64,000 nt of DNA, from NCBI GenBank assembly GCA_032358255.1, contig JAULBX010018857.1, forward strand, positions 1-64,000, given 5' to 3'. The notes under the pieces were generated by a model that did not search any database, was not told the DNA's origin, and saw only the letters and a program-made list of their open reading frames with translations. Both the position numbers and the translations under genes were made by a program. The stretch comes from Heterotrichella gracilis (taxonomy: Eukaryota; Sar; Xanthophyceae; Tribonematales; Xanthonemataceae). Each line of letters opens with the position of its first letter. Position 1 is the stretch's first letter. Positions 1 through 64,000 of the stretch are shown here, in pieces.

Positions 1-195
1 ACGTCGTATCAAGGTGCAGCTCCCTCAGCAAGTTAACAAGCTTGGGATCAGCACCTCTCAGTTCTAACACCTTCCACACTGTGTCCCTATCTACCGAGTC
101 ATAGGCTTTAGTGAGGTCCACAAACCCTAGGAAGACAGGTACATTTTCCTCCCAGGCACTATCCCTAAGCCTCCTAAGTATGGCCCCATCACTGC
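1..195 (-). mobile_element. LINE (non-LTR retrotransposon) reverse transcriptase fragment, runs off left edge
   Basis: The minus strand reads open in one frame from about 195 to 1 and gives reverse-transcriptase core sequence: RRLRDSAWEENVPVF followed by LGFVDLTKAYDSVDRDTVWK and a stretch ending LLRELHLDT. F-x-D-L-T-K-A-Y-D-S-V-D is the first catalytic aspartate motif (motif A) of LINE reverse transcriptases. Only this part lies in the window; the rest would be to the left. The element sits just downstream of a SYLF gene exon, in the same orientation, so it is either in that gene's intron or has cut the gene short. The clade cannot be assigned from about 60 residues. Confidence 0.8.
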
Positions 196-329
196 TGGTT
201 TTGCACCCTTCACCACCCCCACGCCCCACCCACCCACCCACCCACCTACCTTTGAAGCTAATTCAGTATAGGGTATACTGTATAGCCCCACCAATGCTGA
301 TTTCGCCCCTTCCACCACCCCACACCCAC

Positions 330-1644
330 CTTTGAAGCTGATGTCCAGCATAGCCCCATCACTGATGTTGTACACAAGCACCTCGTCAGAGTCCTCGTCA
401 AGGGACTGGGAGGACTCAACCCCCAGGTTGTAGTTGAAGTCGGCACCAGCTGCGGAGTCCTGCTGCATGAAGGACTGCAGCATGTCTTGCCGTGGCAGGA
501 GCATCACCGTCTTCACGTCGCTGTACCCTGCACATACACATACAGTCAACTCAGAGAATTAACATACAGTCATGTTTATGATATTGATTGCAATTCTGCT
601 GGCAGAAGGACTGGGGCATGTGTCCCTGGGGCAGGAGCATCACGGTCTTCACGTCGCTGTACCCTGCACGCCACAATATCTACCATAATATCTACCATAT
701 AGCTTACCATTTTAAGAGAACTGTAATATAAAAGTCCAGATGAATGTTATTATAACAGAACTAGTACAAGCGCAATCACAGATTTGCTGGCGGTCTGGCT
801 GGGGCATGTGTGCTTGAGGCAGGAGCATCACTGTCATGTAATTTATCATACATTTATCCTGACTACCAACACTCAAGCAGACAACCTACCTAGGGAGAGC
901 CCCACTCCCAGCTTGTATACTGTGATGAAGGAGGGCGCAGACCACCTGGGCCTGCCCCGCTCATCGTCATCCAGCCGCGCAAACACCATGCCCCACCCGC
1001 TCAGGTAGGAGAAGCCAAAGCCCATCCTCTCGGTGTTCAGGATGCAGATGCCCTGCAAAAGAGGTGCATGGGCAGTGTTTAGGGTTTAAGGTTCACAGTA
1101 CAGGGTTGCCATCTGGGTGTGCACGGATGCAGGTGACCTGTGCAGGCACACAGCTAGCGCATTCTAGGGTCTAGGGTCTAGGGTCTAGGGTTTAGGGTAC
1201 CTGTGCCCCCTTCAGCACCTCGGTAGGAAGCATCCAACTGCTTAGGGTATAGGTTTTGGGTATAGGGTTTCGGGTCTAGGTCTAGGGTTTTGAGTACCTG
1301 TGCCCTCTTCAGCACCTCTGTGGGCAGCACGCTGTCCTCCAGTTGTCCAACTGCCTAGGGTCTAGGGTTTGGGTCTAGGGTTTTTAGGGTACCTGTGCCT
1401 TCTTGAGCACCTCCGTGGGCATCACGACGTCCTCCAGGTCGTCCTGCGGGGTGGTCATGCGGTGCAGCCAGCGCAGGCACTTGGTGGTGTCCACGTCCAG
1501 GCGCTTGGAGGCGTCGTCGGGCATGTGGTAGGTCTTGGCAAGCTTGCGGTAGCCGTACCACTCGCTGGGCATGGGGCGCTCGGCAGGCACCTCCATGTCT
1601 GCCACGGGGGTGGAAGCCATGGTGTGGGAGGTGGGTCCAGCCAA
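330..1644 (-). CDS. SYLF (Ysc84/DUF500) lipid-binding domain protein, 3' end missing
   Basis: Exons read on the minus strand are 1393-1644, 890-1052 and 330-527, with GT-AG junctions in phase; later exons would lie left of the window. The second exon gives GICILNTERMGFGFSYLSGW, then GMVFARLDDD and RWSAPSFITVYKLGVGLSLG, the typical core of SYLF domains, which bind phosphoinositides and in yeast Ysc84 also actin. The third exon (KTVMLLPRQDMLQSFM) matches the following SYLF segment. The first exon is a hydrophilic leader without a clear signal peptide; the Met at 1644 or the nearby Met at about 1620 could start translation. Odd points: a LINE fragment lies 135 bases beyond the last visible exon, and two exon edges are repeated inside the introns. 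The family call is firm; the role in the cell is inference. Confidence 0.8.
611..835 (-). repeat. Two echoes of the SYLF third-exon acceptor edge
   Basis: Bases 611-668 repeat, with few differences, the start of the exon ending at 527, including the acceptor (tgcag then ggtacagcgacgtgaag), and still encode YSDVKTVMLLP. A third, weaker copy lies at about 786-835. Both are in the intron upstream of the true exon, so they could serve as alternative acceptors. Confidence 0.75.
1160..1450 (-). repeat. Triplicated exon end plus donor of SYLF exon 1, spaced by TTTAGGG-like runs
   Basis: The true exon end (1393-1450, minus strand, reading DVVMPTEVLKKAQ then gtaccc) is repeated at about 1297-1345 (DSVLPTEVLKRAQ then gtactc) and 1197-1240 (LPTEVLKGAQ then gtaccc). 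Each copy keeps the reading frame and a usable GT donor. Between the copies lie degenerate TTTAGGG/TCTAGGG arrays. This looks like stepwise tandem duplication of a roughly 100-base unit. Confidence 0.8.
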
Positions 1645-2334
1645 GTGGAGGCTGCGCAGGCTGGTGTTACTTTGTGTTCGGTGTTGCTGCTGCTTTGCTG
1701 GGTGCTGTTCCCTGTTTTCTGCTCCTGCTTTCCAAGTGGGGGCTGTGCAGGCTGGTGATGTATGTATTGGTGTTGCTGCTGCTGTGCAGGTTGGCGGGTT
1801 TGCTGCTAGGGTTTGCTGCTGCTGTTGCTTCCACGTCAGCGGTGTGCAGTAAGGTGGGGCGAGGCCAAGCTGGTGCTGTCTAGGGAGGCGACGGTCAAAA
1901 CTGCCCAGCTGTTAGTGCGTTGAGCGGCTGGTGTTCTCTCAAGAAAGCCAGGTGTCGAGGCGTGGGTCTGAAGCCTGGCGCAGAACCTTTCGGAAGCTTG
2001 CGAGGTTTTGAATTTGGGTCTAAGTGGGGTTTAAATTTTCCCTGGCCAGAGGTGCAACACAATATGTATGCGGTACTCACGGCCAGGCGCGCTTGACGTT
2101 GCGAGGCAGGGCTACAAACCAGAGCACGGAAACCTGGCAACACCTGTTGTCGACAGAAGAATGGGCACGTTGCCCATAACCGCAAACCCATATGCATGCA
2201 CTCAGGCAGCCGAGTGAACGTTTGCATGCTTTGCCCAGCACTTGCCCGCTACCAGCACTTACATACTCTTCCCGACGACTTTCCACTGGTTGATTGATAA
2301 ATTGGTTGCGGTTTCACATGCCGCGACTGGCGTC
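1645..2334. promoter_or_regulatory. Shared upstream region of divergent SYLF and mut-7-like genes
   Basis: This 690-base stretch separates two divergently read genes and so should hold both promoters. It contains an imperfect tandem duplication (about 1636-1700 and 1727-1795, both with a gaggctg/gggctgtgcaggctggt block followed by gttgctgctgct). No TATA box stands out and I see no convincing coding sequence. Confidence 0.4.
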
Positions 2335-5300
2335 ATGACGGATCACGCGGGGGTGGGTGTGGTCCCCACAGACGTGGTCGCTTGCATCTCCGCCAACGAC
2401 CATGCAGCGTTCCTCACCACCCTGCGGGGGCTCCTGTCGAAGAACAACTACAGGCCCTTGGTCTCAGATCTGGAGAAGCTAGTGGTCGACAACGTATGCG
2501 CAAGTCACCATCCAAATTTTGACCCCCATGCATCATATGCATGCATGTGCAACAGTGCGACGGTGGTGCGCATCCACCGCATTGGCGCACCTGCTGTCAT
2601 CTGTCATGCACTACTGTCCTTCACAAGCCGCTGGGCTGTATTGAAGAGACGACGAATGAAGGTCATTGTGCCGGGTTGATCCGCATCCATCCCCAAGAAG
2701 GGTTGCTGCACATTTGCATGTAAGGTAATTGAACACACCTCACACCAACAATAACACGCACACGCTGCGCACGCGCAGGTTGAGCCAGGGGAGACCCTGA
2801 AATTCCTACTTGAAGCTGTAGAGGCACTCCTGCGTGGGCCTTATGTGGAGCTGGGAGGCTCGCACAGCGCCCTGAGCCATTTGGTGCTGCAGCTGGTGCC
2901 CTGCCTTGTGAAAGCCGGTGGCCCTAGGGTATTGGCCGATGTCAAACGACAAGCTGCACGCCTGCTGATGGGAAACCTGACCCAGGAGAACGTCAAGGTG
3001 GTGTCAAAGGTGGGGTGGGGGCCTTTGGATATAGCGGTCAGGGTTTAGGGGTAAAGAGCATGTCAGTGGGGGTGTTCCATACTGTTATTGGACGGCAGGT
3101 GGGTACTTCAGTTAGCTTATATTTTTGTGCTGCAGGCAGGGGAAGGGCAGGTTCTGAACTGCCCCTTACAAGTGGGTTCTGCCAACGTATCCTTTCCCAT
3201 TTGCAGGGGGAAAACATATGTATGTCTTGGACTTACGGTAGAACACGCGTTTTCATGTATCGTTGTGGGCAACATTTGGAGTTGTTGAGCCCCTGCACTG
3301 CTTGGCCCTGCAGGTTGCGCAGTACTATGAGCTGCAAGCCGAGGATGTGCCTGACATGGCGCTGCTGCGGGGCTATGTGCGGCAGCTGTTTGGCCAGGCT
3401 GGCTCAGCCACAGCCGCGGTGGCCCTGGCTACACAGTTCAAGGTGTGGTCCCCACAGCTGCACATATCAAAGGATACTAAAGTTCAGTTATTTGTGCTCG
3501 AAATTTTATCTATTTTCCTATTAAAATATTTAATTGTTACAGTTTTATGTATTCCAGGTGCATTCCAGCTGCGCTGCTCAGAGCTATTGAATGTACATAA
3601 TATTGAAAGGGGTCGTAATTTGACACTGTTTTGCATATTACAAGGTGAATGTAGCATGCACTCAGGCCGGGACATAGAGACTCTAGGCCATTCTTCATTT
3701 ACAAATGCAGGACATCATCAGAGAAGAGGAGATTGGTGCGCTGATGGAGCAGCTGCTGCTGTCCAACCAGGAGCCATTGGCGCAGACATGGGCCTCCTCG
3801 CTACCGCAACCACTCCAGGTCAGCCATACTGCCCAATCCAATCCAATTTAATGCAGTTGATGTCAATCCAACAAAACCGCTGCTTGCAATCCCTAATCCA
3901 ATTCAATGCAATCCAATTGAATTGCTCTTAGCCTAAGAGTCTCGGGGCTCGCCTGTTTGAATGGATTACTGTGCCAGTCTCTGCGAGAACATTGTAACAC
4001 GATGTGCATTCTAGTGCTTGATTTCGAACCTGCATGATGCCTGCTCATGCAAAGCGAGGGCAATATACCACTGATCGGCGTGAAAAGCGCTTGTCTTTGA
4101 ACGTAAGTGTGTGTCTGTACCCTTGGCTGCAGGTCGCGTTTGTTGAGCAGTGCATCTCCATGCAGCGCCTCAAGGTGGCTGCCCATGCTGTGGAGCAGTT
4201 TGGGCTGCAAGACACCTTCCCAAACATCAGGTGCCCAGATATGAAACTCAAAGCGTACATGAAAGCCCCGAGTGCACTGTATGTGCACTGCACGCAAGCT
4301 GCTGTAGGCTAGGGTTCAAAGTGGGCCAGCCCTGCATTTATAATTTAGAGTTCACGCATGAGATATTCAGCTTCCTCGAGCTCGAGATGAAGAGCCTGCA
4401 GCGTTTGTACAACTTGGCACGATACTGATGGGTATGGGATTGCTTTAAAGCAATTTGGCCCCATCTCCCTCAAAGTGCTGGTCAATGCACTATTTTTGAC
4501 CCATGTGAATGTACATTTGCCCCCTCCCCTTCCAGGTACCAGTACCGGCTCCACTCCCTGACCCGGCTCATGAACAAGGGGCTGTGGACAGTGGCGGCAA
4601 ACGTGGCGGGGGAGGATGCGCAGCTGCAGGTGGGGGATCTCAGTCCATGTTGTGGGTTTTCAATAAACGTGTTTAACCCATTCGCGCCGAGCGGTCCCGC
4701 CGGCCGGCCGCAGGCGACGATAATTGGGGCACCCTGAAAAAGTGCTTCCCGCAGTCCACGTACGCGTTCTCGAGTGCCTGGCGCGTTATCGGGTGAAAGT
4801 TTGCAACTTAAAGTCGAGTTTTTGCTGCTGGTTCGCTCTGTTTGATGCCACATCGCGCACAATGTCCGGCCATCCCGGTCCGCATGCCCTCTCTTAGAAC
4901 AACTGCAACCCCTTACGAACTAAAGACGTTTATGGTTAGAAGCTAAGTCTTTCCTTGCAGCGTATGGTACAGGCGGGCTTAGGACAACCAGCCCTAGCGT
5001 ACTCTGAGAACAGGGCGCCAAGACACTATGTCTGTACGCAACTTGCTCCAATTGTCTACGTGGTACACATGCAACGACATGTCCTCCCCCTTACGTGTGT
5101 TTGGGTAGCAATAACCAACTTGCACGAACGCTAACGGGCATAGGCCAGGTGGGCAAGGTGGACAGGTGGGACCATGGGAAAGTGTTTCTGAGCAAGGTAC
5201 GCAGCTTTTCCCTTAACGACGGCGATGTTCACTACGTTTGTTACAAGGTAGCTGAGCGAGGCATGCCTTTCAAACCGGACTTTGCGAAGTTTGTTGCCAA

Positions 5301-8143
5301 CAGCGATGTTTTGACCTCGAGTCCCCCCCACCCCAGTCCCAAACTCATACAGCAACAGGTTTGCACAAGTCTCGGGCGTCAGCTTCACTTAAACGTATCG
5401 ATACATCGTTTTCGCGAGGCGCTCTGTAGAGGAGACATGTCTGCAGGCACTGCATTTCGCATGTGAACTCGGATGGCCAGGTTTGGGTAGGTGCGAGGCT
5501 CGAGTGCAGCAAGGGTACTACCTGTAGCCCAAATAAGCTTTCAGGCAGTACCTCATAGCACCGTGCTCAACAATATAGCCTCACCACTGGCACACTAGGT
5601 GCATGGCATGGGTTTGAAACCTCGTTGGTTCTCTAAGGCGATTTTGCGCAGGGCGACGTTTTTGCGCAGGGCGACGCAGGAAAAGTTTCTATAGGTCAAG
5701 TTCTCGTGAAAGCAGTCCATAGGCAACACGGCAGACCTCCTACAAGTTTGTTTGATATTGGGTACGTTGCGACATGCGATGGGGGTAGTGTCGCACGATA
5801 CAAAAGCCACTGCGATCGGCGACGCAATCGGTGCCCATCGGTTCAAGACGTTCACATACATCCTAACCAACAACGCCAGTGTCTGTAGCTGCTTAAACGG
5901 TCGTAAGGGTGGTTGTTTTACTGCTGTTTCGTGAGGGTGTGCAGATCTGCACATTCGGCGCGAAAGGGTTAAAATCCAGGTGGTTTCTGTGCATGCGGTG
6001 GGTTTTGACTGCAGAGCCTCCTGGTGCAGCGGGTGGCGCAACTTCGCAATGTCCACATTCTACTTTCCCGACTCTGCAATTTTCTGCAGGGCCTCCTGGT
6101 GCAGCGCATGGCACAATCTCCCAATTCCCCAATTTTGCCATTTTGCCATTTCCCAGTTTCCCAACGTTGCAATCCGCAGGGCCTCTTGGTGCAGCGCGTG
6201 GCGCAATCAGGGGACGCCGCCCAGGCCGAGGTGCTGCGGGACCAATTCGGTTTGGATGTGGCGCTCACCGCTGTGGGGGCTGAGGCGCTGGCGGCGCACG
6301 AGCAGCACCGCAGGCGTGTCTACCTGCAGCTGCCCCTGCCTGCGGTAAGCGTGTGTGTGGGGTTGGCTGGGCACCATACGTGTGGGTGTTGCAAGCTAGA
6401 AAGGTAAATAGTGGTCCTATCATCGTGTTATTACCTTTGGTGGTGGTGGGTGGGGGAAGTAGGGAGGGCGGCGCTGCCAGGTGACACATTGTACGTCGGC
6501 ATATCAAATCGTAAATGCTTTTGTAGCATTTGTGAATGAGTATAGCTAGCTTTCTCTAGGATTTAGGGATCCAATCACTGATTTGCTTAAAAGGTGGCAA
6601 AGCGTTTCTCTGCTTTTACCTTGAGAAGGCTGAAACCCTAAAACCCTCTTGGTGTGCAGGAGCGGGTGGTGTTTGTGGGCAGCGAGTCGGACATCCCCCG
6701 CGCCGCACAAGCCCTGCAGGCCGCCCAGGTGGTGGGGCTGGATGTGGAATGGAAGCCATGCAGCGTGGCGGGGTCGGAAAACCCAGCAAGCACCTTGCAG
6801 GTGGGGGGCTAATACCCTGGGATCTTAACCCTAAACCCTAAACCCAAGCAGCGCCTTGCAGATGGCCATGGAGCATTGATACCCTGCAACCTTAACCCTA
6901 AACCCAGTGAGTACCTTGCAGGTGGGGTACTACTACCCTGCGACCTAAACCCTAGAGCTCCCTCCTGGGATCGCCCCACGCCAATATGTATAGTGTCACC
7001 TCTTGCATACAAACATGACTAATAACGAGAATGTAGATTAAAATGTATTCAACATTACATGTGTTGCCTTGCAGGTTGCCACCCGAGAGGAGGTGTTCAT
7101 TTTCGACCTGCTCACCCTCAACAGCTCCCCAGCCCTGGACCAGTGCCTGGCCTCCCTCCTAGGGTCTTCCCACATTATCAAGCTTGGGTGCGGGTTGAGG
7201 GGGGACCTGGCCAAACTGGCTGCCTCCCACCCGCACATGGCCGCGTATGGGTGCGCGGTGTCCATGCTGGATGTGAGGGGGCTGTGGCAGATGACTGCGG
7301 CGGGGAAGGCCATGGTGCGTGCGCAAATACCTACAGGGCATACGGTGGATGCTCTCATGTGCTGGCATGCATGGCCGATATCGCCTCATGCAAAACGCGT
7401 GGGTGCACTGCTGCGCTGAAGGGTTATGTGCCACAGCTGCATTTGTGCACGCCAGCAACTCTGGTCCTGTACACCCTCAAGCCCTAATTGTACGCCCTCA
7501 CCCCTCAGGGTCGCAAGGGTGGCTACATCGGGCTGTCATCGCTATCAGAGGCGCTGCTGGGTCGCCCCCTGGACAAATCCATGCAAGCCACCAACTGGGA
7601 GATGCGCCCGCTCACACCCCGCCAGGTGGCTTACGCAGCGCTGGACGCGTACTCGCTCATCATGGTAAGGCTGTGTGCAAGTGTGCAGCTCATGTGGTGG
7701 CTGGGTTATGATGCTCTGCTTTTGGTTGCAGCTGTATGTTGCCATGTTGGGCAGGGGTTCTATGAACGACCTAAGGGTTCTGATGATCCCGTCATTCCTA
7801 TTTTCTCTTCTATCACGCATTCACCCAGATGGGGTGCCCGCAGGTGTACGATGCCCTGCTGGCCAGCAATACCCTACTCGACCCTAAGGGTCAGGGTGTG
7901 CAGGGCCTGATGTTTGGATCAGAGGCCCGCCCCAGGCGCAAGCGGGGCCAACAGGACAATGGCTCAGGGCCGGGGCCAGGCCCTTCAGGGGTGCGGGCAG
8001 ATCTGGGGGGGCGGGAAGAAGGCCCTTCTAGGGTCCAGGAGGATACCGTGGAGGGTATTGTGGAGGTTCGCCAAGGGGACGCGGCAGCAGCCGAGTGCCG
8101 GGGGAGCGACGGGGAGGAGGGAGGTGCGCATGGCGGCATGTGA
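2335..8143 (+). CDS. mut-7/EXD3-like 3'-5' exonuclease (DEDDy family)
   Basis: Eleven exons join in frame to about 606 aa: 2335-2493, 2779-3009, 3314-3442, 3711-3818, 4133-4230, 4536-4629, 6180-6344, 6660-6800, 7075-7314, 7509-7664, 7844-8143. The C-terminal half is a DEDD exonuclease of the WRN/RNase D type. Exo I is VVGLDVEWKP, Exo II lies around IIKLGCGLRGDLAKL, and Exo III is YAALDAYSLIMVYDAL with the tyrosine four residues before the aspartate, as in DEDDy enzymes. The N-terminal half (about 370 aa) is helical and unlike WRN, which matches the layout of C. elegans mut-7 and animal EXD3, involved in small-RNA handling. The tail is charged and Gly/Pro-rich. Start at 2335 is chosen as the first Met before the conserved region; an in-frame Met at 2242 is possible. 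Function in RNA end-trimming is inferred from the family. Confidence 0.85.
4673..5972. mobile_element. Non-autonomous piggyBac-like DNA transposon in an intron
   Basis: The element lies in the intron between 4629 and 6180. It is bounded by TTAA on both sides (4673-4676 and 5969-5972) and by inverted ends: left CCCATTCGCGCCGA, right (reverse complement) CCCTTTCGCGCCGA, 13 of 14 matching. TTAA target sites and ends starting with CCC are hallmarks of the piggyBac superfamily. The interior is 1.3 kb, AT-richer than the flanking exons, with only short ORFs (123 aa plus at 5095-5466, 153 aa minus at 5595-6056) that I cannot match to a transposase, so it is probably non-autonomous. A perfect 14-base palindrome (gtgcagatctgcac) lies just inside the right end. 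Confidence 0.8.
6005..6212 (+). repeat. Triplicated splice acceptor of mut-7-like exon 7
   Basis: Three copies of a block reading gcag, then ggcctcctggtgcagcg, then a ggtggcgcaa-type tail occur at about 6010-6042, 6085-6116 and 6175-6212. The last begins the true exon. Each carries its own AG acceptor and encodes LLVQRVAQ or a close variant (LLVQRMAQ). Only the third continues into the long conserved frame. Confidence 0.8.
6787..6960 (+). repeat. Triplicated donor edge of mut-7-like exon 8 with CCCTAAA runs
   Basis: The exon end (caagcaccttgcag, then gtgggg, at about 6787-6806) recurs at about 6846-6866 and 6902-6925, each followed by 'taccctg..ccttaaccctaaaccc'. The unit is about 58 bases. 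The CCCTAAA block is the plant-type telomere C-strand repeat, here inside an intron. Confidence 0.7.
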
Positions 8144-9989
8144 ACCCTAAATGCTAAACCAAGCATCACAGCACGTGCCACACGTGTGCTGTCGATGCCT
8201 GATGCTCCTTGTCCCTGGAGTCATGTGCATCATTTTGGATGCGCATGCTGTGAGGTGAATGCTTAAATGGGTTGCCTGCACTTACACGCATGCACCTTAA
8301 CTTCTGCCCTCACTGGATGCACTTTGAATGCTTGTGTTGCTGTTGACCATTGTGATGCAGACGGTCTGACTGCGTGGTTGGTTGCAGAGCAGGCGCGTGA
8401 GTGGCCACGCGGCCACCAGGATGCGCCCTGGTGGCGCCACGTGGCATGGGGCGTTGGGTGGCTACCGCAATGGGGTGTGGCGTGGCCTGCTGGCGTGGCG
8501 CTGAAAACGGAGCCGGCGCTACCCTGCAGCAGCATCTTGGCTTGGGGGCCACAGGGCCATGCATGTGCTGGCAAGCATAAGCTACGTGCTGGGGCAATGC
8601 TGGTGCTGGGCGGGAGGGAAGTGGGGCTACAAGCGCCAGGTATGGTTGTAGCTAGGGGTTCAACTTGGTAATTCTGGTAAATGTACAAAGTGAAAAGGGT
8701 CTAGTACATGGCACACAAGGCAATGAGCTGATGACGGTTGGCGATGGGTTTCACTGTATTTGTACATAGAACTCATTTCGCTAAATCGCTGTGTTGGTAT
8801 AATGTACGGTAATGGAAGGTGCCAGTACCCCTTGTGGGGGGGAGGGGTGTGTGTGTGCCATTACCGCTACTTGCAAGCTACGTGCGTGTCATGTCTAATT
8901 GTGACAATTTGTGGGCGTCAGTACATTGTCCATGTGGGGGAATGAATGGCACGAGCATTCATGGCCGCCTGCATCCAGCCTTGAGTGCATCAAACACGCA
9001 CATGTCAACTGATTATGCTGCTTGCTGTGCTGCAGGGGTGCCTGATAACACCGTTGATCGCCACACCGGCTCCTGGCTTTACAACGGCCACACAGAAGCC
9101 TTGGATTCAATGCAGCAGGTTCCCAGGCCTGTCATGGTGGCTGTGGCTGCTCAGGGCCGAGATGCGAGACAGCTTCAGATGCATCCGCGCGCATGCCAGC
9201 CCTTCGTACCAAGGTGGCAACTGCAATCACTGCTAGCACGAGCCAGCCTCAAAGTGATGCTGCAGCTGCCATGCAAGCTGCCCAGTGGGAATGGGCTGAT
9301 CATTGCACTGCATTGAGGCCTGGGATTGATACAAATCTCGCAATTTTCAGTTGCTGCAGCTGTTTGGAGTTGACGTTATTAGCGTCGCGCTGATAGTAGT
9401 GAACAACATTGAGGATGCAGCTCACAGTTTGTCAGCAGACACCCCTGGTGACGAGCCCCAGCTGGAGCAATTTCAGAAGCACAAGGTTTTACAGCGCTGA
9501 AAGTATCGTTATGACTGACCAGTACTAAATTCGTCATTATGTCGCAACCACTTTTTATTCTTCAATTATTGCACCTCCAGGCTTCCTGCCCACGCCACGG
9601 GTGCTACTTGCGCCAACCAACGCTTGGCAACGTACAGCAGTTGCACGATAAATAGGAAAATGAACCCCGATACATAAGAGAACCCTGTACCTGTTGCTAG
9701 ACAACCTATTGAGTGCTACGCGTGGACGTGAACAAGAGCAAGCTTGACCAGAACAAAGCCTGTAATTCAGATACAGGGAGGAAACGCTGCTACTGACGAG
9801 TGGGCCTAAGCTTGTCCACCACTGCAGCTGTTGGTTGCAAACCACCAAGTTGCCAGGTTCTTCATTTAGGCTGAACCCAAAAACATAAGCGCAAGAGTGG
9901 CACAGGTTGCGGAGGTGGCGGCCACCAGCACTGCTACCAAATACAAGTCCCAATCCTGAACAGGGTCCAACCACCCTTCAAGCTCTCTC
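8144..9989. other. Intergenic, 1.85 kb, no supported gene
   Basis: This is the shared 3' flank of the convergent exonuclease and inhibitor genes. ORFs of 134 aa (8267-8671) and 165 aa (8819-9316) lack recognisable motifs and look like chance frames. A strong GC-rich hairpin lies at 8404-8445 (listed separately). Confidence 0.5.
8404..8445. other. GC-rich hairpin downstream of the exonuclease gene
   Basis: The left arm gccacgcggccaccagg (8404-8420) pairs with the right arm cctggtggcgccacgtggc (8427-8445) apart from a small bulge, with a loop of about 6 bases. It begins about 260 bases past the stop codon at 8143, so it may lie in the 3' UTR. Function unknown. Confidence 0.55.
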
Positions 9990-10587
9990 CTATCCAGTGT
10001 GTGGGGTCTGGACCACCAGGTTTGTTGCTGGGTCACAAAAGACCCGCACCCTGTCCGTCCTGTAGTCCATGGTGACCATGGAACCCATCGGCACCACACT
10101 CACTGCAAACCCGGTCTCCTGTGCAATCTTGGCCTTGGCTGCCTGGCAGTCCGTGCCTACCAATTCTGGCCAGGAGCTCCTGACGTTGCCCTGGGGAGCA
10201 ACGTCTCCAAAGGCATGGGCACCACTACCGAACTGGAAGTTTTTATTTGGGTTGTCGGCTGAGCCTTGCACTACAGAGGTGTCATCCCCGGTGACTGTGT
10301 CTGGCAGAGAGGCGTCCACCATGGCTTCTGCCTTGGCTGACGCAGTACTCTTCAGGGCACTGCTGCTGGTGGAGTCAGCCAAGTCCATGCTGCTACCACT
10401 GTTGCTGCTACTGGATGCTGTCAGGGCTGCCTGAGTAAGCAGACAGGAAGGGCCACAGTCATATGAAGGGTGCTACGTGGGGAGTCGGTCGGTGCTAACT
10501 CAAGTAGTGCACGTGCACGAGATTCAGACCCACCTGAGCTGCAAGGAGCAGAGTGGAGATGAATAGCAGGGTGGCCAACCGAGCCAT
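9990..10587 (-). CDS. Secreted potato inhibitor I (MEROPS I13, eglin-like) serine protease inhibitor
   Basis: Two exons, 10534-10587 and 9990-10430, give 164 aa. The first exon is a clean signal peptide (MARLATLLFISTLLLAAQ). A Ser/Thr/Ala-rich linker follows, then a C-terminal potato-inhibitor-I domain: SSWPELVGTDCQAAKAKIAQ, then VVPMGSMVTMDYRTDRVRVF and a tail ending VVQTPHTG. The W-P-E-L-V-G start, the reactive loop and the R-x-D-R-V-R-V-F strand are diagnostic. By alignment with eglin c (VTL-D) the scissile bond should be Met-Asp, which suggests chymotrypsin- or subtilisin-like targets. Such inhibitors usually act outside the cell or in the vacuole. It is divergent from the WW-domain gene, 565 bases away. 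Confidence 0.9.
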
Positions 10588-11152
10588 GTCGTTGGAAGGA
10601 AGAGGAAGACGGTTTCGGAGTACACGGCACTGCTGTTACAGCTGAATCCCTGCAACTCTTGAAGGGCGGGGCACTGGACGAGCGCCAGTTTTCAGCCTTG
10701 CTAGGCAGGAACGGTTGCCAGCTTGACGCATGCACCACCAGGTTTCCACTACCTGGAAAGTTCGCCCAACTAGCCTTGGATGGATGACGGACACAAACAC
10801 GTTTTTTACACTGCTTATAATAACGGTGCAAGTACAGTACTTGAAAAAGTTGCAGGTTGGAAAAGGCTTATGGGACTGGCCAGTTATAAAAGCGCGCCAA
10901 AATTGCTTCGGGACCCGCGGCTCGAGGTTCCTGTCTGCTCTCTGGTTCCTCTGCCCGACTGGCGTGCAATGGAGAGCACCCAACTATGTAAACCCTACCA
11001 ACGCCTGGCAAAGAAGGTTCTTTCAGCCCTCCGCGGGGCTTGTAGCAAGCTGGGTGACAATGGCGTACAGTGTAACTGTACACATTTGCTGATTTCCACT
11101 GCATGCATGCAACCGCCCCAACTGTATGCATGCATATGCAGTTCATCGAAAC
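10588..11152. promoter_or_regulatory. Divergent promoter region, inhibitor and WW-protein genes
   Basis: 565 bases lie between two divergent genes, both encoding secreted proteins. A tgcatgca cluster (about 11099-11140: gcatgcatgc, then gtatgcatgcatatgcag) lies just upstream of the WW-protein start. No coding sequence is supported. Confidence 0.35.
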
Positions 11153-11557
11153 ATGGTGCGTCACTGGTTTGCAGCTGGCACGGTTGCCACGTTGCTGCTG
11201 CTAACAACAGCCCCTAGTACCGCTTTTGCTGAAGACGAGAAGGATACTGGCGTGGCGGAGGTGGCCCCCGCCAGTGCGCCACAATGGTACTACTGGAACG
11301 AGATCACGGGCGAAACGCAGTGGGAGGACCCTGGCGATGTACCTCACGAAGACGAGTGGGGCAACAAGTATTGGACGTGGGGACGAGGTGAGCGCATCGA
11401 CAAGGACCCCAACGCCAAGAAGTATGCGTGGACAGAGAACTGGAGCAAGGGGCACAACCGGCCCTACTACTTCAACCAGGAGACGCGCAGATCGGTGTGG
11501 GACAAGCCTGTGGACCTTGCTTGGAGGCGGGTGAAGGCTAACAACCCAGAGCTATAA
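11153..11557 (+). CDS. Secreted protein with two WW domains
   Basis: This single exon encodes 134 aa. The Met at 11153 gives a good signal peptide: MVRHWF, a hydrophobic run GTVATLLLLTTA, and a predicted cut after STAFA. An in-frame Met 27 bases upstream would spoil it. The first WW module is PQWYYWNEITGETQWEDPGD, with both tryptophans, the aromatic pair and the G-x-T-x-W-E-x-P end. The second is less regular: YAWTENWSKG, then RPYYFNQETRRSVWDKPVDL. WW domains bind proline-rich motifs and are normally cytosolic or nuclear; placing them behind a signal peptide points to the ER, cell wall or a plastid lumen, where Hyp/Pro-rich wall proteins would be plausible partners (inference). Confidence 0.75.
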   Translation: MVRHWFAAGTVATLLLLTTAPSTAFAEDEKDTGVAEVAPASAPQWYYWNEITGETQWEDPGDVPHEDEWGNKYWTWGRGERIDKDPNAKKYAWTENWSKGHNRPYYFNQETRRSVWDKPVDLAWRRVKANNPEL

Positions 11558-12742
11558 CACACAGTGACAAACAACATGGTTTTGCTTGGAGGCGGGTGAA
11601 TGCCAACCTCCCAGGATTAATACACAGTGTGGTTTGCTTTGTGCCCTCCAGTTACTTATTGAACAGCGCTGTACTGAACTTAAATGGTATGACTGCAGCG
11701 CTTAGCTTGATGGGTTTCTTGCTGCCTACCTGGGCTGGTTTTGGTCCGACCAGAGTTGATGAGGGTCTGGCATACAACCAACAGGTGCAACACTGTGAGC
11801 AGCACCCTGTTTGCTACACGTCTGGTCAGGCGAGCCCAGTAAACCTGGTGTGAAGAGTACCACAGTAGCGTTGACCACCGAACACAGGTTGTAAGCCTTC
11901 CATCAGACTGCTGACGCCGCCACTGTGGTGTGGAGCTTTGAAGCACCTATCACTTTTACCCCTAGTAGCGGTCCCATGTGCACTGAAAAGGTCACAGACA
12001 CAGTTACATAATACGTGCTACTCCCGGGTGGTAATACGCCACCGTCTGACATTCACTCTCTGTTGCCAACTTGTAGTTTGCTGTTCATTGTTAACTTTGC
12101 CCCAAGATTTTGGGTGAGCTGCTGCACAATTGCATAATCATTATAATTATTGCACATCTGACGATGTCGCTGCACTAGTTGTGTAACATTACACTGCAAG
12201 CCAACTTGATAGCAAGCCTGGTAATAAATATTACAGGCCTGGGTTATCATTCCTGTTGACACTTTCATCAACAACTTTTAAAGCCCAACAGCGACTGTCA
12301 TCATACCAAACTCTGAGAACGACAAAAGAGGTGGTCCCTCAACAGTGCAAAGCCCATGGCAACCTGCCGACCAACTCCAGGTTGGACGGCTGAGACCAAA
12401 GTTTGCATAGCAAGGTTCCCTGCCTGCTGCGTCAGTTCAAGGATGGATGAGTAGTATGCTGCAATACCATGACGGCAATTGCATGGCAGTTGCAATGTCG
12501 TCGGTTAAAAAGATAGAAGAACATGCTGAGCCCTGTCGAATTGCATGCCAAAACTTCCAATGACCAATAATACGGATTCTGCACGTGCAGATGCTGCGAA
12601 TAAATGACCATTACCACCACCACCACCACCACCCAATCCCCAAAATGGCTATCCCCCCCATTTGCCCAAGCCTGTAACACCCCCCGCTGCATTCCCTGCT
12701 GCTAGGTAGTGTGCAAAGCATCCCCGCTGTAAGGCTCTCCGC
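11558..12742. other. Intergenic, 1.2 kb, with echo of the WW gene's 3' end and a (CCA)n run
   Basis: Bases 11580-11625 repeat the last coding bases and stop region of the WW gene (ttgcttggaggcgggtgaa is shared exactly). A (CCA)n microsatellite lies at about 12610-12633. The two flanking genes converge here. No other gene is supported. Confidence 0.6.
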
Positions 12743-15700
12743 TTACATCGTCAAGCCAGCTGGCATGCCTGACTTGTTGAAGCCTGGGTTGTTGAGTGGG
12801 TTGGACATGAACCTTGCTCTATCCTTGGGCTTCTCAACCATGACAGCCTGCAAAGCACACCAATTGTCAATTGCAATTTCGATGAGAAACTTGTGCAGCG
12901 ACCATTAGCTGCCAGTTGCGCGACAAGATAGATGCAGGTCCTGGCGATTATTCCACATGCCGTGGGAAACCGTGCCGCCATAATCGCCAATACCATGCTC
13001 AGCACTCATCCAGTACAGGCCCCAGCACAGACCGTTCTTTGCTCCATGCACACTGCCAGACAACTCACTAACGCATGCTCTACGACACATCGCCACGCTC
13101 TGCCATCATGAGCACCCCAGCCCCCACCCCGCTGCCCCATGCACATTGCGTCATGATGCACCAATTGTATATTCTGATCGCCACCCTGATCCCCGGCCCC
13201 CACACACACCTGTGTCGTCAACATGATCCCGGCAATACTGCACGCGTTCTGCAGCCCGCTGCGGGTGACCTTGGCGGGGTCCAGCACGCCGGCCTCGATG
13301 AGGTTCTCGATCCGGTCGTACATTGCGTTGTAGCCCATCTCAAAGGGCAGGCCAAGCAGCTTCTCGACAATCACCTGGAATAATGGAGCACTCAAGTCAG
13401 CATTGGACCATTGCAAATTGCCTCCTATTACATTACAAGGCGGAACATCAATACCATAAGAATTCATTGCGCCGCCGGTGCAGAGATGGCGTGAGCATTG
13501 CTAGGACAGGGTTGGTTGGCGCAAGGCATGTAGGGCAGGTTGCTAATCTGACTGTACTGCTGGGATGCATCTGAAGGTCTGCTGTGAGTAGGTACTTGAA
13601 AAAGCAATCTATTGGTAAGAAAACGCTGCGTACCTCGCCCTCAATGCCTGCATAATAATGATAATAATAATAAGTAAACAATGATGATAATCTATATTAT
13701 TTACCTCGCCCTCAATGCCTGCGTTCTCTGCGATGAGCGAGCATGGCGCCACCAGTGACTTGCGCACAATCTCGGCCCCCATCTGCTCCTCGGGGTCCTC
13801 AAGCGTGGCCTTGAAGGCGGGGATGAGCTCGCTCAAGTGGAGAAGCGCGGCGCCGCCACCTGGCAGGAGAAGATAAGAAGTTAAGAAATATTCCTTTGCT
13901 CATGTTTGGGAATAAAACAGGGTGCGTGGGTGTGGTGCGCTGAATTCATGGGTGGGTGGGTGGGGTGGGGGTCCTGGGAGGTTAGCACGCGTGGGTGGCG
14001 TTTGAGCCAGACCATTTGGGGCATCTGGGGGTGTGTGTGCACAGGGCTGCTTACCTGGCACGATGCCCTCCTCCACCGCTGCAAATGTTGCGTTCTTTGC
14101 ATCCTCAATGCGCAGCTTGCGGTCCTCAAGCTCAGTCTCGGTGGCGGCACCAACCTGCAAGCAAGAAGTGGGAAAATTGGTTTGAATTTTATCTATAAAG
14201 AAGATGAAACGGTAGATATAATGAACAGGCAATGGTTTTTTTGGTAGGTGAGTGTGGTGCATGCATGCGCACCCTGCCAGCGGACGGTACCCAGTGTGCG
14301 CGAGGTGTGTGGGAGGCCTTGGTAGCTGTCAATGGGGTGGACGATCCCACCCACCCCCTCCCCCATCCTCACTTCTGACTCTCTCCCCCTCCCCCCGTCC
14401 ACACACCTCATACCCTTTTCCCCCTCACCTTGATGACCGCCACCCCCCCCGCCAGCTTTGCAATCCGCTCCACCAGCTTCTCAGTGTCCTATATACCCAC
14501 TCCCCCACCCTGTCTTTAACTTCCTCCCCCCCCTCACCTTGATGACCGCCACACCCCCAGCCCAGCTTTGCCATCCGCTCCAACTTCTTCTCGGTGTCAT
14601 TTACCCCCCTCCTCCCACACCCACACCTCGGTCCCCCCCGTCCCCTTACCGCCACACCCCCCACCCCACTCAACCCAAAACACACACCTCACACCCTCCC
14701 CTCCCTCATCCCGCCCCACACACAGAATAACCCCCTCCCCCCCTCACCTTGATGACGGCCACGCCTCCAGCCAGCTTTGCGATCCGCTCCGACAACTTCT
14801 CAGTGTCGTACACCGAGTCGGTGCTGGCCAGCTCCTTCTTGATCTGCGCAATGCGCATCTCAATCTCCTCGCGATTGGACTGGTCGGCGATCAGCGTGGT
14901 GGAGGTGTTGGTGATGGTCACCTGGGGGGGATGAGGGGGGGGAATCAATCAACGTTCGTATAACAAACCCCTCTGTACAACTCTCTGTAAGTCCGCGTTG
15001 TGCCCAGCATATTCACATCCCCTGCATGTGGCCATGCAGTTGACAATTGCAAGTCCAATCCCCATTGTATCTCACCGCCCAGCGCTGTGCAAAGCATGAA
15101 ACCCTCACCAGCACGCTAAACCCTCACCTTGCGCGCTGTGCCCAGCATGTCCACGGTCGCCTCCTCCACCTTCATGCCCAGGTCCTTGGCGATGTACTCG
15201 GCGCCTGTCACGATGGCAATGTCCTGGAGCAAGGGGAAAAGCGGGTTGGGGGGTGAAAAAGAGGCAAAAAAAGAGGAAACACCTGTTTATACCGTTCCCA
15301 GATTATAAACTTTTTTTTCTAACTGTTGAACGTCCCATATTTGGTAGGCACCACCACGCCCAGGTTGGAAGACTACACGCCTCTGCCCCATCCTCACCCC
15401 ACTGCATCCATGCGCAGCAACGCACCCCCACCCCTCCCCAGGCCTAGCCACAAAGCCGCACACTCTTGCCACCACCCGCACACCATCCTCCACAGCCCCA
15501 CCCCTCTGCACCCACGCGCACCACCCACCCATCCCATCCCACCACCACCACCACCCCGCCACCTGCGGCAGCGCCTCGTCCCGCATCCGGATGCCCTGAC
15601 TGCGCACACATTCGCCATCCGGCACAGCTCGACTCCCACCCCCACCCCCACCCACCCACACCCCGACCGCCCCACCCCATTGCACTCCTCACCCCATCCC

Positions 15701-15890
15701 ACAACCACCCCACAAACCGCCATGGCAGCGCATCCTCCCCATCCCCCACAACCACCACCACCACCACGTCCCCAACCCATCGCTGCAGCGCCTCTCACCA
15801 TACCCTGCACCCTACAGCCCACCCACCTGCAGCAGCGCCTTGCGCCTCTCCCCGAACCCTGGCGCCTTGATTGCGCACACGTTCACGATC

Positions 15891-15922
<32 letters not shown>

Positions 15923-18886
15923 GGCCTCTCCCGTGATGTCCTCGGTGACAATCAGCAGGGGCTGGTTCAGGCGCATGACCTGGTGGGAGATTTCAAAAAG
16001 CATGATCAGGAAGTTGATTACAAGATCAGCATGCATCAGGAAATGCATGGTCAGCATCGAGACTATCCTTGACGATCACTGCAGTAGCTGATGTAGATGG
16101 TGAGATAGTGATCACCATCGAGGCCCTATGGAAATAATCATCACTGAAATGGGTATGATCAGCAGTAAGGCTGGTTCATGCACGTCACCTGCTCCAGGAT
16201 TGGGATCATCTCGCTCACGCGCTCCACCTTCTGGTCAGCCACCAGCACCCGGCAGTTCTCAAACTCAACAAGCATGCGCTCCTGCAGGAGGGTACATGGT
16301 GGGTTGGTGGGTGGCATGGATAGACGGGCATGGAGAGGTGGCTGTGCATGCATGGTGGTCAGTGCCACTGCGGGACACATCGGCCACATCAAATGGCGCT
16401 TACCATGCAGTGATGCATTCAATCTCATGCCAGTCGCTCGACGCAGGACCCGCGGCGCACCTGGTTTGTGGTCAACTGCGGCAGGATGTCACCCCCTGTC
16501 AATGTCAAAACCCTAAAACCCTAGATTTGCACGCACCTGGTTTGTGATGAACTGCGGCGAGATGTAGCCCCTGTCAATCTCCATGCCCTCCTGCACCTCC
16601 ACCACCGTCTCAAGGGAGTTGGAGGACTCGATGGACAACACGCCATCTGCGCCCACCTTGTCCAGCGCATCGGCGATCATCTGGCCGATGGCCTCGTCGT
16701 TGCCGGAGGAGATGGTGGCCACGTTCTGCGATAAGGGATGCGCACTCAGTGGAGCATTTGTATAATTGTGGTGATCGATTCTTCATCAAAACTACTGGTG
16801 CCATCATCGCCAACTTCCATCAGTACCATTGGCGCCACATGCACGCGTATTACCGCCAACAACATCACCATTCCATGCTCCAATCCCTGGTCATAAGATG
16901 CATGCACTGGTTAAGATGGGCAATGCCTGGGCTGAATGCATGTTTACAGCTTTGTGCGTCCCCCGCTGGCCTCACCCGATTGACACATGCCTGAAATAAG
17001 CACGCACTGCATCCAATGCAATGCGGTGTATGCGCACCAGTCTCCAATCCCAAGGAGGGTACTGAAGGGCATGCAAATGCCATGTCGCCGCATGCTGCCG
17101 CATGGAGTGTGCTGACCCTTGATCCCATGTGGTGGCAAAATGTAATGCACCACAGGCAGCGTAATTTCTCTCCCTCCCCTCTGCTTTCTCTACCTTCTCT
17201 TCCTCAACCAATGCTTGTCTTTGGCATAGGTATTTCCCCTTTCGTTCTCAATTTGAATCAAAATGTTATAACCTTGAATGTCATTGCTGCCCTTCATTGG
17301 ATCACATATTATTGCCTAAATGTGATTCTGTTATGCATTTATTTACGTGATCGCATCCCTTACCTTGATGTCATCGCTGCCCTTGACTGGCTTGGACAGC
17401 TCCTTGAGCTTGCCCACCAGGAAGTCGCAGGTCTTGTCGATGCCCTTCTTGATAGAGATGGGGTTGGCACCCGCGGTCACGTTCTGAAGCCCAAACTTGA
17501 TGAGCTCGCGGGCCAGCACGGATGCGGTGGTGGTGCCGTCGCCGGCGGAGTCGTTCGTCCTGCCTGCAACCTGATGGGCAGGGGGGCACGTGGGCAGGGT
17601 GAGCTTTTTCCTGTCTACTTTTCCTTTGCAGATTGTGTTTTTTCACTCCCCATCGTTTCTGGGAGAAAGGGTGTGCATGCATTCCACCAGCAATCTGGCG
17701 CGGGGGTCACCACATGCGCATGGCGAGCATAGTGGTGTGCCTGTGCAGGTATATGCATCTACCTGCTCCCAGATGCAGGTGGTGATGATGCAATGTGATG
17801 CAAGAGAATTCCACCCATGCATGGCCATGCAGGCATGCAGATTATGGTCAACGCCATGCAAGCCACATGCGCCGTCCTAGAATGCGTGTGCACTGGCGTT
17901 CAGCGCAGGGTATTGAGAGCTGTGTTTGGCTGGATCACATACCTCCTTGATGAGCTGTGCTCCTGCGTTCTCAACTGGGTCCTCAAGCTCAATGGCGCGG
18001 GCAATGGACACACCGTCGTTGATCACCTGGGACACACATGGTGCAGACTTATTAGCTTCTCTTGCCAACCCAATCGGGAAACACAGAGTCTAGTGTGAAT
18101 CATGCGTTCAGAGTTACGCGGAGGGATGAAGCACCTTGCAAATTGTGCCAAGCCCCTACACATAGTGCTAGTTATGCAGGCGATATGCTCCCCTGCGACC
18201 CAATGCTAGTCATACAAGAGATGGATTGCAGCACCCCCTATATCCACTAGTTGGTAGCCTATCTATGCACACCCTCTAGACACACGGTGCCTAATAGTAA
18301 TGTATATATGCAAGGGGTGCCTCACCTGGGGCACGCCAAATGCCTGCTGGAGCACCACATTGCGACCTGCAGCAAGGAAGCTTGTTTGCTTGGTAAAACT
18401 AGTCATGGGAATAGGGTTCAATTGCAGCAAATGCACAGCTCGAGGCGTACCCCTGGGCCCCAGAGTCACGCCCACGGCATCGGCTAGCTTGTTGATACCA
18501 TCTTGCATCCGCTTGCGGGACAGGTCGTCAAAAACAATCTCCTTTGCCTCAGCACGGGTGACCTGCATCCAGTTAATATATTAAACAGGTCTGTTTAGGC
18601 AAAACTACTGGAGTACCAGCCCACCTCCCGCCCACGTCGTTCTAGACCCTGCTTTGCAAAGGGTGTTTCTAGAACCACGACACCCACCCACCACCCACAC
18701 ACACTTACCAGCCGGTTACCGTTGCGCACTGCGCGTGCAGTTGGCTTGCATTGCTTGGCCACGTTGCTGCCAACAAAGGTAGACTGCTTCAGGTTGGCGG
18801 TCTGCGTGGAAGCATATGCAAGTCAGTTCGGACACAACCACATGGTATAGTGCGAGTCCGAGCGTCCTAGCGACACCCACCTGCAT
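12743..18886 (-). CDS. CPN60A: Chloroplast chaperonin 60 alpha (RuBisCO-binding protein alpha)
   Basis: Fifteen exons in frame give about 590 aa: 18881-18886, 18709-18801, 18451-18562, 18326-18366, 17943-18026, 17364-17570, 16537-16725, 16189-16281, 15827-15979, 15128-15223, 14748-14921, 14055-14154, 13705-13859, 13210-13374, 12743-12847. The group I chaperonin signatures are present: [14 protein letters not shown], the ATP-site loop [80 protein letters not shown] and [18 protein letters not shown]. Sequence choices such as ARAIELEDP and [20 protein letters not shown] follow plastid alpha rather than beta or mitochondrial Hsp60. The N-terminus (basic, Ser/Thr-rich) fits a short plastid transit peptide. 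The product folds RuBisCO large subunit in the stroma as part of a CPN60 alpha/beta 14-mer. At least five exons have echoed edges in the introns. Confidence 0.93.
13635..13725 (-). repeat. Echo of a CPN60A donor edge
   Basis: The block tacctcgccctcaatgcctgc occurs at 13632-13652 and again at the true exon end (13702-13722). On the minus strand both read ..GIEGE then GT donor. An AT-rich ataataat run lies between. Confidence 0.75.
14424..14815 (-). repeat. Triplicated CPN60A exon end and donor
   Basis: The true exon 3' end (14748-14815, reading [20 protein letters not shown]) has two imperfect upstream-numbered copies at about 14427-14493 and 14537-14603, each with the caccttgatgaccgcca core that includes a GT donor on the minus strand. 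Long C-rich spacers lie between. Confidence 0.8.
15300..15826 (-). repeat. C-rich CPN60A intron with a decayed exon echo
   Basis: This intron is strongly C-rich on the plus strand, with many CCCACC and CCACCA units. At 15559-15635 it carries a copy of the next exon's end: cacctgcggcagcgcctcg, then gactgcgcacacattcgcc, against the true cacctgcagcagcgccttg and gattgcgcacacgttcacg at 15824-15890. The 248-aa plus-strand ORF across it (15326-16072) is a composition artefact. Confidence 0.65.
16456..16585 (-). repeat. Echo of CPN60A exon end (SPQFITNQ edge)
   Basis: Bases 16458-16500 (cacctggtttgtggtcaactgcgg..) copy the true exon edge at 16534-16580 (cacctggtttgtgatgaactgcgg..). The two are separated by accctaaaaccctag, a telomere-type block. 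A similar donor echo for the preceding exon is at 17272-17310 against 17361-17395. Confidence 0.7.
18636..18681. other. Small intronic hairpin in CPN60A
   Basis: The arms gttctagaccct and agggtgtttctagaac pair across a gctttgcaa loop, in the second intron near the gene's 5' end. Function unknown. Confidence 0.4.
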
Positions 18887-20695
18887 CGTGCTAGGTAGTC
18901 GAGCGCTCCTGTATCCGTTCCTACCCAAGCAAGGGAGCTCGAGCGCTGCAGGGATCGTTGGAGCCTGACAAATCAGCTGTTCTCTCGCACAACTGCAACT
19001 TCGTGTGTGCTTATGACTCGAAAGCCACGAGACAGCCGCCGCGATGAAATGATGCCGGGGGAATTAACATTACACAAAGTACGGGGAAGTCGAGCATATA
19101 TGCATGCATATAGGAAGACCCCGACCACCCACTTTGCATCCTTATTGTGTTTTGCACGCAAGATTGTATAGGTACAAACTGAATACTTTACTTGGAAGCC
19201 AGGAGCCTGCTGCACTTAGCATAGTATGGCTTTGAATAAGCCTGTGTGAGTGCCGCATGGCATGATTGCGGTTTGCACGGTCAAGGTAGGGGGGTAAGGC
19301 ACTTGGCGTACTATTGCACAGCTGGTTGTGGTTTACATCAGACCATTGGATGCCTTGCTTACTTCTGCGCATCAGGTAAAAAGCAACATCCGAATCTGAT
19401 CCCATCCACCTAGCTCCCCCAGCCAATGCACAAAATAAGCGTTGCATGGCACGGTATGGGTTGGGACCCAACAAAACAAACAACTGACTGTAGACATTGA
19501 CATTAAAAGAGGACTCTTGACAATAATAATTTGGCATACCAACACACTCCACTGATAATCCAGTGCACCTCGTGGTACTGCAGCGCACTTGCTTCCGGAC
19601 AAGCCTGCAAGGAAGCATGAAGTTCACTTCAAGCTCAATAAGTTAACGGAATAGTATGTTCAAAATACAGGCAGCCAAAGTGGCTTGCGCTAGATACTCC
19701 TGTGTTGTGCCCTCGCAAGGGCAGCAGTTGTATGGCATCAGTCAAGGAAGGCAAATTGGCAAGGGATAAGAAAGAACTGTTGCGCACTGGCTGACTAGAT
19801 ATAGGCGTCCTTTATTGGGGAAATCTGCAACTCAAGGTGCAAGTTTGTAACAATATAACATACTAAATAATAATATTAACGGGCAGACTTGTACCCATCT
19901 TATAACATCAGCAAAACCTCTGTTCCTCTGACGGCTTCGGGAGTCTACCCCCGCCTAGCAACAGGCTCTGTCTGACTTGCCAGTAGTGCCTGCTTCACCA
20001 AATTTTCAGAATGGAAAATAAATACACAAGCCTCAGGCTGTGAAAACGTTAACTGTGCAGAACAGAAGGACCACATAACCAAGCACAAATGCAGCTACGA
20101 ACGGGGCTTACTCTCTCTAGCAGGGACTGAACAAACAGGAAGGCAGGTAAGAGCAGTGCAGAAAGGGGTTTTAAGGAAAGCCCAGCAACGACATTTTCCT
20201 GTACAAACCAAGGTCTCTTTTCACTTGCTCACTGCTGTTCAAGCGACCACACAGCAGGGCCACGGTGGATTGGAGGAGCAGTGAAGCTGACGTTGGCCTT
20301 GTTGAGGTGCTGCTTTGTGCTGGATCCTGTGTTGGCTCTTGACACCAGCATTGCAAGATGAAGTTGCTACAAAACTCCTGAGAACCCTGTCGAGGATCGA
20401 AGTCTGACAGTCTGATTCGGAGGGAACTGAAGCCAACGCCAGGTCTTGTTGCCAAGCCCTGGATAATGATAAGTACTGGCTACTTAGCTGAGCCAGTTGG
20501 GGCTGAATGCAGTGAGCTGAATTGAAAGCTGTAGCTGATGGGTGAGCGGAAGGGGCCCTTAGCGAAGCCCTAGTCAGGGTTTGGTGCCGACAAATGCCCT
20601 GCTGGGTTGCTGGGAAACCCTCAGCAACGCCCTAGGGGTTGGCCCAGCTGGCTCAGACGCTTGAAGCTGCACCCTAGTAGAGTTGAGGCTGCACC
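18887..20695. other. Intergenic, 1.8 kb, no supported gene
   Basis: This stretch lies between two minus-strand genes: the 5' flank of CPN60A and the 3' flank of the Gln-rich gene. A minus ORF of 161 aa (19142-19627) has no recognisable motif. Repeats of a gctgcaccctag block (about 20665-20715) lie around the stop codon of the left-running gene. Confidence 0.5.
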
Positions 20696-23600
20696 CTAGG
20701 GTTGGAGCTGCACCCGCTCATGCACACAGTTAAGCAGCGCTATCACGTCCGCTCGCTGCGGGTAGGACACCAGCACAAACAGGGCGCCCTGCACAGCATG
20801 ACACAGCACCCGTTAAATCAAAACCCAAACCCTAGACAATTCATCAGCTGCTGCACTGCATCAGCCACTTGCATCCGCCTCAGTCCCTGCACTGCACGAG
20901 GCGTAGCATAGCCGCATGTGGGTCAGCAGGCAGCAGATTCAGTTAATATAATGTTGTTTCCCAATAATACTTATTGGGTTTGCAATACACATACACACTC
21001 TGGCCGCCTTACCTGGACGGGGGTGAGCAGGCGCTTGAAGCACGTCTGCACCGCCTCCATGGTAAGCATCTGCTCCTCACGCAGGTTGGCACGCAGCCGC
21101 TGGGTGGCGTCCACAAGCTGCGGGGTGGGGCTGTCGCGCTGGGAGGTGATCAGCGCATACACCTCGGCGTTCAGGGGCCCGCGGGCGGTGAAGATGCTGC
21201 GGGGAGGGGAGGGGAGGTGGCGGTTGGTGGGAGGTTTGGTGGGGATGGGTGGGTTTGCCCCATGCAGCAGGCACACATGTCTAAGGGTGGAGGGGCATAC
21301 AAGGGCATGTTGTGGTCACCATGTCCCACCTAAGGCCAACACCATGCCCTGCTGCGCTCTTCACATGTATCCAAATGCAACCACTGGCTTAGCACGCGCA
21401 TGGACCCTGATCTACCTCTAGGGCACCAGCAGCTCCTCCCTAGACCCTGGACCCCAATCCTTGCCTCTCAACCGTGCGCCAGCAGCCTTTTTCACACCCC
21501 AAACACAACCTCTTAAATCCCCCCAGCAGCTCCTTCCGAAGCCACAAACCCTAAATCCCAGCCCTCACCTCTCAAATCTCGCCAGCAGCTCCTCCCTGAA
21601 GCGCACCATTGCCTCCTCCTGCGCCCTGCTCAGCTGCACAAGCTGCGTGTGGCGCCGCCACGTGTCGGGGTTGGCCCAGGCAGTGATAGTGTTGAGGCTG
21701 CGGGGAGGGGATTTAGGGTTTAGGGTTTAGGGATTAAAGGTTTAGGGTTTAGGATGGTAATGAACGGCGCCCCAAAAGGCCCATCGTTGCAACTCTGATG
21801 CTCAAAATTAACTTTTTCGTTTGTGCATTGCGCTACTCACTGCTCAATCCTTGGCCGGATGAGCGCCTGCACTTGGCCCGCCTCCGCCTGCAGCGCCCCC
21901 TGCACCCGCAGCACCTCCAGCGACCCCTGCTGCGCATCCTCAGTCAGCTCCACCAGCCTGGCCTCAACCGCGGGGTCGGCCACGTGCGCCACGTCAGCAA
22001 GCAGCCCGCTCACCTCCAGGAACTGCTGCAGGGTGGCGATCTGCGCAGGGGAGAGGGGCGGGGAGGCTGGTCAGTGTGTGGTGTTATCAGTCACGTTCAA
22101 CGATTACGATTGCAGTTGCAATTGCAATCTTAGTTACAATGACACGAAATGCTCTCAAGCCCCGCAATAGTATTATTTAGTCAATTCCCCCCTTGGGGTA
22201 TCATTACAGGCAGGCAAGCCGCCTGCTGTGCGCATGCTGCGCCAAGCAGTACATCAGCAGCGCTTGCAATGCCCATAGGAGCTACAAGCTATGGCCTAAG
22301 GTATTCCATAATGTGCCCCTGGGTACCGCACCCTGTGACCGAGCGCATGGCGTAACCACACCCCGCGCACGACACGAGCAAACAGTAGTAACCCTAAACC
22401 CTTTCCAAGGCCGCACCTTTTGCGAGAAGGCCTGCTGGTGCTGCTGCATGGACTGCGTCAGCGCCGCCACCCGGCCCATCTGCTGCGACTGCCGCTGCGT
22501 GGGGGTGGAGCGCCGCTGCAGGTGCGCGGCCGAGGGCCGCATCGGCGGCGGCATGGCGTGGCTCGGCGGCAGCGACAGCGACATGGGACGCGCCCCGATC
22601 TCCGCATCCAGCTGCTGCATGCCGGGGGAGGCGGCCTGCGGCAGCGACTGGCTCGGTGGGCGGAAGGCGGCGCCGCCGCTGTTGATGGGTGGGTAGAGCT
22701 GCGCGCTGGCGTCGCACATTTGCCTGCGGGGTGGGGGCGGCGGCTGGCGTGAGTGGCCCTCGGTGGAAGGGTGCATCTCAGGACGCCCTACCCCCACCTA
22801 GGGGTTGGGCGCCAACTACAGGGCTTGGTGGACAAAAAGGAGGCGGTCCCAGCCATGCGCAGGGGTCATGCAACCATGTGAAGTGGAAGTGTCCAAGCTT
22901 TTGCCCCAACACAAGCACTCACAGTGGGGCAGGCAGCTGCTTCCTTGCCCTGGCCTCGTCGACCCTACACCCTGAAGCCCTGAACCACAACACCCTAAAA
23001 GGCACTCACAGCTGGGCAGACAGCCGCTTCCTTGCCCTCGCCTCATCGATGCGTGATTTGGGCGCGGGCTGCTGCTGCTGCTGCTGCCACTGCCCTGACC
23101 CTGGCTGTTGCTGGTGCTGGTAGGGGTCAAGTTGGGTGATGCCCAGGGACCCTAGTTGTAGTTGCTGCCCTGAGCCCATTTGTGGTGGTAGCCCTGCAGC
23201 ATGCACACACTCTTAGACACAGGCGTGAATCGGGCCGCACAGTGGTCAAACTCCAGGGAAGGGCGAGGGTGTGGGTGCGGGTGTGGGGGTGGGGGTGCAT
23301 GCGCGCAAATGTGGGTTTGTGTGTGGCCTGGTGCAGCGCGTGGTGGTACTACCCTAGGGAAGTGTACCCAGTAGGGTGGGTCCCCCCACAAGCTATATGT
23401 GTGGGGCTAGCTACCATCCAACGTGCACAAGTGGGTAGACATACAACTAGGGTGAACTTAAGCACAGTGAATAAGTGGTCGAAGTCGCGGGGACGCCAGT
23501 GAGTGTCCGTTGGTGTGGGGGTGCGGGTGGGCAGTGCATGCCTGGGCATGTGCGACTGGCTTAATCTACTGCACCCGGATGCCCATCACCGTGCCAACCT

Positions 23601-24066
23601 GCTGCACGGCACAATTGAATAGCCCTTGCGCGTAAGTACACCCAAGTAGGTGGCATGACTCAAGCGGACGCCAGTGTCGGCACTGGCCCGCGCAACCCAC
23701 ATACCTTCTCGTACTGCACTAGCACCCTCGAACGCGACAAATGTCGGATGACCATGGTTTGCATGCGCACACATGGGTGCACTCTCCGCTGGTAGACCCC
23801 TCTCTAACCACGACGTGCACAACCTAGTAGGCTTGCAACCCACCTTGCGAGTAGTTGAAGAATAGGTCAGAAGCCTGAAGCTGCAAGGCATCAAACGAAG
23901 AATGCCCACCATGGCCAAAGCCATCGCCCAGTGGTTGCTGACCCACGAACTGACTTGCAACGGGAAGCGTGTGCGCAACTGACGGTAGTGAGGTACCTTG
24001 CCCTTGTAGGTCTTGAAAGCTGCCTGAAGGCATGCCAGCAGAAATGAACCCTTGGGAAAAGTCCAT
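20696..24066 (-). CDS. Gln/Pro-rich probable transcriptional regulator, algal bZIP-like C-terminus
   Basis: Seven exons in frame give about 439 aa: 23844-24066, 23010-23193, 22417-22723, 21841-22040, 21569-21697, 21013-21196, 20696-20788. The N-terminal 200 residues are low-complexity and rich in Gln, Ser, Pro and Gly. A basic helical piece follows (RIDEARARKRLSAQL), then a Pro/Met-rich linker, then about 200 residues of predicted helix with heptad-like leucines. The last part, FKRLLTPVQ spliced to GALFVLVSYPQRADVIALLN, resembles the 'LTPxQ ... YPxxxDxxAL' region seen at the C-terminus of many algal bZIP factors. However, I find no canonical N-x7-R basic region with a leucine zipper, so a DNA-binding role is not shown. 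It could be a bZIP relative that lost or never had that region, or a coactivator. Exon structure is good; function is tentative. Confidence 0.55.
22915..23055 (-). repeat. Echo of the Gln-rich gene's second-exon donor edge
   Basis: Bases 22918-22967 (cactcacagtggggcaggcagctgc..) repeat the true exon end at 23003-23050 (cactcacagctgggcagacagccgc..). On the minus strand both read DEARARK.L.A.L followed by gtgagtg. Confidence 0.75.
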
Positions 24067-25594
24067 AGGGCGGCGTCCACACGTCAAACAGCGGGCAGCA
24101 GACCTCCTATGTTTGAAACGCCGAGCAGCCGAGACGTGAACACTGTCGTGCGCTTGCAGCGGCGGTGGCTGAGGGCGCTTCTAGGACTGTGACTGGCCAT
24201 AGGATGGAGGAAGGGGCGAGGGCCATCTGCAATCGGGTGGGAGGGTGTTGGTGCGTGCGGTGTAGGGTGCTGCCATTACCCGCCTCTGCAGCACTGCAGG
24301 AGGGGACGGTATCCATGGCAGGCCCTAAGCCAGGAGTGGCAAGCCTAAGGCAGGTGAAAAGTGGCAGGCTGGAAGGTTGTACTGGAGCAGCCTGGTTGGC
24401 CCCCAGGCCTCGGTGGTGATTAAATTGCCCATTGGAAACCGCAGGTGCAGCTAACGTGGTTGATGTGCCGTTTGGACTTAAAAGTCAAGGGCAGCAAACT
24501 GTGAACCCAGCTCGGGAGCAAGGAGTTTGCTTTGCATACGCAGGGTGTCTCATGCTGCGTTTCTACACCCCTCGCCGCCGAGTAGAGGCCTACAGGTGAA
24601 ACAGCGGCTACCTCCATCGTCACGTTATGCAAGCTGAGCCGCACTCTTCCACACACACCAACTGGCCTACCTCGTCACTCCGGCAGTGGGTGAGTCCTTC
24701 AGCGCAACGTGAAGGTTCACGACAGTTCAGCTTGCGACAGACCAGTCCTCTCCAGGGTTGTTCGGCACCAGCTCAGTGTCGTGGTTGGTGCCAGCAGATA
24801 CGATATCGATGCGACAAAAAGATGCCATGTGTGCACATGTGTGCAGCGGTGCAAGAGTGACCAGGAGGGGGAAATTGAATACGCTGCACGGACCAGGTCT
24901 CACGATGCTCGACGGCTGAGATAAAACCGAACTATTGTGGTTGCAAGCTGGCCCGGTTGTACTTGGTATAGGCATTAAAAAGCGTGTCCTGGTGCGAAGG
25001 ATATCTGTGTACCACCAGATATCCTTGTGGGACGCGCGTATTCAGATATGACGTGATTCGGCAGCCACATGGGTCCATGTGCACGGTGACGTAGTCTCTG
25101 TAGCGCATCACGTGACGTCGCCTATAGTCTTCTAGAAAAAGGCGCTCGAGGAAAGCACCTAAAAGGGCGTCAAGGGCACCTTCCTGCAACCCCTGCATTG
25201 CGGACTGCGAAGGCAGCAAACTTGGTTAGCAGTACACAGATATGTTTCTAGAAGCTCTGGGGGGACAGACTGCTGGATACTTGGTGTGCCAACCTTGGGA
25301 CATATAGGGTTTCGCCTATCACTGATAGGCTCAAATCACTGTGTCATGTGGCATCAACACAGCTGCATACCATGCTCAGTCACGTAGGAGCAAAAGGTAG
25401 TCCTTAAATCACAGAAAATAAAACATTGGTACTTGACTTGGCGCCCTTCCCCCGCCTGGGGTGCCCCCACCATTGTGCCTCTGCTGCACAAACCGGTTGG
25501 GCAGCATAGGAACCTTCTGTGCTATCAACAAACCCTTGTTGGTGCCTTTGGCGTTGGCTCACCATGAGCGCAGGGGCGCATCGCACCCCTTGCG
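24067..25594. other. Intergenic, 1.5 kb, with one possible small gene
   Basis: This is the 5' flank of the Gln-rich gene and the 3' flank of the GDPD gene. Apart from the 95-aa ORF listed next I see no gene, RNA or mobile element. CA/tgtgcacatgtgtgc-type palindromes lie near 24830. Confidence 0.4.
24932..25219 (-). CDS. Hypothetical 95-aa protein
   Basis: An open frame of 95 aa starts at the Met at 25219. Its N-terminal half is helical with many leucines (ALDALLGAFLERLFLEDY); the rest is rich in Tyr, His and Arg. A plausible acceptor (gccttcgcag) lies just upstream, so this may be the last exon of a larger gene. I do not recognise it, and a chance ORF is possible. Confidence 0.25.
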   Translation of the reverse strand: MLPSQSAMQGLQEGALDALLGAFLERLFLEDYRRRHVMRYRDYVTVHMDPCGCRITSYLNTRVPQGYLVVHRYPSHQDTLFNAYTKYNRASLQPQ

Positions 25595-28320
25595 TCACAC
25601 CCCTTGCAGCATCCTGCGGGCTGCCTGGGGCCAGTCCACCGTGCACCCCTGCGCCCCCGACCGATACACCTGCAGTAGCCTCTGGCCGCACACACAGAGC
25701 ACAGCGTATCAGTATGACGAGAGAATGGCTCCCAAGCGCACGGCCAGTGCCTTGCAAGCAGCTCACAAGCTTGCACTCACAAGCCTGCCCTGGCCACATC
25801 CATGCACAAGCTACTTTATTACATGCGTTCCAGCGATACAGCCAGATAAGCAGTCATCCTACATGCCTTGCGCCAACCAGCCCTGTCCTTGCACTGCTAA
25901 TACCATCTCTGCACTGGCGGTGTCAATGCAGCTAAACAACGCACCGCCCCCACGCACAAACCCTAAACCTCTATTAGGGTTAGGTGCGAGCCAGTGGCCC
26001 CCAACTCCGCCTTTGTGCGTCCCATATCTTTCTTCTTTCCTAGGGTAAGGATTAGGGTTTAGGTTCTAGGGTTTAGTGTTTAGGGCCCTAGTCACTCCCC
26101 CACCCACCCACCTCCTCATTGCGCACTCCCCAGCAGCCCACGCTTATCCCAGCTGTCTAGGATTCAGAAATTAGGGTTTAGGGTCCTAAGGACTCCCCCG
26201 CCACCCACTTCCTCGTTGCGCACTCCCCAGTAGCGCACGCTCAGCCCAGCTGTTTAGGGTTTAGGGTCCAAACAAATTCCCACCCACCCACCTCCTCAAA
26301 GTGCACTCCCCAGCAGCGCACGCTCAACCCAGCTATTTAGGGTTTAGGGTCCAAAACAAACCCAGCCACCCACCTCCTCGTTGCGCACCCCCCAGCAACG
26401 CACGCTCAGCCCCGCTGCAAGCGCTGCCGCCACTGCCTCGGGGGTGCAGCAGTCTGCCCGGGGGCACACGCCCTGCATCCCCGCCTTGGCTGCGGTAGAC
26501 AGGGCCTCTTGGGTTGGCTGGTGTATGAGCCAGCTGTGGTGCACCCCGGGCAGGAGCTGTGGGGAGAGGCGGACGTCAACAAAAAGAGAACAAGCAAGAC
26601 TGTGGTTATTATTACGGTAAAGGGCACCGCTCTCTACATTAGCCATAGTCTATTCCGTACAAAGATAGGTGACACTACTTGTGCGGTGAGCGCTTGTAAG
26701 AGCCATGCGAGACGCGCATGACTCAAATGGTTAATTAGTTGGAGCAAAGAAAACTATTTTAACCACTTACTATCTTAGCCATTATTTTCTGCTTGCAAAG
26801 ATGGAAAAGTACCCCTATTGTTGTTGGTTGGTACATGCGCCATGAGTGCCCGTGGTACGTGCCAGGCACGAGCTGCGAGGCTAGGAGGGAGAAACGCGCA
26901 TCAGAAAGCAGAAGGTACTCCAAATAAGTCGTGCATAAAATCACTAGTAACAGTAAATTACTCGCCTGCCTGCGTTACAGTATTGACTGCTGAACACATG
27001 AATGACCCTGCCCAAATGATATCACCCCTGCTCCCGCGCCCACGCCCCCATGCAGCCGCAGCCCTGTGCCCCCACCTGTTTGGATGCCCGCAACTGGTCA
27101 AGGTGGAAGGAGGTGATGGTCAGGCCAGGCACTCCAAACGCATCCGCTGGTGGAGTGCTGTGGGTGAGCCAGGGGGTGCCTTGGACCGCCTCGGCAACTT
27201 TGGCAGGCAGAGCAGGCTGGCAGGATTTCAGCTCCTGCGTTCCAGTATTATTGGGTTTTTAGGGTGATTTTTTGGGTTTACGTTTTACAACAGGTTCCAA
27301 GTCCTGCTCTCCATTTTTAATTTCTTTTCTTGGTTTGTTTTCTATGTGCTTGGTGCTGCAGCCAGTACCACATGGCAGGGGGAAGTACCATCTGCTGCAG
27401 TCACCAAATGCACATACAACGCCAGCAATCTGAGAGCAGCAGGATGCGGTGGCCTGAAAAGTCGGGTGCCAAACCCTGTCCAGTGTCAAGCCCTGCCGGG
27501 CGGTTTTGGACCCACGAGCAAGCCATGGCCATGCATGCACTCCCTCAAAACCCACCCCGCTCATCACGCCAGGCAAAACCCTAAACCCTAAACCTAGTGC
27601 TCAGCACTGCACTCACCAGATGCAAGTGGCATCTGCCCTGGTACATCGCCAGCATGTGTGAGAGAAGAAGGATGCGCTGGCCAGAGAACTGGGGTGCAAA
27701 CCATGCACCCGCATCCAGCTGCAATAGCTCATTGGCAGTGAGGTCGGCCACTGGTCCGCTGGCGTCGGTGGTCCTGCACACCCACAGCCCCCGCGTCAGG
27801 CTCAATCCTAAACCCTAAACATGTCAGCGAGGCCCATGAGATACCTGCCTATACACCCCCTGCAGGGTATGGTGTTGGGCTAATGGCTGAATCAGATGCA
27901 CGTGGTTAAGAGCCTAAGAATAGGGTGATAGCGACGGAAGGCCCGCGGCAGTGTGGTAGACTAGCTCAAGTGCAAGCACAGGCAGCAACTTTCTAGGTCT
28001 CGGCTTGCTGCCTTGAGGCTGTGTGCGCACAGCAGCTTCCCGGTTCTTATTTGAACACAGCTTTTCATGTAGATGCAAAGTGTCCACAAACAGCTCTCAG
28101 AGGTGGTGGTGATGGGGCGTCACCTGTCGAGCGTCTCGTCGTGGATTACCACCGGCACCCCGTCTGCTGACAGCTGGGTGTCAGTTTCCAGGTGGGGGAA
28201 ACCCTCCTCCAGAGCCAGGTCAAACGCCGCCCGGGTATTTTCTGGGGCCTTGTCCTTGCTGCCGCGGTGCGCGATGATGACGAAACCAGGGTTGGACGGC
28301 ACGGGCTTGGGGGTCCACAT
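25595..28320 (-). CDS. GDPD: Glycerophosphodiester phosphodiesterase (GDPD family)
   Basis: Five exons in frame give about 256 aa: 28124-28320, 27617-27773, 27076-27234, 26374-26556, 25595-25669. The N-terminal catalytic block is intact: VIIAHRGSKDKAPENTRAAF, then LETDTQLSADGVPVVIHDET and LDRTT, with the H-R-G, E-N-T, E-x-D and H-D residues that bind metal and substrate in this TIM-barrel family. Later family features follow: ELKSCQPALP, LTITSFHLDQLRASK, SWLIHQPTQEAL, AGLSVRCWGV, and the terminal GAQGCTVDWPQAARRML. No transit or signal peptide is evident, so it may be cytosolic. It would hydrolyse glycerophosphodiesters to glycerol-3-phosphate plus an alcohol, in phospholipid recycling or phosphate scavenging. 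Its introns carry echoes of three of its exons. Confidence 0.9.
26040..26425 (-). repeat. Four-copy tandem of GDPD exon-4 end, donor and TTTAGGG block
   Basis: The true exon edge (cacccacctcctcgttgcgcac.. at 26369-26420) is preceded on the plus strand by copies at about 26283-26335, 26198-26255 and 26102-26155. Each is followed by 'cccagct.tttagggtttagggtcc'. The unit is about 85 bases. On the minus strand every copy ends in a GT donor, and the copies encode close variants of LSVRCWGVRNEE. Confidence 0.85.
26806..26885 (-). repeat. Echo of GDPD exon-4 start
   Basis: On the minus strand, cgcag followed by ctcgtgcctggcacgtacc copies the true exon start ctcctgcccggggtgcacc, reading LVPGTYHGHSWRMYQPT against LLPGVHHSWLIHQPT. 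The copy is diverged and lies in the intron upstream. Confidence 0.65.
27370..27500 (-). repeat. Decayed copy of GDPD exon 2
   Basis: This stretch shares blocks with the real exon at 27617-27773 in the same order, such as ggatgcggtggcctgaaaag against ggatgcgctggccagagaac, and gccaaaccctg against gcaaaccatg. Frame is not kept. Confidence 0.55.
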
Positions 28321-29062
28321 TGTTGAGGGGCAGAGGCTCGAGACTGGTGCAGCGCAGTGTTGGACCACCAGAAGGCTGGGAACGGTTACACAACCCTCAA
28401 AGGCGAACCTAGTCTTGCAATGTCACGAGACCAGGGGTGGAAGCCGTGGGCTTGGGGTCCAAAGCAGAGGTGGTGTGTGTGTTTGTGTCAAGCCCAGGCT
28501 GGCGATGGATGGTGCACAAACCCAAGGAGCTGCTGCAGCAACGTTTGATGTGCCAGTGCAGCGCTTCACGTTTGGTGTTTTTAAAGCTAACGAAGCGCAG
28601 TGTTCGTGCCCTCTGGGTTTCAACTACCGCTCACACATGCATGCATGCGTTGCATTGCAATGCATGCATGTGACAACCGCAAGCACTTTTTACGGCGGAG
28701 TACAGCCCTGGGTCTCGTGTACCCAGGACATCAGCATCACTATAAGGCGCACGCTTGACGATACCGCAGCAGTAGACCCTAATTGTGTGCGTGGCATATT
28801 ATGCGCCTGGACCTCGCTCTGGAGTACCCACGAGGTGGGCACCTCGAGTTCTGTGGGCTGTGTATCACTCTGATACAGCCTCCAACGGCACAAACTTCAC
28901 ATGGCAGGCAGCTGGATAGCTAGGCATTCACCCCAGCTTTCCTTCTGTCCCTCCTTGCCTGTGCTGCTCTGTTCAGAGCACGCTTATTAGTACGAGGCGG
29001 CTGTTGCTCATCATCCACCAAACACGTGCATGCATGCCAACTTGCCCACCCCCCGCAGCGCG
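28321..29062. promoter_or_regulatory. Divergent promoter region of GDPD and histidinol-phosphate aminotransferase
   Basis: 742 bases separate the two starts. A partial copy of the GDPD first-exon start lies at about 28428-28475 (accaggggtggaagccg, then gggcttggggtccaaag). A tgcatgca palindrome with 12-base arms is at 28634-28672. No gene is supported. Confidence 0.45.
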
Positions 29063-31996
29063 ATGCAGACCATAGGGCGTGCACCACAGGCCCTGCAGCG
29101 CACGCCCCCTATCAGCCCCGCACCACCCACCAGGCGCCAGCCAGTGCCCTGTAGGGCCACCGCTGCACCTGAGAGGATGGCAAACGGAGCTAGCAGCAGC
29201 AGCAGCAGCAGCGCAGCCAGCGGTTCGGAGCGGTTTCTGCGGCCCCACCTTTTAAAGCTGGCCGCCTACACGCCAATCGAACCCTTTGAGATCCTCTCAG
29301 CCAAGCTAGGCAGGAAGGCTTCTGACATCATCAAGCTGGATGCCAATGAGAACCCCTATGGCCCCCCTCCCGAGGTGCTGGAGGCCCTGGGCTCGATGCC
29401 CTTCCCCAACATCTACCCCGACCCGGAGTGCAGGCGGCTGAGGAAGGAGCTGGCTGCGATGAACGACACGCCTATGGAGAACATCCTGGTAGGGGCTGCT
29501 TTGCATGCATGCATGTGCACTCATATGCATGCATGTGCAACACGCAAATCTAGCGCCACGGCGTTCCAGCAGTACAACCACCCTTGCAAAGGTTTTAATG
29601 AGCTTACTTGTCTTGGCAGGCATTATACCCCTGCTGGGTGTGTAGTACGGCAACGTATGTAGTACCATTCAGCATAGGAACTGCAGCTCACCAAGTCACC
29701 CAGTATCCCGCAGCCTGGCCCACTGTGCATATCCCTCAATTTGATAGTCAGGGACACAAATACGCGTTTTTTGGCACTTAGAAGAGCACAACCTGCAGTG
29801 CCATACGGTGCAGCAGCACACCCTGCACCAGTACCACGCCCGAAGCTGGATGCAGCGCCGACTTCACCATGAACTCTGAACGCTCAACCCTAACCCATCT
29901 CGCACACCAGTCTCCACACCCAGGTTGGGTGCGGCGCCAAACAGCTGATCGACCTGCTCCTGCGCTGCGTGCCCAACCTGAAACCCTAAACCCTAACCCA
30001 TCCTCCACACCGTTGCTCAGGTCGGGTGCGGGGCTGACGAGCTGATCGACCTGCTCATGCGCTGCGTGCTGGAACCGGGCGACAAGATCGTTGACTGCCC
30101 GCCCACCTTCACCATGTATGTGTTTGACGCCGCTGTCAACGACGCGCAAGTGGTCAAGGTGGCGCGCAAGGAAGGGTTCAAGCTGGATGTGGACGGTACG
30201 AACATTTTCTGCAAGGGCATGGGATCTAGTCAGCGCTGTCTCTGGATGAACCCTGCCGCGGATGGACCAAGTGGTTGCACCCACTACAAGCTCAAGCACT
30301 GTACAGTAGGTACTAGCCATAGAGTGATTGCGTTGGCATCCCTTGTTTGGGCTCTGCGCATTATGGACCATGGCATCCAGCAGGCAGCATGCAGCATGCA
30401 GCAAATGTGCTTCAGCCATGGCTGGTGTCACTTGATGCTGCGCCATGTGCAATCGCATTTGCCCAGGAATTTCTATCACGTGCGGTGCACAATTACAACG
30501 CCTTGTGCAAACCCATTGTCGGGTACCAGTTTGTCCCCTCCTCTCCCCTTCACCATCCCTGCGGCAGGCACCGCGCAAAACTATTGCTCGCTATCAATCC
30601 CCCACCTCCTCCCCTCCCCCCCCCCCAGGCATCGTGGCTGCCGTGGAGGCCCACCAGCCCAAGATCGTGTTCCTCACCTCGCCCAACAACCCCGACGGGG
30701 GTATGATCACCGAGCCCGAGCTGATGCGCATCCTGGCCCTGCCTGTGCTTGTGGTGCTGGATGAGGCATACATCGAGTTCTCTGATGAGCAGACGCGCAT
30801 GCCCTGGGTGCTGGAGCACGAGAATTTGGTGGTGCTGAGGACGTTCAGCAAGAGCGCAGGTCCGGCGCGGGAGTGGGGCGAGAACGGGTTGGGGGGCGAG
30901 GGGTGCTGTGGGGCGTAGCTGTGCATGTACTGATGGTGTTGCAAGTGTCTTTGCGACTGGTTGTGGACGAGGCATCCAGTTCTGCAGTGAGCAGACGGGC
31001 ATGCCTTGGACTCTAGACCAGGTGCAATGGGTGGTGCTGGGGACGTTCAGCAAGAGTTGGGTGGTGGGGGGATGCGTGGTGGGTGGGAAGCCATTTTGGT
31101 CGTCCAGTTCAGTTGCATTAGGGAGCTTCCAGCAGTCACAGATTCACCGAACGCCGTTCTTGTAGTCTTCATGTGCAGTGGGCATTCCTTGTGCAATGCT
31201 GGCCATGTATAGCCTATCCATTTCCCCTATGCATGCATTCCAGCCATTATCGCCCCTTACTCGCAGGGCTGGCAGGCATGCGAGTGGGCTATGGCGCCTT
31301 CCCCACGGGCATGATGCAGTACCTGTGGCGGGCCAAGCAGCCATACAACGTGTCGGTGGCAGCGGAGGTGGCGGCATGTGCGGCGCTGACCAACAGCGCG
31401 TGGATGAAGGTGCGAGAAGGGGTTGCCTAAACCCCACCACCACCACCACCCTTACACACACACACGCACACACACACCACAAACCTTTCCTTTGGCAGGG
31501 ATTGCTTGCACATGCAAGCAATTGTGTCGTGTTTCTGCAACTTACGGTATACCCTGTTGCATTCACTTGCTAGCAGCTGATGCATGCTTCAATGAGGCAG
31601 CCCATTGCCATCCACGCTCTGCTCCATCATGATCCACTACACCACCCACCACCATGCCACCCACACAACCACCACCACGCACACCCACCACATCACCACA
31701 CACCCCGCCCCCTCCTGCAGCGTGTACGGGACGCCCTGGTGGAGGAGCGCAGTCGCCTGCACACGCAGCTGCAGTCGGTGCCCTTCCTGGAGCCCTGCCC
31801 CTCCCACTCCAACTTCATCCTCTGCAAGGTGACAGATGGACGTGACGCCAAGCAACTACGGGCTGACCTGGCTGCCCAGCACGGCATCATGGTGCGCCAC
31901 TACGCCACGCAGGAGCTGAGCAATTACATCCGCATCTCTGTGGGGCTGCCGGAGCACACAGAGGCGCTGGTGGCCGCGCTACAGGGGATGGCGTAG
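29063..31996 (+). CDS. HISN6: Histidinol-phosphate aminotransferase, plastid type
   Basis: Five exons in frame give about 416 aa: 29063-29488, 30021-30195, 30629-30859, 31267-31409, 31721-31996. The first 65 residues (Arg, Pro, Ser-rich with a poly-Ser run) fit a chloroplast transit peptide. Mature landmarks are [64 protein letters not shown], and [17 protein letters not shown] with the PLP-binding lysine in TFSKSAG. The C-terminus has SHSNFILCK and [14 protein letters not shown]. This is the class I/II fold-type I enzyme converting imidazole-acetol phosphate to histidinol phosphate with glutamate, in histidine synthesis. The splice between the PLP lysine exon and LAGMRVGY is in phase. Echoes of exons 2, 3 and 5 lie in the introns and 3' flank. 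Confidence 0.93.
29905..29980 (+). repeat. Echo of HISN6 exon-2 start
   Basis: Bases 29919-29975 (ccaggttgggtgcggcgcc, then agctgatcgacctgctcctg) copy the true exon start at 30018-30066 (caggtcgggtgcggggctg, then agctgatcgacctgctcatg). ccctaaaccctaaccc separates them and precedes the true acceptor. Confidence 0.8.
30950..31056 (+). repeat. Echo of HISN6 exon-3 end
   Basis: Bases about 30962-31056 copy the end of exon 3 (30759-30858): gacgaggcatccagttctgc against gatgaggcatacatcgagtt, agcagacgggcatgccttgg against agcagacgcgcatgccctgg, and gacgttcagcaagag exactly. The copy keeps an open frame but lacks the GCAG/GT donor context. Confidence 0.8.
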
Positions 31997-33357
31997 GCTA
32001 GTAGAGGAGGGTTTTGTTGGGGATGAGGACTTGGCTGTGTGGCGCGTGCTGGGGTATTTTATAGGGGAGGGGCAGGCTGGTGCGCGTGTAGTGTGGCAGC
32101 GTGGTGCGCCTGTACGCAACGCAGGAGCTGGGCAACTACAACTGCATGGCAATTAGGCTCCTGAAGTACTCTGATGCGCTGGTGGCGGCACTGTAGGGAA
32201 TAGGGTTTTGGGGAAGGTTCAGGGTTGTGGACTTGGCAGTGGGGCGCAGGCTGTGCCGGGGGGGGCGTGTACAAAGGGGATAAGGGCCAAAGTGCTCTGG
32301 TGGGGAGTGGGGGCGATTGTGACAGCTGTGGGGTTTGAGGTATAGGTACCGTATGCACTGCAATTTGCCGGTAAGCGTGGCACGTGCACTGGGCTGCGTG
32401 AAGCTACCCTGGATGGTGCCATGCAACGGGTCAACCCCGTAAATCATTGCGTTTGTCCTCCCAAAGGGCAAAACCTTTTGGCTGCTGTAACACCGTTGTA
32501 AGAAGAGTATATACTGTGAACAGGGCTCTTTCGCCACAAGACTCCTGCCAAGTTCAAAGATTGAAAGCGCAGGCCCTGCTCTAGGGTTGACACATCTTTC
32601 AACCCAATGGCATTTCCTACCAAGACCAGAGTCCGGTTATTGTCACATAGTACTGATGGCTGGTACACACCATTATTACAATTTGGATGGTTGGGAGTTG
32701 GCGTTGCGGGGTAGCATGCCATGAATGACCTTCATGAACACTGTTCAGCTATCAGTAATCTTGGGTCCGGGGGGGCCATGAGCACGCAATTGCACTTATG
32801 ATGGATACTGAAATTGAAGAAAAAGGCTCAGCTACTGCCATATTATATGTCGCTGGCCCACAGATGAGTACACAGCAACAACGCAAAATAAGTGTAGGGT
32901 CACAGCCTTGAAAAGATATCAACTGCAGACAAGAACAGCCTAAGAGGCACTGCTCTACACAACATCACTCTTGGGCAATGTTGCAGCACTAGCAATGCAG
33001 CAAGCCAAAGACTACAAGCGTCATTCGTTATTATCGTACAGAGGGTGCTATACACCAGTGCAGTAAGGTCCAGCGCCCCACATTGTAGCAGGATGACTTT
33101 TGCTATTGCACGTGAAAAGGGTTCCCACTTGCAAGGGATGATGGCATCGAAAGAGATGCTGGCGGGATGCTGGCGAAAATTTATACACGAGACAAGACTG
33201 TACGGCAATTGTGGTTTCTATCAGTGCAGCAAATGTGTGTGAGCTGCTATAGGCCAGGGCAGGAAATGATTCGCTTTGGGGTAAATCGTCGTTTCCAAAG
33301 TCAGTCCGGGTAGCAAACACCCATACTGCAGCCTGCTAAATTGCCCACTGTGGCAGT
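31997..33357. other. Intergenic, 1.36 kb, with echo of HISN6 last exon
   Basis: The two neighbours converge here. Bases 32092-32195 copy the coding end of HISN6 (gtggtgcgcctgtacgcaac, then gcaggagctgggcaactac, against gtgcgccactacgccacgca and ggagctgagcaattacatcc) and end in a tag stop. Nothing else is supported. Confidence 0.6.
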
Positions 33358-34824
33358 TCATTTCTTGAAAACTATGACAGCCGCAGTCATGTTGTCGCAC
33401 CCCACACCCCGGGTCTCCTGCGGGTCCTTAGCCAGGCAGTGGTCCAACAGCTGGGAGATGATCTCAGTGGCGTCCACCCCAGCCTGTAACCTGGCGCCCA
33501 CAAAGTCCACCACATCCTGGTTCTCCATCACGTCCCACACCCCGTCGCAGGCCAGCACAAAGAATTGGTCCTCAGCGGAGAGGCTGATGCGGGTGATGTC
33601 TGGCTCAGCTGTGATTATTTGGTCCTTGGGCTCCAGCTGGCCGTTGGTTTTGTACTTCAGGTCCCCGATGGCCCTCGACAAGTTGAGGTTCCCGTTGACT
33701 CTGCATATGCCACCTATCTCAGTGAGGAAGCCGCCTGCCCGCTGGATGCGGTTGCGCTCGCCCGTCTGGAAGGGCTTGTGGTCCTCTGACAGCGCAATGG
33801 CCTTGCCGCCGCGGGACAACACTGCACGGGAGTCGCCTGCAAACCAACACCATGCTCAATGGTCTGGGTGCAGATGGTGCTTGATAGAAAGAGCACAACA
33901 TGGGCTCCGCCAACAGCAACTGCACACATGGGTGCACCCACCCAGCAGGGTGCAATCAGCGCCAACATGGGTGTACAACCACTGCCCAAAACAAACAAGT
34001 AGGTACCAACTGACTGCATGGCCCAAATGCGTGCTGCACCCACCTGCGTTTGCCACTACAAGGTCGTTCCCCCGCATTATTGCCACCACCGCAGTGCACC
34101 CAGACTGGATTTTGTCCTCTGGAGGCTGTTCTGGCACTTGCTCCTCGGTGGCATCCGTGAAGATGGCGTCAGTCAGCTCATCCTGGCCATCGTTCTCTGA
34201 TATCAACTTCCTCAAGGCCATCACCTTCCTCAGCACCTGAGAGAGACATACACACTGAGTGAGGGAACAGGACAGGGAGCTTTACTAGTACACCCTAGGA
34301 GGTGCAGCCCAAGGCAAGGGCAACAGCAACAAGGGAGGCAAGGGAGAGCCAGTTTTCTGACAAGATTGGTCTTTCCCCAGTACCTGCAGGGCCTCTGCAG
34401 AGTTGACGTTGGCATCCCCGTCCTCTCCGCCTTCTGACGTGCTCTCCACCCCGTCAGTCACCCGCCTCAGGTCCTCAATCTCACAGATGTACTTTTGGTC
34501 ACGAAGCATCTCGTCCATCTTGTGGAACACCCTGATGAGCGAGTCCTCGACCTTGCCTTGCTTGTACTCCTCCAGCTTGAACACTTGGTCAGCCAGGTGT
34601 TTGGAGCAAAACTTGGCGACCTCGGAGCCCCCATGCCCGTCGAACACCCCAAACATGCCAACCGTGTCACTGCCCACCGGGACGTCCTGGTCCGTCAGGC
34701 TGATGTGCGCATCCTCCTGGGTCCTACGCCAGCCCTGCATGGACCCCACGGCGTACACATAGTTCCTGCCAGTGCCGCTGCATAGCTCCTTGTCGGTGAC
34801 AGGCGCTGATAGGTAAGCTCCCAT
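33358..34824 (-). CDS. Protein phosphatase 2C, PPM1G-like, probably N-myristoylated
   Basis: Three exons in frame give 370 aa: 34384-34824, 34044-34236, 33358-33836. It begins MGAYLSAPVTDK, almost the same as animal PPM1G (MGAYLSQP), and M-G-x-x-x-S fits N-myristoylation. PP2C motifs follow: GWRRTQEDAH, MFGVFDGHGGSEVAKFCSKH, GCTAVVAIMRGNDLVVANAG then DSRAVLSRGGKAIALSEDHK, LSRAIGDLKYK, FVLACDGVWDVMENQDVVDF and CDNMTAAVIVF. The metal-binding aspartates of DGHGG, DGVWDV and DNMT are all present. Between the DGHGG block and GCTA is an acidic insert (residues about 95-195, DGVESTSEGGEDGDANVNSA), shorter than but placed like the acidic region of PPM1G. It is a Mg/Mn-dependent Ser/Thr phosphatase; substrates cannot be told. 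Confidence 0.92.
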
Positions 34825-36139
34825 GGGTGGACGTATTTACCAAACTCGACAGTGGGTCAAGCGCAGTATTGGCTGAAGTGGAAGAAAGGACTCTCGACTT
34901 CAAAAAGGCAGTGTGCCTCTCCCAACAACGGCACTTGGGTCTGAACTGATATAACCTTATAGGTTCCCAGCACACGTCAGCAGGCCGAAGGGAGAAAAAT
35001 GGCTTTGAAAAATGGACGTGATGGCTGCAAGCCGATAGACCTGTCCTCGCTTCAGCAGCCCTGGAAAACAGTTTTATACCTCGTGCCCTCGCACATGCAA
35101 ATGCCTTCACGCTCGACGAGCAAGCTTTTCAAAATACAGACGAAACCTGGTGGCAGCTACTCAGCTTCACGGAGGGTACTGCTGCCAAGTACCCGGCTAT
35201 TTGTGGTACAAACGTTGGAGCTACCCAACGCAAGAGTTTATGAAGAGACGCGTACGACAGATGGCACCAAGAATAAGCCTGGCAGCTTTGCTGTTCAGCA
35301 ACAAATAGGTCTGTAACAGCACCGAGATGGGGACCGCCGAGTCGATTGGCGGCCGCAGTGTGCCCAGAAACGCAAGGGTTTTTTAAGACAAGGCCAAAAC
35401 CCTAAAATCTCACTCGAGTGCCACTGTCCATGCATGCTAAGCCTTCTCAGCCTCAGTTTGCTCACGATGCGCTTATTATCTCGCGGGTCCTCGACACGCA
35501 AGCACCGCCCTTCCTCTCTGTTGCGGTATCCTTAAGCGTGCGACTTGTAGTGTCGCTTATATCTTGGGTACACGGAATTCAGTGCTGTTTTCCGCCGTGA
35601 GTTGTTTGCTTGCAAGCTTTGCAATGCATGCATGCATGTGAGAGCGACAAGCTGAAACCCAGGAGGGGCCTGATCTTTTGACACGCAAGTCCTACTGGCC
35701 CCACCGCCCCATTTCTCTCTCGTAGCTTGCTTGCGCTGTCTGTTGTTTGGCGCAGCTTTTGCTGCAGGTACTTGAAGCGCTGCGCTTTGTGGGTCACTTG
35801 CTTTATCACCCACCCAGTTTCTTGCTTTATCTGCCACCTGCGGCTGTCACCTGCTCTATCAACCCTGGAATACCCGTGCGCCTATCCCTGTTTTGCTTGT
35901 GCTGTTGAGAGCTGCCTCCTGTGCTGCGTGACTGCACTCGCATAGTTTTGGTTGGCCGTATGTGCTTTTCTGACCTTGCCTGTGTTGGGGCTTGTCCAGT
36001 TTCTGCTGCGTGTTGCTGGCGTGTGGTCTGCCCTGTGGCGCCTGTCCTGCTCCATCTCCTCTGGTTGTAAAGCTTTGAACCTTGGTTTTGTACACCTGCA
36101 AGGTCTCCCAGAGCCAAGACAACGTCCAGCATTGAACAG
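34825..36139. other. Intergenic, 1.3 kb; left boundary of segmental duplication
   Basis: The divergent PP2C and copy-A genes flank it. A 105-aa plus ORF (34999-35316) has no recognisable motif. From about 35570 rightwards the sequence matches 42525 onwards (ttttccgccgtgagttg, tgcatgcatgcatgtgagag, gcgacaagctgaa), marking the start of duplication copy A. Confidence 0.5.
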
Positions 36140-37587
36140 ATGTCAATAACGTTGAACCGTGGTGGAGCGGCCCGTACAGCAATGTCACACGTCCGCATGG
36201 CCCTAAGGTCTGGGCTTGAGCCTCGACAGCAGGAGAACAGGGCCAGGTTGACAACAGGGCTGCCTGCCTCAAGCCCTCAGGTCGGCAAGCCAGTGCACTG
36301 CATGCCCATGCTTTTGCAAAGGAGACACAACTTGCTCCAAACCAGCACTGCTAGCCAAGGGCACCCTGGAAACCCTAGAGGGTGCCTCACAAAGACTATC
36401 ACCGAACGTCAGGAGGAAGGACTGTTTACGCGTTACAACTTTACCCGTCCAGTTTCTGACTTGGTTGGTGGTGGTGGCTGTGCTCTCCGCGTCTGTTGTT
36501 TAACTGTGCTCTCTTCGCAGGCTCCCCGGCGTGCACCACGCGTAACCAACCGCGGCACCATCACCGTGGCTGCCCTCTCACCCAGAAACGTGGCGGGATT
36601 TGTTGCCAGTAGCATTGGGTTTGTGCTGCCCCGGGTGTTGATGCCGGGCTATGAGCACTGGCCCGCACAGCAGCAGGTGCGCTTTGATCTGCACTCAAAA
36701 GGTCTAGGGTTTGTGACCCCAGTGTAGTCAGCAAGGCACGCAGTGGTGCCGCATACAGGCGGGTCATCTTGCCAAAGGTCACCAGTTGAAACTCCACTGC
36801 ATCCTCCAAGTGTGTTCTGCAGTTGTACCAGGCACAGTACATGAGCCGCAAGCTGAGAACGTGTGGCACGACTATTGTAGCAGACTCCTGTGCCCAGAAG
36901 CGTCACTGGCAAGGACATGATGGACTGAGAGCCTGCCACAGCCCCCCATTGCGGTATCCTGTTTACCCTGACCGATGCCACCGTTGTGCTTCTTGCAGGG
37001 GGCTGTCAACATGGAAGCTGGTGTTGCTCTGGCGTTCCTGACAATCGCTGCTCTGACTTATCTGGATATCCAGGTGAAGAAGAAGGTGGATGAGGCATTG
37101 GCGGCTCAAGCACAGGTGGCTGCTGCAGAACGCACAATCCTTGTAAGTCCAGCATGCTGTGTTTTGTCTTTCTTTCTTCTACCCTTGCCAGTCCCCTCCT
37201 GTGGCTTACATGTTTTCCATGGCATGCTGTTTGGGTATGTTTCTTCTTCCTGGATGTGCTTGTGTTCTTGCAGTCCGGCCATGCACTGTTGTGAAGGAGT
37301 GTGGTGGCTGGGTGCAGGTGGACGACCTCGTGGACAGGAAGCAGGTCACCTGGGTTTCCAAGTCGATCGGGGAGCTGACGGAGGGCGCCAAGGGCAGCAC
37401 CAAGGCGCTCAAAGGGTATGTGCTGCAGTGCCTGCCCGCAGACTTGACAGACACCCGCAAGCTTGCTGCTGTGGAGCTCGAACTTCCCAACGGCATTGTG
37501 TACAACATAGACGACTTCTTTACCGACAAGCTGGGCAGTGTGCTCAAGAGGGTCATCGCCATCCGCGTGAACCTATTGAGCAAGTAG
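36140..37587 (+). CDS. Unrecognised protein with transit-like N-terminus and one membrane segment (copy A)
   Basis: Four exons in frame give about 243 aa: 36140-36280, 36521-36676, 36999-37142, 37297-37587. The first about 75 residues are Arg/Ser/Ala-rich without acidic residues clustering, like a plastid transit peptide. A hydrophobic part follows (VAGFVASSIGFVLPRVLMPG), then a clear membrane segment (AGVALAFLTIAALTYLDI), then a charged helix (KKKVDEALAAQAQVAAAE). The C-terminal domain starts ECGGWVQVDDLVD and includes KALKGYVLQCLPADL, KLAAVELELPNGIVYNIDDF and IAIRVNLLSK. The last acceptor is odd (gttgtgaag); the more usual cttgcag at 37273 would run into a stop at once. I do not recognise the family. 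The paralogue at 43.1-44.8 kb shows which parts are conserved. Confidence 0.6.
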
Positions 37588-37614
37588 GGCTCTTTGTTGG
37601 CTTGCCGCCTTTCC

Positions 37615-37763
37615 CTGCAAATAAAGCCTGCTGTAATCTCTGCAAATTAACAAAGCAAAGCTTCACTGCGCAAGTTGTGTGGGTCCTGGGTCCATGGCCT
37701 GAACGCACGCAGTCAAGCTTTGCTTTGTTAATTGGCAGAGACTACAGCAGGCTTGATTTGCAG
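37615..37763 (+). other. Long foldback hairpin in the 3' flank of gene A
   Basis: The arms 37615-37663 and 37715-37763 are reverse complements over 49 bases with about 3 mismatches (for example gcctgctgtaatctctgc against the complement of gcagagactacagcaggc). The loop is about 51 bases. The left arm starts 27 bases after the stop codon, so a transcript would carry a long near-perfect stem: a foldback element or small-RNA precursor. Confidence 0.85.
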
Positions 37764-38490
37764 ATACAGTTGGTGCTTCCTAACCCCGCCTTTGTGCGTC
37801 TCGTTTCTTTCCTTCTGTGAGCTGTTGGCGTGGATGTTTGTTCCTGACAATGGTTTCATTAGCAACTTAAACCCCAGCAGTTGCTTTGGCTTTAAGCAGT
37901 TCTGGTTATTTGCGCTCTCCACCGACAGGATCCATGCCAGATGGCATCTGTCCTGTAACAATATACTGTAACAGTGACAAATCATTCCTTTGTGCATGTT
38001 ACTATACGCCCTATCATGACCGGATCATTTTTGGTGCTATTAGGGGTCTCAAGCTGCATTGGATTGCGCGCTCACACAGTAATGCAAACGGTGCTGCATG
38101 CTGTCTGCCTCAGCATGCGGCCATTGCATGCGCCACAGTGCCCAGCAGTTGCGCAAGCTTGAAAATTGAGCCAGCGGAAGTTACAATGACATTGTGAAGC
38201 TCTGTGGCCTTTGCAATCCTCCAATTTAAAAGCGATAACCTGCTCTCTCGGATGCATGCCTCGAAGCTTTGCATTTGATGGACTATGCACCATGCACCAT
38301 GTGACCGTGGCAGCTGCAGGTTTCTAGTTACAGAAGCACATTGGCTTCCAGCTCAATCATCACCATGCATGCCAGCAGCACATTCGTCACCCTCGTACCA
38401 CCCACTTTCTAGGTGGTGGTGCCACAGATTCCAGGTCCAGCAGTGCCAAAACCAAACGGGTTACCCCGTCATCAACTGACGACTAGCAGA
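37764..38490. other. Intergenic inside duplication copy A
   Basis: About 730 bases between gene A's 3' hairpin and the UBP14 fragment. It partly aligns to 45750-46390 of copy B (gcatgcggccattgcatgcgcc against gcatgccgccatggcatgcgcc; acatggcttccagctcaatcatc-type text in both). No gene seen. Confidence 0.4.
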
Positions 38491-38559
38491 TGCCATCCTG
38501 GTTGATACAGGTACAGCCACCCCAGCTCCCATGAATGCTGACATGACGATGATCAAATG

Positions 38560-39005
38560 TCATCCCCCTTGAAGCAGGAGAGGTAGCCCAGCTCCCTTGG
38601 AGGGTGCTCCGACACTGCCACCTTGTTGTTGTTGAAGGGCACCCAGCGCCGTCCTGCAAGCAGGCGTGCATTCTTTATTTTTAGCCATGATCAGGTGACG
38701 GTGGCCAGGCATGCATTAGAATGGTCAGTTAAAACTAATCAATGGGATCAGGCCTGTACATTTCTATCCAACCATGATGAGCTATGCACATGCAATGCCA
38801 ACATGATCAACTCCTTGCGCTTGCCCGCCACTGAACAATGACCATGTGTCACTGCCTCTCACCTCTTGTCGTGGCAGACATAGTACCCACAGGCGGTGTT
38901 ACTCCCCACGTGGCTGATGATGCCCACCAGGCTGTACTCCCCCTTGTCATCATTAGATTTGGCTGCATCCCAATACCACGACCAGCACCAGCACCAGCAC
39001 CAGCA
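38560..39005 (-). pseudogene. Pseudogene fragment: last two exons of UBP14/USP5 (copy A)
   Basis: On the minus strand, 38868-39005 matches UBP14 exon 13 and 38565-38660 matches exon 14 of the full gene at 46.4-46.9 kb. The copy is dead by two signs. The catalytic histidine of the CGHYVCH motif is tyrosine (CGYYVCH), and the last exon has lost one base early (gacggcgctgg against gacgggcgctgg), which shifts the frame before [18 protein letters not shown]. The poly-(Ala-Gly) start of exon 13 (gctggtgctggt repeats) is also preserved. No other UBP14 exon accompanies it. Confidence 0.85.
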
Positions 39006-39499
39006 CCTGCACGCCATGAACAAATGTATCACACCTTCATGCCACCCTGGCCCATCCTTCATGCACTCGCAAGCTCTTATTGCAATGCAAAACCCCAACC
39101 CCATCCTCGGGAGCTTGCAGGCATAGTGCTGCATGGCCCAGGAGTGCAAAATGAACATTCAGACCACCACATTTATGTATTATAATTGTTGCAATTCTCA
39201 AAGGCCATCCTGCAATGGGTGCACTCGCTAGCTGCCTGGATTGCCCCGTAACTTGTGCAGTCCACCAGAAACAACCAGTTTCCCATTCCCCTGGTACAAC
39301 TGATACCACGCTATTGCCCAAGTGGCTGTACAATGAGCGCATGTAAGTGATGACCCTAACATTCACTATTGTTTGGCACATCTTTTTCCATTGCATGCCA
39401 CCCCGCTTGTTCCTCACCTGGCAGACTGCGTATACTGCCGCCTGATTGACCGGGTTCACAAGCTCAGCCCAACAATATATTATATAATCTCATTCACAA

Positions 39500-39640
39500 G
39501 CTCAGCGCCATGACGCCGGCAATAGCGCGCGCCGCTTTCTTCCGGTCCAGGTCTGGGTCAACCTGCTTGCCGCGCGCATGCACCTTGAGGATGCACACGC
39601 GGCCCTGCAGGCCGCCGGGAGCAGGAAGCGGGTGGGCGAG
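39500..39640 (-). pseudogene. Isolated FtsH/AAA-protease-like exon fragment
   Basis: The minus strand reads GRVCILKVHARGKQVDPDLD then RKKAARAIAGVMALSL and a stop. 'GR..ILKVHARGK..DPDLD...AA' is the segment that follows the arginine fingers in FtsH-type AAA proteases. A typical acceptor (cggcctgcag) precedes GGCCGC. I find no Walker, SRH or zinc-protease exon nearby, so this is an exon relic or a chance likeness. Confidence 0.35.
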
Positions 39641-39899
39641 CTGCAAGTCTGGGCAGTAGAGGGGTGGAGGGGGTGCAAGCGGGGAGATAATGCCAGGGCT
39701 GGTATGCCATGCAGTACCGGTTCATGTTGTGATGTTGAGCAAGGGCGAGCATGCAAATCTGCACGGAAGCACATGCAGCAGCGGCGCAGAGTGGTGGAGA
39801 CACATGCAGACACCTGCGAGCACGAGGTGATAGGCACCAGCCGCCGCACCACCGTGAATTGCGTGCTTCCCCTCCCCTCTTCATCCCACCTGCCCCCTT

Positions 39900-41000
39900 A
39901 CCTCCCTGTCCTGCCCCAGTGCCAGCAGCTTGCCCCCCACCGCTTCAAAAATGCCCGTCACCAAGGCCATGCTGCTGGCCAGGTTCAACATCCGGCGGGT
40001 CTTGGTCTGGTGCAAGCTGGCTCGCGAGCTGAGGGACAAGCAGACAGATGTAGGGTGGGTAGGGGAACCCTAAATCCTAAACCCTAAACAGTGCAGGGAC
40101 CTGCGCACACAGGACGCTGCAACCAGACCTGCACCATGCCTCAGGCATCCACACACACAGCAGCAGACAGGAACAAGTAGCAGTTGGTCAACGTTGTCAC
40201 GTGGCATTGCAACATGCATGCATCATGGCCCCCACACAAACGTTGCATCCGTTGCATTCAACCACCCATGCATACACACCCACCAACCCACGCACCTTGC
40301 GCTGCTGCTCCGCACTGTCCAGGGTTTATGGTTTAGGGTTTAGGGAAGACCGGCACCTGCTCCAGGCACAGGTCTCGCTCACGCAGCGCTGCAGCCTGCT
40401 GGGCAACAATGGCCAGGGTTTAGGGTTTAGGGTTTAGGGTAGACCAGCAGCATGTTGGGCGACAATGTCACCCCTTGCAGCCTGCACCTCATGCGCCTTG
40501 GCCAGCATGGTGGGTGCTGCTCGTAGAGGCCTTCTCGTATCAGCATGGCGAACATGGCCATGGCCTGGCTTCTCTACCATGGTGGATCGAAGCCAGGCCA
40601 TGGTGGGTGCTGCTCGTAGAGGCCTTCTCGTAACAGCATGGCCATGGTCTGGCTTCTCTACGAGCAGCACCTGGCCCGCGTTCACCTCATGAAGGTCAGC
40701 CCAAACCTTAATGGACTGGCGTTGGGACAGGGCTGTGCTCGCTGCTTCAACAAGAGTGATCCCAGCTGGCCTCCTGTCAGCCCAACAATCCTGCTGCATA
40801 TTTCCCCCCTCGCCGCTGCAGGCTGTAGTTGCGATGGCTCCTCCTGCTTGCAATTCCACCTTCCTGGATTTGGCTGCACACGTGGATGTTGGTGAGCAGC
40901 GCTGTGTCGTCATTGGGTGTCCATGCAGAATGCTCCCAAGCTCAAGAGCTGACAGCACATGCTTCCTGGTTTCAGGGCTGACAGAATGCTCCTGAACCTT
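39900..41000. repeat. Unresolved repeat-rich stretch with CCCTAAA/TTTAGGG runs
   Basis: Telomere-type runs lie at about 40066-40088, 40320-40345 and 40415-40440. A direct repeat tggtgggtgctgctcgtaga followed by ggccttctcgta is present at 40508-40540 and 40599-40631, with inverted pieces of the same text at 40650-40670. Minus-strand snatches such as KAHEVQAARGDIVAQ and IVAQQAAALRERDLCLEQ look like echoed exon edges of a coiled-coil gene, but I could not assemble a gene. Confidence 0.45.
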
Positions 41001-41077
41001 AACTCAGGGCTGGCAGCGCATGCTTCCTTGGCGCTGCCAAGCTGCCAAGCTGCTGCCTCCCTTGAACGCCTGCTGAG

Positions 41078-41374
41078 TCACAGGTGGGTGCCCCGGGAGA
41101 GGATGTTGCCAACACCGTACTGCATGTGCGGTGCCGCCTGCCACTGCTGGTGAGTCTTTCACATTCCCATGCACCCGCAGGTAGTCGTACATTGCTCGAG
41201 GTACTCAGGCACCTTGGCTGGGAAAGGCCCGCTCAATTTGCCCTGCTGCTTTACGAACGCCTCCACTGCTGCTTCTGGCAAGTCCATGACACTGATCCTT
41301 GAGAGCGAGCGCATGCCCTGATCTGAGCGCGGGCGATTATACTTGACAGGAGCTGGCTGTTGCTGCCCTGCCAT
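41078..41374 (-). CDS. Small unrecognised two-exon protein, 76 aa
   Basis: Exons 41213-41374 and 41078-41146 join across a 66-base GT-AG intron in phase 0 to give 76 aa: MAGQQQPAPVKYNRPRSDQG, then MRSLSRISVMDLPEAAVEAF, VKQQGKLSGPFPAK, and QWQAAPHMQYGVGNILSRGT ending HL. The intron is short and well formed. The sequence is basic at the N-terminus with no membrane segment. It looks like a small organelle or structural protein, but I do not recognise it. It lies between the two segmental duplication copies. Confidence 0.5.
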
Positions 41375-42524
41375 GTTCTCTTCTATACTGGGGCGCCATG
41401 GTGACCTGCGCGGCGTAGCACACAGCTTGAATGCAGCAACCTTTCTGTGCACAAAAGAGCATGCACATATGCTGCATGCAGTCAAAAATGTACACGCAGC
41501 ACTGCCCACACTCAGGTCCACCAAGGTCATGAGTGCATGCCATGGTGGCATGCACTCGTGACCGTTCCCGCCTCACGGCGTGGTGGTGGTGTCATTGCAC
41601 TGCGCCTGTATTGCATCTTTTAGGTACAGAATAACCATACACCAACTAGATGGTGGTATGCAAGGGGTCAGCCAACTTCACAGTGCTGTGCGCTCACCTG
41701 CGTCCCCTTCGTCCTCCCCCACCACCTGCACACCTAGCCCCCCTAAACCCTAAACCTGCAAACCTGTGCCACCTGGCGTGCTTGCACTTGCTGCAACTCC
41801 CCTTGTGCACTGCCAGCGCTGGCCAGCCATAGCAGGGGAGGGGACGGCAGCGGGCGGGTGGGGCGGCGCATGCCGTGGGGGTGATAAGTATGGTGGGGTG
41901 GGGTGGGGTCAAGTTTATTGCCAAGGTGGGGTGGCGAGCAACGCGGCGTTGTTGCTGGCGGCGGGTTGCAATATGGGGAGTAAAGTCCGGGGCGGTGGGT
42001 TGCTGGAGTGGGCTAGGGCAGGGGGACACAGCACTTGGCCGCGTACAATGGTAATGCATGCATATAGAGTCTACACACATCCTATGGTACGAGAATATTC
42101 CCAAGAGAAGGTTTTGCAGGGTATGATAATGTGCACAGAATAACCCCCCCATATAGCAGTGGTCACCTATGGTTGTGGTGGTTTGCCAGCAGGTTGAGGG
42201 TCCCAAGCGTGGTAGGGCTATGTTGATTACGGGAACTCGGTGCTTATGCAGGGCCTCAGCTCGGCAGAGTACTCAACAAAGAGCTCCTGTTCAGCAAAGT
42301 TTCCTTCACCCTTTGGGCCAAGCAATGATATCCGATGACATCACATTTGTTGATGTCAACATCAACTTGACGCGCGCGCGCGCGGGATGTCCTTCCCGCA
42401 CCTGGTCTCCCCGTATCCCCCTTTCAGGATACTGGTCCCACCACAGGAAACCTTGCGCTTGCAGGTGCGCAGATATATCACCCAGCTAGGTTGTTCGTCT
42501 TGAAAGCTCCTTTGACATACACAA
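41375..42524. other. Intergenic, 1.15 kb, between small gene and duplication copy B
   Basis: No gene is supported; the 170-aa minus and 125-aa plus ORFs here overlap and lack motifs. A (CG)n run of about 16 bases lies at 42370-42385, directly after a near-palindrome gttgatgtcaacatcaac. Confidence 0.45.
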
Positions 42525-43099
42525 CGAGTGCTGTTTCCCGCCGTGAGTTGCTCGCTTAGCAATGCATGCATGCATGTGAGAGCGACAAGTTGAACCCAGG
42601 AGGGCCGTGTTCTCTTGACACGCAAGTTCCACTTTTCTTTCTCGCAGCCTGCTTGCGTTGTCTGCTGTTCAGCGCAGGTTTTGCTGCAGGAGCGCTGCTC
42701 TTTGTGGGTCACGAGTTGGGCACCTGCTCACCACCCATGCTGGGGTTTTCTTGGACACTGGTATGCTGCTTTTGCTGCCCACCTGCGGCTGTCCCCTGTT
42801 CTGTTACCCCTGGATTTCCGTGCGCCCATCCCAGCTTGTGCTGTTGAAAGCTGCCTCCTGTGCTGCGTGTCGGCACTCACGTACTTTTGGTTTGCCTGTG
42901 TGCTTTCTGACCTTGTCTGTGTATGGGGCTTGTCCAGTTTCTGCTCGTTGCTTCTGTCCGGTGGTGTGCCCTGTGGTGCATGTACTGCTCCACCCCCCCT
43001 ATTTCTAGTGATTAAACCCTGGATTTACCCACCCGCAGGCCTCCCAAAGCCAGACCTCGAGGGGGTGGTGTTGCGATACACGCCGCTTAGCCACGGGTG

Positions 43100-44791
43100 A
43101 AGGTTTTCATGGTTGCCATCGCTGCAGACCTGCAACAACCTTCAACCGGGGCGGAGCGGCGTGTATCGCAACATCACACGCCCGCATGGCCCAAAGGCTT
43201 GGGCATGGGCCTCAACAACAGGGGCACAGGGCCAAGCAGATAAGAGGGCTGCCAGCCTTCAGCCCTTAGGCGAGTTTTAGTGTTCTGGCCTTTATGCAAC
43301 GTAGTGGAAGCGTGACTAGTAGTGTACGCTTATAATACTCCAATACTTTAAATAGCAAGGGTCGTGTGTAAAATACATGGGTGGTGTTTGAACCTACCTG
43401 TGTCTCCCTTGCAGTGAGTGCATTACCAATACTGTGCTCTTGCCAGTACCGTGCTCTTGCTGAGTACTTGCTCTTGCCAGTACTGTGCTCTCTGCAAATG
43501 TTAAGTGTGCTCTCTTCGCAGGCTTCCTGGCGTGGACCAGGCGACGCTGACCACGCCTCTCCCACCCTGGCTGGCTTCTCACCCAAACTGATGGGGGGAT
43601 TTGTTGCCAACGGCATTGGCACGTTGCTGCCCCGTGCGTTGATACCACACCTGGAGCACTGGCCCGCACAACAGCAGGTGCGCATTGCTCTGCACTAAAA
43701 GGTCTAGGGGTTGAGGCTGGCGTCAGTGTCAGTCATAGCAAGTCACGCAGTGGTGCCGCAAGCAGGCAGGTCATAATGCCAAAACTTACCGGTTTTAATT
43801 CTAGTACCATATGGACTGTAATTATTCTATATTTACTATGGTTCAAGTCCACGTACCCGTCCCAAAATGTTTACACTACCGTGATCGGACGGTTATTATA
43901 TGTACCTTTGCCCCCACCCGCGTTATGACCTGTCTGCTTTCGGCACCACTGCGTGACTTGCTATGCTGCACTTGTAACAGCCACAGCACTTGAGCCTCAA
44001 GCTGGGGACGTGTGGCACTTCTGATCTAGCAGAGTTCTGTGCACGAGACCGTCACTGGCAAGGACATGCATGGGCTGTGAGCCTGCCGCAGCCCCCTTGC
44101 GGTATATTGGTACCCTGTCCAACGCCAACTTTGTGCTTCTTGCAGGGGGCTGTCCACTTCGGATCGGGTTTTGCATGGGTGGCTGATGTCCACTGCTTTC
44201 ACTTATCAAGAGTACCAGCAGGAATTGAGATTGGAGGCGATGGATGAGGCGTATATTGAGGCGCTGGAGGCTCAAGCGAAGGCCATTGCTGCGGATCGCA
44301 CAGTCTATGTAAGTCAATATCCTGTGTCTTTTTTCCTTCGACTGTGCCAGTACCCTCTTGTGGCTCACCTGTTTTCCATGGCTTGCTGTTTGGGTATGGT
44401 GATTTTCCCTGGTGCAGGTGTGCTCACGTTCTTGAAGTCACCCTAAAGCCTAAACCCTAACCCCCAAAACCCCATCCCCTAATACATAGTTGTGAAGGAG
44501 TGTGGTGGCTGGGTGCAGGTGGCGGCGCTTGTGGACATGGAACCCGTCAGCAGCAGGGTTGGCAAATCAGTCGGGGAGCTGGAGGAGGCCATCAAGGGCA
44601 GTGCCAAGGCCCTCAAAGCCTACGCGCTGCAGTGCCTGCCAACAAGCCTGACGGCCACCCACAAACTCGCTGCGGTTGAGGTGGAGCTCCCTGACGACGT
44701 CACCTACAACTTAGACGATTTTGCAGATTACGATCTGGGCGACGTGCTGGACACCGTGGTCACCATCCGCGTGTACCTGGAGAGCCAGTAG
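43100..44791 (+). pseudogene. Paralogue of the unrecognised gene (copy B), N-terminal part decayed
   Basis: Exons homologous to copy A are at 43522-43677 (52 codons, same length: SPKLMGGFVANGIGTLLPRA), 44146-44308 and 44498-44791. The C-terminal exon is fully open and ends at the same place (KLAAVEVELPDDVTYNLDDF, VTIRVYLESQ). Against it: the first-exon start codon of copy A has no counterpart (about 43125-43268, where the frame meets a tag), and the third exon is out of step by two bases before LMSTAFTYQEYQQ. So either copy B is a pseudogene under slow decay or it uses a different start, with the membrane segment lost. The conserved open tail argues that some product was kept for a while. Confidence 0.6.
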
Positions 44792-46390
44792 GGATGCTGC
44801 CCTGTACCCACACAGATGTGTTGGCTGTTGCCCTAGTGTGGGGCCTGGGTTCAGGGCCTGGGTGTGTGCAGCCAAGCGCCAGAGCTTGATATCCCCAACC
44901 GCACCCTTGTGACCTGCAAGCCAATGCGTACCTCAATGAAGGCTGCCACTGGGGTTGCATTACCCACAATCCCAGGTACTTGAACCCTGTGGTTGCCTGT
45001 GCTATTTAGGCCTCAATGTTGCCTGGATATGACAGGTGACCACAGAATTCAAGTCACTGGGATTGTGGGTCAAAGCAAACTCAGCAGCTTTTATTGTGGT
45101 ACATGCGCTTCAACGCCAAGGGGAGGAAGGAGAAGCAGGCACTGGTTGCAGCTGAGTAGGAAATCTTTGTGGTCAGTGATTGTACATCTCCTTTTGTGTC
45201 CATTCGAAAATGTCCTTTTCAAAATTGCAATGCCATGCTCACGACATGCTGCTGATTGATACTGGTCCTTTCCGGTGCATGATATGTTCTGGAAGTCTGG
45301 CAATGCATAGTTCTGGAGAAGCTGTGGTGGGCTGGTTGCAGATTAAAGTTGTGACAAAATCTTCCATCGCTGCTATCCCACAAGAGTCAATTGGACCTCA
45401 AGGCGGGCGCTATGCCATGTCGGCGTCTTGAGGAGGGTGGTCACCGTTGGCGTGTTTCTGGAGACTAAGTAGGCCCGCTGTCCTGTACCCGTGTGTGTGG
45501 GGAAGGGGCGGCTCTACTGGCTCTCTAGGTACACGCGAATGGTGACCCTCCTCCTCAGGACGTTGCCAGTGTGTAGTAAAGAAGTTGATGCCACCAGGGA
45601 GTTCCAGCTCAATGGCAGCTTAGCTTTGTGTGGTGGATAGGGTGCTCTTTCGCCGCAACGTTGGGAGAGGGCTGCCCAAGGGTATTGAATGGTGGCCGTA
45701 TTGTGTTTATCTGCCCTTGTATTGCTTTTTGAAGTTTTGGTGCGGGTTAGGGTTGCAACACAGTGCGCTCATCCGATAATCATTTAGGGGTGATTTGCAG
45801 TAACACAAAGCATGCCACTGCCTCTTCAGCATGCCTCTTCAGCATGCCGCCATGGCATGCGCCACAGTGCAAGCTTGCAAGCATGACAAGCACGGAAATT
45901 GTGCTAGTGAAAATACTGAAATTTGGTCCAATATTGACATGTCTCATATGACATGCATGAGCAATCTGGAACTGTAAACCCTTTGCTGCAGCAGTGACTG
46001 TCCTCCAATTACAAAATAATCATTCTTGATAAACTGGACTGGTCCCTGGATGCCAATGGCATTTACAATGCCTCAAGTTGTATCCAATGCAAGTGCTTTT
46101 GCAGTGGATGCAATGGTTGCAGTTACAAGCCTGTCAGAGCACATGTGATTCCAGCTCAATCATCATCATGCCAGCAGCACAGATGTCAGACCTATAGTCT
46201 CTCAGCACCCACTTTCCGGACTGGGTGGTGGTGTTGCCACTGAACCAGAAGCAAACACCCCCTTGTTGGCAGAGGCTGCGCAGTGCCAAAACCAAACCAT
46301 CCTCATTGGATTCTAGTAGTGCTCACATGCCGCTAAACTCAGCTACAGCTACGATACCCCCGGCTCCCATGAACGATCAGATGACGATGA
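44792..46390. other. Intergenic, 1.6 kb, between copy B and the UBP14 end
   Basis: This is the convergent 3' flank. It holds the foldback at 44962-45070 (listed next). On the minus strand a TGTAA motif, the usual green-algal polyadenylation signal, occurs near 46115-46120, about 270 bases past the UBP14 stop. No gene seen. Confidence 0.4.
44962..45070 (+). other. Foldback hairpin in the 3' flank of gene B
   Basis: The left arm 44962-45000 (acccacaatcccaggtactt..) pairs with 45032-45070 (..aagtcactgggattgtgggt) over about 38 bases with roughly 6 mismatches and a 31-base loop. It starts about 170 bases past the stop. Its sequence is unrelated to the hairpin downstream of gene A. Confidence 0.75.
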
Positions 46391-49300
46391 TCAGATGTCA
46401 TCCCGCTTAAAGAAGTACAGGTAGCCCAGCTCCCTTGGAGGGTGCTCCGACACAGCCACCTTCTCGTCGTTGAAGATCACCCAGCGCCCGTCCTGCAAGC
46501 AGGCAATGACAGCATATGTCACTTTTCATCATGATCAGGGGATGGCGGCCAGGCGTGCGCTTAAAAAACTGTCATTGAAAACTAATCAATGGGATCAGGC
46601 GTGTACAGTGATATCCAAACATGATGAGCTATGCACATGCCATGCCGACATGATCAACTCCTTGTGCTTGCCCGCCACTAGAAAGGGCCATATTCACCAC
46701 TGTCTCTCACCTTCTTGACGTGACAGACATAATGTCCACAGGCGGTGTTGCTCCCCATGTGGCTGATGATGCCCACCAGGCTGTACTCCCCCTTGTCGTC
46801 ATCGGACTTGGCTGCATCCCCGGCACCAGCACCAGCACCAGCACCAGCACCTGTAAGCCATGTGCACTTGTGTCACAACTTCACGCCATTGGCCCATCCT
46901 TTGTGCTGCAGCAGCCGCAGTGCTGCACAAAGGATGCTAATGCTGTCCATCCATGTGCCAGCCCCTTTGCAGGGCACCGCATGCTGCATGGTCCAGGCTG
47001 CAGAATACACAGCTTGACAAACAAACAAACAGAAAGGTAATCTCAGCCGTCGTGGGCTTATCGCCTTGTGTGCCACAGCTTCACCTGTATACATGTTGAG
47101 CTTTCAAAAACAACCCACGGCAAGCCTCACCTTGCGCTTGGCCCGCCCCCATGACCGACGCCACCGCACTCCCCAGGTCATCCGCGTGGCTGAACAGCCA
47201 GTCGGCCGCGCGCTCGATCGACCCGCTGCACGCCTTGAGCGCTGCCTGAGCCTGCTCCTGAGTGAACCCCATGGAGGAGAGCATGGACAGCGCCTCGGGG
47301 TCAAAGGCCTCGGGGGCGGCGCCTGCACCATGTGGGCAAATTGAAAGGCATGTGCGCTGTTATTTCTAAAGCCCTAACTAGTACTTCTCCTCAACCTGTG
47401 TAGGGTCAGATAGATTTTAGCCCCTGCCTGAGCCTGCTCCTGGGTGAGGCCCATGGAGGTGAGTATGGACAGCGCCTCGGGGTCAAAGGCCTCGGGGGCG
47501 GCGCCTGCGCAAAGATGCCAGGTGGGCAAATGTGAAATGATGTAGGATTTCATTTTGCTACAACCCCCATTCCGTGTCCTCCATGTGGCTCAACACCACT
47601 CCATGCTGGGTAGCTGCAGCATTTTTAAGAAACGTAACCACTGCCATGGGCGCGGACGGGGCGGCAGCGTACGCACTACCTACATTGCCACTAGCTAGCT
47701 GCCAGTGGCTACGCCCCCACTCTAAGTTTTTATCTTTTATTGAGAAAAACTCATTCAAAAACATACGGTAAACAATTTCATTATCTTGGCTCCCAGAGGT
47801 AAAAAGACCCTTTCACCCACCTGAGGTTGAAGGCGCCGGCAGCGGGTCGTTAAAGTCCGCGTCCTCCATGTGGCTGAACACCCACTCCATGCTGGCCTCG
47901 GTGGAGGCGTTGTTGGTGGCCACCGCCGCGCGCTTGCTGCCGTTCTCAGAGAAGCCCATGGCCATCAGCTGGGACACCATGGCGGGGTCGGGCTGCACTG
48001 CGGGGGGGGCGGCCGAGGCGGCGGGGGCGGCGTCGCCGTCGCTGGGCTGGAGCTTTTCGTCGGGCTGCGTGAAGCGAGGGTTTAGGGTTTAGGGTTTAGG
48101 GTTTAGGGTTAGGGTTTAGGGGAAGGCGGTGTGGGATGGGAGTTGAAAGTTGAAAAAGGGTACAAAAAGGTGGGTGAGGACAAAGTTAAAAAGGGGGTTT
48201 GGATGGAGGGTTTCAAGCTGCAGGAGCTCCTTTGTCAAATTTGTGCACAGAGGCACAACCCCTGTGGCACCGATGCCCTCACCATGGTTAAGCGACAGGT
48301 GCCCAGACACCCCTTATCCATGTACGCTTTCAGGCAAGCACAATGTAGGGGTGCCTCCAGGCAAATCCAGCTGACCCCTTACCTGTGGCCCGTATCCCCT
48401 CAGCGCCTCCAGCGACAGGTGCTCCGGCACGTCCATCATCACCTCAACCTCCTTGGGATGGCCTAAAATATACGCTGCATGCCTATTACTAGCCCCAACA
48501 CTGATCTATTTGGACGGGGAAAAAGCACAAAATAAATTCTACTGTAGCAAGCCAACCTGTGTGCTAACCTGGGCAGATCCCCACCTGTGGCCCACATCCC
48601 CTCAGCCCCTCCAGCGACAGGTGCTCCGGCACATCCACCAGCACCTCCATCTTCTTGGCGGTCCAGTCGGGGGCCACGTAGTAGCGCTTGAGCTGCACCA
48701 CCATGTAGGGGGGCATGCTGGCAAGGCGCGCACGCTTGGTGGCCTGCGCGGTGCGCCTGCCCAGCGCCGCGCTGTGGTAGCCCTCCATGGTCTCGTCCCC
48801 GGCAAAGCGCTCCAGGCAGGCGGAAAAGGGCACCTTGGGGATCACCGGGTCCTCCTTCGCATCCTGAGATGGAGTGGGCGCTGTCAAGGGGTGTGATGAA
48901 GCATGATTGTGGGATGGTGTAGTGCGGCCTAGCTTTATTGGTGATCAGCGTGCATCTCCTGCTGTGGTATCCCTCCATGGTCTCATCCCCCGCATAGGGC
49001 TCCAGGCAGGCGGCGAAGGGCACCTTGGGGATTACCAGGTTCTTTCTTTCGGGTTCTTTCTTGCATCCTGAATGGAGCATACTTGCTAAGGGGTTTGAGG
49101 GTGTAGATCAGCCTCAGTTGTCGCCCAGCATGCAATCCCCTTCAAGATTTGCCACCATGCATTTTCTTGACTGTTGAATCGCATGCAACTCTTGATGTGT
49201 GCCCACCGCGCGTCAACTTTTTAACTGTATTCCTTTACTTTTGTCCTGGGCACATGACCGCACCTTGGCAATGTAGGTTGCTCCCTGCTGCACCCCTCCC

Positions 49301-52300
49301 CCTCCGGACATGTCCGCTGGGATGTATGCAGACGCCTCCTCGGCCTTGAGCTTCTGGCGCTTCAGCTCCCGCTCCTGAACATGATAAAAGAAAATATGAA
49401 CGCGCATACCATTTTCCTAGCATGGGATTCCATTACTTCTTTTGGTGTCCTTTCTCATCTAACGCAACCTACTGTCAAGCCCTTGAACCGATGCAAGCTG
49501 CCACATCAATGATTCAATTGCACTGACATTCATCACGTGATAGATGCTTGTATTGCACATATATGTACTGAACATGGTGCCACAAAGTGCTCATACCATT
49601 CCCCTACCATGAGATTACAAGTGCACAATGGACACATACACTTCAGTGGCCATTGTAAAACGCCATTTAGGATATTTGGAGACATGATTGAGTGGCCACT
49701 TATGGAACGCCACGTGACTACCTGAGTACCCCCTGCCCCTGCATCTTGGTTCTATCAGTACTTATAATGTATGCATAATACCCCTTGGGCCATACCTTGT
49801 AGTCCTCCAGCTCATCCTTGTTGGTAGCTGCCTCAAGGGGGATATCCAGGCTGAGCATGTAGGCGGGGGAGCGCTTGTAGGTCACGCACCCAGACTCCCC
49901 GCACTGTATCCGGTCCTCCAACTCAAACCTGAAGATGTTTGCGGTGGGGTTTGCGTCCGCAAGTGCCGGGATGCGGCTGCCGATGGTGCGCTCCGCCCGC
50001 GTCATCACCTCCTGTAGGTGCTGCAGGTACTCGGCGGCGTCCTGCAGGCAGATGGGATTTATTTACTTACAAGCTGCTGGTTAACTCACATGCATGCCAG
50101 CAACACAGCCATACAGAATATTCGTTTTATAAATCGATTATTTATGTTTAGTAGAAATACCAATTTTGGTTGTTGCAGATGCTGGTGGGTGCCAATGCAG
50201 GAGCCGGGGCTGTGTATCATTACACCTCGCAAGCTGTGGTGCTGTTGAGCAAAATTTGAAGCCAATACAGGCAGGCAGACGAGGAGGACTGGTGTTACCT
50301 GTTGATGAGCCGTTGAAAAATCTGGGTGGTTGCGCCCCACCAGCGTCTTGAAGAACTGGGGCTTCACAGACAGCTGCTGCACGCCGCCAGCCTCTGCACC
50401 ATTGGCTATCGAGCCCTGGGACGGCTCTGGCTCCCCAGTCATGCCTTGTATGAGGGCTAGACCCACCTTGGCCATCTGTACACGATGCAATGGCATCAGA
50501 ATTTGCCCTGTTTACTGCGCCTGCCGACTGCGGTACTGTGCGGATTAAAACACACACAGGGCAGCAGCGGGTGCAAGCATGTGGCAATCATTATCCATTC
50601 AATTTGACCAAGGAGAAGAAACCGTGCAGTGCAGAGGCTTGGTCATTTTAGGCAGAACAGCTACGTGCTTGGACCACGATATCCAACCCATCTCCCCAAA
50701 CCAAAATCGCTGTTCATTTATGTTACTGGCAAGCACCTGTGTTGGAAAGTCGTTGGGCACGTCCTGAGGCGCAGACTGGAAGATGGTGTCTGCGTATGGC
50801 AGGTAGTGCTGCTGCACATGCGGCAGGCTCCACAGCACCTGCAGCACGCTGTTCATGTAGCAGCTGTTGCCCAGGTTGCGCAGGCCGATGTACCTGCACC
50901 AGCGATGTGAGAATCATGCCATCATGGCAGCCGCATAGTAGAAAACGTAGGAAAGGCGTTTATACTTGTAAGGGTGTCCAGCCGAGGGCATGCATGTAAA
51001 CATGCAGCCTGTCTGGCTGCATAGATTTTCAACCTGATATTTCTCAACACACGAAACTTGAGTTTGCCAAGAAAAATTCACAGATGTCTCCAACCTGGGG
51101 CATGCATGCCAGTATAAGTGTAGAACATGCAGCCTGCACCCCACCTAGTCAGAATGTGCCATGGCTAAAAGGTGCTCGGCTGACAGCAGCAAAACATGTG
51201 CCATGATGCCAATGCACATGCTGTTGCTGTAGCATACACTCACAACTCACCCGGGTCCAGACAGCGGCTGCAGCGCTGACCCCGCCTCGGTGATCTTGTC
51301 AAACTCAAACGAGATGTTGAGCTCCACCTGCAGCTCGTCCATGGTCTTCTCGGTCTTCTCCATCTGCATCATGTTGATGCCCCAGTGCGCCAGGTGCTTG
51401 CTTAAGTAGGGGTCGGTGACCATGTCGTTTTCGTCCTCCGCATAGGAGTACACATCCGCCCCATGTGGGGTGATGGTGCCCAGCTTGACCACAAGAGGGT
51501 ACAGCTTGCCGGTCGCCTCGAAATGACGCAGCGCTGAGCCGTTGCCACCGGTGCCATCCCAGTTCTGCATCGAGCGAGTGGCAAATCAGCCCCATTCATG
51601 AAATGCAATATGCATGGAGTAAATTGGAATGAATTGGAATAACTCTGCTGTGGATACCAGGGCAACTACTGGGCCAGTTCCTAAGCATTATGCAATGAAC
51701 GCAGCAAGATCAAGGCTAGCGGATAGACCATTGCATTGACTGCGGTTGCATCTACAGACATGACATCCGGATATTACCAAACAGCTTGCTGAATGCCATG
51801 AGCAGTGGTGCAATGCACTATGGTTGCAAATCACTGTGCTGCAGCTGCTATTACATATTAATTCCCCACAGCAGCAGATCGTACCTGTCTGCCAGATCCA
51901 ATGTGGCCAGTGGACAGGTTCAGCCACAGGTTCTCTGTAGCCCCTGTGTCCTCGCATTTCCACAAAGAAGGGTTTGACGGGATGGTGCGGCCGTTGTCAA
52001 GCTGGGGCAGGTCCTTTGCGTACTTGCTCTCTTTGCGCTCCTCTTCCCACATGGCCACCGCCTCCTGGGATGACGCACTGTCATGTGCCTGCACCAAGGG
52101 TGACACTCAGGAAGTTGCGATTTAGGGTTAAGGGTTTAGGGTATATGCCTTTCCTCCCACATGGTCGCAGCCTCCTGGTATGAAGCAGGTCACGCGCCTG
52201 CACCAAGGTGACACTCAATTAAGTTGCGATTTAGGGTTTTAGGGTTTACGCTCTTCCTCCCACATTGCCACAGCCTCCTGGGATGATGCACTGCCATGCG

Positions 52301-53087
52301 CCTGCACCAAGGTGACCCTCAGGACCTGTTCCCTTGAACCGTTCGCCATGGGGGCACACTCCTCGACTATATTGAGTAGGATATCCGCTTACCATGATGG
52401 CATTGATGGCGCCAATCACGAGCTCCGGAAGGTCTGGGCATGGCAGGGGCACCCGTATGTTGTCAGGCCACACAACCAGCTCGTCCACCTTCTCTATCTT
52501 GTACTCCTTCTTGTCCACTTGGAAGCCAGACGTCCCCCCGATAGCCAGCTTTTGGGGCTTGGCGTCCTGGCTCTCCTTCTCCTCTTCAGCCAGTGGCACC
52601 TGGAACACAACAGGTTTTTGCTGATGCACGACAATTGCAGGAAACAGGCTTTTGCTGATGCATGACAATTGGAGGAAAACAGCTTTGTGCTGATGCATGA
52701 TAGTAAGACAGCTTAAGCCCTACTGTTGGCTCACCCGGTGCCATTTCTCGTGGAGGTACAAGGCGTTCCCACTGCGCGCATGGTCCAAACCCACGAATGC
52801 CTCTCCAAAACCCTGCATACAGAGCCACTTCTTCAGCCTACTGGAGCAAACAAACCAGTACAAGGAACAAGTCAGGAGCTATATATCCTCATTGGGGCGT
52901 CCCAAGGAATGTAGATCACCTGGAAAGTTTTTATGTTGATATACAGGCCACCCTTGCTCTCAGGCGTGTCAAAGCTGAACATGCACTCGTCTTTGTACAC
53001 ACGGTCATAGTGGCCTGGGGGCTTCAACCCTTTCATGTGCTTCCTCACAGCATCTAGTGCTGCCTCGGTGGCCATCTTGCCTACCAA
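46391..53087 (-). CDS. UBP14: Ubiquitin carboxyl-terminal hydrolase 14 (UBP14/USP5, isopeptidase T)
   Basis: Fourteen exons in frame give about 872 aa: 52920-53087, 52735-52812, 52393-52599, 51885-52088, 51251-51564, 50737-50893, 50299-50475, 49796-50041, 49264-49374, 48585-48863, 47821-48064, 47131-47322, 46711-46850, 46391-46492. Order as in USP5: N-terminal variant UBP finger ([20 protein letters not shown]), ZnF-UBP ([17 protein letters not shown], then NWDGTGGN), Cys box ([18 protein letters not shown]), two UBA domains ([20 protein letters not shown] and [20 protein letters not shown]) inside the catalytic domain, His box ([15 protein letters not shown]), and end [12 protein letters not shown]. 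The enzyme disassembles free polyubiquitin chains. Odd: in the ZnF-UBP three of the four expected zinc ligands appear replaced (K-C-E-D-T instead of K-C-x-x-C, I-G-S-G-R instead of I-L-C-G-R, N-G-S instead of N-N-H), although residues of the ubiquitin-tail pocket look kept. Confidence 0.94.
47420..47660 (-). repeat. Echoes of UBP14 exons 11 and 12 (UBA parts)
   Basis: Bases about 47424-47508 copy the start of exon 12, including acceptor and gcctcggggtcaaaggcctc, and read [20 protein letters not shown] against [20 protein letters not shown]. Bases about 47573-47650 copy the end of exon 11 (tcctccatgtggct, then caacaccactccatgctggg). Confidence 0.85.
48065..48120 (-). repeat. Telomere-type array right upstream of a UBP14 acceptor
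   Basis: In gene sense this is an array of about six CCCTAAA/CCCTAA units ending in ctcgcttcacgcag, the acceptor of exon 11. The array includes ctaac, a good branch-point match, about 40 bases from the acceptor. Confidence 0.85.
48380..48462 (-). repeat. Echo of UBP14 exon-10 end
   Basis: It copies the true edge at 48582-48655: cacctgtggcccgtatcccctcag against cacctgtggcccacatcccctcag, and continues in frame as [20 protein letters not shown] with a GT donor on the minus strand. Confidence 0.85.
48955..49075 (-). repeat. Echo of UBP14 exon-10 start
   Basis: It copies 48777-48866: ggtatccctccatggtctca, then ctccaggcaggcggcgaagg, then caccttggggattacc, against the true ggtagccctccatggtctcg, ctccaggcaggcggaaaagg and caccttggggatcacc. 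A gcatcctg acceptor context is retained at its right end. Confidence 0.85.
52135..52325 (-). repeat. Two echoes of UBP14 exon-4 start with TTTAGGG runs
   Basis: The block 'ctcctcccacatggccaccgcctcctgggatgacgcactg..cctgcaccaaggtgac' of the true exon (52040-52105) recurs at about 52150-52216 and 52252-52318, each next to gcgatttagggtt-type sequence. Each keeps the cctgcaccaag acceptor. Confidence 0.85.
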
Positions 53088-54158
53088 GCAAGTGCGGAGC
53101 GGTTAATATACTCTGCACCCCGTGGCACAAGGGCCAAAGGGTGAAAATAAACGCAGAACTTGGACACACTTAACAAAAGTCATGCATGCTTCTGGGCAAT
53201 GCATGTGCAGGGTGTTTGCTACCAACACCGACCCATAAACTACGGGTGCCCTTTGTTGACAAACACAAAATCATGAATACAGCAATACCCAACAACTATG
53301 TTAGTGCAGAAACCAGGCGCCGGTTGTAACACGGAGAGTGATACCTTGGGTGATGCCCAGAGCTCAGAACCGTCGCTATTCGATGTCAGCAAGGAGATTC
53401 GATCCTGACAATATCGCATTCACAACAATAACGTGCAAGAGTATGAAAGACCGTAGCGACACAACACTGCTGGTATCACTGCGGTGTTGTCTCGCACTTA
53501 CAGGAGACAACATGCATGCATATATATATTTGGCAGCTGCTAGGGTTTCTAGGGTGTCGAAATGTCCACCTAGGTATTGCAATACATGTTGAACAATTGA
53601 CTAGTCGAAATGTTATACCCTGAAATAGCCTGTGAGTCAGCTGCAAATATTTATACAGTACATATGTTCCCAGTGACATGCGAGCATAGTCCCCCGCAAT
53701 ATGTATAATGCTCAGTAACTGTTTACATTTATGGTTATCAAGAATTGCATCATCGTGGTCACCGCAGCGATGTCCATGCAGGGCTGCAGCAGTTCTTTGG
53801 TATGCTTGCTTGGGCACGCACTTTTCATGAATGGCCTTTCAAATGCACATTTCAGCATTCGGACACGAATGGAGTGGTGAGAAGCTGGGCATGCAGACTG
53901 CAGCAGCTCAGCTGGTTGTATATTACCCGTACCATGACGCACAAGCATTCGGAAAGAAATATTGTGATAAATACAGATTGTTCCTGGATAAAGCCATTTC
54001 AAGCAGAAGTAGCCCTTGAGGTACTGCGCATAAGGCAAAATGCTTCTGTGTCACTATTCGATTGGTGGATCCACGGGCTTGCCATGACGGCTTGCCCACA
54101 GTCGCGAGTCTGTCCCTTCCCAGCTCTGCTGCATGATTCCTGTCTGACCAGCTACTCC
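53088..54158. other. Intergenic, 1.07 kb, between UBP14 start and Aha1-like gene end
   Basis: This is the 5' flank of UBP14. A 165-aa plus ORF (53745-54242) overlaps the next gene and has no motif. A small tgcatgcatatatata run lies at 53511-53527. No gene seen. Confidence 0.45.
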
Positions 54159-55071
54159 TCATTGGGCTGCCTCACTCTGAAACTCCTGTACATACTGCTC
54201 CAGCAGCTGCAAGAGCTGCGCCTTGGAGGTCTCAAAATGTGACTTGAGCTCCTTGTGGCCCTCCTCCTTGCCCTCCACCGTCACCACAAAGATGTACTCG
54301 TCAGGGTCGTTTGTTGACGCAAACTCCGTGATCTTGATCTCTCCCTTTATCTGCAAAAATGCATTGAGCCGTGAGCTGAATTCCTGGGTGTCTGTTGACG
54401 TTATTACACGGCCATGTTGCACTGCACTCAACATGATAGAAGCAGATTGGCAAGAGACATACCGTTCTGCTGAAATCTGCATGCCATCGGCCTTGCCATT
54501 GTGCTGTGATGTTCAGCTCATAAGCAGCAAATTTCTTGTTGCCTTTGCGTATGCTCACATAGGCCTGCATGAAACAAGGTTGTTCAATATCACAGCCGGT
54601 GCTGTGGCGGCGGAATGCAAGTCCACTGTAAGTATGAGACGGGATTGCTCTGGATGTGAAAGCAGATGCCTAGCACTGCTAGGCTAGCAAGCCATCAACC
54701 CCATTGCTCTGACAGACAAGCAGACACAATTGGGCAGTATTGTCTCCAACAGACCCTACGATTGAGTCTCACCCACCTCTCCAGTGCAATCCAGTGACGT
54801 GATGGATGCCTCACCGAGCGTTTGGTCGATGGGTGGTTTGAACCCACAAAACAGCTGCTGCAACCTGAGTTGATCAAGCAATACAACACTCAGTTTTGTG
54901 GATGATCACTCAAGAGTCATTTTGGGGCTATCACTTGCTGCAGTCCAAATCCCACCTGAATTTGCTCCAGTTCAGCTTGTTTTTCTCCTCCCAGTGCCAT
55001 CCATTGACGTTTTTGCCGTCGTGCCTGTCATCCACGACCCACCTTTTATCGCCTTCGCCCCACTTGGCCAT
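54159..55071 (-). CDS. Aha1 N-domain-only Hsp90 co-chaperone (Hch1-like)
   Basis: Four exons in frame give about 165 aa: 54956-55071, 54777-54864, 54463-54564, 54159-54350. It begins MAKWGEGDKRWVVDDRHDGK and contains NVNGWHWEEKNKLNWSKFR, the Aha1_N hallmark, then ASITSLDCTGEAYVSIRKGN, KKFAAYELNITAQWQG, and GEIKITEFASTNDPDEYIFV. The end (FETSKAQLLQLLEQYVQEFQ) is a helix closing the N domain, followed by a stop. There is no AHSA1/START-type C-terminal domain, so the layout is that of yeast Hch1 rather than full-length plant and animal Aha1. The family stimulates Hsp90 ATPase; Hch1-like forms act differently from Aha1. Confidence 0.85.
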
Positions 55072-56213
55072 ATGGCCTCCCTTTATGCATGCAACTTGCA
55101 CTTGCTACAGGTTGGTGGGGTCTTAACAGCAATACAACCTAGACAGTGTGTACAGTGCAACCGCTAACCAATTCCAAAGCCTCGACTGGTAAGGCGCGTT
55201 CCTAGCAGCAGAAAGGGGATTGCACCCGTCAAAATGGCTCTTCAAGCGAGCGTTGGTTTCAACACTGCGTTTAAAGTGGGACGCTGGAGGTTGGCGTGCA
55301 CAGCGACCTGGAAATTGCGATAGAATGAACGCTATGCACTCGTCTTCTACCCACGAACTTGGAAGAGCCTGGCTTGGAAGAATCTAGTCGTGAGGTTATA
55401 TGCATGCATACTGAATACAAAATCCGAAGCCCTACTAGGGTTTTTGAGGCCATAGGTGGAGAAAAATAAATTGTTTATGGTAATTTTCCAGCCATGACTC
55501 ATGGCATGGCGTGAGACTGTGACAGGCCATCGAGCCAGAGGCAAAAAAACGTCATAAATGATCACTGGGCCTGAAGGTATCAGACGATGCCCATCCGACT
55601 CCGGGAGTCCCGCAGCAACTTCTCATTTTTGCCAACGTTGTGGTGGAATCCGGGTTATGTGTCACAATGGCTGCGCCCAAGTGACATAGGACTTCACAGG
55701 GGGCAAATTCCACGTCAAAGAACTCGAATGTAGCAGTCACAGGCTTGCACCAAGACTGCCTAGAGTCAACAGCAGTACTGGCCTGCTAGCGAACCTTGCC
55801 ACTCGTGGGCAAAACTGGACAACAACCTGCAGAGATATGACAGTCTCTCGTGTGACAGCCTTACGGGCAACGAAGGCGCGCATTAGCACACACACACACC
55901 TTCATAGCACTGGCATTTGCAACTGTGGACACTTTATTGTCAACATGGTACAGCCTGACCTGGACCAGCACTAGGGGAAAAGCGTACAACCCAGTGGAGG
56001 GCCACAAAATGCCAATTGGGCAAGCCTACCAGAACAACCATGCCCTAGAGCAAAATGTGTGCATTGCACGTGCAAGTCTCTGCTGACAACCCCAGTACCC
56101 TGGTTCAACCGTAACTGCGCAGCTGCATTGCAGCACCAGGGATGTACCATGCTTGCATTCGCCAATGGCATGAGCCAGACAGCTGGGTAGCATCGAGACA
56201 CAGCCCCTGAACC
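55072..56213. other. Intergenic, 1.14 kb, no supported gene
   Basis: Between two minus-strand genes. A 62-aa minus ORF (55552-55740) has no recognisable motif. A short (CA)n run lies at about 55889-55902. Confidence 0.45.
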
Positions 56214-58484
56214 TCATTCAAGCTTGGCACCATTGGCTGACGGTGGGGTGCGAGCCACCCGCTTGACCACCTGGCTGCTGCAGTGCACTGCGCCGTACAT
56301 GGACGTTATGGGCGAGTAGTCGATGACGTGCACGTCGCCGTGGAAGTAGGGGCTCTTGACGATCTGCCTGGCTGTTGGCGCATGGACCGAGATGATCTTG
56401 TCCCCTCCCAAGTTGAGCACGTTGCAGGCGTACAGCTGCAGGCAATAGATTGCTTGTAACCATCACCACAATTCTACAGTTCCCTGCATGCTGTAGATGG
56501 GATGCATCATGCATGCATATGCACATGTATTTGTTTATACGATAAATGGCCAAATCAGTCTGCCCCACACGCAGCTGTGCCCAGAGCTAACTTGCCCATG
56601 CAGGTTGCAACTGAAACAACCGTCCTTCATCCTGACCCATGCAGTGCAGCTCAACTGCACAACGAGTACACGTACCAGCTGATCCTTGGCCTTGATTGGG
56701 ATGATGTTGTACCCGTTGCTGGTCATGTACTCGGCAAACTCCACCTCCTTCCTGGACAAGGTGTACTTCCCTGTGTGGTCGCGCGTGTACTCATCTACCA
56801 GGCGCCGCGTGGCAGAGCCAGGGCCCATCATCTCATCCAGCATGATGCAGCAGTCGTCCGAGATCACACTGAACACGCAGTCCAGGTGCATCCGGTCCTG
56901 CATTCCATGACGTATGGCATTAGGGTATGCGCATGGATGTAGGGTACGAGAATGGCATTAGGTCAGAGTGGTGTTACGCTATTATGGTGACTCAGTGGTG
57001 CTAGGAAAGTACGGACATTTATTGAGGACATGAGGTATTTGAGGAAACCACGCGTTAAGGCCATGCATCTTGGGATGCTGGGGCATTTTGGGTTGCAGTC
57101 ACTAACCTGATGCTGCTCAAAGTCGTCCCGCACAACCGCGAACCGGGTGGTGCCCAGCAGGTCTTTGTCCATTAGTTGTTGGCAGGCGTCAAAGTTGCTG
57201 CGCAGGCCAATGCCCAGTAGGCACAGGTCTGCACCGGCAGCGATGAAGTCCCCGCCCTCCAGGAAGCCCGGCGCATCAATCTCGCCAATAACCGCCAGCC
57301 CTGCATACCACAAAGATGGATTACGTCAACCAAATTTGTACAATAGTACCACACTGGAGCATCCATCCAGGCATTGGGGCATCGGGACATTGGGACCATG
57401 CGTTGAGACATCGGGATATGCATGCATACTGGAAGGGCGATAGGAAAGCTTCTAAAGAGAGGCCTAGGGCCATCGTGACCTTGCAGCGTGCAAAGTGCAG
57501 ACCTGGTATAAGCAGTGCCAGGACAGACCCGCCTGGCGCCGCATGCCCCCGGCTGACTACTAATCTTGCTACCGTACATGGCCAGAGGTCAGGTAACTGC
57601 ACAGTATGGCCTATATATGATAACACTAGTCACCATGCATTCTGACCATATACAACACTGCCTGTAAGTGACCGTCGCGATGGGGCTCACACTGACTCAC
57701 CTAGCTTGTTGAAGCAGAACTTCATGAGGTCCACCTCCAGGTTCCTCTGGGAGGACCGCAGCCTGCCCATCACGATGCCGCTGGCGGTGGTGATCTGCTG
57801 GTCGCGGGTGTACACCAGGTTGGACAGCGGCTTGAAGGAGTAGGTGGCGGTGAGGCCCGTGTCCCGGTAGCTGGGGCTAATGCACACGTCTGGGTTGATC
57901 ATGATGCTGTCGATCAGCTGGTTCACGCTCATGTGCTCCACCACGGCGCGCTTGTACTCGTCAGAGAGGTAGTACCTGTCCTCCTCTGTCAAGTCCTCAA
58001 GCTTGTATCCGTCTGCAAGCTTGTATGTCAGCGCCAGCATGGCCAGGTCCTCCAGTTCCACCCGCTGGGCGATGTTCTTTTCCACGCCATAGGCAAGGAT
58101 CTGCCTCACCGTCAGCACCTTGAGCCCCGCTTCCCGCATCATGGTCCGGAACTCCTTGTGGGCTGTCTTGGCTTCGTCCAGGTTCACTGGCTTTTCATAC
58201 AGGCTGGCACGGGGATGGAGCCCACCCAATGCGAGGGATGTGCCCTCCGGTTCGCTCACAATGACGATCTCTGCGATGTCGTTTTCGTGCACCTGGCTGG
58301 CTTTGATGCCCTGGTGCTCTTGCAGCAGCCCGTACGCTGACCCGGAGCGTATATGGTAGGCTGGTCGCCCCTCAGAGGTCTCAGCTGCTACTGCCCCCGC
58401 TGCGACAGTTGCAACGTCGATGAAGGACGGCGTGCGGCCTTGCTTCATCCCGACATCGGTTGAAGGCTGCATGGTTGGAGCCAC
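56214..58484 (-). CDS. ADI: Arginine deiminase
   Basis: Four exons in frame give about 473 aa: 57701-58484, 57107-57300, 56676-56897, 56214-56435. Guanidino-group-modifying fold with the ADI motifs in order: NLVYTRDQQITTASGIVMGR, FLEGGDFIAAG, DRMHLDCVFSVISDDCCIML (His and Asp of the M-H-L-D motif) and, near the end, SMYGAVHCSSQVV with the nucleophilic cysteine. It hydrolyses arginine to citrulline and ammonia, the first step of the arginine dihydrolase route. The first 40 residues are poorly conserved (PSFIDVATVAAGAVAAETSE) and could be an organelle-targeting leader; Met at 58484 or 58472 may start it. ADI is rare in eukaryotes but is known from green algae and anaerobic protists. No other genes of the route are in the window. 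Confidence 0.92.
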
Positions 58485-59074
58485 TGGCTTGTCTCCAGTT
58501 TAATGGCTGAAGTGGGTGTTGCTACAAGCTTGTATACAGGTAAAGCGCAAGCTGACCTAGCTGACTCAGTGCTAATGGGTTGGAGCTAGGCAGGGCAGCT
58601 AAGCAGGATTGACTGCGTTCAGCAATAAGCGACAGCAATTTGTGATATACAGCTAGTTTGGAAAGAGGATTGGCGGTTGAAACAAACCATTCGCCTGACA
58701 TATGTTGCGCAAAAGGTTGACGACGTGGATAATGCACGTGGGCACAAGAAAGAACTGGTTTAAATTTTGAAAATACGCCCTGTTTTCGAGTGGCAACGGT
58801 ACTCAAGTAAGACTTCGCAGAGCATTTGCGCAAGCCCAAAGCAGCCTTGGCTGTTGTCTATGCTGTTTTTGAGTGGCTGAGTAACCACTAAGCTGGGAGC
58901 CACCTTTGACGCTACCACCTACCACCTGCTGATTGCCTGACTTGCAACCCATACCCGGTGTCCAATGAGTGGTTGAAATGCTGTTGGACTTCAACCCAGT
59001 GGTAATGGGCTGTAGACCTCAGCTCGCAGGGTCACTGGGCTGCCGTGCATAGGCTGACCAACCAGGGATCCACC
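58485..59074. promoter_or_regulatory. Divergent promoter region of arginine deiminase and VPS54
   Basis: 590 bases separate the two starts. I see no coding sequence, no TATA box that stands out, and no repeats of note. Confidence 0.35.
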
Positions 59075-62000
59075 ATGGATGGCTCCAGCCCGTTGCGGGC
59101 ACCCAACTCCAGCCCTGGCAGCAGCAACCCCAGGCAGTCCCCAGGACGTGCTGCCAACCAGTACCCCAATGCGCAAGGCCTGGTTTCCATCTCCAACAAC
59201 CCAGCCACAGCAGCCCACCAGCCATGGGCGTGGCCCTTCAGCAAGATGCTCCAAGACACCGACCCACCCCCCATGGCAGCAGGGGTGCTGCCCGACGTCA
59301 AAGCAGACGACTTTGCTGGCTACTTGAACCTCATCTCGGGCAAGTACGAGAGGTTCTTGCACGCACTGGAGGAGGCTGCAGAGCAGAGCGAGCTAAAGAC
59401 GCAGTACTCCGAGCCGCTACCAGGTGCGAGCAAGTTCAGCGAGCTGGCAGCCCACGTCTTCACTTGCATTGGGCAGTACTGCAGTCAGCGCGCCGGGTGT
59501 TTGCACACAGGAGGTTTTGTTGTTGAATCGCATATGCATGCATATGGGCTCGTGCTGGGGGGTGGATAGTGGGTGACCCTGTGCGGGGTGTGGGTGCAGG
59601 GTGGGCAAGGCCAGCTGCCAATAATATCTTGCCAGTACCACATTGCTGGCATACTCCATGTTGGTCACTCTTTGCTTCAAGCAGTTGTGCGTAGTCCTGT
59701 CCAGATAGTGTGATAGGTGGTGTGCACAGGAGGGTCTCCTCAGTATGTGCTAGCTACGGTGCATTGCATATGCATGCATATGCTCTTGAGCTTGCCCGGG
59801 AGATTTAGCAAGGATGTTGCCAGGTTTGAGGTCATGTTATTTACATGCGCAGGGGGTGGCACACGGTATGGGCAGGGAGATGGGTTGGCGCACGCCATGC
59901 GCCAGGTGCCAGCAATGTTCTTTCAGGAGCATTTGGACCTTTCAAGGTGGGTAGCAATTAAAAACAAATTCGGGGACGTGTCAAAGAGGGTGGGACAGCA
60001 ACAGTAAATTGGCAATGCATTGCGTGGAAGTCACCGGAGTATTGTCAGACTATTTGTGGTGGAGGAAGTAGAGATTGCATTGTGGAGCACTAATGCTTTC
60101 GTGGCAGCGGCTTGTGAAGGACAGAAGTGGCCCCTGCTGGTGGATGCATGCTTCCGGGGGCACGCATGCGACTGTTACTGTGATGATTTTGTCACGCTGT
60201 AGTGATTTACGATGGCAACACAGGGCTGTGCAGCAGGTGGCATGATTACCCTCCTGCTTGCATCCCTTGCAGGCCGGACATCTTTTTGGAGATCTGCCCT
60301 AAAGACAATGACAGGGACAGGCAGTCTGCACTCGAGGAGCTCCTGCAATACCTGGTGCGGGGCGCATGTCAATTTGCGTGAGGCTGGGGTGGTAGCATGG
60401 GGAGCCCTTGGACCCCGACGGCATGCATGCATTAAGGGGGTAACTGTGTTTGGCAGAGGTCGATGTGGGGCTGGCACGTGTCAGCAACTTGTGAAGGACA
60501 GGCGTGCATGGCGTGTGCTTACAATTAATGGATGCTGCACACGTGGGCAGGCCTGTGCTAGGTGACTGTGTGCTTGCCGCACCAACAATTACAACAGAAA
60601 ATGCCAAATTGGTGCATGCCAGCTAGTGCTCACGATTGCGCCGGTCCCGGACGTCGGTGCATACAATGTCCATGCGGTTTCTGTCTGTAAATAAGCGGTG
60701 GTGTGGACTCCCTGCTTGCATTGGCGCATGCGGCTGTTGGAGCTCGCTCGGCAATCACAGTGCCATGCGCTTTGTTCCCCTTTACCATGAACCATAACGC
60801 CTAAACCCTACCGGGCACATGCAGGACATTGTTGAGACCTACCTGCTCCGGGACATTTCGGCGCGCTCGGACCAGTTCTTTGATGCCGCCGCACAAGTGC
60901 AGGAGCTCCGCAGCAGTGTCCACCGATCGTACTCCGAGGTGGCCATGGTCCGCAGGCGGGTGCGTGATAAAACCCTAAACCCTGAATTTTAAACTGGGAT
61001 ATGATTTAATGCAATGAGATGTGTTTTTTAAAATGTGATAAATGAATGCGGTGTACTATTGCAATTTGATTCGCATGATGTGGTTCAATAGCACAATAGA
61101 ATGCAAATCGGTTTCAGAGGCACTGAAGCACATCCTACAAGGCACATGTCGCCAGTATTGTGTCACACACACCCTCCTCCTGCTGCATGCCGCTTCTGTG
61201 CATGGCACCCAGCAGGAATCCTGCACATGGCGCCCCACAAACATACCCAACACACAGGATTTAGGTAGTCCCCATATGACGCCTGCTCATGACACCCACA
61301 TCCTCCTTGCAGGTCCACGACATGGAGCAAGTCCTTGGCGGCGAAGCGCGCACGGTCCAAACCCTGAAGCGCCGACGAGCCAACCTGACACAGGTGCAGT
61401 AGCTGAGTCCCTACTATGAGCGAGACTGGGCCAATTGCAGCCCTTCTAATGGTGTCATATTCTGTGTTGGGCTATTTTTGCCGAGGGACACCCAAATCTA
61501 CTGTTTATTCTGGAATCAATGAACAGCCACGCGTTCTAGCGAATTTCACAATGCTTGCAATCTCAACATTTGCACACCACTCCACTACTTGATTTCCACA
61601 AGCATGCACCACCTTATTTCATCAGGTAACTTGGCTCTGTTTCCTCAAACACCGAGGGGTATGTGACCACTGCGCAGGTGCACGCCCGGCTGCGGCTGGT
61701 GAGCGAGGTGGTCCAGGCGCAGTCAGCGCTGCAGCTGCTGCTGCCCCAGTCTGAGGATGCTGCGGTTGACTATGGCAGTGCGCTTGACATCATCGACATC
61801 CTCAAGGCCACGGGGGACAACGAGGCGCTGGACGGGCTGCAGTGCTTCAGGTAAGCATAAAATAAAATGTATTTAATGAATATATTATAAAAATGTCTTT
61901 AGTATGCACAAGTCAAGACATTTTTCTAAAAATCTTGAGAAAAATTTTAAGAGGGGAAGGAACATAATCAACTCAATGGAGAGGCATCAGATCTTTGCAC

Positions 62001-64000
62001 TGCCACCTTCCCAACGCCATCCCCGGCCCTGCACCCCCCCCACCCTTGACCCCGTCCCCCCACTCCCCCCACACCCCCCACACCCCCCATCCCCACCGCC
62101 CACCCCCAGGCACCTGCCCGAGGAGGTTGCGCAGGCGCAGCAGGTGATGGAGGACATCATGGAGGGGGACTTCCTGGACCACACGCGCTTCGCAGCCATG
62201 CTCCCGCTCATCGACAGCCTGGCGGCGGCCATCCCTGGCTCGCTCAGTGGGGAGTCGAGCCTGGAGGAGGTGGCGGAGGGGGTGCGCAGGTCAATGTCAG
62301 GTGGGGGGGCGGGATGGGGATCGGGGTCCATGTCACGTGAGGCGGGGGGTGGGGGGTGGCCGAGAGGGCTGTTCATGGCAATGAGGCGAGGTGGCGCACA
62401 GTGGCGCTAGCCCACGCAGCAAGAAATGTTTCAACACAGGCATTGATCTGGTGTGGAAATCCATCCCGATACAATACGATATATATATGTCAATTGATAT
62501 GTTGTCTATATTAGAAATCTCTTACGCAGGGGAGGAAGCGTATGTGTCTGGGGAGGACTCTGTCGAGGCCACAGGGCGGCAGCAGGAGGAATTCCAGGAG
62601 GTGCTGCTACCTCTAGTCCAGGGACTGGAGCGGGCAGGCAAGCTGGGTGCTGCGCTGCGGGGGTGGCGGGAGGCAAGCGCGGCGGACATGAAGGAGGCTG
62701 TGCGGTGCGTGTTGGGGAGTGGGTGGTGGTGGTGGTGGTGAGGCTGGTGGTGGAGTGCGGTGGTTTGGGGGGGTTGTGATGGCATCGCATACTGGTTAAT
62801 TTCTTTGGGGGCTATGCGTTGCGGCTGTGCCACTTTTGTTCGCGCCATTGAGAGTCTGTTTTTTTTTCTTTTTCCGCCTTATGTAACTGTCCATCACACC
62901 ACCCCGCAGGCTACTCCTAGAGCAGGGCATCTCCGCCATCAGGGGTGGCGGGGTGGCTGGTGACGACCCCCGGCCCTCGCTCCTCACCCTGCTTGAGTCG
63001 CTCCAGCCGCAGGAGTTTGCAAAGGTGCTGCGCGCGCTGCTGCAGCTAGCCAAGGCTTTCCTGGCGCATCTGCAGCAGGTGATTGAGTGGTGGCGCAGGC
63101 ACAAGCTGAATGAGTCAATTGACCCTACACTCTAAACCCTAGAATGGGATTAAAAGGAGATACTGTTGTATGTGACGATGGCAATAGCAGGAAATAGGTC
63201 CCGCAAATGAAACGGAGGGTTAGTAGATTCGGCTTTGTAATCAAATCAGTAGTTCTGCAAAAATAAAGTCAGGCAAAGACGTGTGTCTGGATAGCTTGGC
63301 TTGGGACAAATGCATCAAGCGTGCTACAGGGCATTTGACAGGCACCATTCGCACACCACGGCGACCATAGCGGATTACAACTGCAGTTGCCATTGCAATC
63401 ACCATCCTTTACATTACAACTGGGAGATTGGTGCTGCGCAGGTGTGTGGCGTGATTGCCTGCGTGCTGGTCGCCAGCGGCATGTCCCGCCCCCACCAGGC
63501 CCGCCACGCGCAGGAGTGCGGCGAGGTGCTGCAGGCGGTGTGCGACATGCTGCACAACCGATGGGCAAAGCTGCTCAGCGCAAGGTGTGGGAGCACAAGT
63601 TATTCATGAGGCGCTGCCGGTTGGGTCCGCACCTGCACCACATGCTGCATTGTAGTTCTGTGGGTTACTACCTCCGCTGACACCACCCACCCCTTTCCCA
63701 CTGCTTTTCCAACTGATGCAATGGCCGTGCTTGCTCATACTGTTAAATATCACATACATGCCAGAACTCTGGTGTTTTCCTTGCCGCCACTAACGGCGCA
63801 TGAACCCTTCCCTAGGGCTTCCTCCAACACCCGGCTGCAGCTAGAGGAGCTTCGTGACCTGCTGAGCACCACCGATGCAGTGGCAGTGCTGGCCGAGGGG
63901 TGCGGGTGCCGCTCGGGGGTGGCGCTGCGCAACGCGCTGCAGGTGCAGTGCAAGGTGTTCCTTGAGGGCATGCACCAGCGCAGCATGGCGCAGCTGACAA
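59075..64000 (+). CDS. VPS54: VPS54 (GARP complex subunit), 3' part beyond the window
   Basis: Exons in phase: 59075-59423, 59853-59946, 60273-60354, 60825-60959, 61313-61393, 61678-61850, 62110-62300, 62530-62704, 62910-63078, 63442-63584, and 63816 onwards. The Ser/Pro-rich N-terminus leads into FAGYLNLISGKYERFLHALE, then MRQVPAMFFQEHLDLSR and DIVETYLLRDISARSDQFFD, then a coiled-coil stretch (VHDMEQVLGGEARTVQTLKR) and LDIIDILKATGDNEALDGLQ with CFRHLPEEV. These match the conserved N-terminal half of VPS54; the 'VPxxFFxExxDL' and 'H.LRDISxRSxxFF' blocks are diagnostic. The final exon (RDLLSTTDAVAVLAEGCGCR, ALQVQCKVFLEGMHQRSMAQ) begins the middle region. VPS54 joins VPS51, 52 and 53 in tethering endosome-derived vesicles at the trans-Golgi. 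Confidence 0.88.
60795..60824 (+). promoter_or_regulatory. CCTAAACCCTA block at a VPS54 acceptor
   Basis: The sequence gcctaaaccctaccgggcacatgcag ends exactly at the exon-4 start. The telomere-type unit supplies a ctaaa branch-point-like motif about 24 bases before the AG. Confidence 0.5.

Follow-up and report, generated by a model that had tools for sequence, protein, structure and literature searches.

Telomere-type repeats and small tandem duplications at predicted exon edges in Heterotrichella gracilis

Telomeric repeats inserted at DNA breaks have been described in mammals, where the insertion came with a duplication at 10 of 155 loci (6 of 130 in rodents and 4 of 25 in primates; PMC2246262). 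In human and mouse cells, CST-guided fill-in by Pol alpha-primase at breaks with 3' overhangs leads to small tandem duplications (PMC8355091), and in potato an RdRp gene acquired an intron when a tandem duplication crossed an intron-exon boundary (PMC4974935). We describe short direct repeats at exon edges in a 64-kb stretch of DNA from H. gracilis (the window), which share features with each of these systems. As in the mammalian interstitial sequences, the organism's own telomere repeat is found at internal sites, sometimes with a duplication, and an empty site can be identified, here in one paralogous case. In contrast to what is described there, the tracts lie in predicted introns (110 of 113), are concentrated near splice sites and are linked with small tandem duplications of exon edges. 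The likeness to the CST-Pol alpha-primase products lies in the small tandem duplications and in the complex itself, which is also the fill-in machine of telomeres; those duplications arose at induced breaks, and the available text of that study reports neither telomeric filler nor an exon-edge bias. The potato duplication likewise crosses a boundary and inherited acceptor, tract and branch site, but it concerns a single gene, and telomere repeats are not mentioned in the part of the article at hand, whereas most of the echoes described here seem to enlarge existing introns. Telo-boxes of plant promoters are also short telomere-like motifs at gene-linked sites (PMC10167121); the motifs studied here occur at predicted 3' splice sites, are strand-biased and also form tandem arrays. 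Introner elements share with the echoes that they are intron-linked repeats, but differ in that no dispersed family was found here (PMC7789003).

The first-pass annotation of the window had called the repeats not a feature it could name. Given the published boundary-crossing duplication (PMC4974935) and telomeric break insertions (PMC2246262), this was overstated. Each process is known separately, and their combination at splice sites looks new. Among the matches listed for telomere repeats in connection with introns, splicing or breaks, and for tandem duplication and intron gain, no title or beginning of an abstract described telomere tracts concentrated at splice sites.

Local duplications and exon edges

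We compared 264 kb of sequence, the window and 200 kb of a second contig, C771, whose coordinates are given separately. Duplications were detected by self-BLAST and TRF, with a cut-off of 42 bits and a spacing of 20-820 bases for pairs. As a distance control, nine further bands of equal width were analysed per sequence, 18 in total. Exons, introns and splice sites are predictions of a self-trained gene model, trained on the same sequence. We found 32 pairs of at least 42 bits in the window and 53 in C771, compared to 2 pairs in all over the 18 control bands. The spacing was 50-300 bases in 77 of the 85 pairs, that is, these are small direct tandem duplications. They form 59 clusters of imperfect direct repeats, with copies mostly 50-300 bases apart. 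Exon sequence was echoed within 31 of 347 predicted introns, while shuffled exon-intron pairs predict less than one.

The repeats that had been noticed at exon edges of named genes were recovered by this approach (Table 1). The number of sites agreed for SYLF (2), mut-7-like (2) and HISN6 (3), and one of the one to two sites proposed for the Gln-rich gene was found (22915-23049). Three of five sites in CPN60A passed the 42-bit cut-off, with a further pair at 13631/13702 below it; two of three were recovered in GDPD, and five instead of four in UBP14. The fifth, 52032-52324, lies inside the UBP14 model between zinc-finger domains. The annotation had also listed a WW gene; a Pfam search with ten proteins detected a WW domain in none of them. 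Several echo copies remain open and, as the annotation had stated, in frame. In structure alignments of CPN60A and HISN6 against solved structures, one copy was redundant in each; the best PDB match of HISN6 was 8bj4, an entry of plant source. A whole-exon copy comprising acceptor, full exon and donor is clear for one C771 cluster (97507/97873/98198), and the copies in the window, judged by eye, are mostly partial. In the AGGT model of intron gain by tandem duplication, the donor of one copy and the acceptor of the other would share an alignment column; of a few pairs inspected by eye, the one at 31883-32253 has them in different columns.

Table 1. Duplications and telomere-type tracts in the window.
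Feature	Position	Strand	Remarks
SYLF: start of exon 330-527 with acceptor	460..835	-	echoes 596-669 and, weaker, 785-835
SYLF: exon end, donor, telomere-like tract	1164..1437	-	three copies
mut-7-like: acceptor region	6009..6208	+	three copies, without telomere tract
mut-7-like: exon end, donor, CCCTAAA tract	6779..6954	+	three copies
CPN60A: exact 21-base pair	13631/13702		below 42-bit cut-off
CPN60A: exon end and donor, intron echo	14347..14810	-	one copy redundant in GroEL alignment
CPN60A: exon segment, intron echo	15571..15900	-	76% identity
CPN60A: exon end and donor, two copies	16456..16589	-	sense TTTAGGG-type tract between copies
Telomere array just 5' of predicted 3' splice site	21712..21753	-	intron 21698-21840
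Gln-rich gene: exon end and donor	22915..23049	-	two copies
GDPD: exon end, donor, sense CCCTAAA tract	26071..26417	-	four copies by eye
GDPD: exon segment copied into intron	27415..27705	-	sense TTTAGGG tract between copies
HISN6: acceptor and exon start, two copies	29879..30069	+	CCCTAAA tract between copies
HISN6: segment near exon end echoed	30752..31056	+	aligned histidinol-phosphate aminotransferase without second copy
HISN6: last coding segments echoed	31883..32253	+	70% identity
Two adjacent predicted introns with common telomere-tract-plus-acceptor segment	40302..40449	-	
Telomere-like insertion in intron	44438..44475	+	absent from paralogous intron at ~37273; coordinates approximate
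UBP14: acceptor and exon start	47242..47537	-	two copies, without telomere tract
UBP14: exon segment, intron echo	47571..47895	-	
Telomere array just 5' of predicted 3' splice site	48077..48121	-	sense CCCTAAA, intron 48065-48584
UBP14: exon end and donor	48381..48658	-	two copies
UBP14: segment near exon start	48771..49043	-	two copies
UBP14 between zinc fingers: acceptor and exon start, three copies	52032..52324	-	CCCTAAA tracts only between copies

The annotation's own refutation test, which compares how frequent such repeats are at exon edges and in the interior of introns, came out in favour of its proposal. Copies into the adjoining intron were found for 30 of 694 exon-edge segments and 14 of 1011 intron-interior segments (odds ratio 3.2). 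With copies at least 85% identical the numbers were 24/694 and 8/1011 (odds ratio 4.5). In the subset from the deep interior of introns, 10 of 482 segments were copied, and the edge excess is then 1.4-fold per kb of target. In a second design, which required exon support outside the copy itself, a copy spanned the edge of a supported exon in 30 of the 59 clusters (18.6 expected, P 0.001); ten clusters lacked such exon DNA (24.5 expected), two were exonic (4.1 expected) and 17 fell into none of these classes. In the gene-dense parts alone, 27 of 51 clusters were edge-spanning (18.6 expected, P 0.006). The edge bias is genuine, but the duplications are not exclusive to exon edges.

Telomere tracts in duplications and near predicted splice sites

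TTTAGGG looks like the real telomere unit of this genome, since six-unit arrays start at base 4-7 in six of 16 array-bearing contigs (C70, C140, C526, C609, C717, C770) and the genome encodes a telomerase RNA-binding domain. Tracts of at least 9 exact bases of TTTAGGG/CCCTAAA occur 113 times, compared to a mean of 13.1 (maximum 20) for 40 permuted units, and one of them lies in a predicted exon. Thirty-four tracts are located inside duplication clusters (8.5 expected), so that 20 of the 59 clusters contain a tract (6.8 expected; 3000 shifts gave at most 17). The remaining 39 clusters contain no such tract, which counts against an explanation by break repair. Exon echoes were found in 12 of 68 introns with a telomere tract and in 19 of 279 others (p=0.009). 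In the 38 two-copy clusters, nine tracts lie between the copies, three in copies and one in the 60-base flanks, these compartments being of similar length; the comparison of gap and copy is by itself not significant (p=0.066). Junction microhomology was seen by eye in chosen junctions, e.g., C771 114305-114434. The one empty paralogous site concerns 44438-44475, where the tract stands without evident duplication.

The tracts are also placed relative to splicing signals. In the interval 15-35 nt upstream of predicted acceptors, the density of sense CCCTAAA words rises to 24.4/kb, compared to 2.9/kb inside introns, and 19 permuted words reached at most 1.9/kb in the acceptor-position comparison. 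A telomere word stands beside the predicted 3' splice site in 39 of the 347 introns. Genome-wide, two units of CCCTAAA followed by TGCAGG were matched 347 times; with the order reversed there were 178 matches, and with the G strand placed before TGCAGG there were 172. Outside detected duplications, 37 of 55 tracts lie within 50 bases of splice sites (19.5 expected). For tracts inside duplication clusters no such proximity was seen, with 8 of 19 lying within 50 bases (6.7 expected), and there was no excess within 15 bases (6 of 74, 7.9 expected). In sequence, sense CCCTAAA tracts are similar to the branch-site-like words found locally (CTAAC, CTAAT, CTAAA) combined with a C-rich tract, and may serve as a branch-site or pyrimidine signal upstream of predicted acceptors. 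Such a resemblance is not supported as the whole cause of the telomere words at acceptors, because exact 14-base arrays also accumulate at both intron ends (19 of 28 are no more than 50 bases away, a zone that comprises about 35% of positions) and donors are enriched as well. The acceptor-side enrichment is strand-specific. Pairing of intron ends between TTTAGGG on the donor side and CCCTAAA on the acceptor side was not supported: both occurred in 5 introns, with 3.6 expected.

Possible origin and meaning of the echoes

We propose, with confidence evenly balanced, that break repair, frequently adding telomeric filler, produced the echoes as small tandem duplications, which survived where a spare splice site came to lie in the intron, because the duplications lie far above the control, the edge excess appears in two designs and a link to telomere repeats exists. 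A DNA break within a gene would leave a 3' overhang, onto which telomerase could add TTTAGGG units. This overhang would be filled in, as CST-Pol alpha-primase does at telomeres and at 3'-overhang breaks, and end joining would result in the order copy, telomere tract, copy. In about one third of the detected clusters, telomere repeats would have been added at the junction, or were already present and co-duplicated. The events, or their survival, are concentrated near splice sites. A duplication carrying a splice site should keep the reading frame, since its spare copy comes to lie in intron sequence, and edge-spanning duplications would therefore survive. Sense CCCTAAA tracts may persist because splicing uses them. 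The common process suspected in the first-pass annotation gains support as a repair process, though not proof; it had overlooked the telomere repeats, which occur at many junctions and, independently, are concentrated near splice sites.

It is also possible, if rather unlikely, that the tracts came first: short telomeric insertions near splice sites would behave as unstable simple sequence, and the intervening segment would have been duplicated when a tract slipped against, or exchanged unequally with, a similar short word in the exon. Of 18 telomere-bearing clusters read by eye, 10 have a tract in every copy, the outermost included (e.g., 1164-1437, 6779-6954, 26071-26417), which fits a tract predating the duplication rather than filler, and the crowding at splice sites of tracts outside any detected duplication points the same way. 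Against this stand the clusters with tracts only between copies (by eye, 52032-52324, C771 3995-4171 and C771 114305-114434) and the 39 clusters without one. We regard it as improbable that the events fall evenly along genes, the edge bias then reflecting survival or detection, with exonic events purged and exon-matched copies or splice-signal tracts recognisable for longer. The near absence of tracts from predicted exons, the strand-specific acceptor position, as selection on splicing would produce, and the small excess over deep intron interiors agree with such a view. But it predicts equal copying of edges and interiors, whereas the edge rate is two to three times higher, and the excess is not weaker among more identical copies. 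Identity was nearly equal in exon and intron columns (84.4% and 84.1%), although this is weak evidence, as an alignment stops once identity drops; with the excess persisting at 85% identity or more, slower decay of exon-matched parts was not supported as the cause of the bias.

That the echoes are introner-like mobile elements carrying splice sites is very improbable. They are intronic and bear splice sites, and introners are known in some algae (PMC7789003), but each echo matches its own neighbouring exon and no dispersed family of similar introns was found in the 264 kb compared. The window has 16 non-local self-matches of at least 45 bits, six of them telomere-array pairs and the other ten belonging to a single segmental duplication; C771 has one non-local self-match of at least 60 bits, and there were no matches between window and C771 at E<=1e-6. 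Chance, low complexity or an artefact of the gene model has next to no probability in our view: the gene model was trained on the same sequence, and echo copies can be miscalled as exons, but the distance bands, the shuffled exon-intron pairs and the demand for exon support outside the copy argue against it.

Returning to break repair, a further-reaching and less probable version is that exon-intron boundaries in this lineage are hot spots of telomerase-assisted repair, each event leaving a spare edge and a tract, with the CCCTAAA strand recruited as branch site and pyrimidine tract, and that introns hence continue to grow. For the open question of how introns grow and originate there are few live mechanisms. 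If duplications with a telomere tag were common at the splice sites of one living lineage, telomerase would become a source of intron and splice-signal evolution that can be tested, and the events would be countable and datable because the telomere tag marks them. The scale in this sequence is that of the exon echoes and acceptor-side telomere words counted above among the 347 introns. If the hot-spot reading were true, telomerase would drive continuing intron growth and alternative splice sites, and perhaps give rise to new introns.

Local direct repeats and exon edges

The genome comprises 68.5 Mb on 903 contigs. Unless marked as genome-wide, our statistics refer to 264 kb, namely the window and positions 1-200000 of a second contig (C771). 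The latter was picked from the matches of an earlier genome search and is therefore not a random draw. One contig beside the window is a small sample, and the genome-wide evidence consists of pattern counts alone. All splice sites were predicted by a small gene-finding model, self-trained on the sequence without annotation. It predicted 600 introns (median 237 bases), with donors resembling CAG|GTGNGT and acceptors resembling TGCAG|GT; the well-supported introns numbered 322 to 347, varying slightly between scripts. The predicted products include a Ysc84 (SYLF) protein, a 3'-5' exonuclease, GDPD, PP2C, arginine deiminase, Aha1_N and Vps54_N (Pfam), as well as a UCH/UBA protein consistent with UBP14; CPN60 and histidinol-phosphate aminotransferase were assigned by alignment to solved structures. 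Cut-offs were set in the course of the analysis, many tests were made, and clusters and words are not independent of each other.

The first-pass annotation had claimed that exon boundaries are repeated locally, and such repeats exist: direct-repeat pairs of at least 42 bits, 20-820 bases apart, numbered 32 in the window and 53 in C771, compared to a total of 2 pairs in nine other equal-width distance bands per sequence. Spacing was 50-300 bases in 77 of the 85 pairs, which form 23 clusters in the window and 36 in C771. In the best pair per cluster, about 84% of the aligned columns are identical, which counts against an assembly error. When the CPN60A and HISN6 models are aligned to solved relatives, the second copy proves redundant.

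A cluster was regarded as edge-spanning if a copy extended 10 bases or more to both sides of an exon edge and the exon was supported outside the copy. This applied to 30 of 59 clusters, relative to a mean of 18.6 expected from circular shifts (P 0.001); 10 clusters lacked such exon DNA (24.5 expected), 2 were exonic (4.1 expected) and 17 belonged to none of the three groups. After exclusion of intergenic stretches and introns longer than 700 bases, 27 of 51 clusters were edge-spanning (18.6 expected, P 0.006) and 5 lacked exon DNA (16.5 expected). A second test looked for the 60 exon bases flanking each splice site in the adjoining intron, with 60-base intron-interior stretches as control. As the earlier claim had implied, copies were commoner at predicted exon edges (30/694 versus 14/1011; odds ratio 3.2, p=0.0003). 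The ratio was 2.3 per kilobase of target, but only 1.4 relative to the deep-interior subset (10/482), and 8 of the 14 interior matches lay in introns without an exon echo (an imperfect copy of exon sequence). Copies at least 85% identical were found for 24/694 edges and 8/1011 interiors, and at 90% for 8 and 2, respectively. For long exons, the numbers (edge 2/127, exon-interior 0/127) are too few for comparison. The exon-edge bias is thus real and by most measures amounts to about two- to fourfold, but the duplications are not confined to edges.

Features of the window, of the second contig (C771) and of the telomerase RNA-binding domain locus (C626)
Position	Feature	Observation
1164-1437	SYLF cluster	telomere tract in every copy (by eye)
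6779-6954	mut-7-like cluster	telomere tract in every copy (by eye)
26071-26417	GDPD cluster	telomere tract in every copy (by eye)
52032-52324	UBP14 cluster	telomere tract only between copies (by eye)
C771 3995-4171	cluster	telomere tract only between copies (by eye)
C771 114305-114434	cluster	telomere tract only between copies (by eye)
C771 97507, 97873, 98198	69-base predicted exon, three times	whole-exon duplication, 325-366 bases apart
40501-40661	70-77-base direct repeat	84% identical, between gene models
35581-39059 and 42527-46901	segmental tandem duplication	uncharacterised gene pair and UBP14 C-terminal fragment
38553-40508	UBP14 fragment model	in-frame stop
44438-44475 (+)	telomere-like insertion	absent from paralogous intron at ~37273 (approximate)
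44756-44809 and 45437-45490	end of last coding exon with stop codon	recurs 681 bases downstream; added stretch apparently absent from paralog
46823-46851 and 38981-39012	GCACCA/ACCAGC hexamer repeat	Gly-Ala run in UBP14 model; also in truncated paralog
1-182	dispersed repeat	24 further genome matches
71-126	predicted SYLF exon	probably belongs to the dispersed repeat
C626:23723-24513	telomerase RNA-binding domain	matched as two separate pieces, probably two exons

The dispersed repeat at the start of the window is presumably a piece of a retroelement reverse transcriptase, judging from a motif in its translation; for the model including it, Pfam listed only Ysc84.

Telomere repeats in introns and duplications

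Exact CCCTAAA/TTTAGGG tracts of at least 9 bases occurred 113 times, compared to a mean of 13.1 and a maximum of 20 for 40 permuted units. Genome-wide, three exact units were found 834 times and the reversed control not once (overlapping matches counted separately). Arrays of six units are present on 16 contigs and start at base 4-7 in six of them, as expected of chromosome ends. Since a telomerase RNA-binding domain is also encoded, we consider it highly probable that TTTAGGG is the telomere repeat of this organism. Predicted introns, which make up 58% of the bases, hold 110 of the tracts (70 CCCTAAA and 40 TTTAGGG on the sense strand); 2 are intergenic and 1 is exonic.

Duplication clusters contain 34 of the 113 tracts (8.5 expected); at least one tract is present in 20 of the 59 clusters (6.8 expected). 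The 38 two-copy clusters hold 9 tracts between the copies, 3 in the copies and 1 in the flanks, over 4.4-4.6 kb of each kind of sequence (between versus in copies, p=0.066). An exon echo was found in 12 of 68 tract-bearing introns and in 19 of 279 others (p=0.009). All 23 window clusters and 14 of 36 in C771 were also read in sense by eye; by this reading, 10 of 18 telomere-bearing clusters have a tract in every copy. In the echo at C771 114305-114434, the exon word TTCACCCT is followed without a break by AAACCCTAAACCC, which constitutes a telomere-like microhomology; junctions of this kind were chosen by eye without a control.

Telomere tracts at splice sites

Telomere tracts also mark predicted splice sites without duplication. 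Of the 74 tracts in introns flanked by well-supported exons, 45 are no more than 50 bases away from a splice site, compared to 26.2 expected. Outside duplication clusters the figure is 37 of 55 (19.5 expected); inside them it is 8 of 19 (6.7 expected), which is not significant. Within 15 bases there was no excess (6/74, 7.9 expected). For rotations of CCCTAAA on the sense strand, the density is 24.4 per kb in the stretch 15-35 bases upstream of acceptors, compared to 9.3 near donors and 2.9 in the intron interior; in 39 of 347 introns, a sense CCCTAAA word lies no more than 45 bases from the acceptor. Sense TTTAGGG rotations reach 7.8 per kb near donors and 1.5 at acceptors, the level inside introns. 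None of the 19 permuted word classes exceeded 1.9 (C strand) or 2.1 (G strand) per kb at acceptors.

Such words could merely look like telomere repeats. CTAAC, CTGAC, CTCAC, CTAAT and CTAAA are enriched about threefold 12-42 bases upstream of acceptors, so that the telomere unit is similar to the local branch-site motif joined to a C-rich tract. This explanation fits less easily with exact 14-base telomere arrays, 19 of 28 of which crowd intron ends. In an annotation-free search of the whole genome, two CCCTAAA units were followed by TGCAGG within 30 bases 347 times. The reverse order gave 178 and the G strand before TGCAGG 172 matches, counts that are not independent because they share sites in which the hexamer is part of the palindrome CCTGCAGG, and because longer arrays contribute more than one match. 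CCCTAAA preceded the reversed hexamer only 9 times, a contrast that means little since TGCAGG is about seven times commoner than that hexamer (588 versus 81 in 264 kb, both strands). The informative signal is the twofold difference between the other arrangements.

Possible origin of the exon-edge duplications

The literature backs telomere insertion, overhang fill-in and boundary duplication separately. In mammals, telomere repeats are inserted at breaks, accompanied by duplication at 6 of 130 loci in rodents and 4 of 25 in primates (PMC2246262). When CST-Pol alpha-primase, the complex responsible for fill-in at telomeres, fills 3' overhangs, small tandem duplications result (PMC8355091), and a potato gene acquired a new intron when a stretch spanning an intron-exon boundary was tandemly duplicated (PMC4974935). 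These three processes may act together here. The tract could be filler or could have been present first; the data fit both. One copy of the segmental duplication carries a telomere-like insertion that is absent from the other, with no evident tandem duplication there, which indicates that insertion, or loss, postdates the segmental duplication. Duplications carrying a splice site would be tolerated, since splicing removes the spare copy. Such tolerance accounts for edge duplications being seen, but not for their excess over those in intron interiors; that excess requires exon edges to be favoured, either in breakage or in retention.
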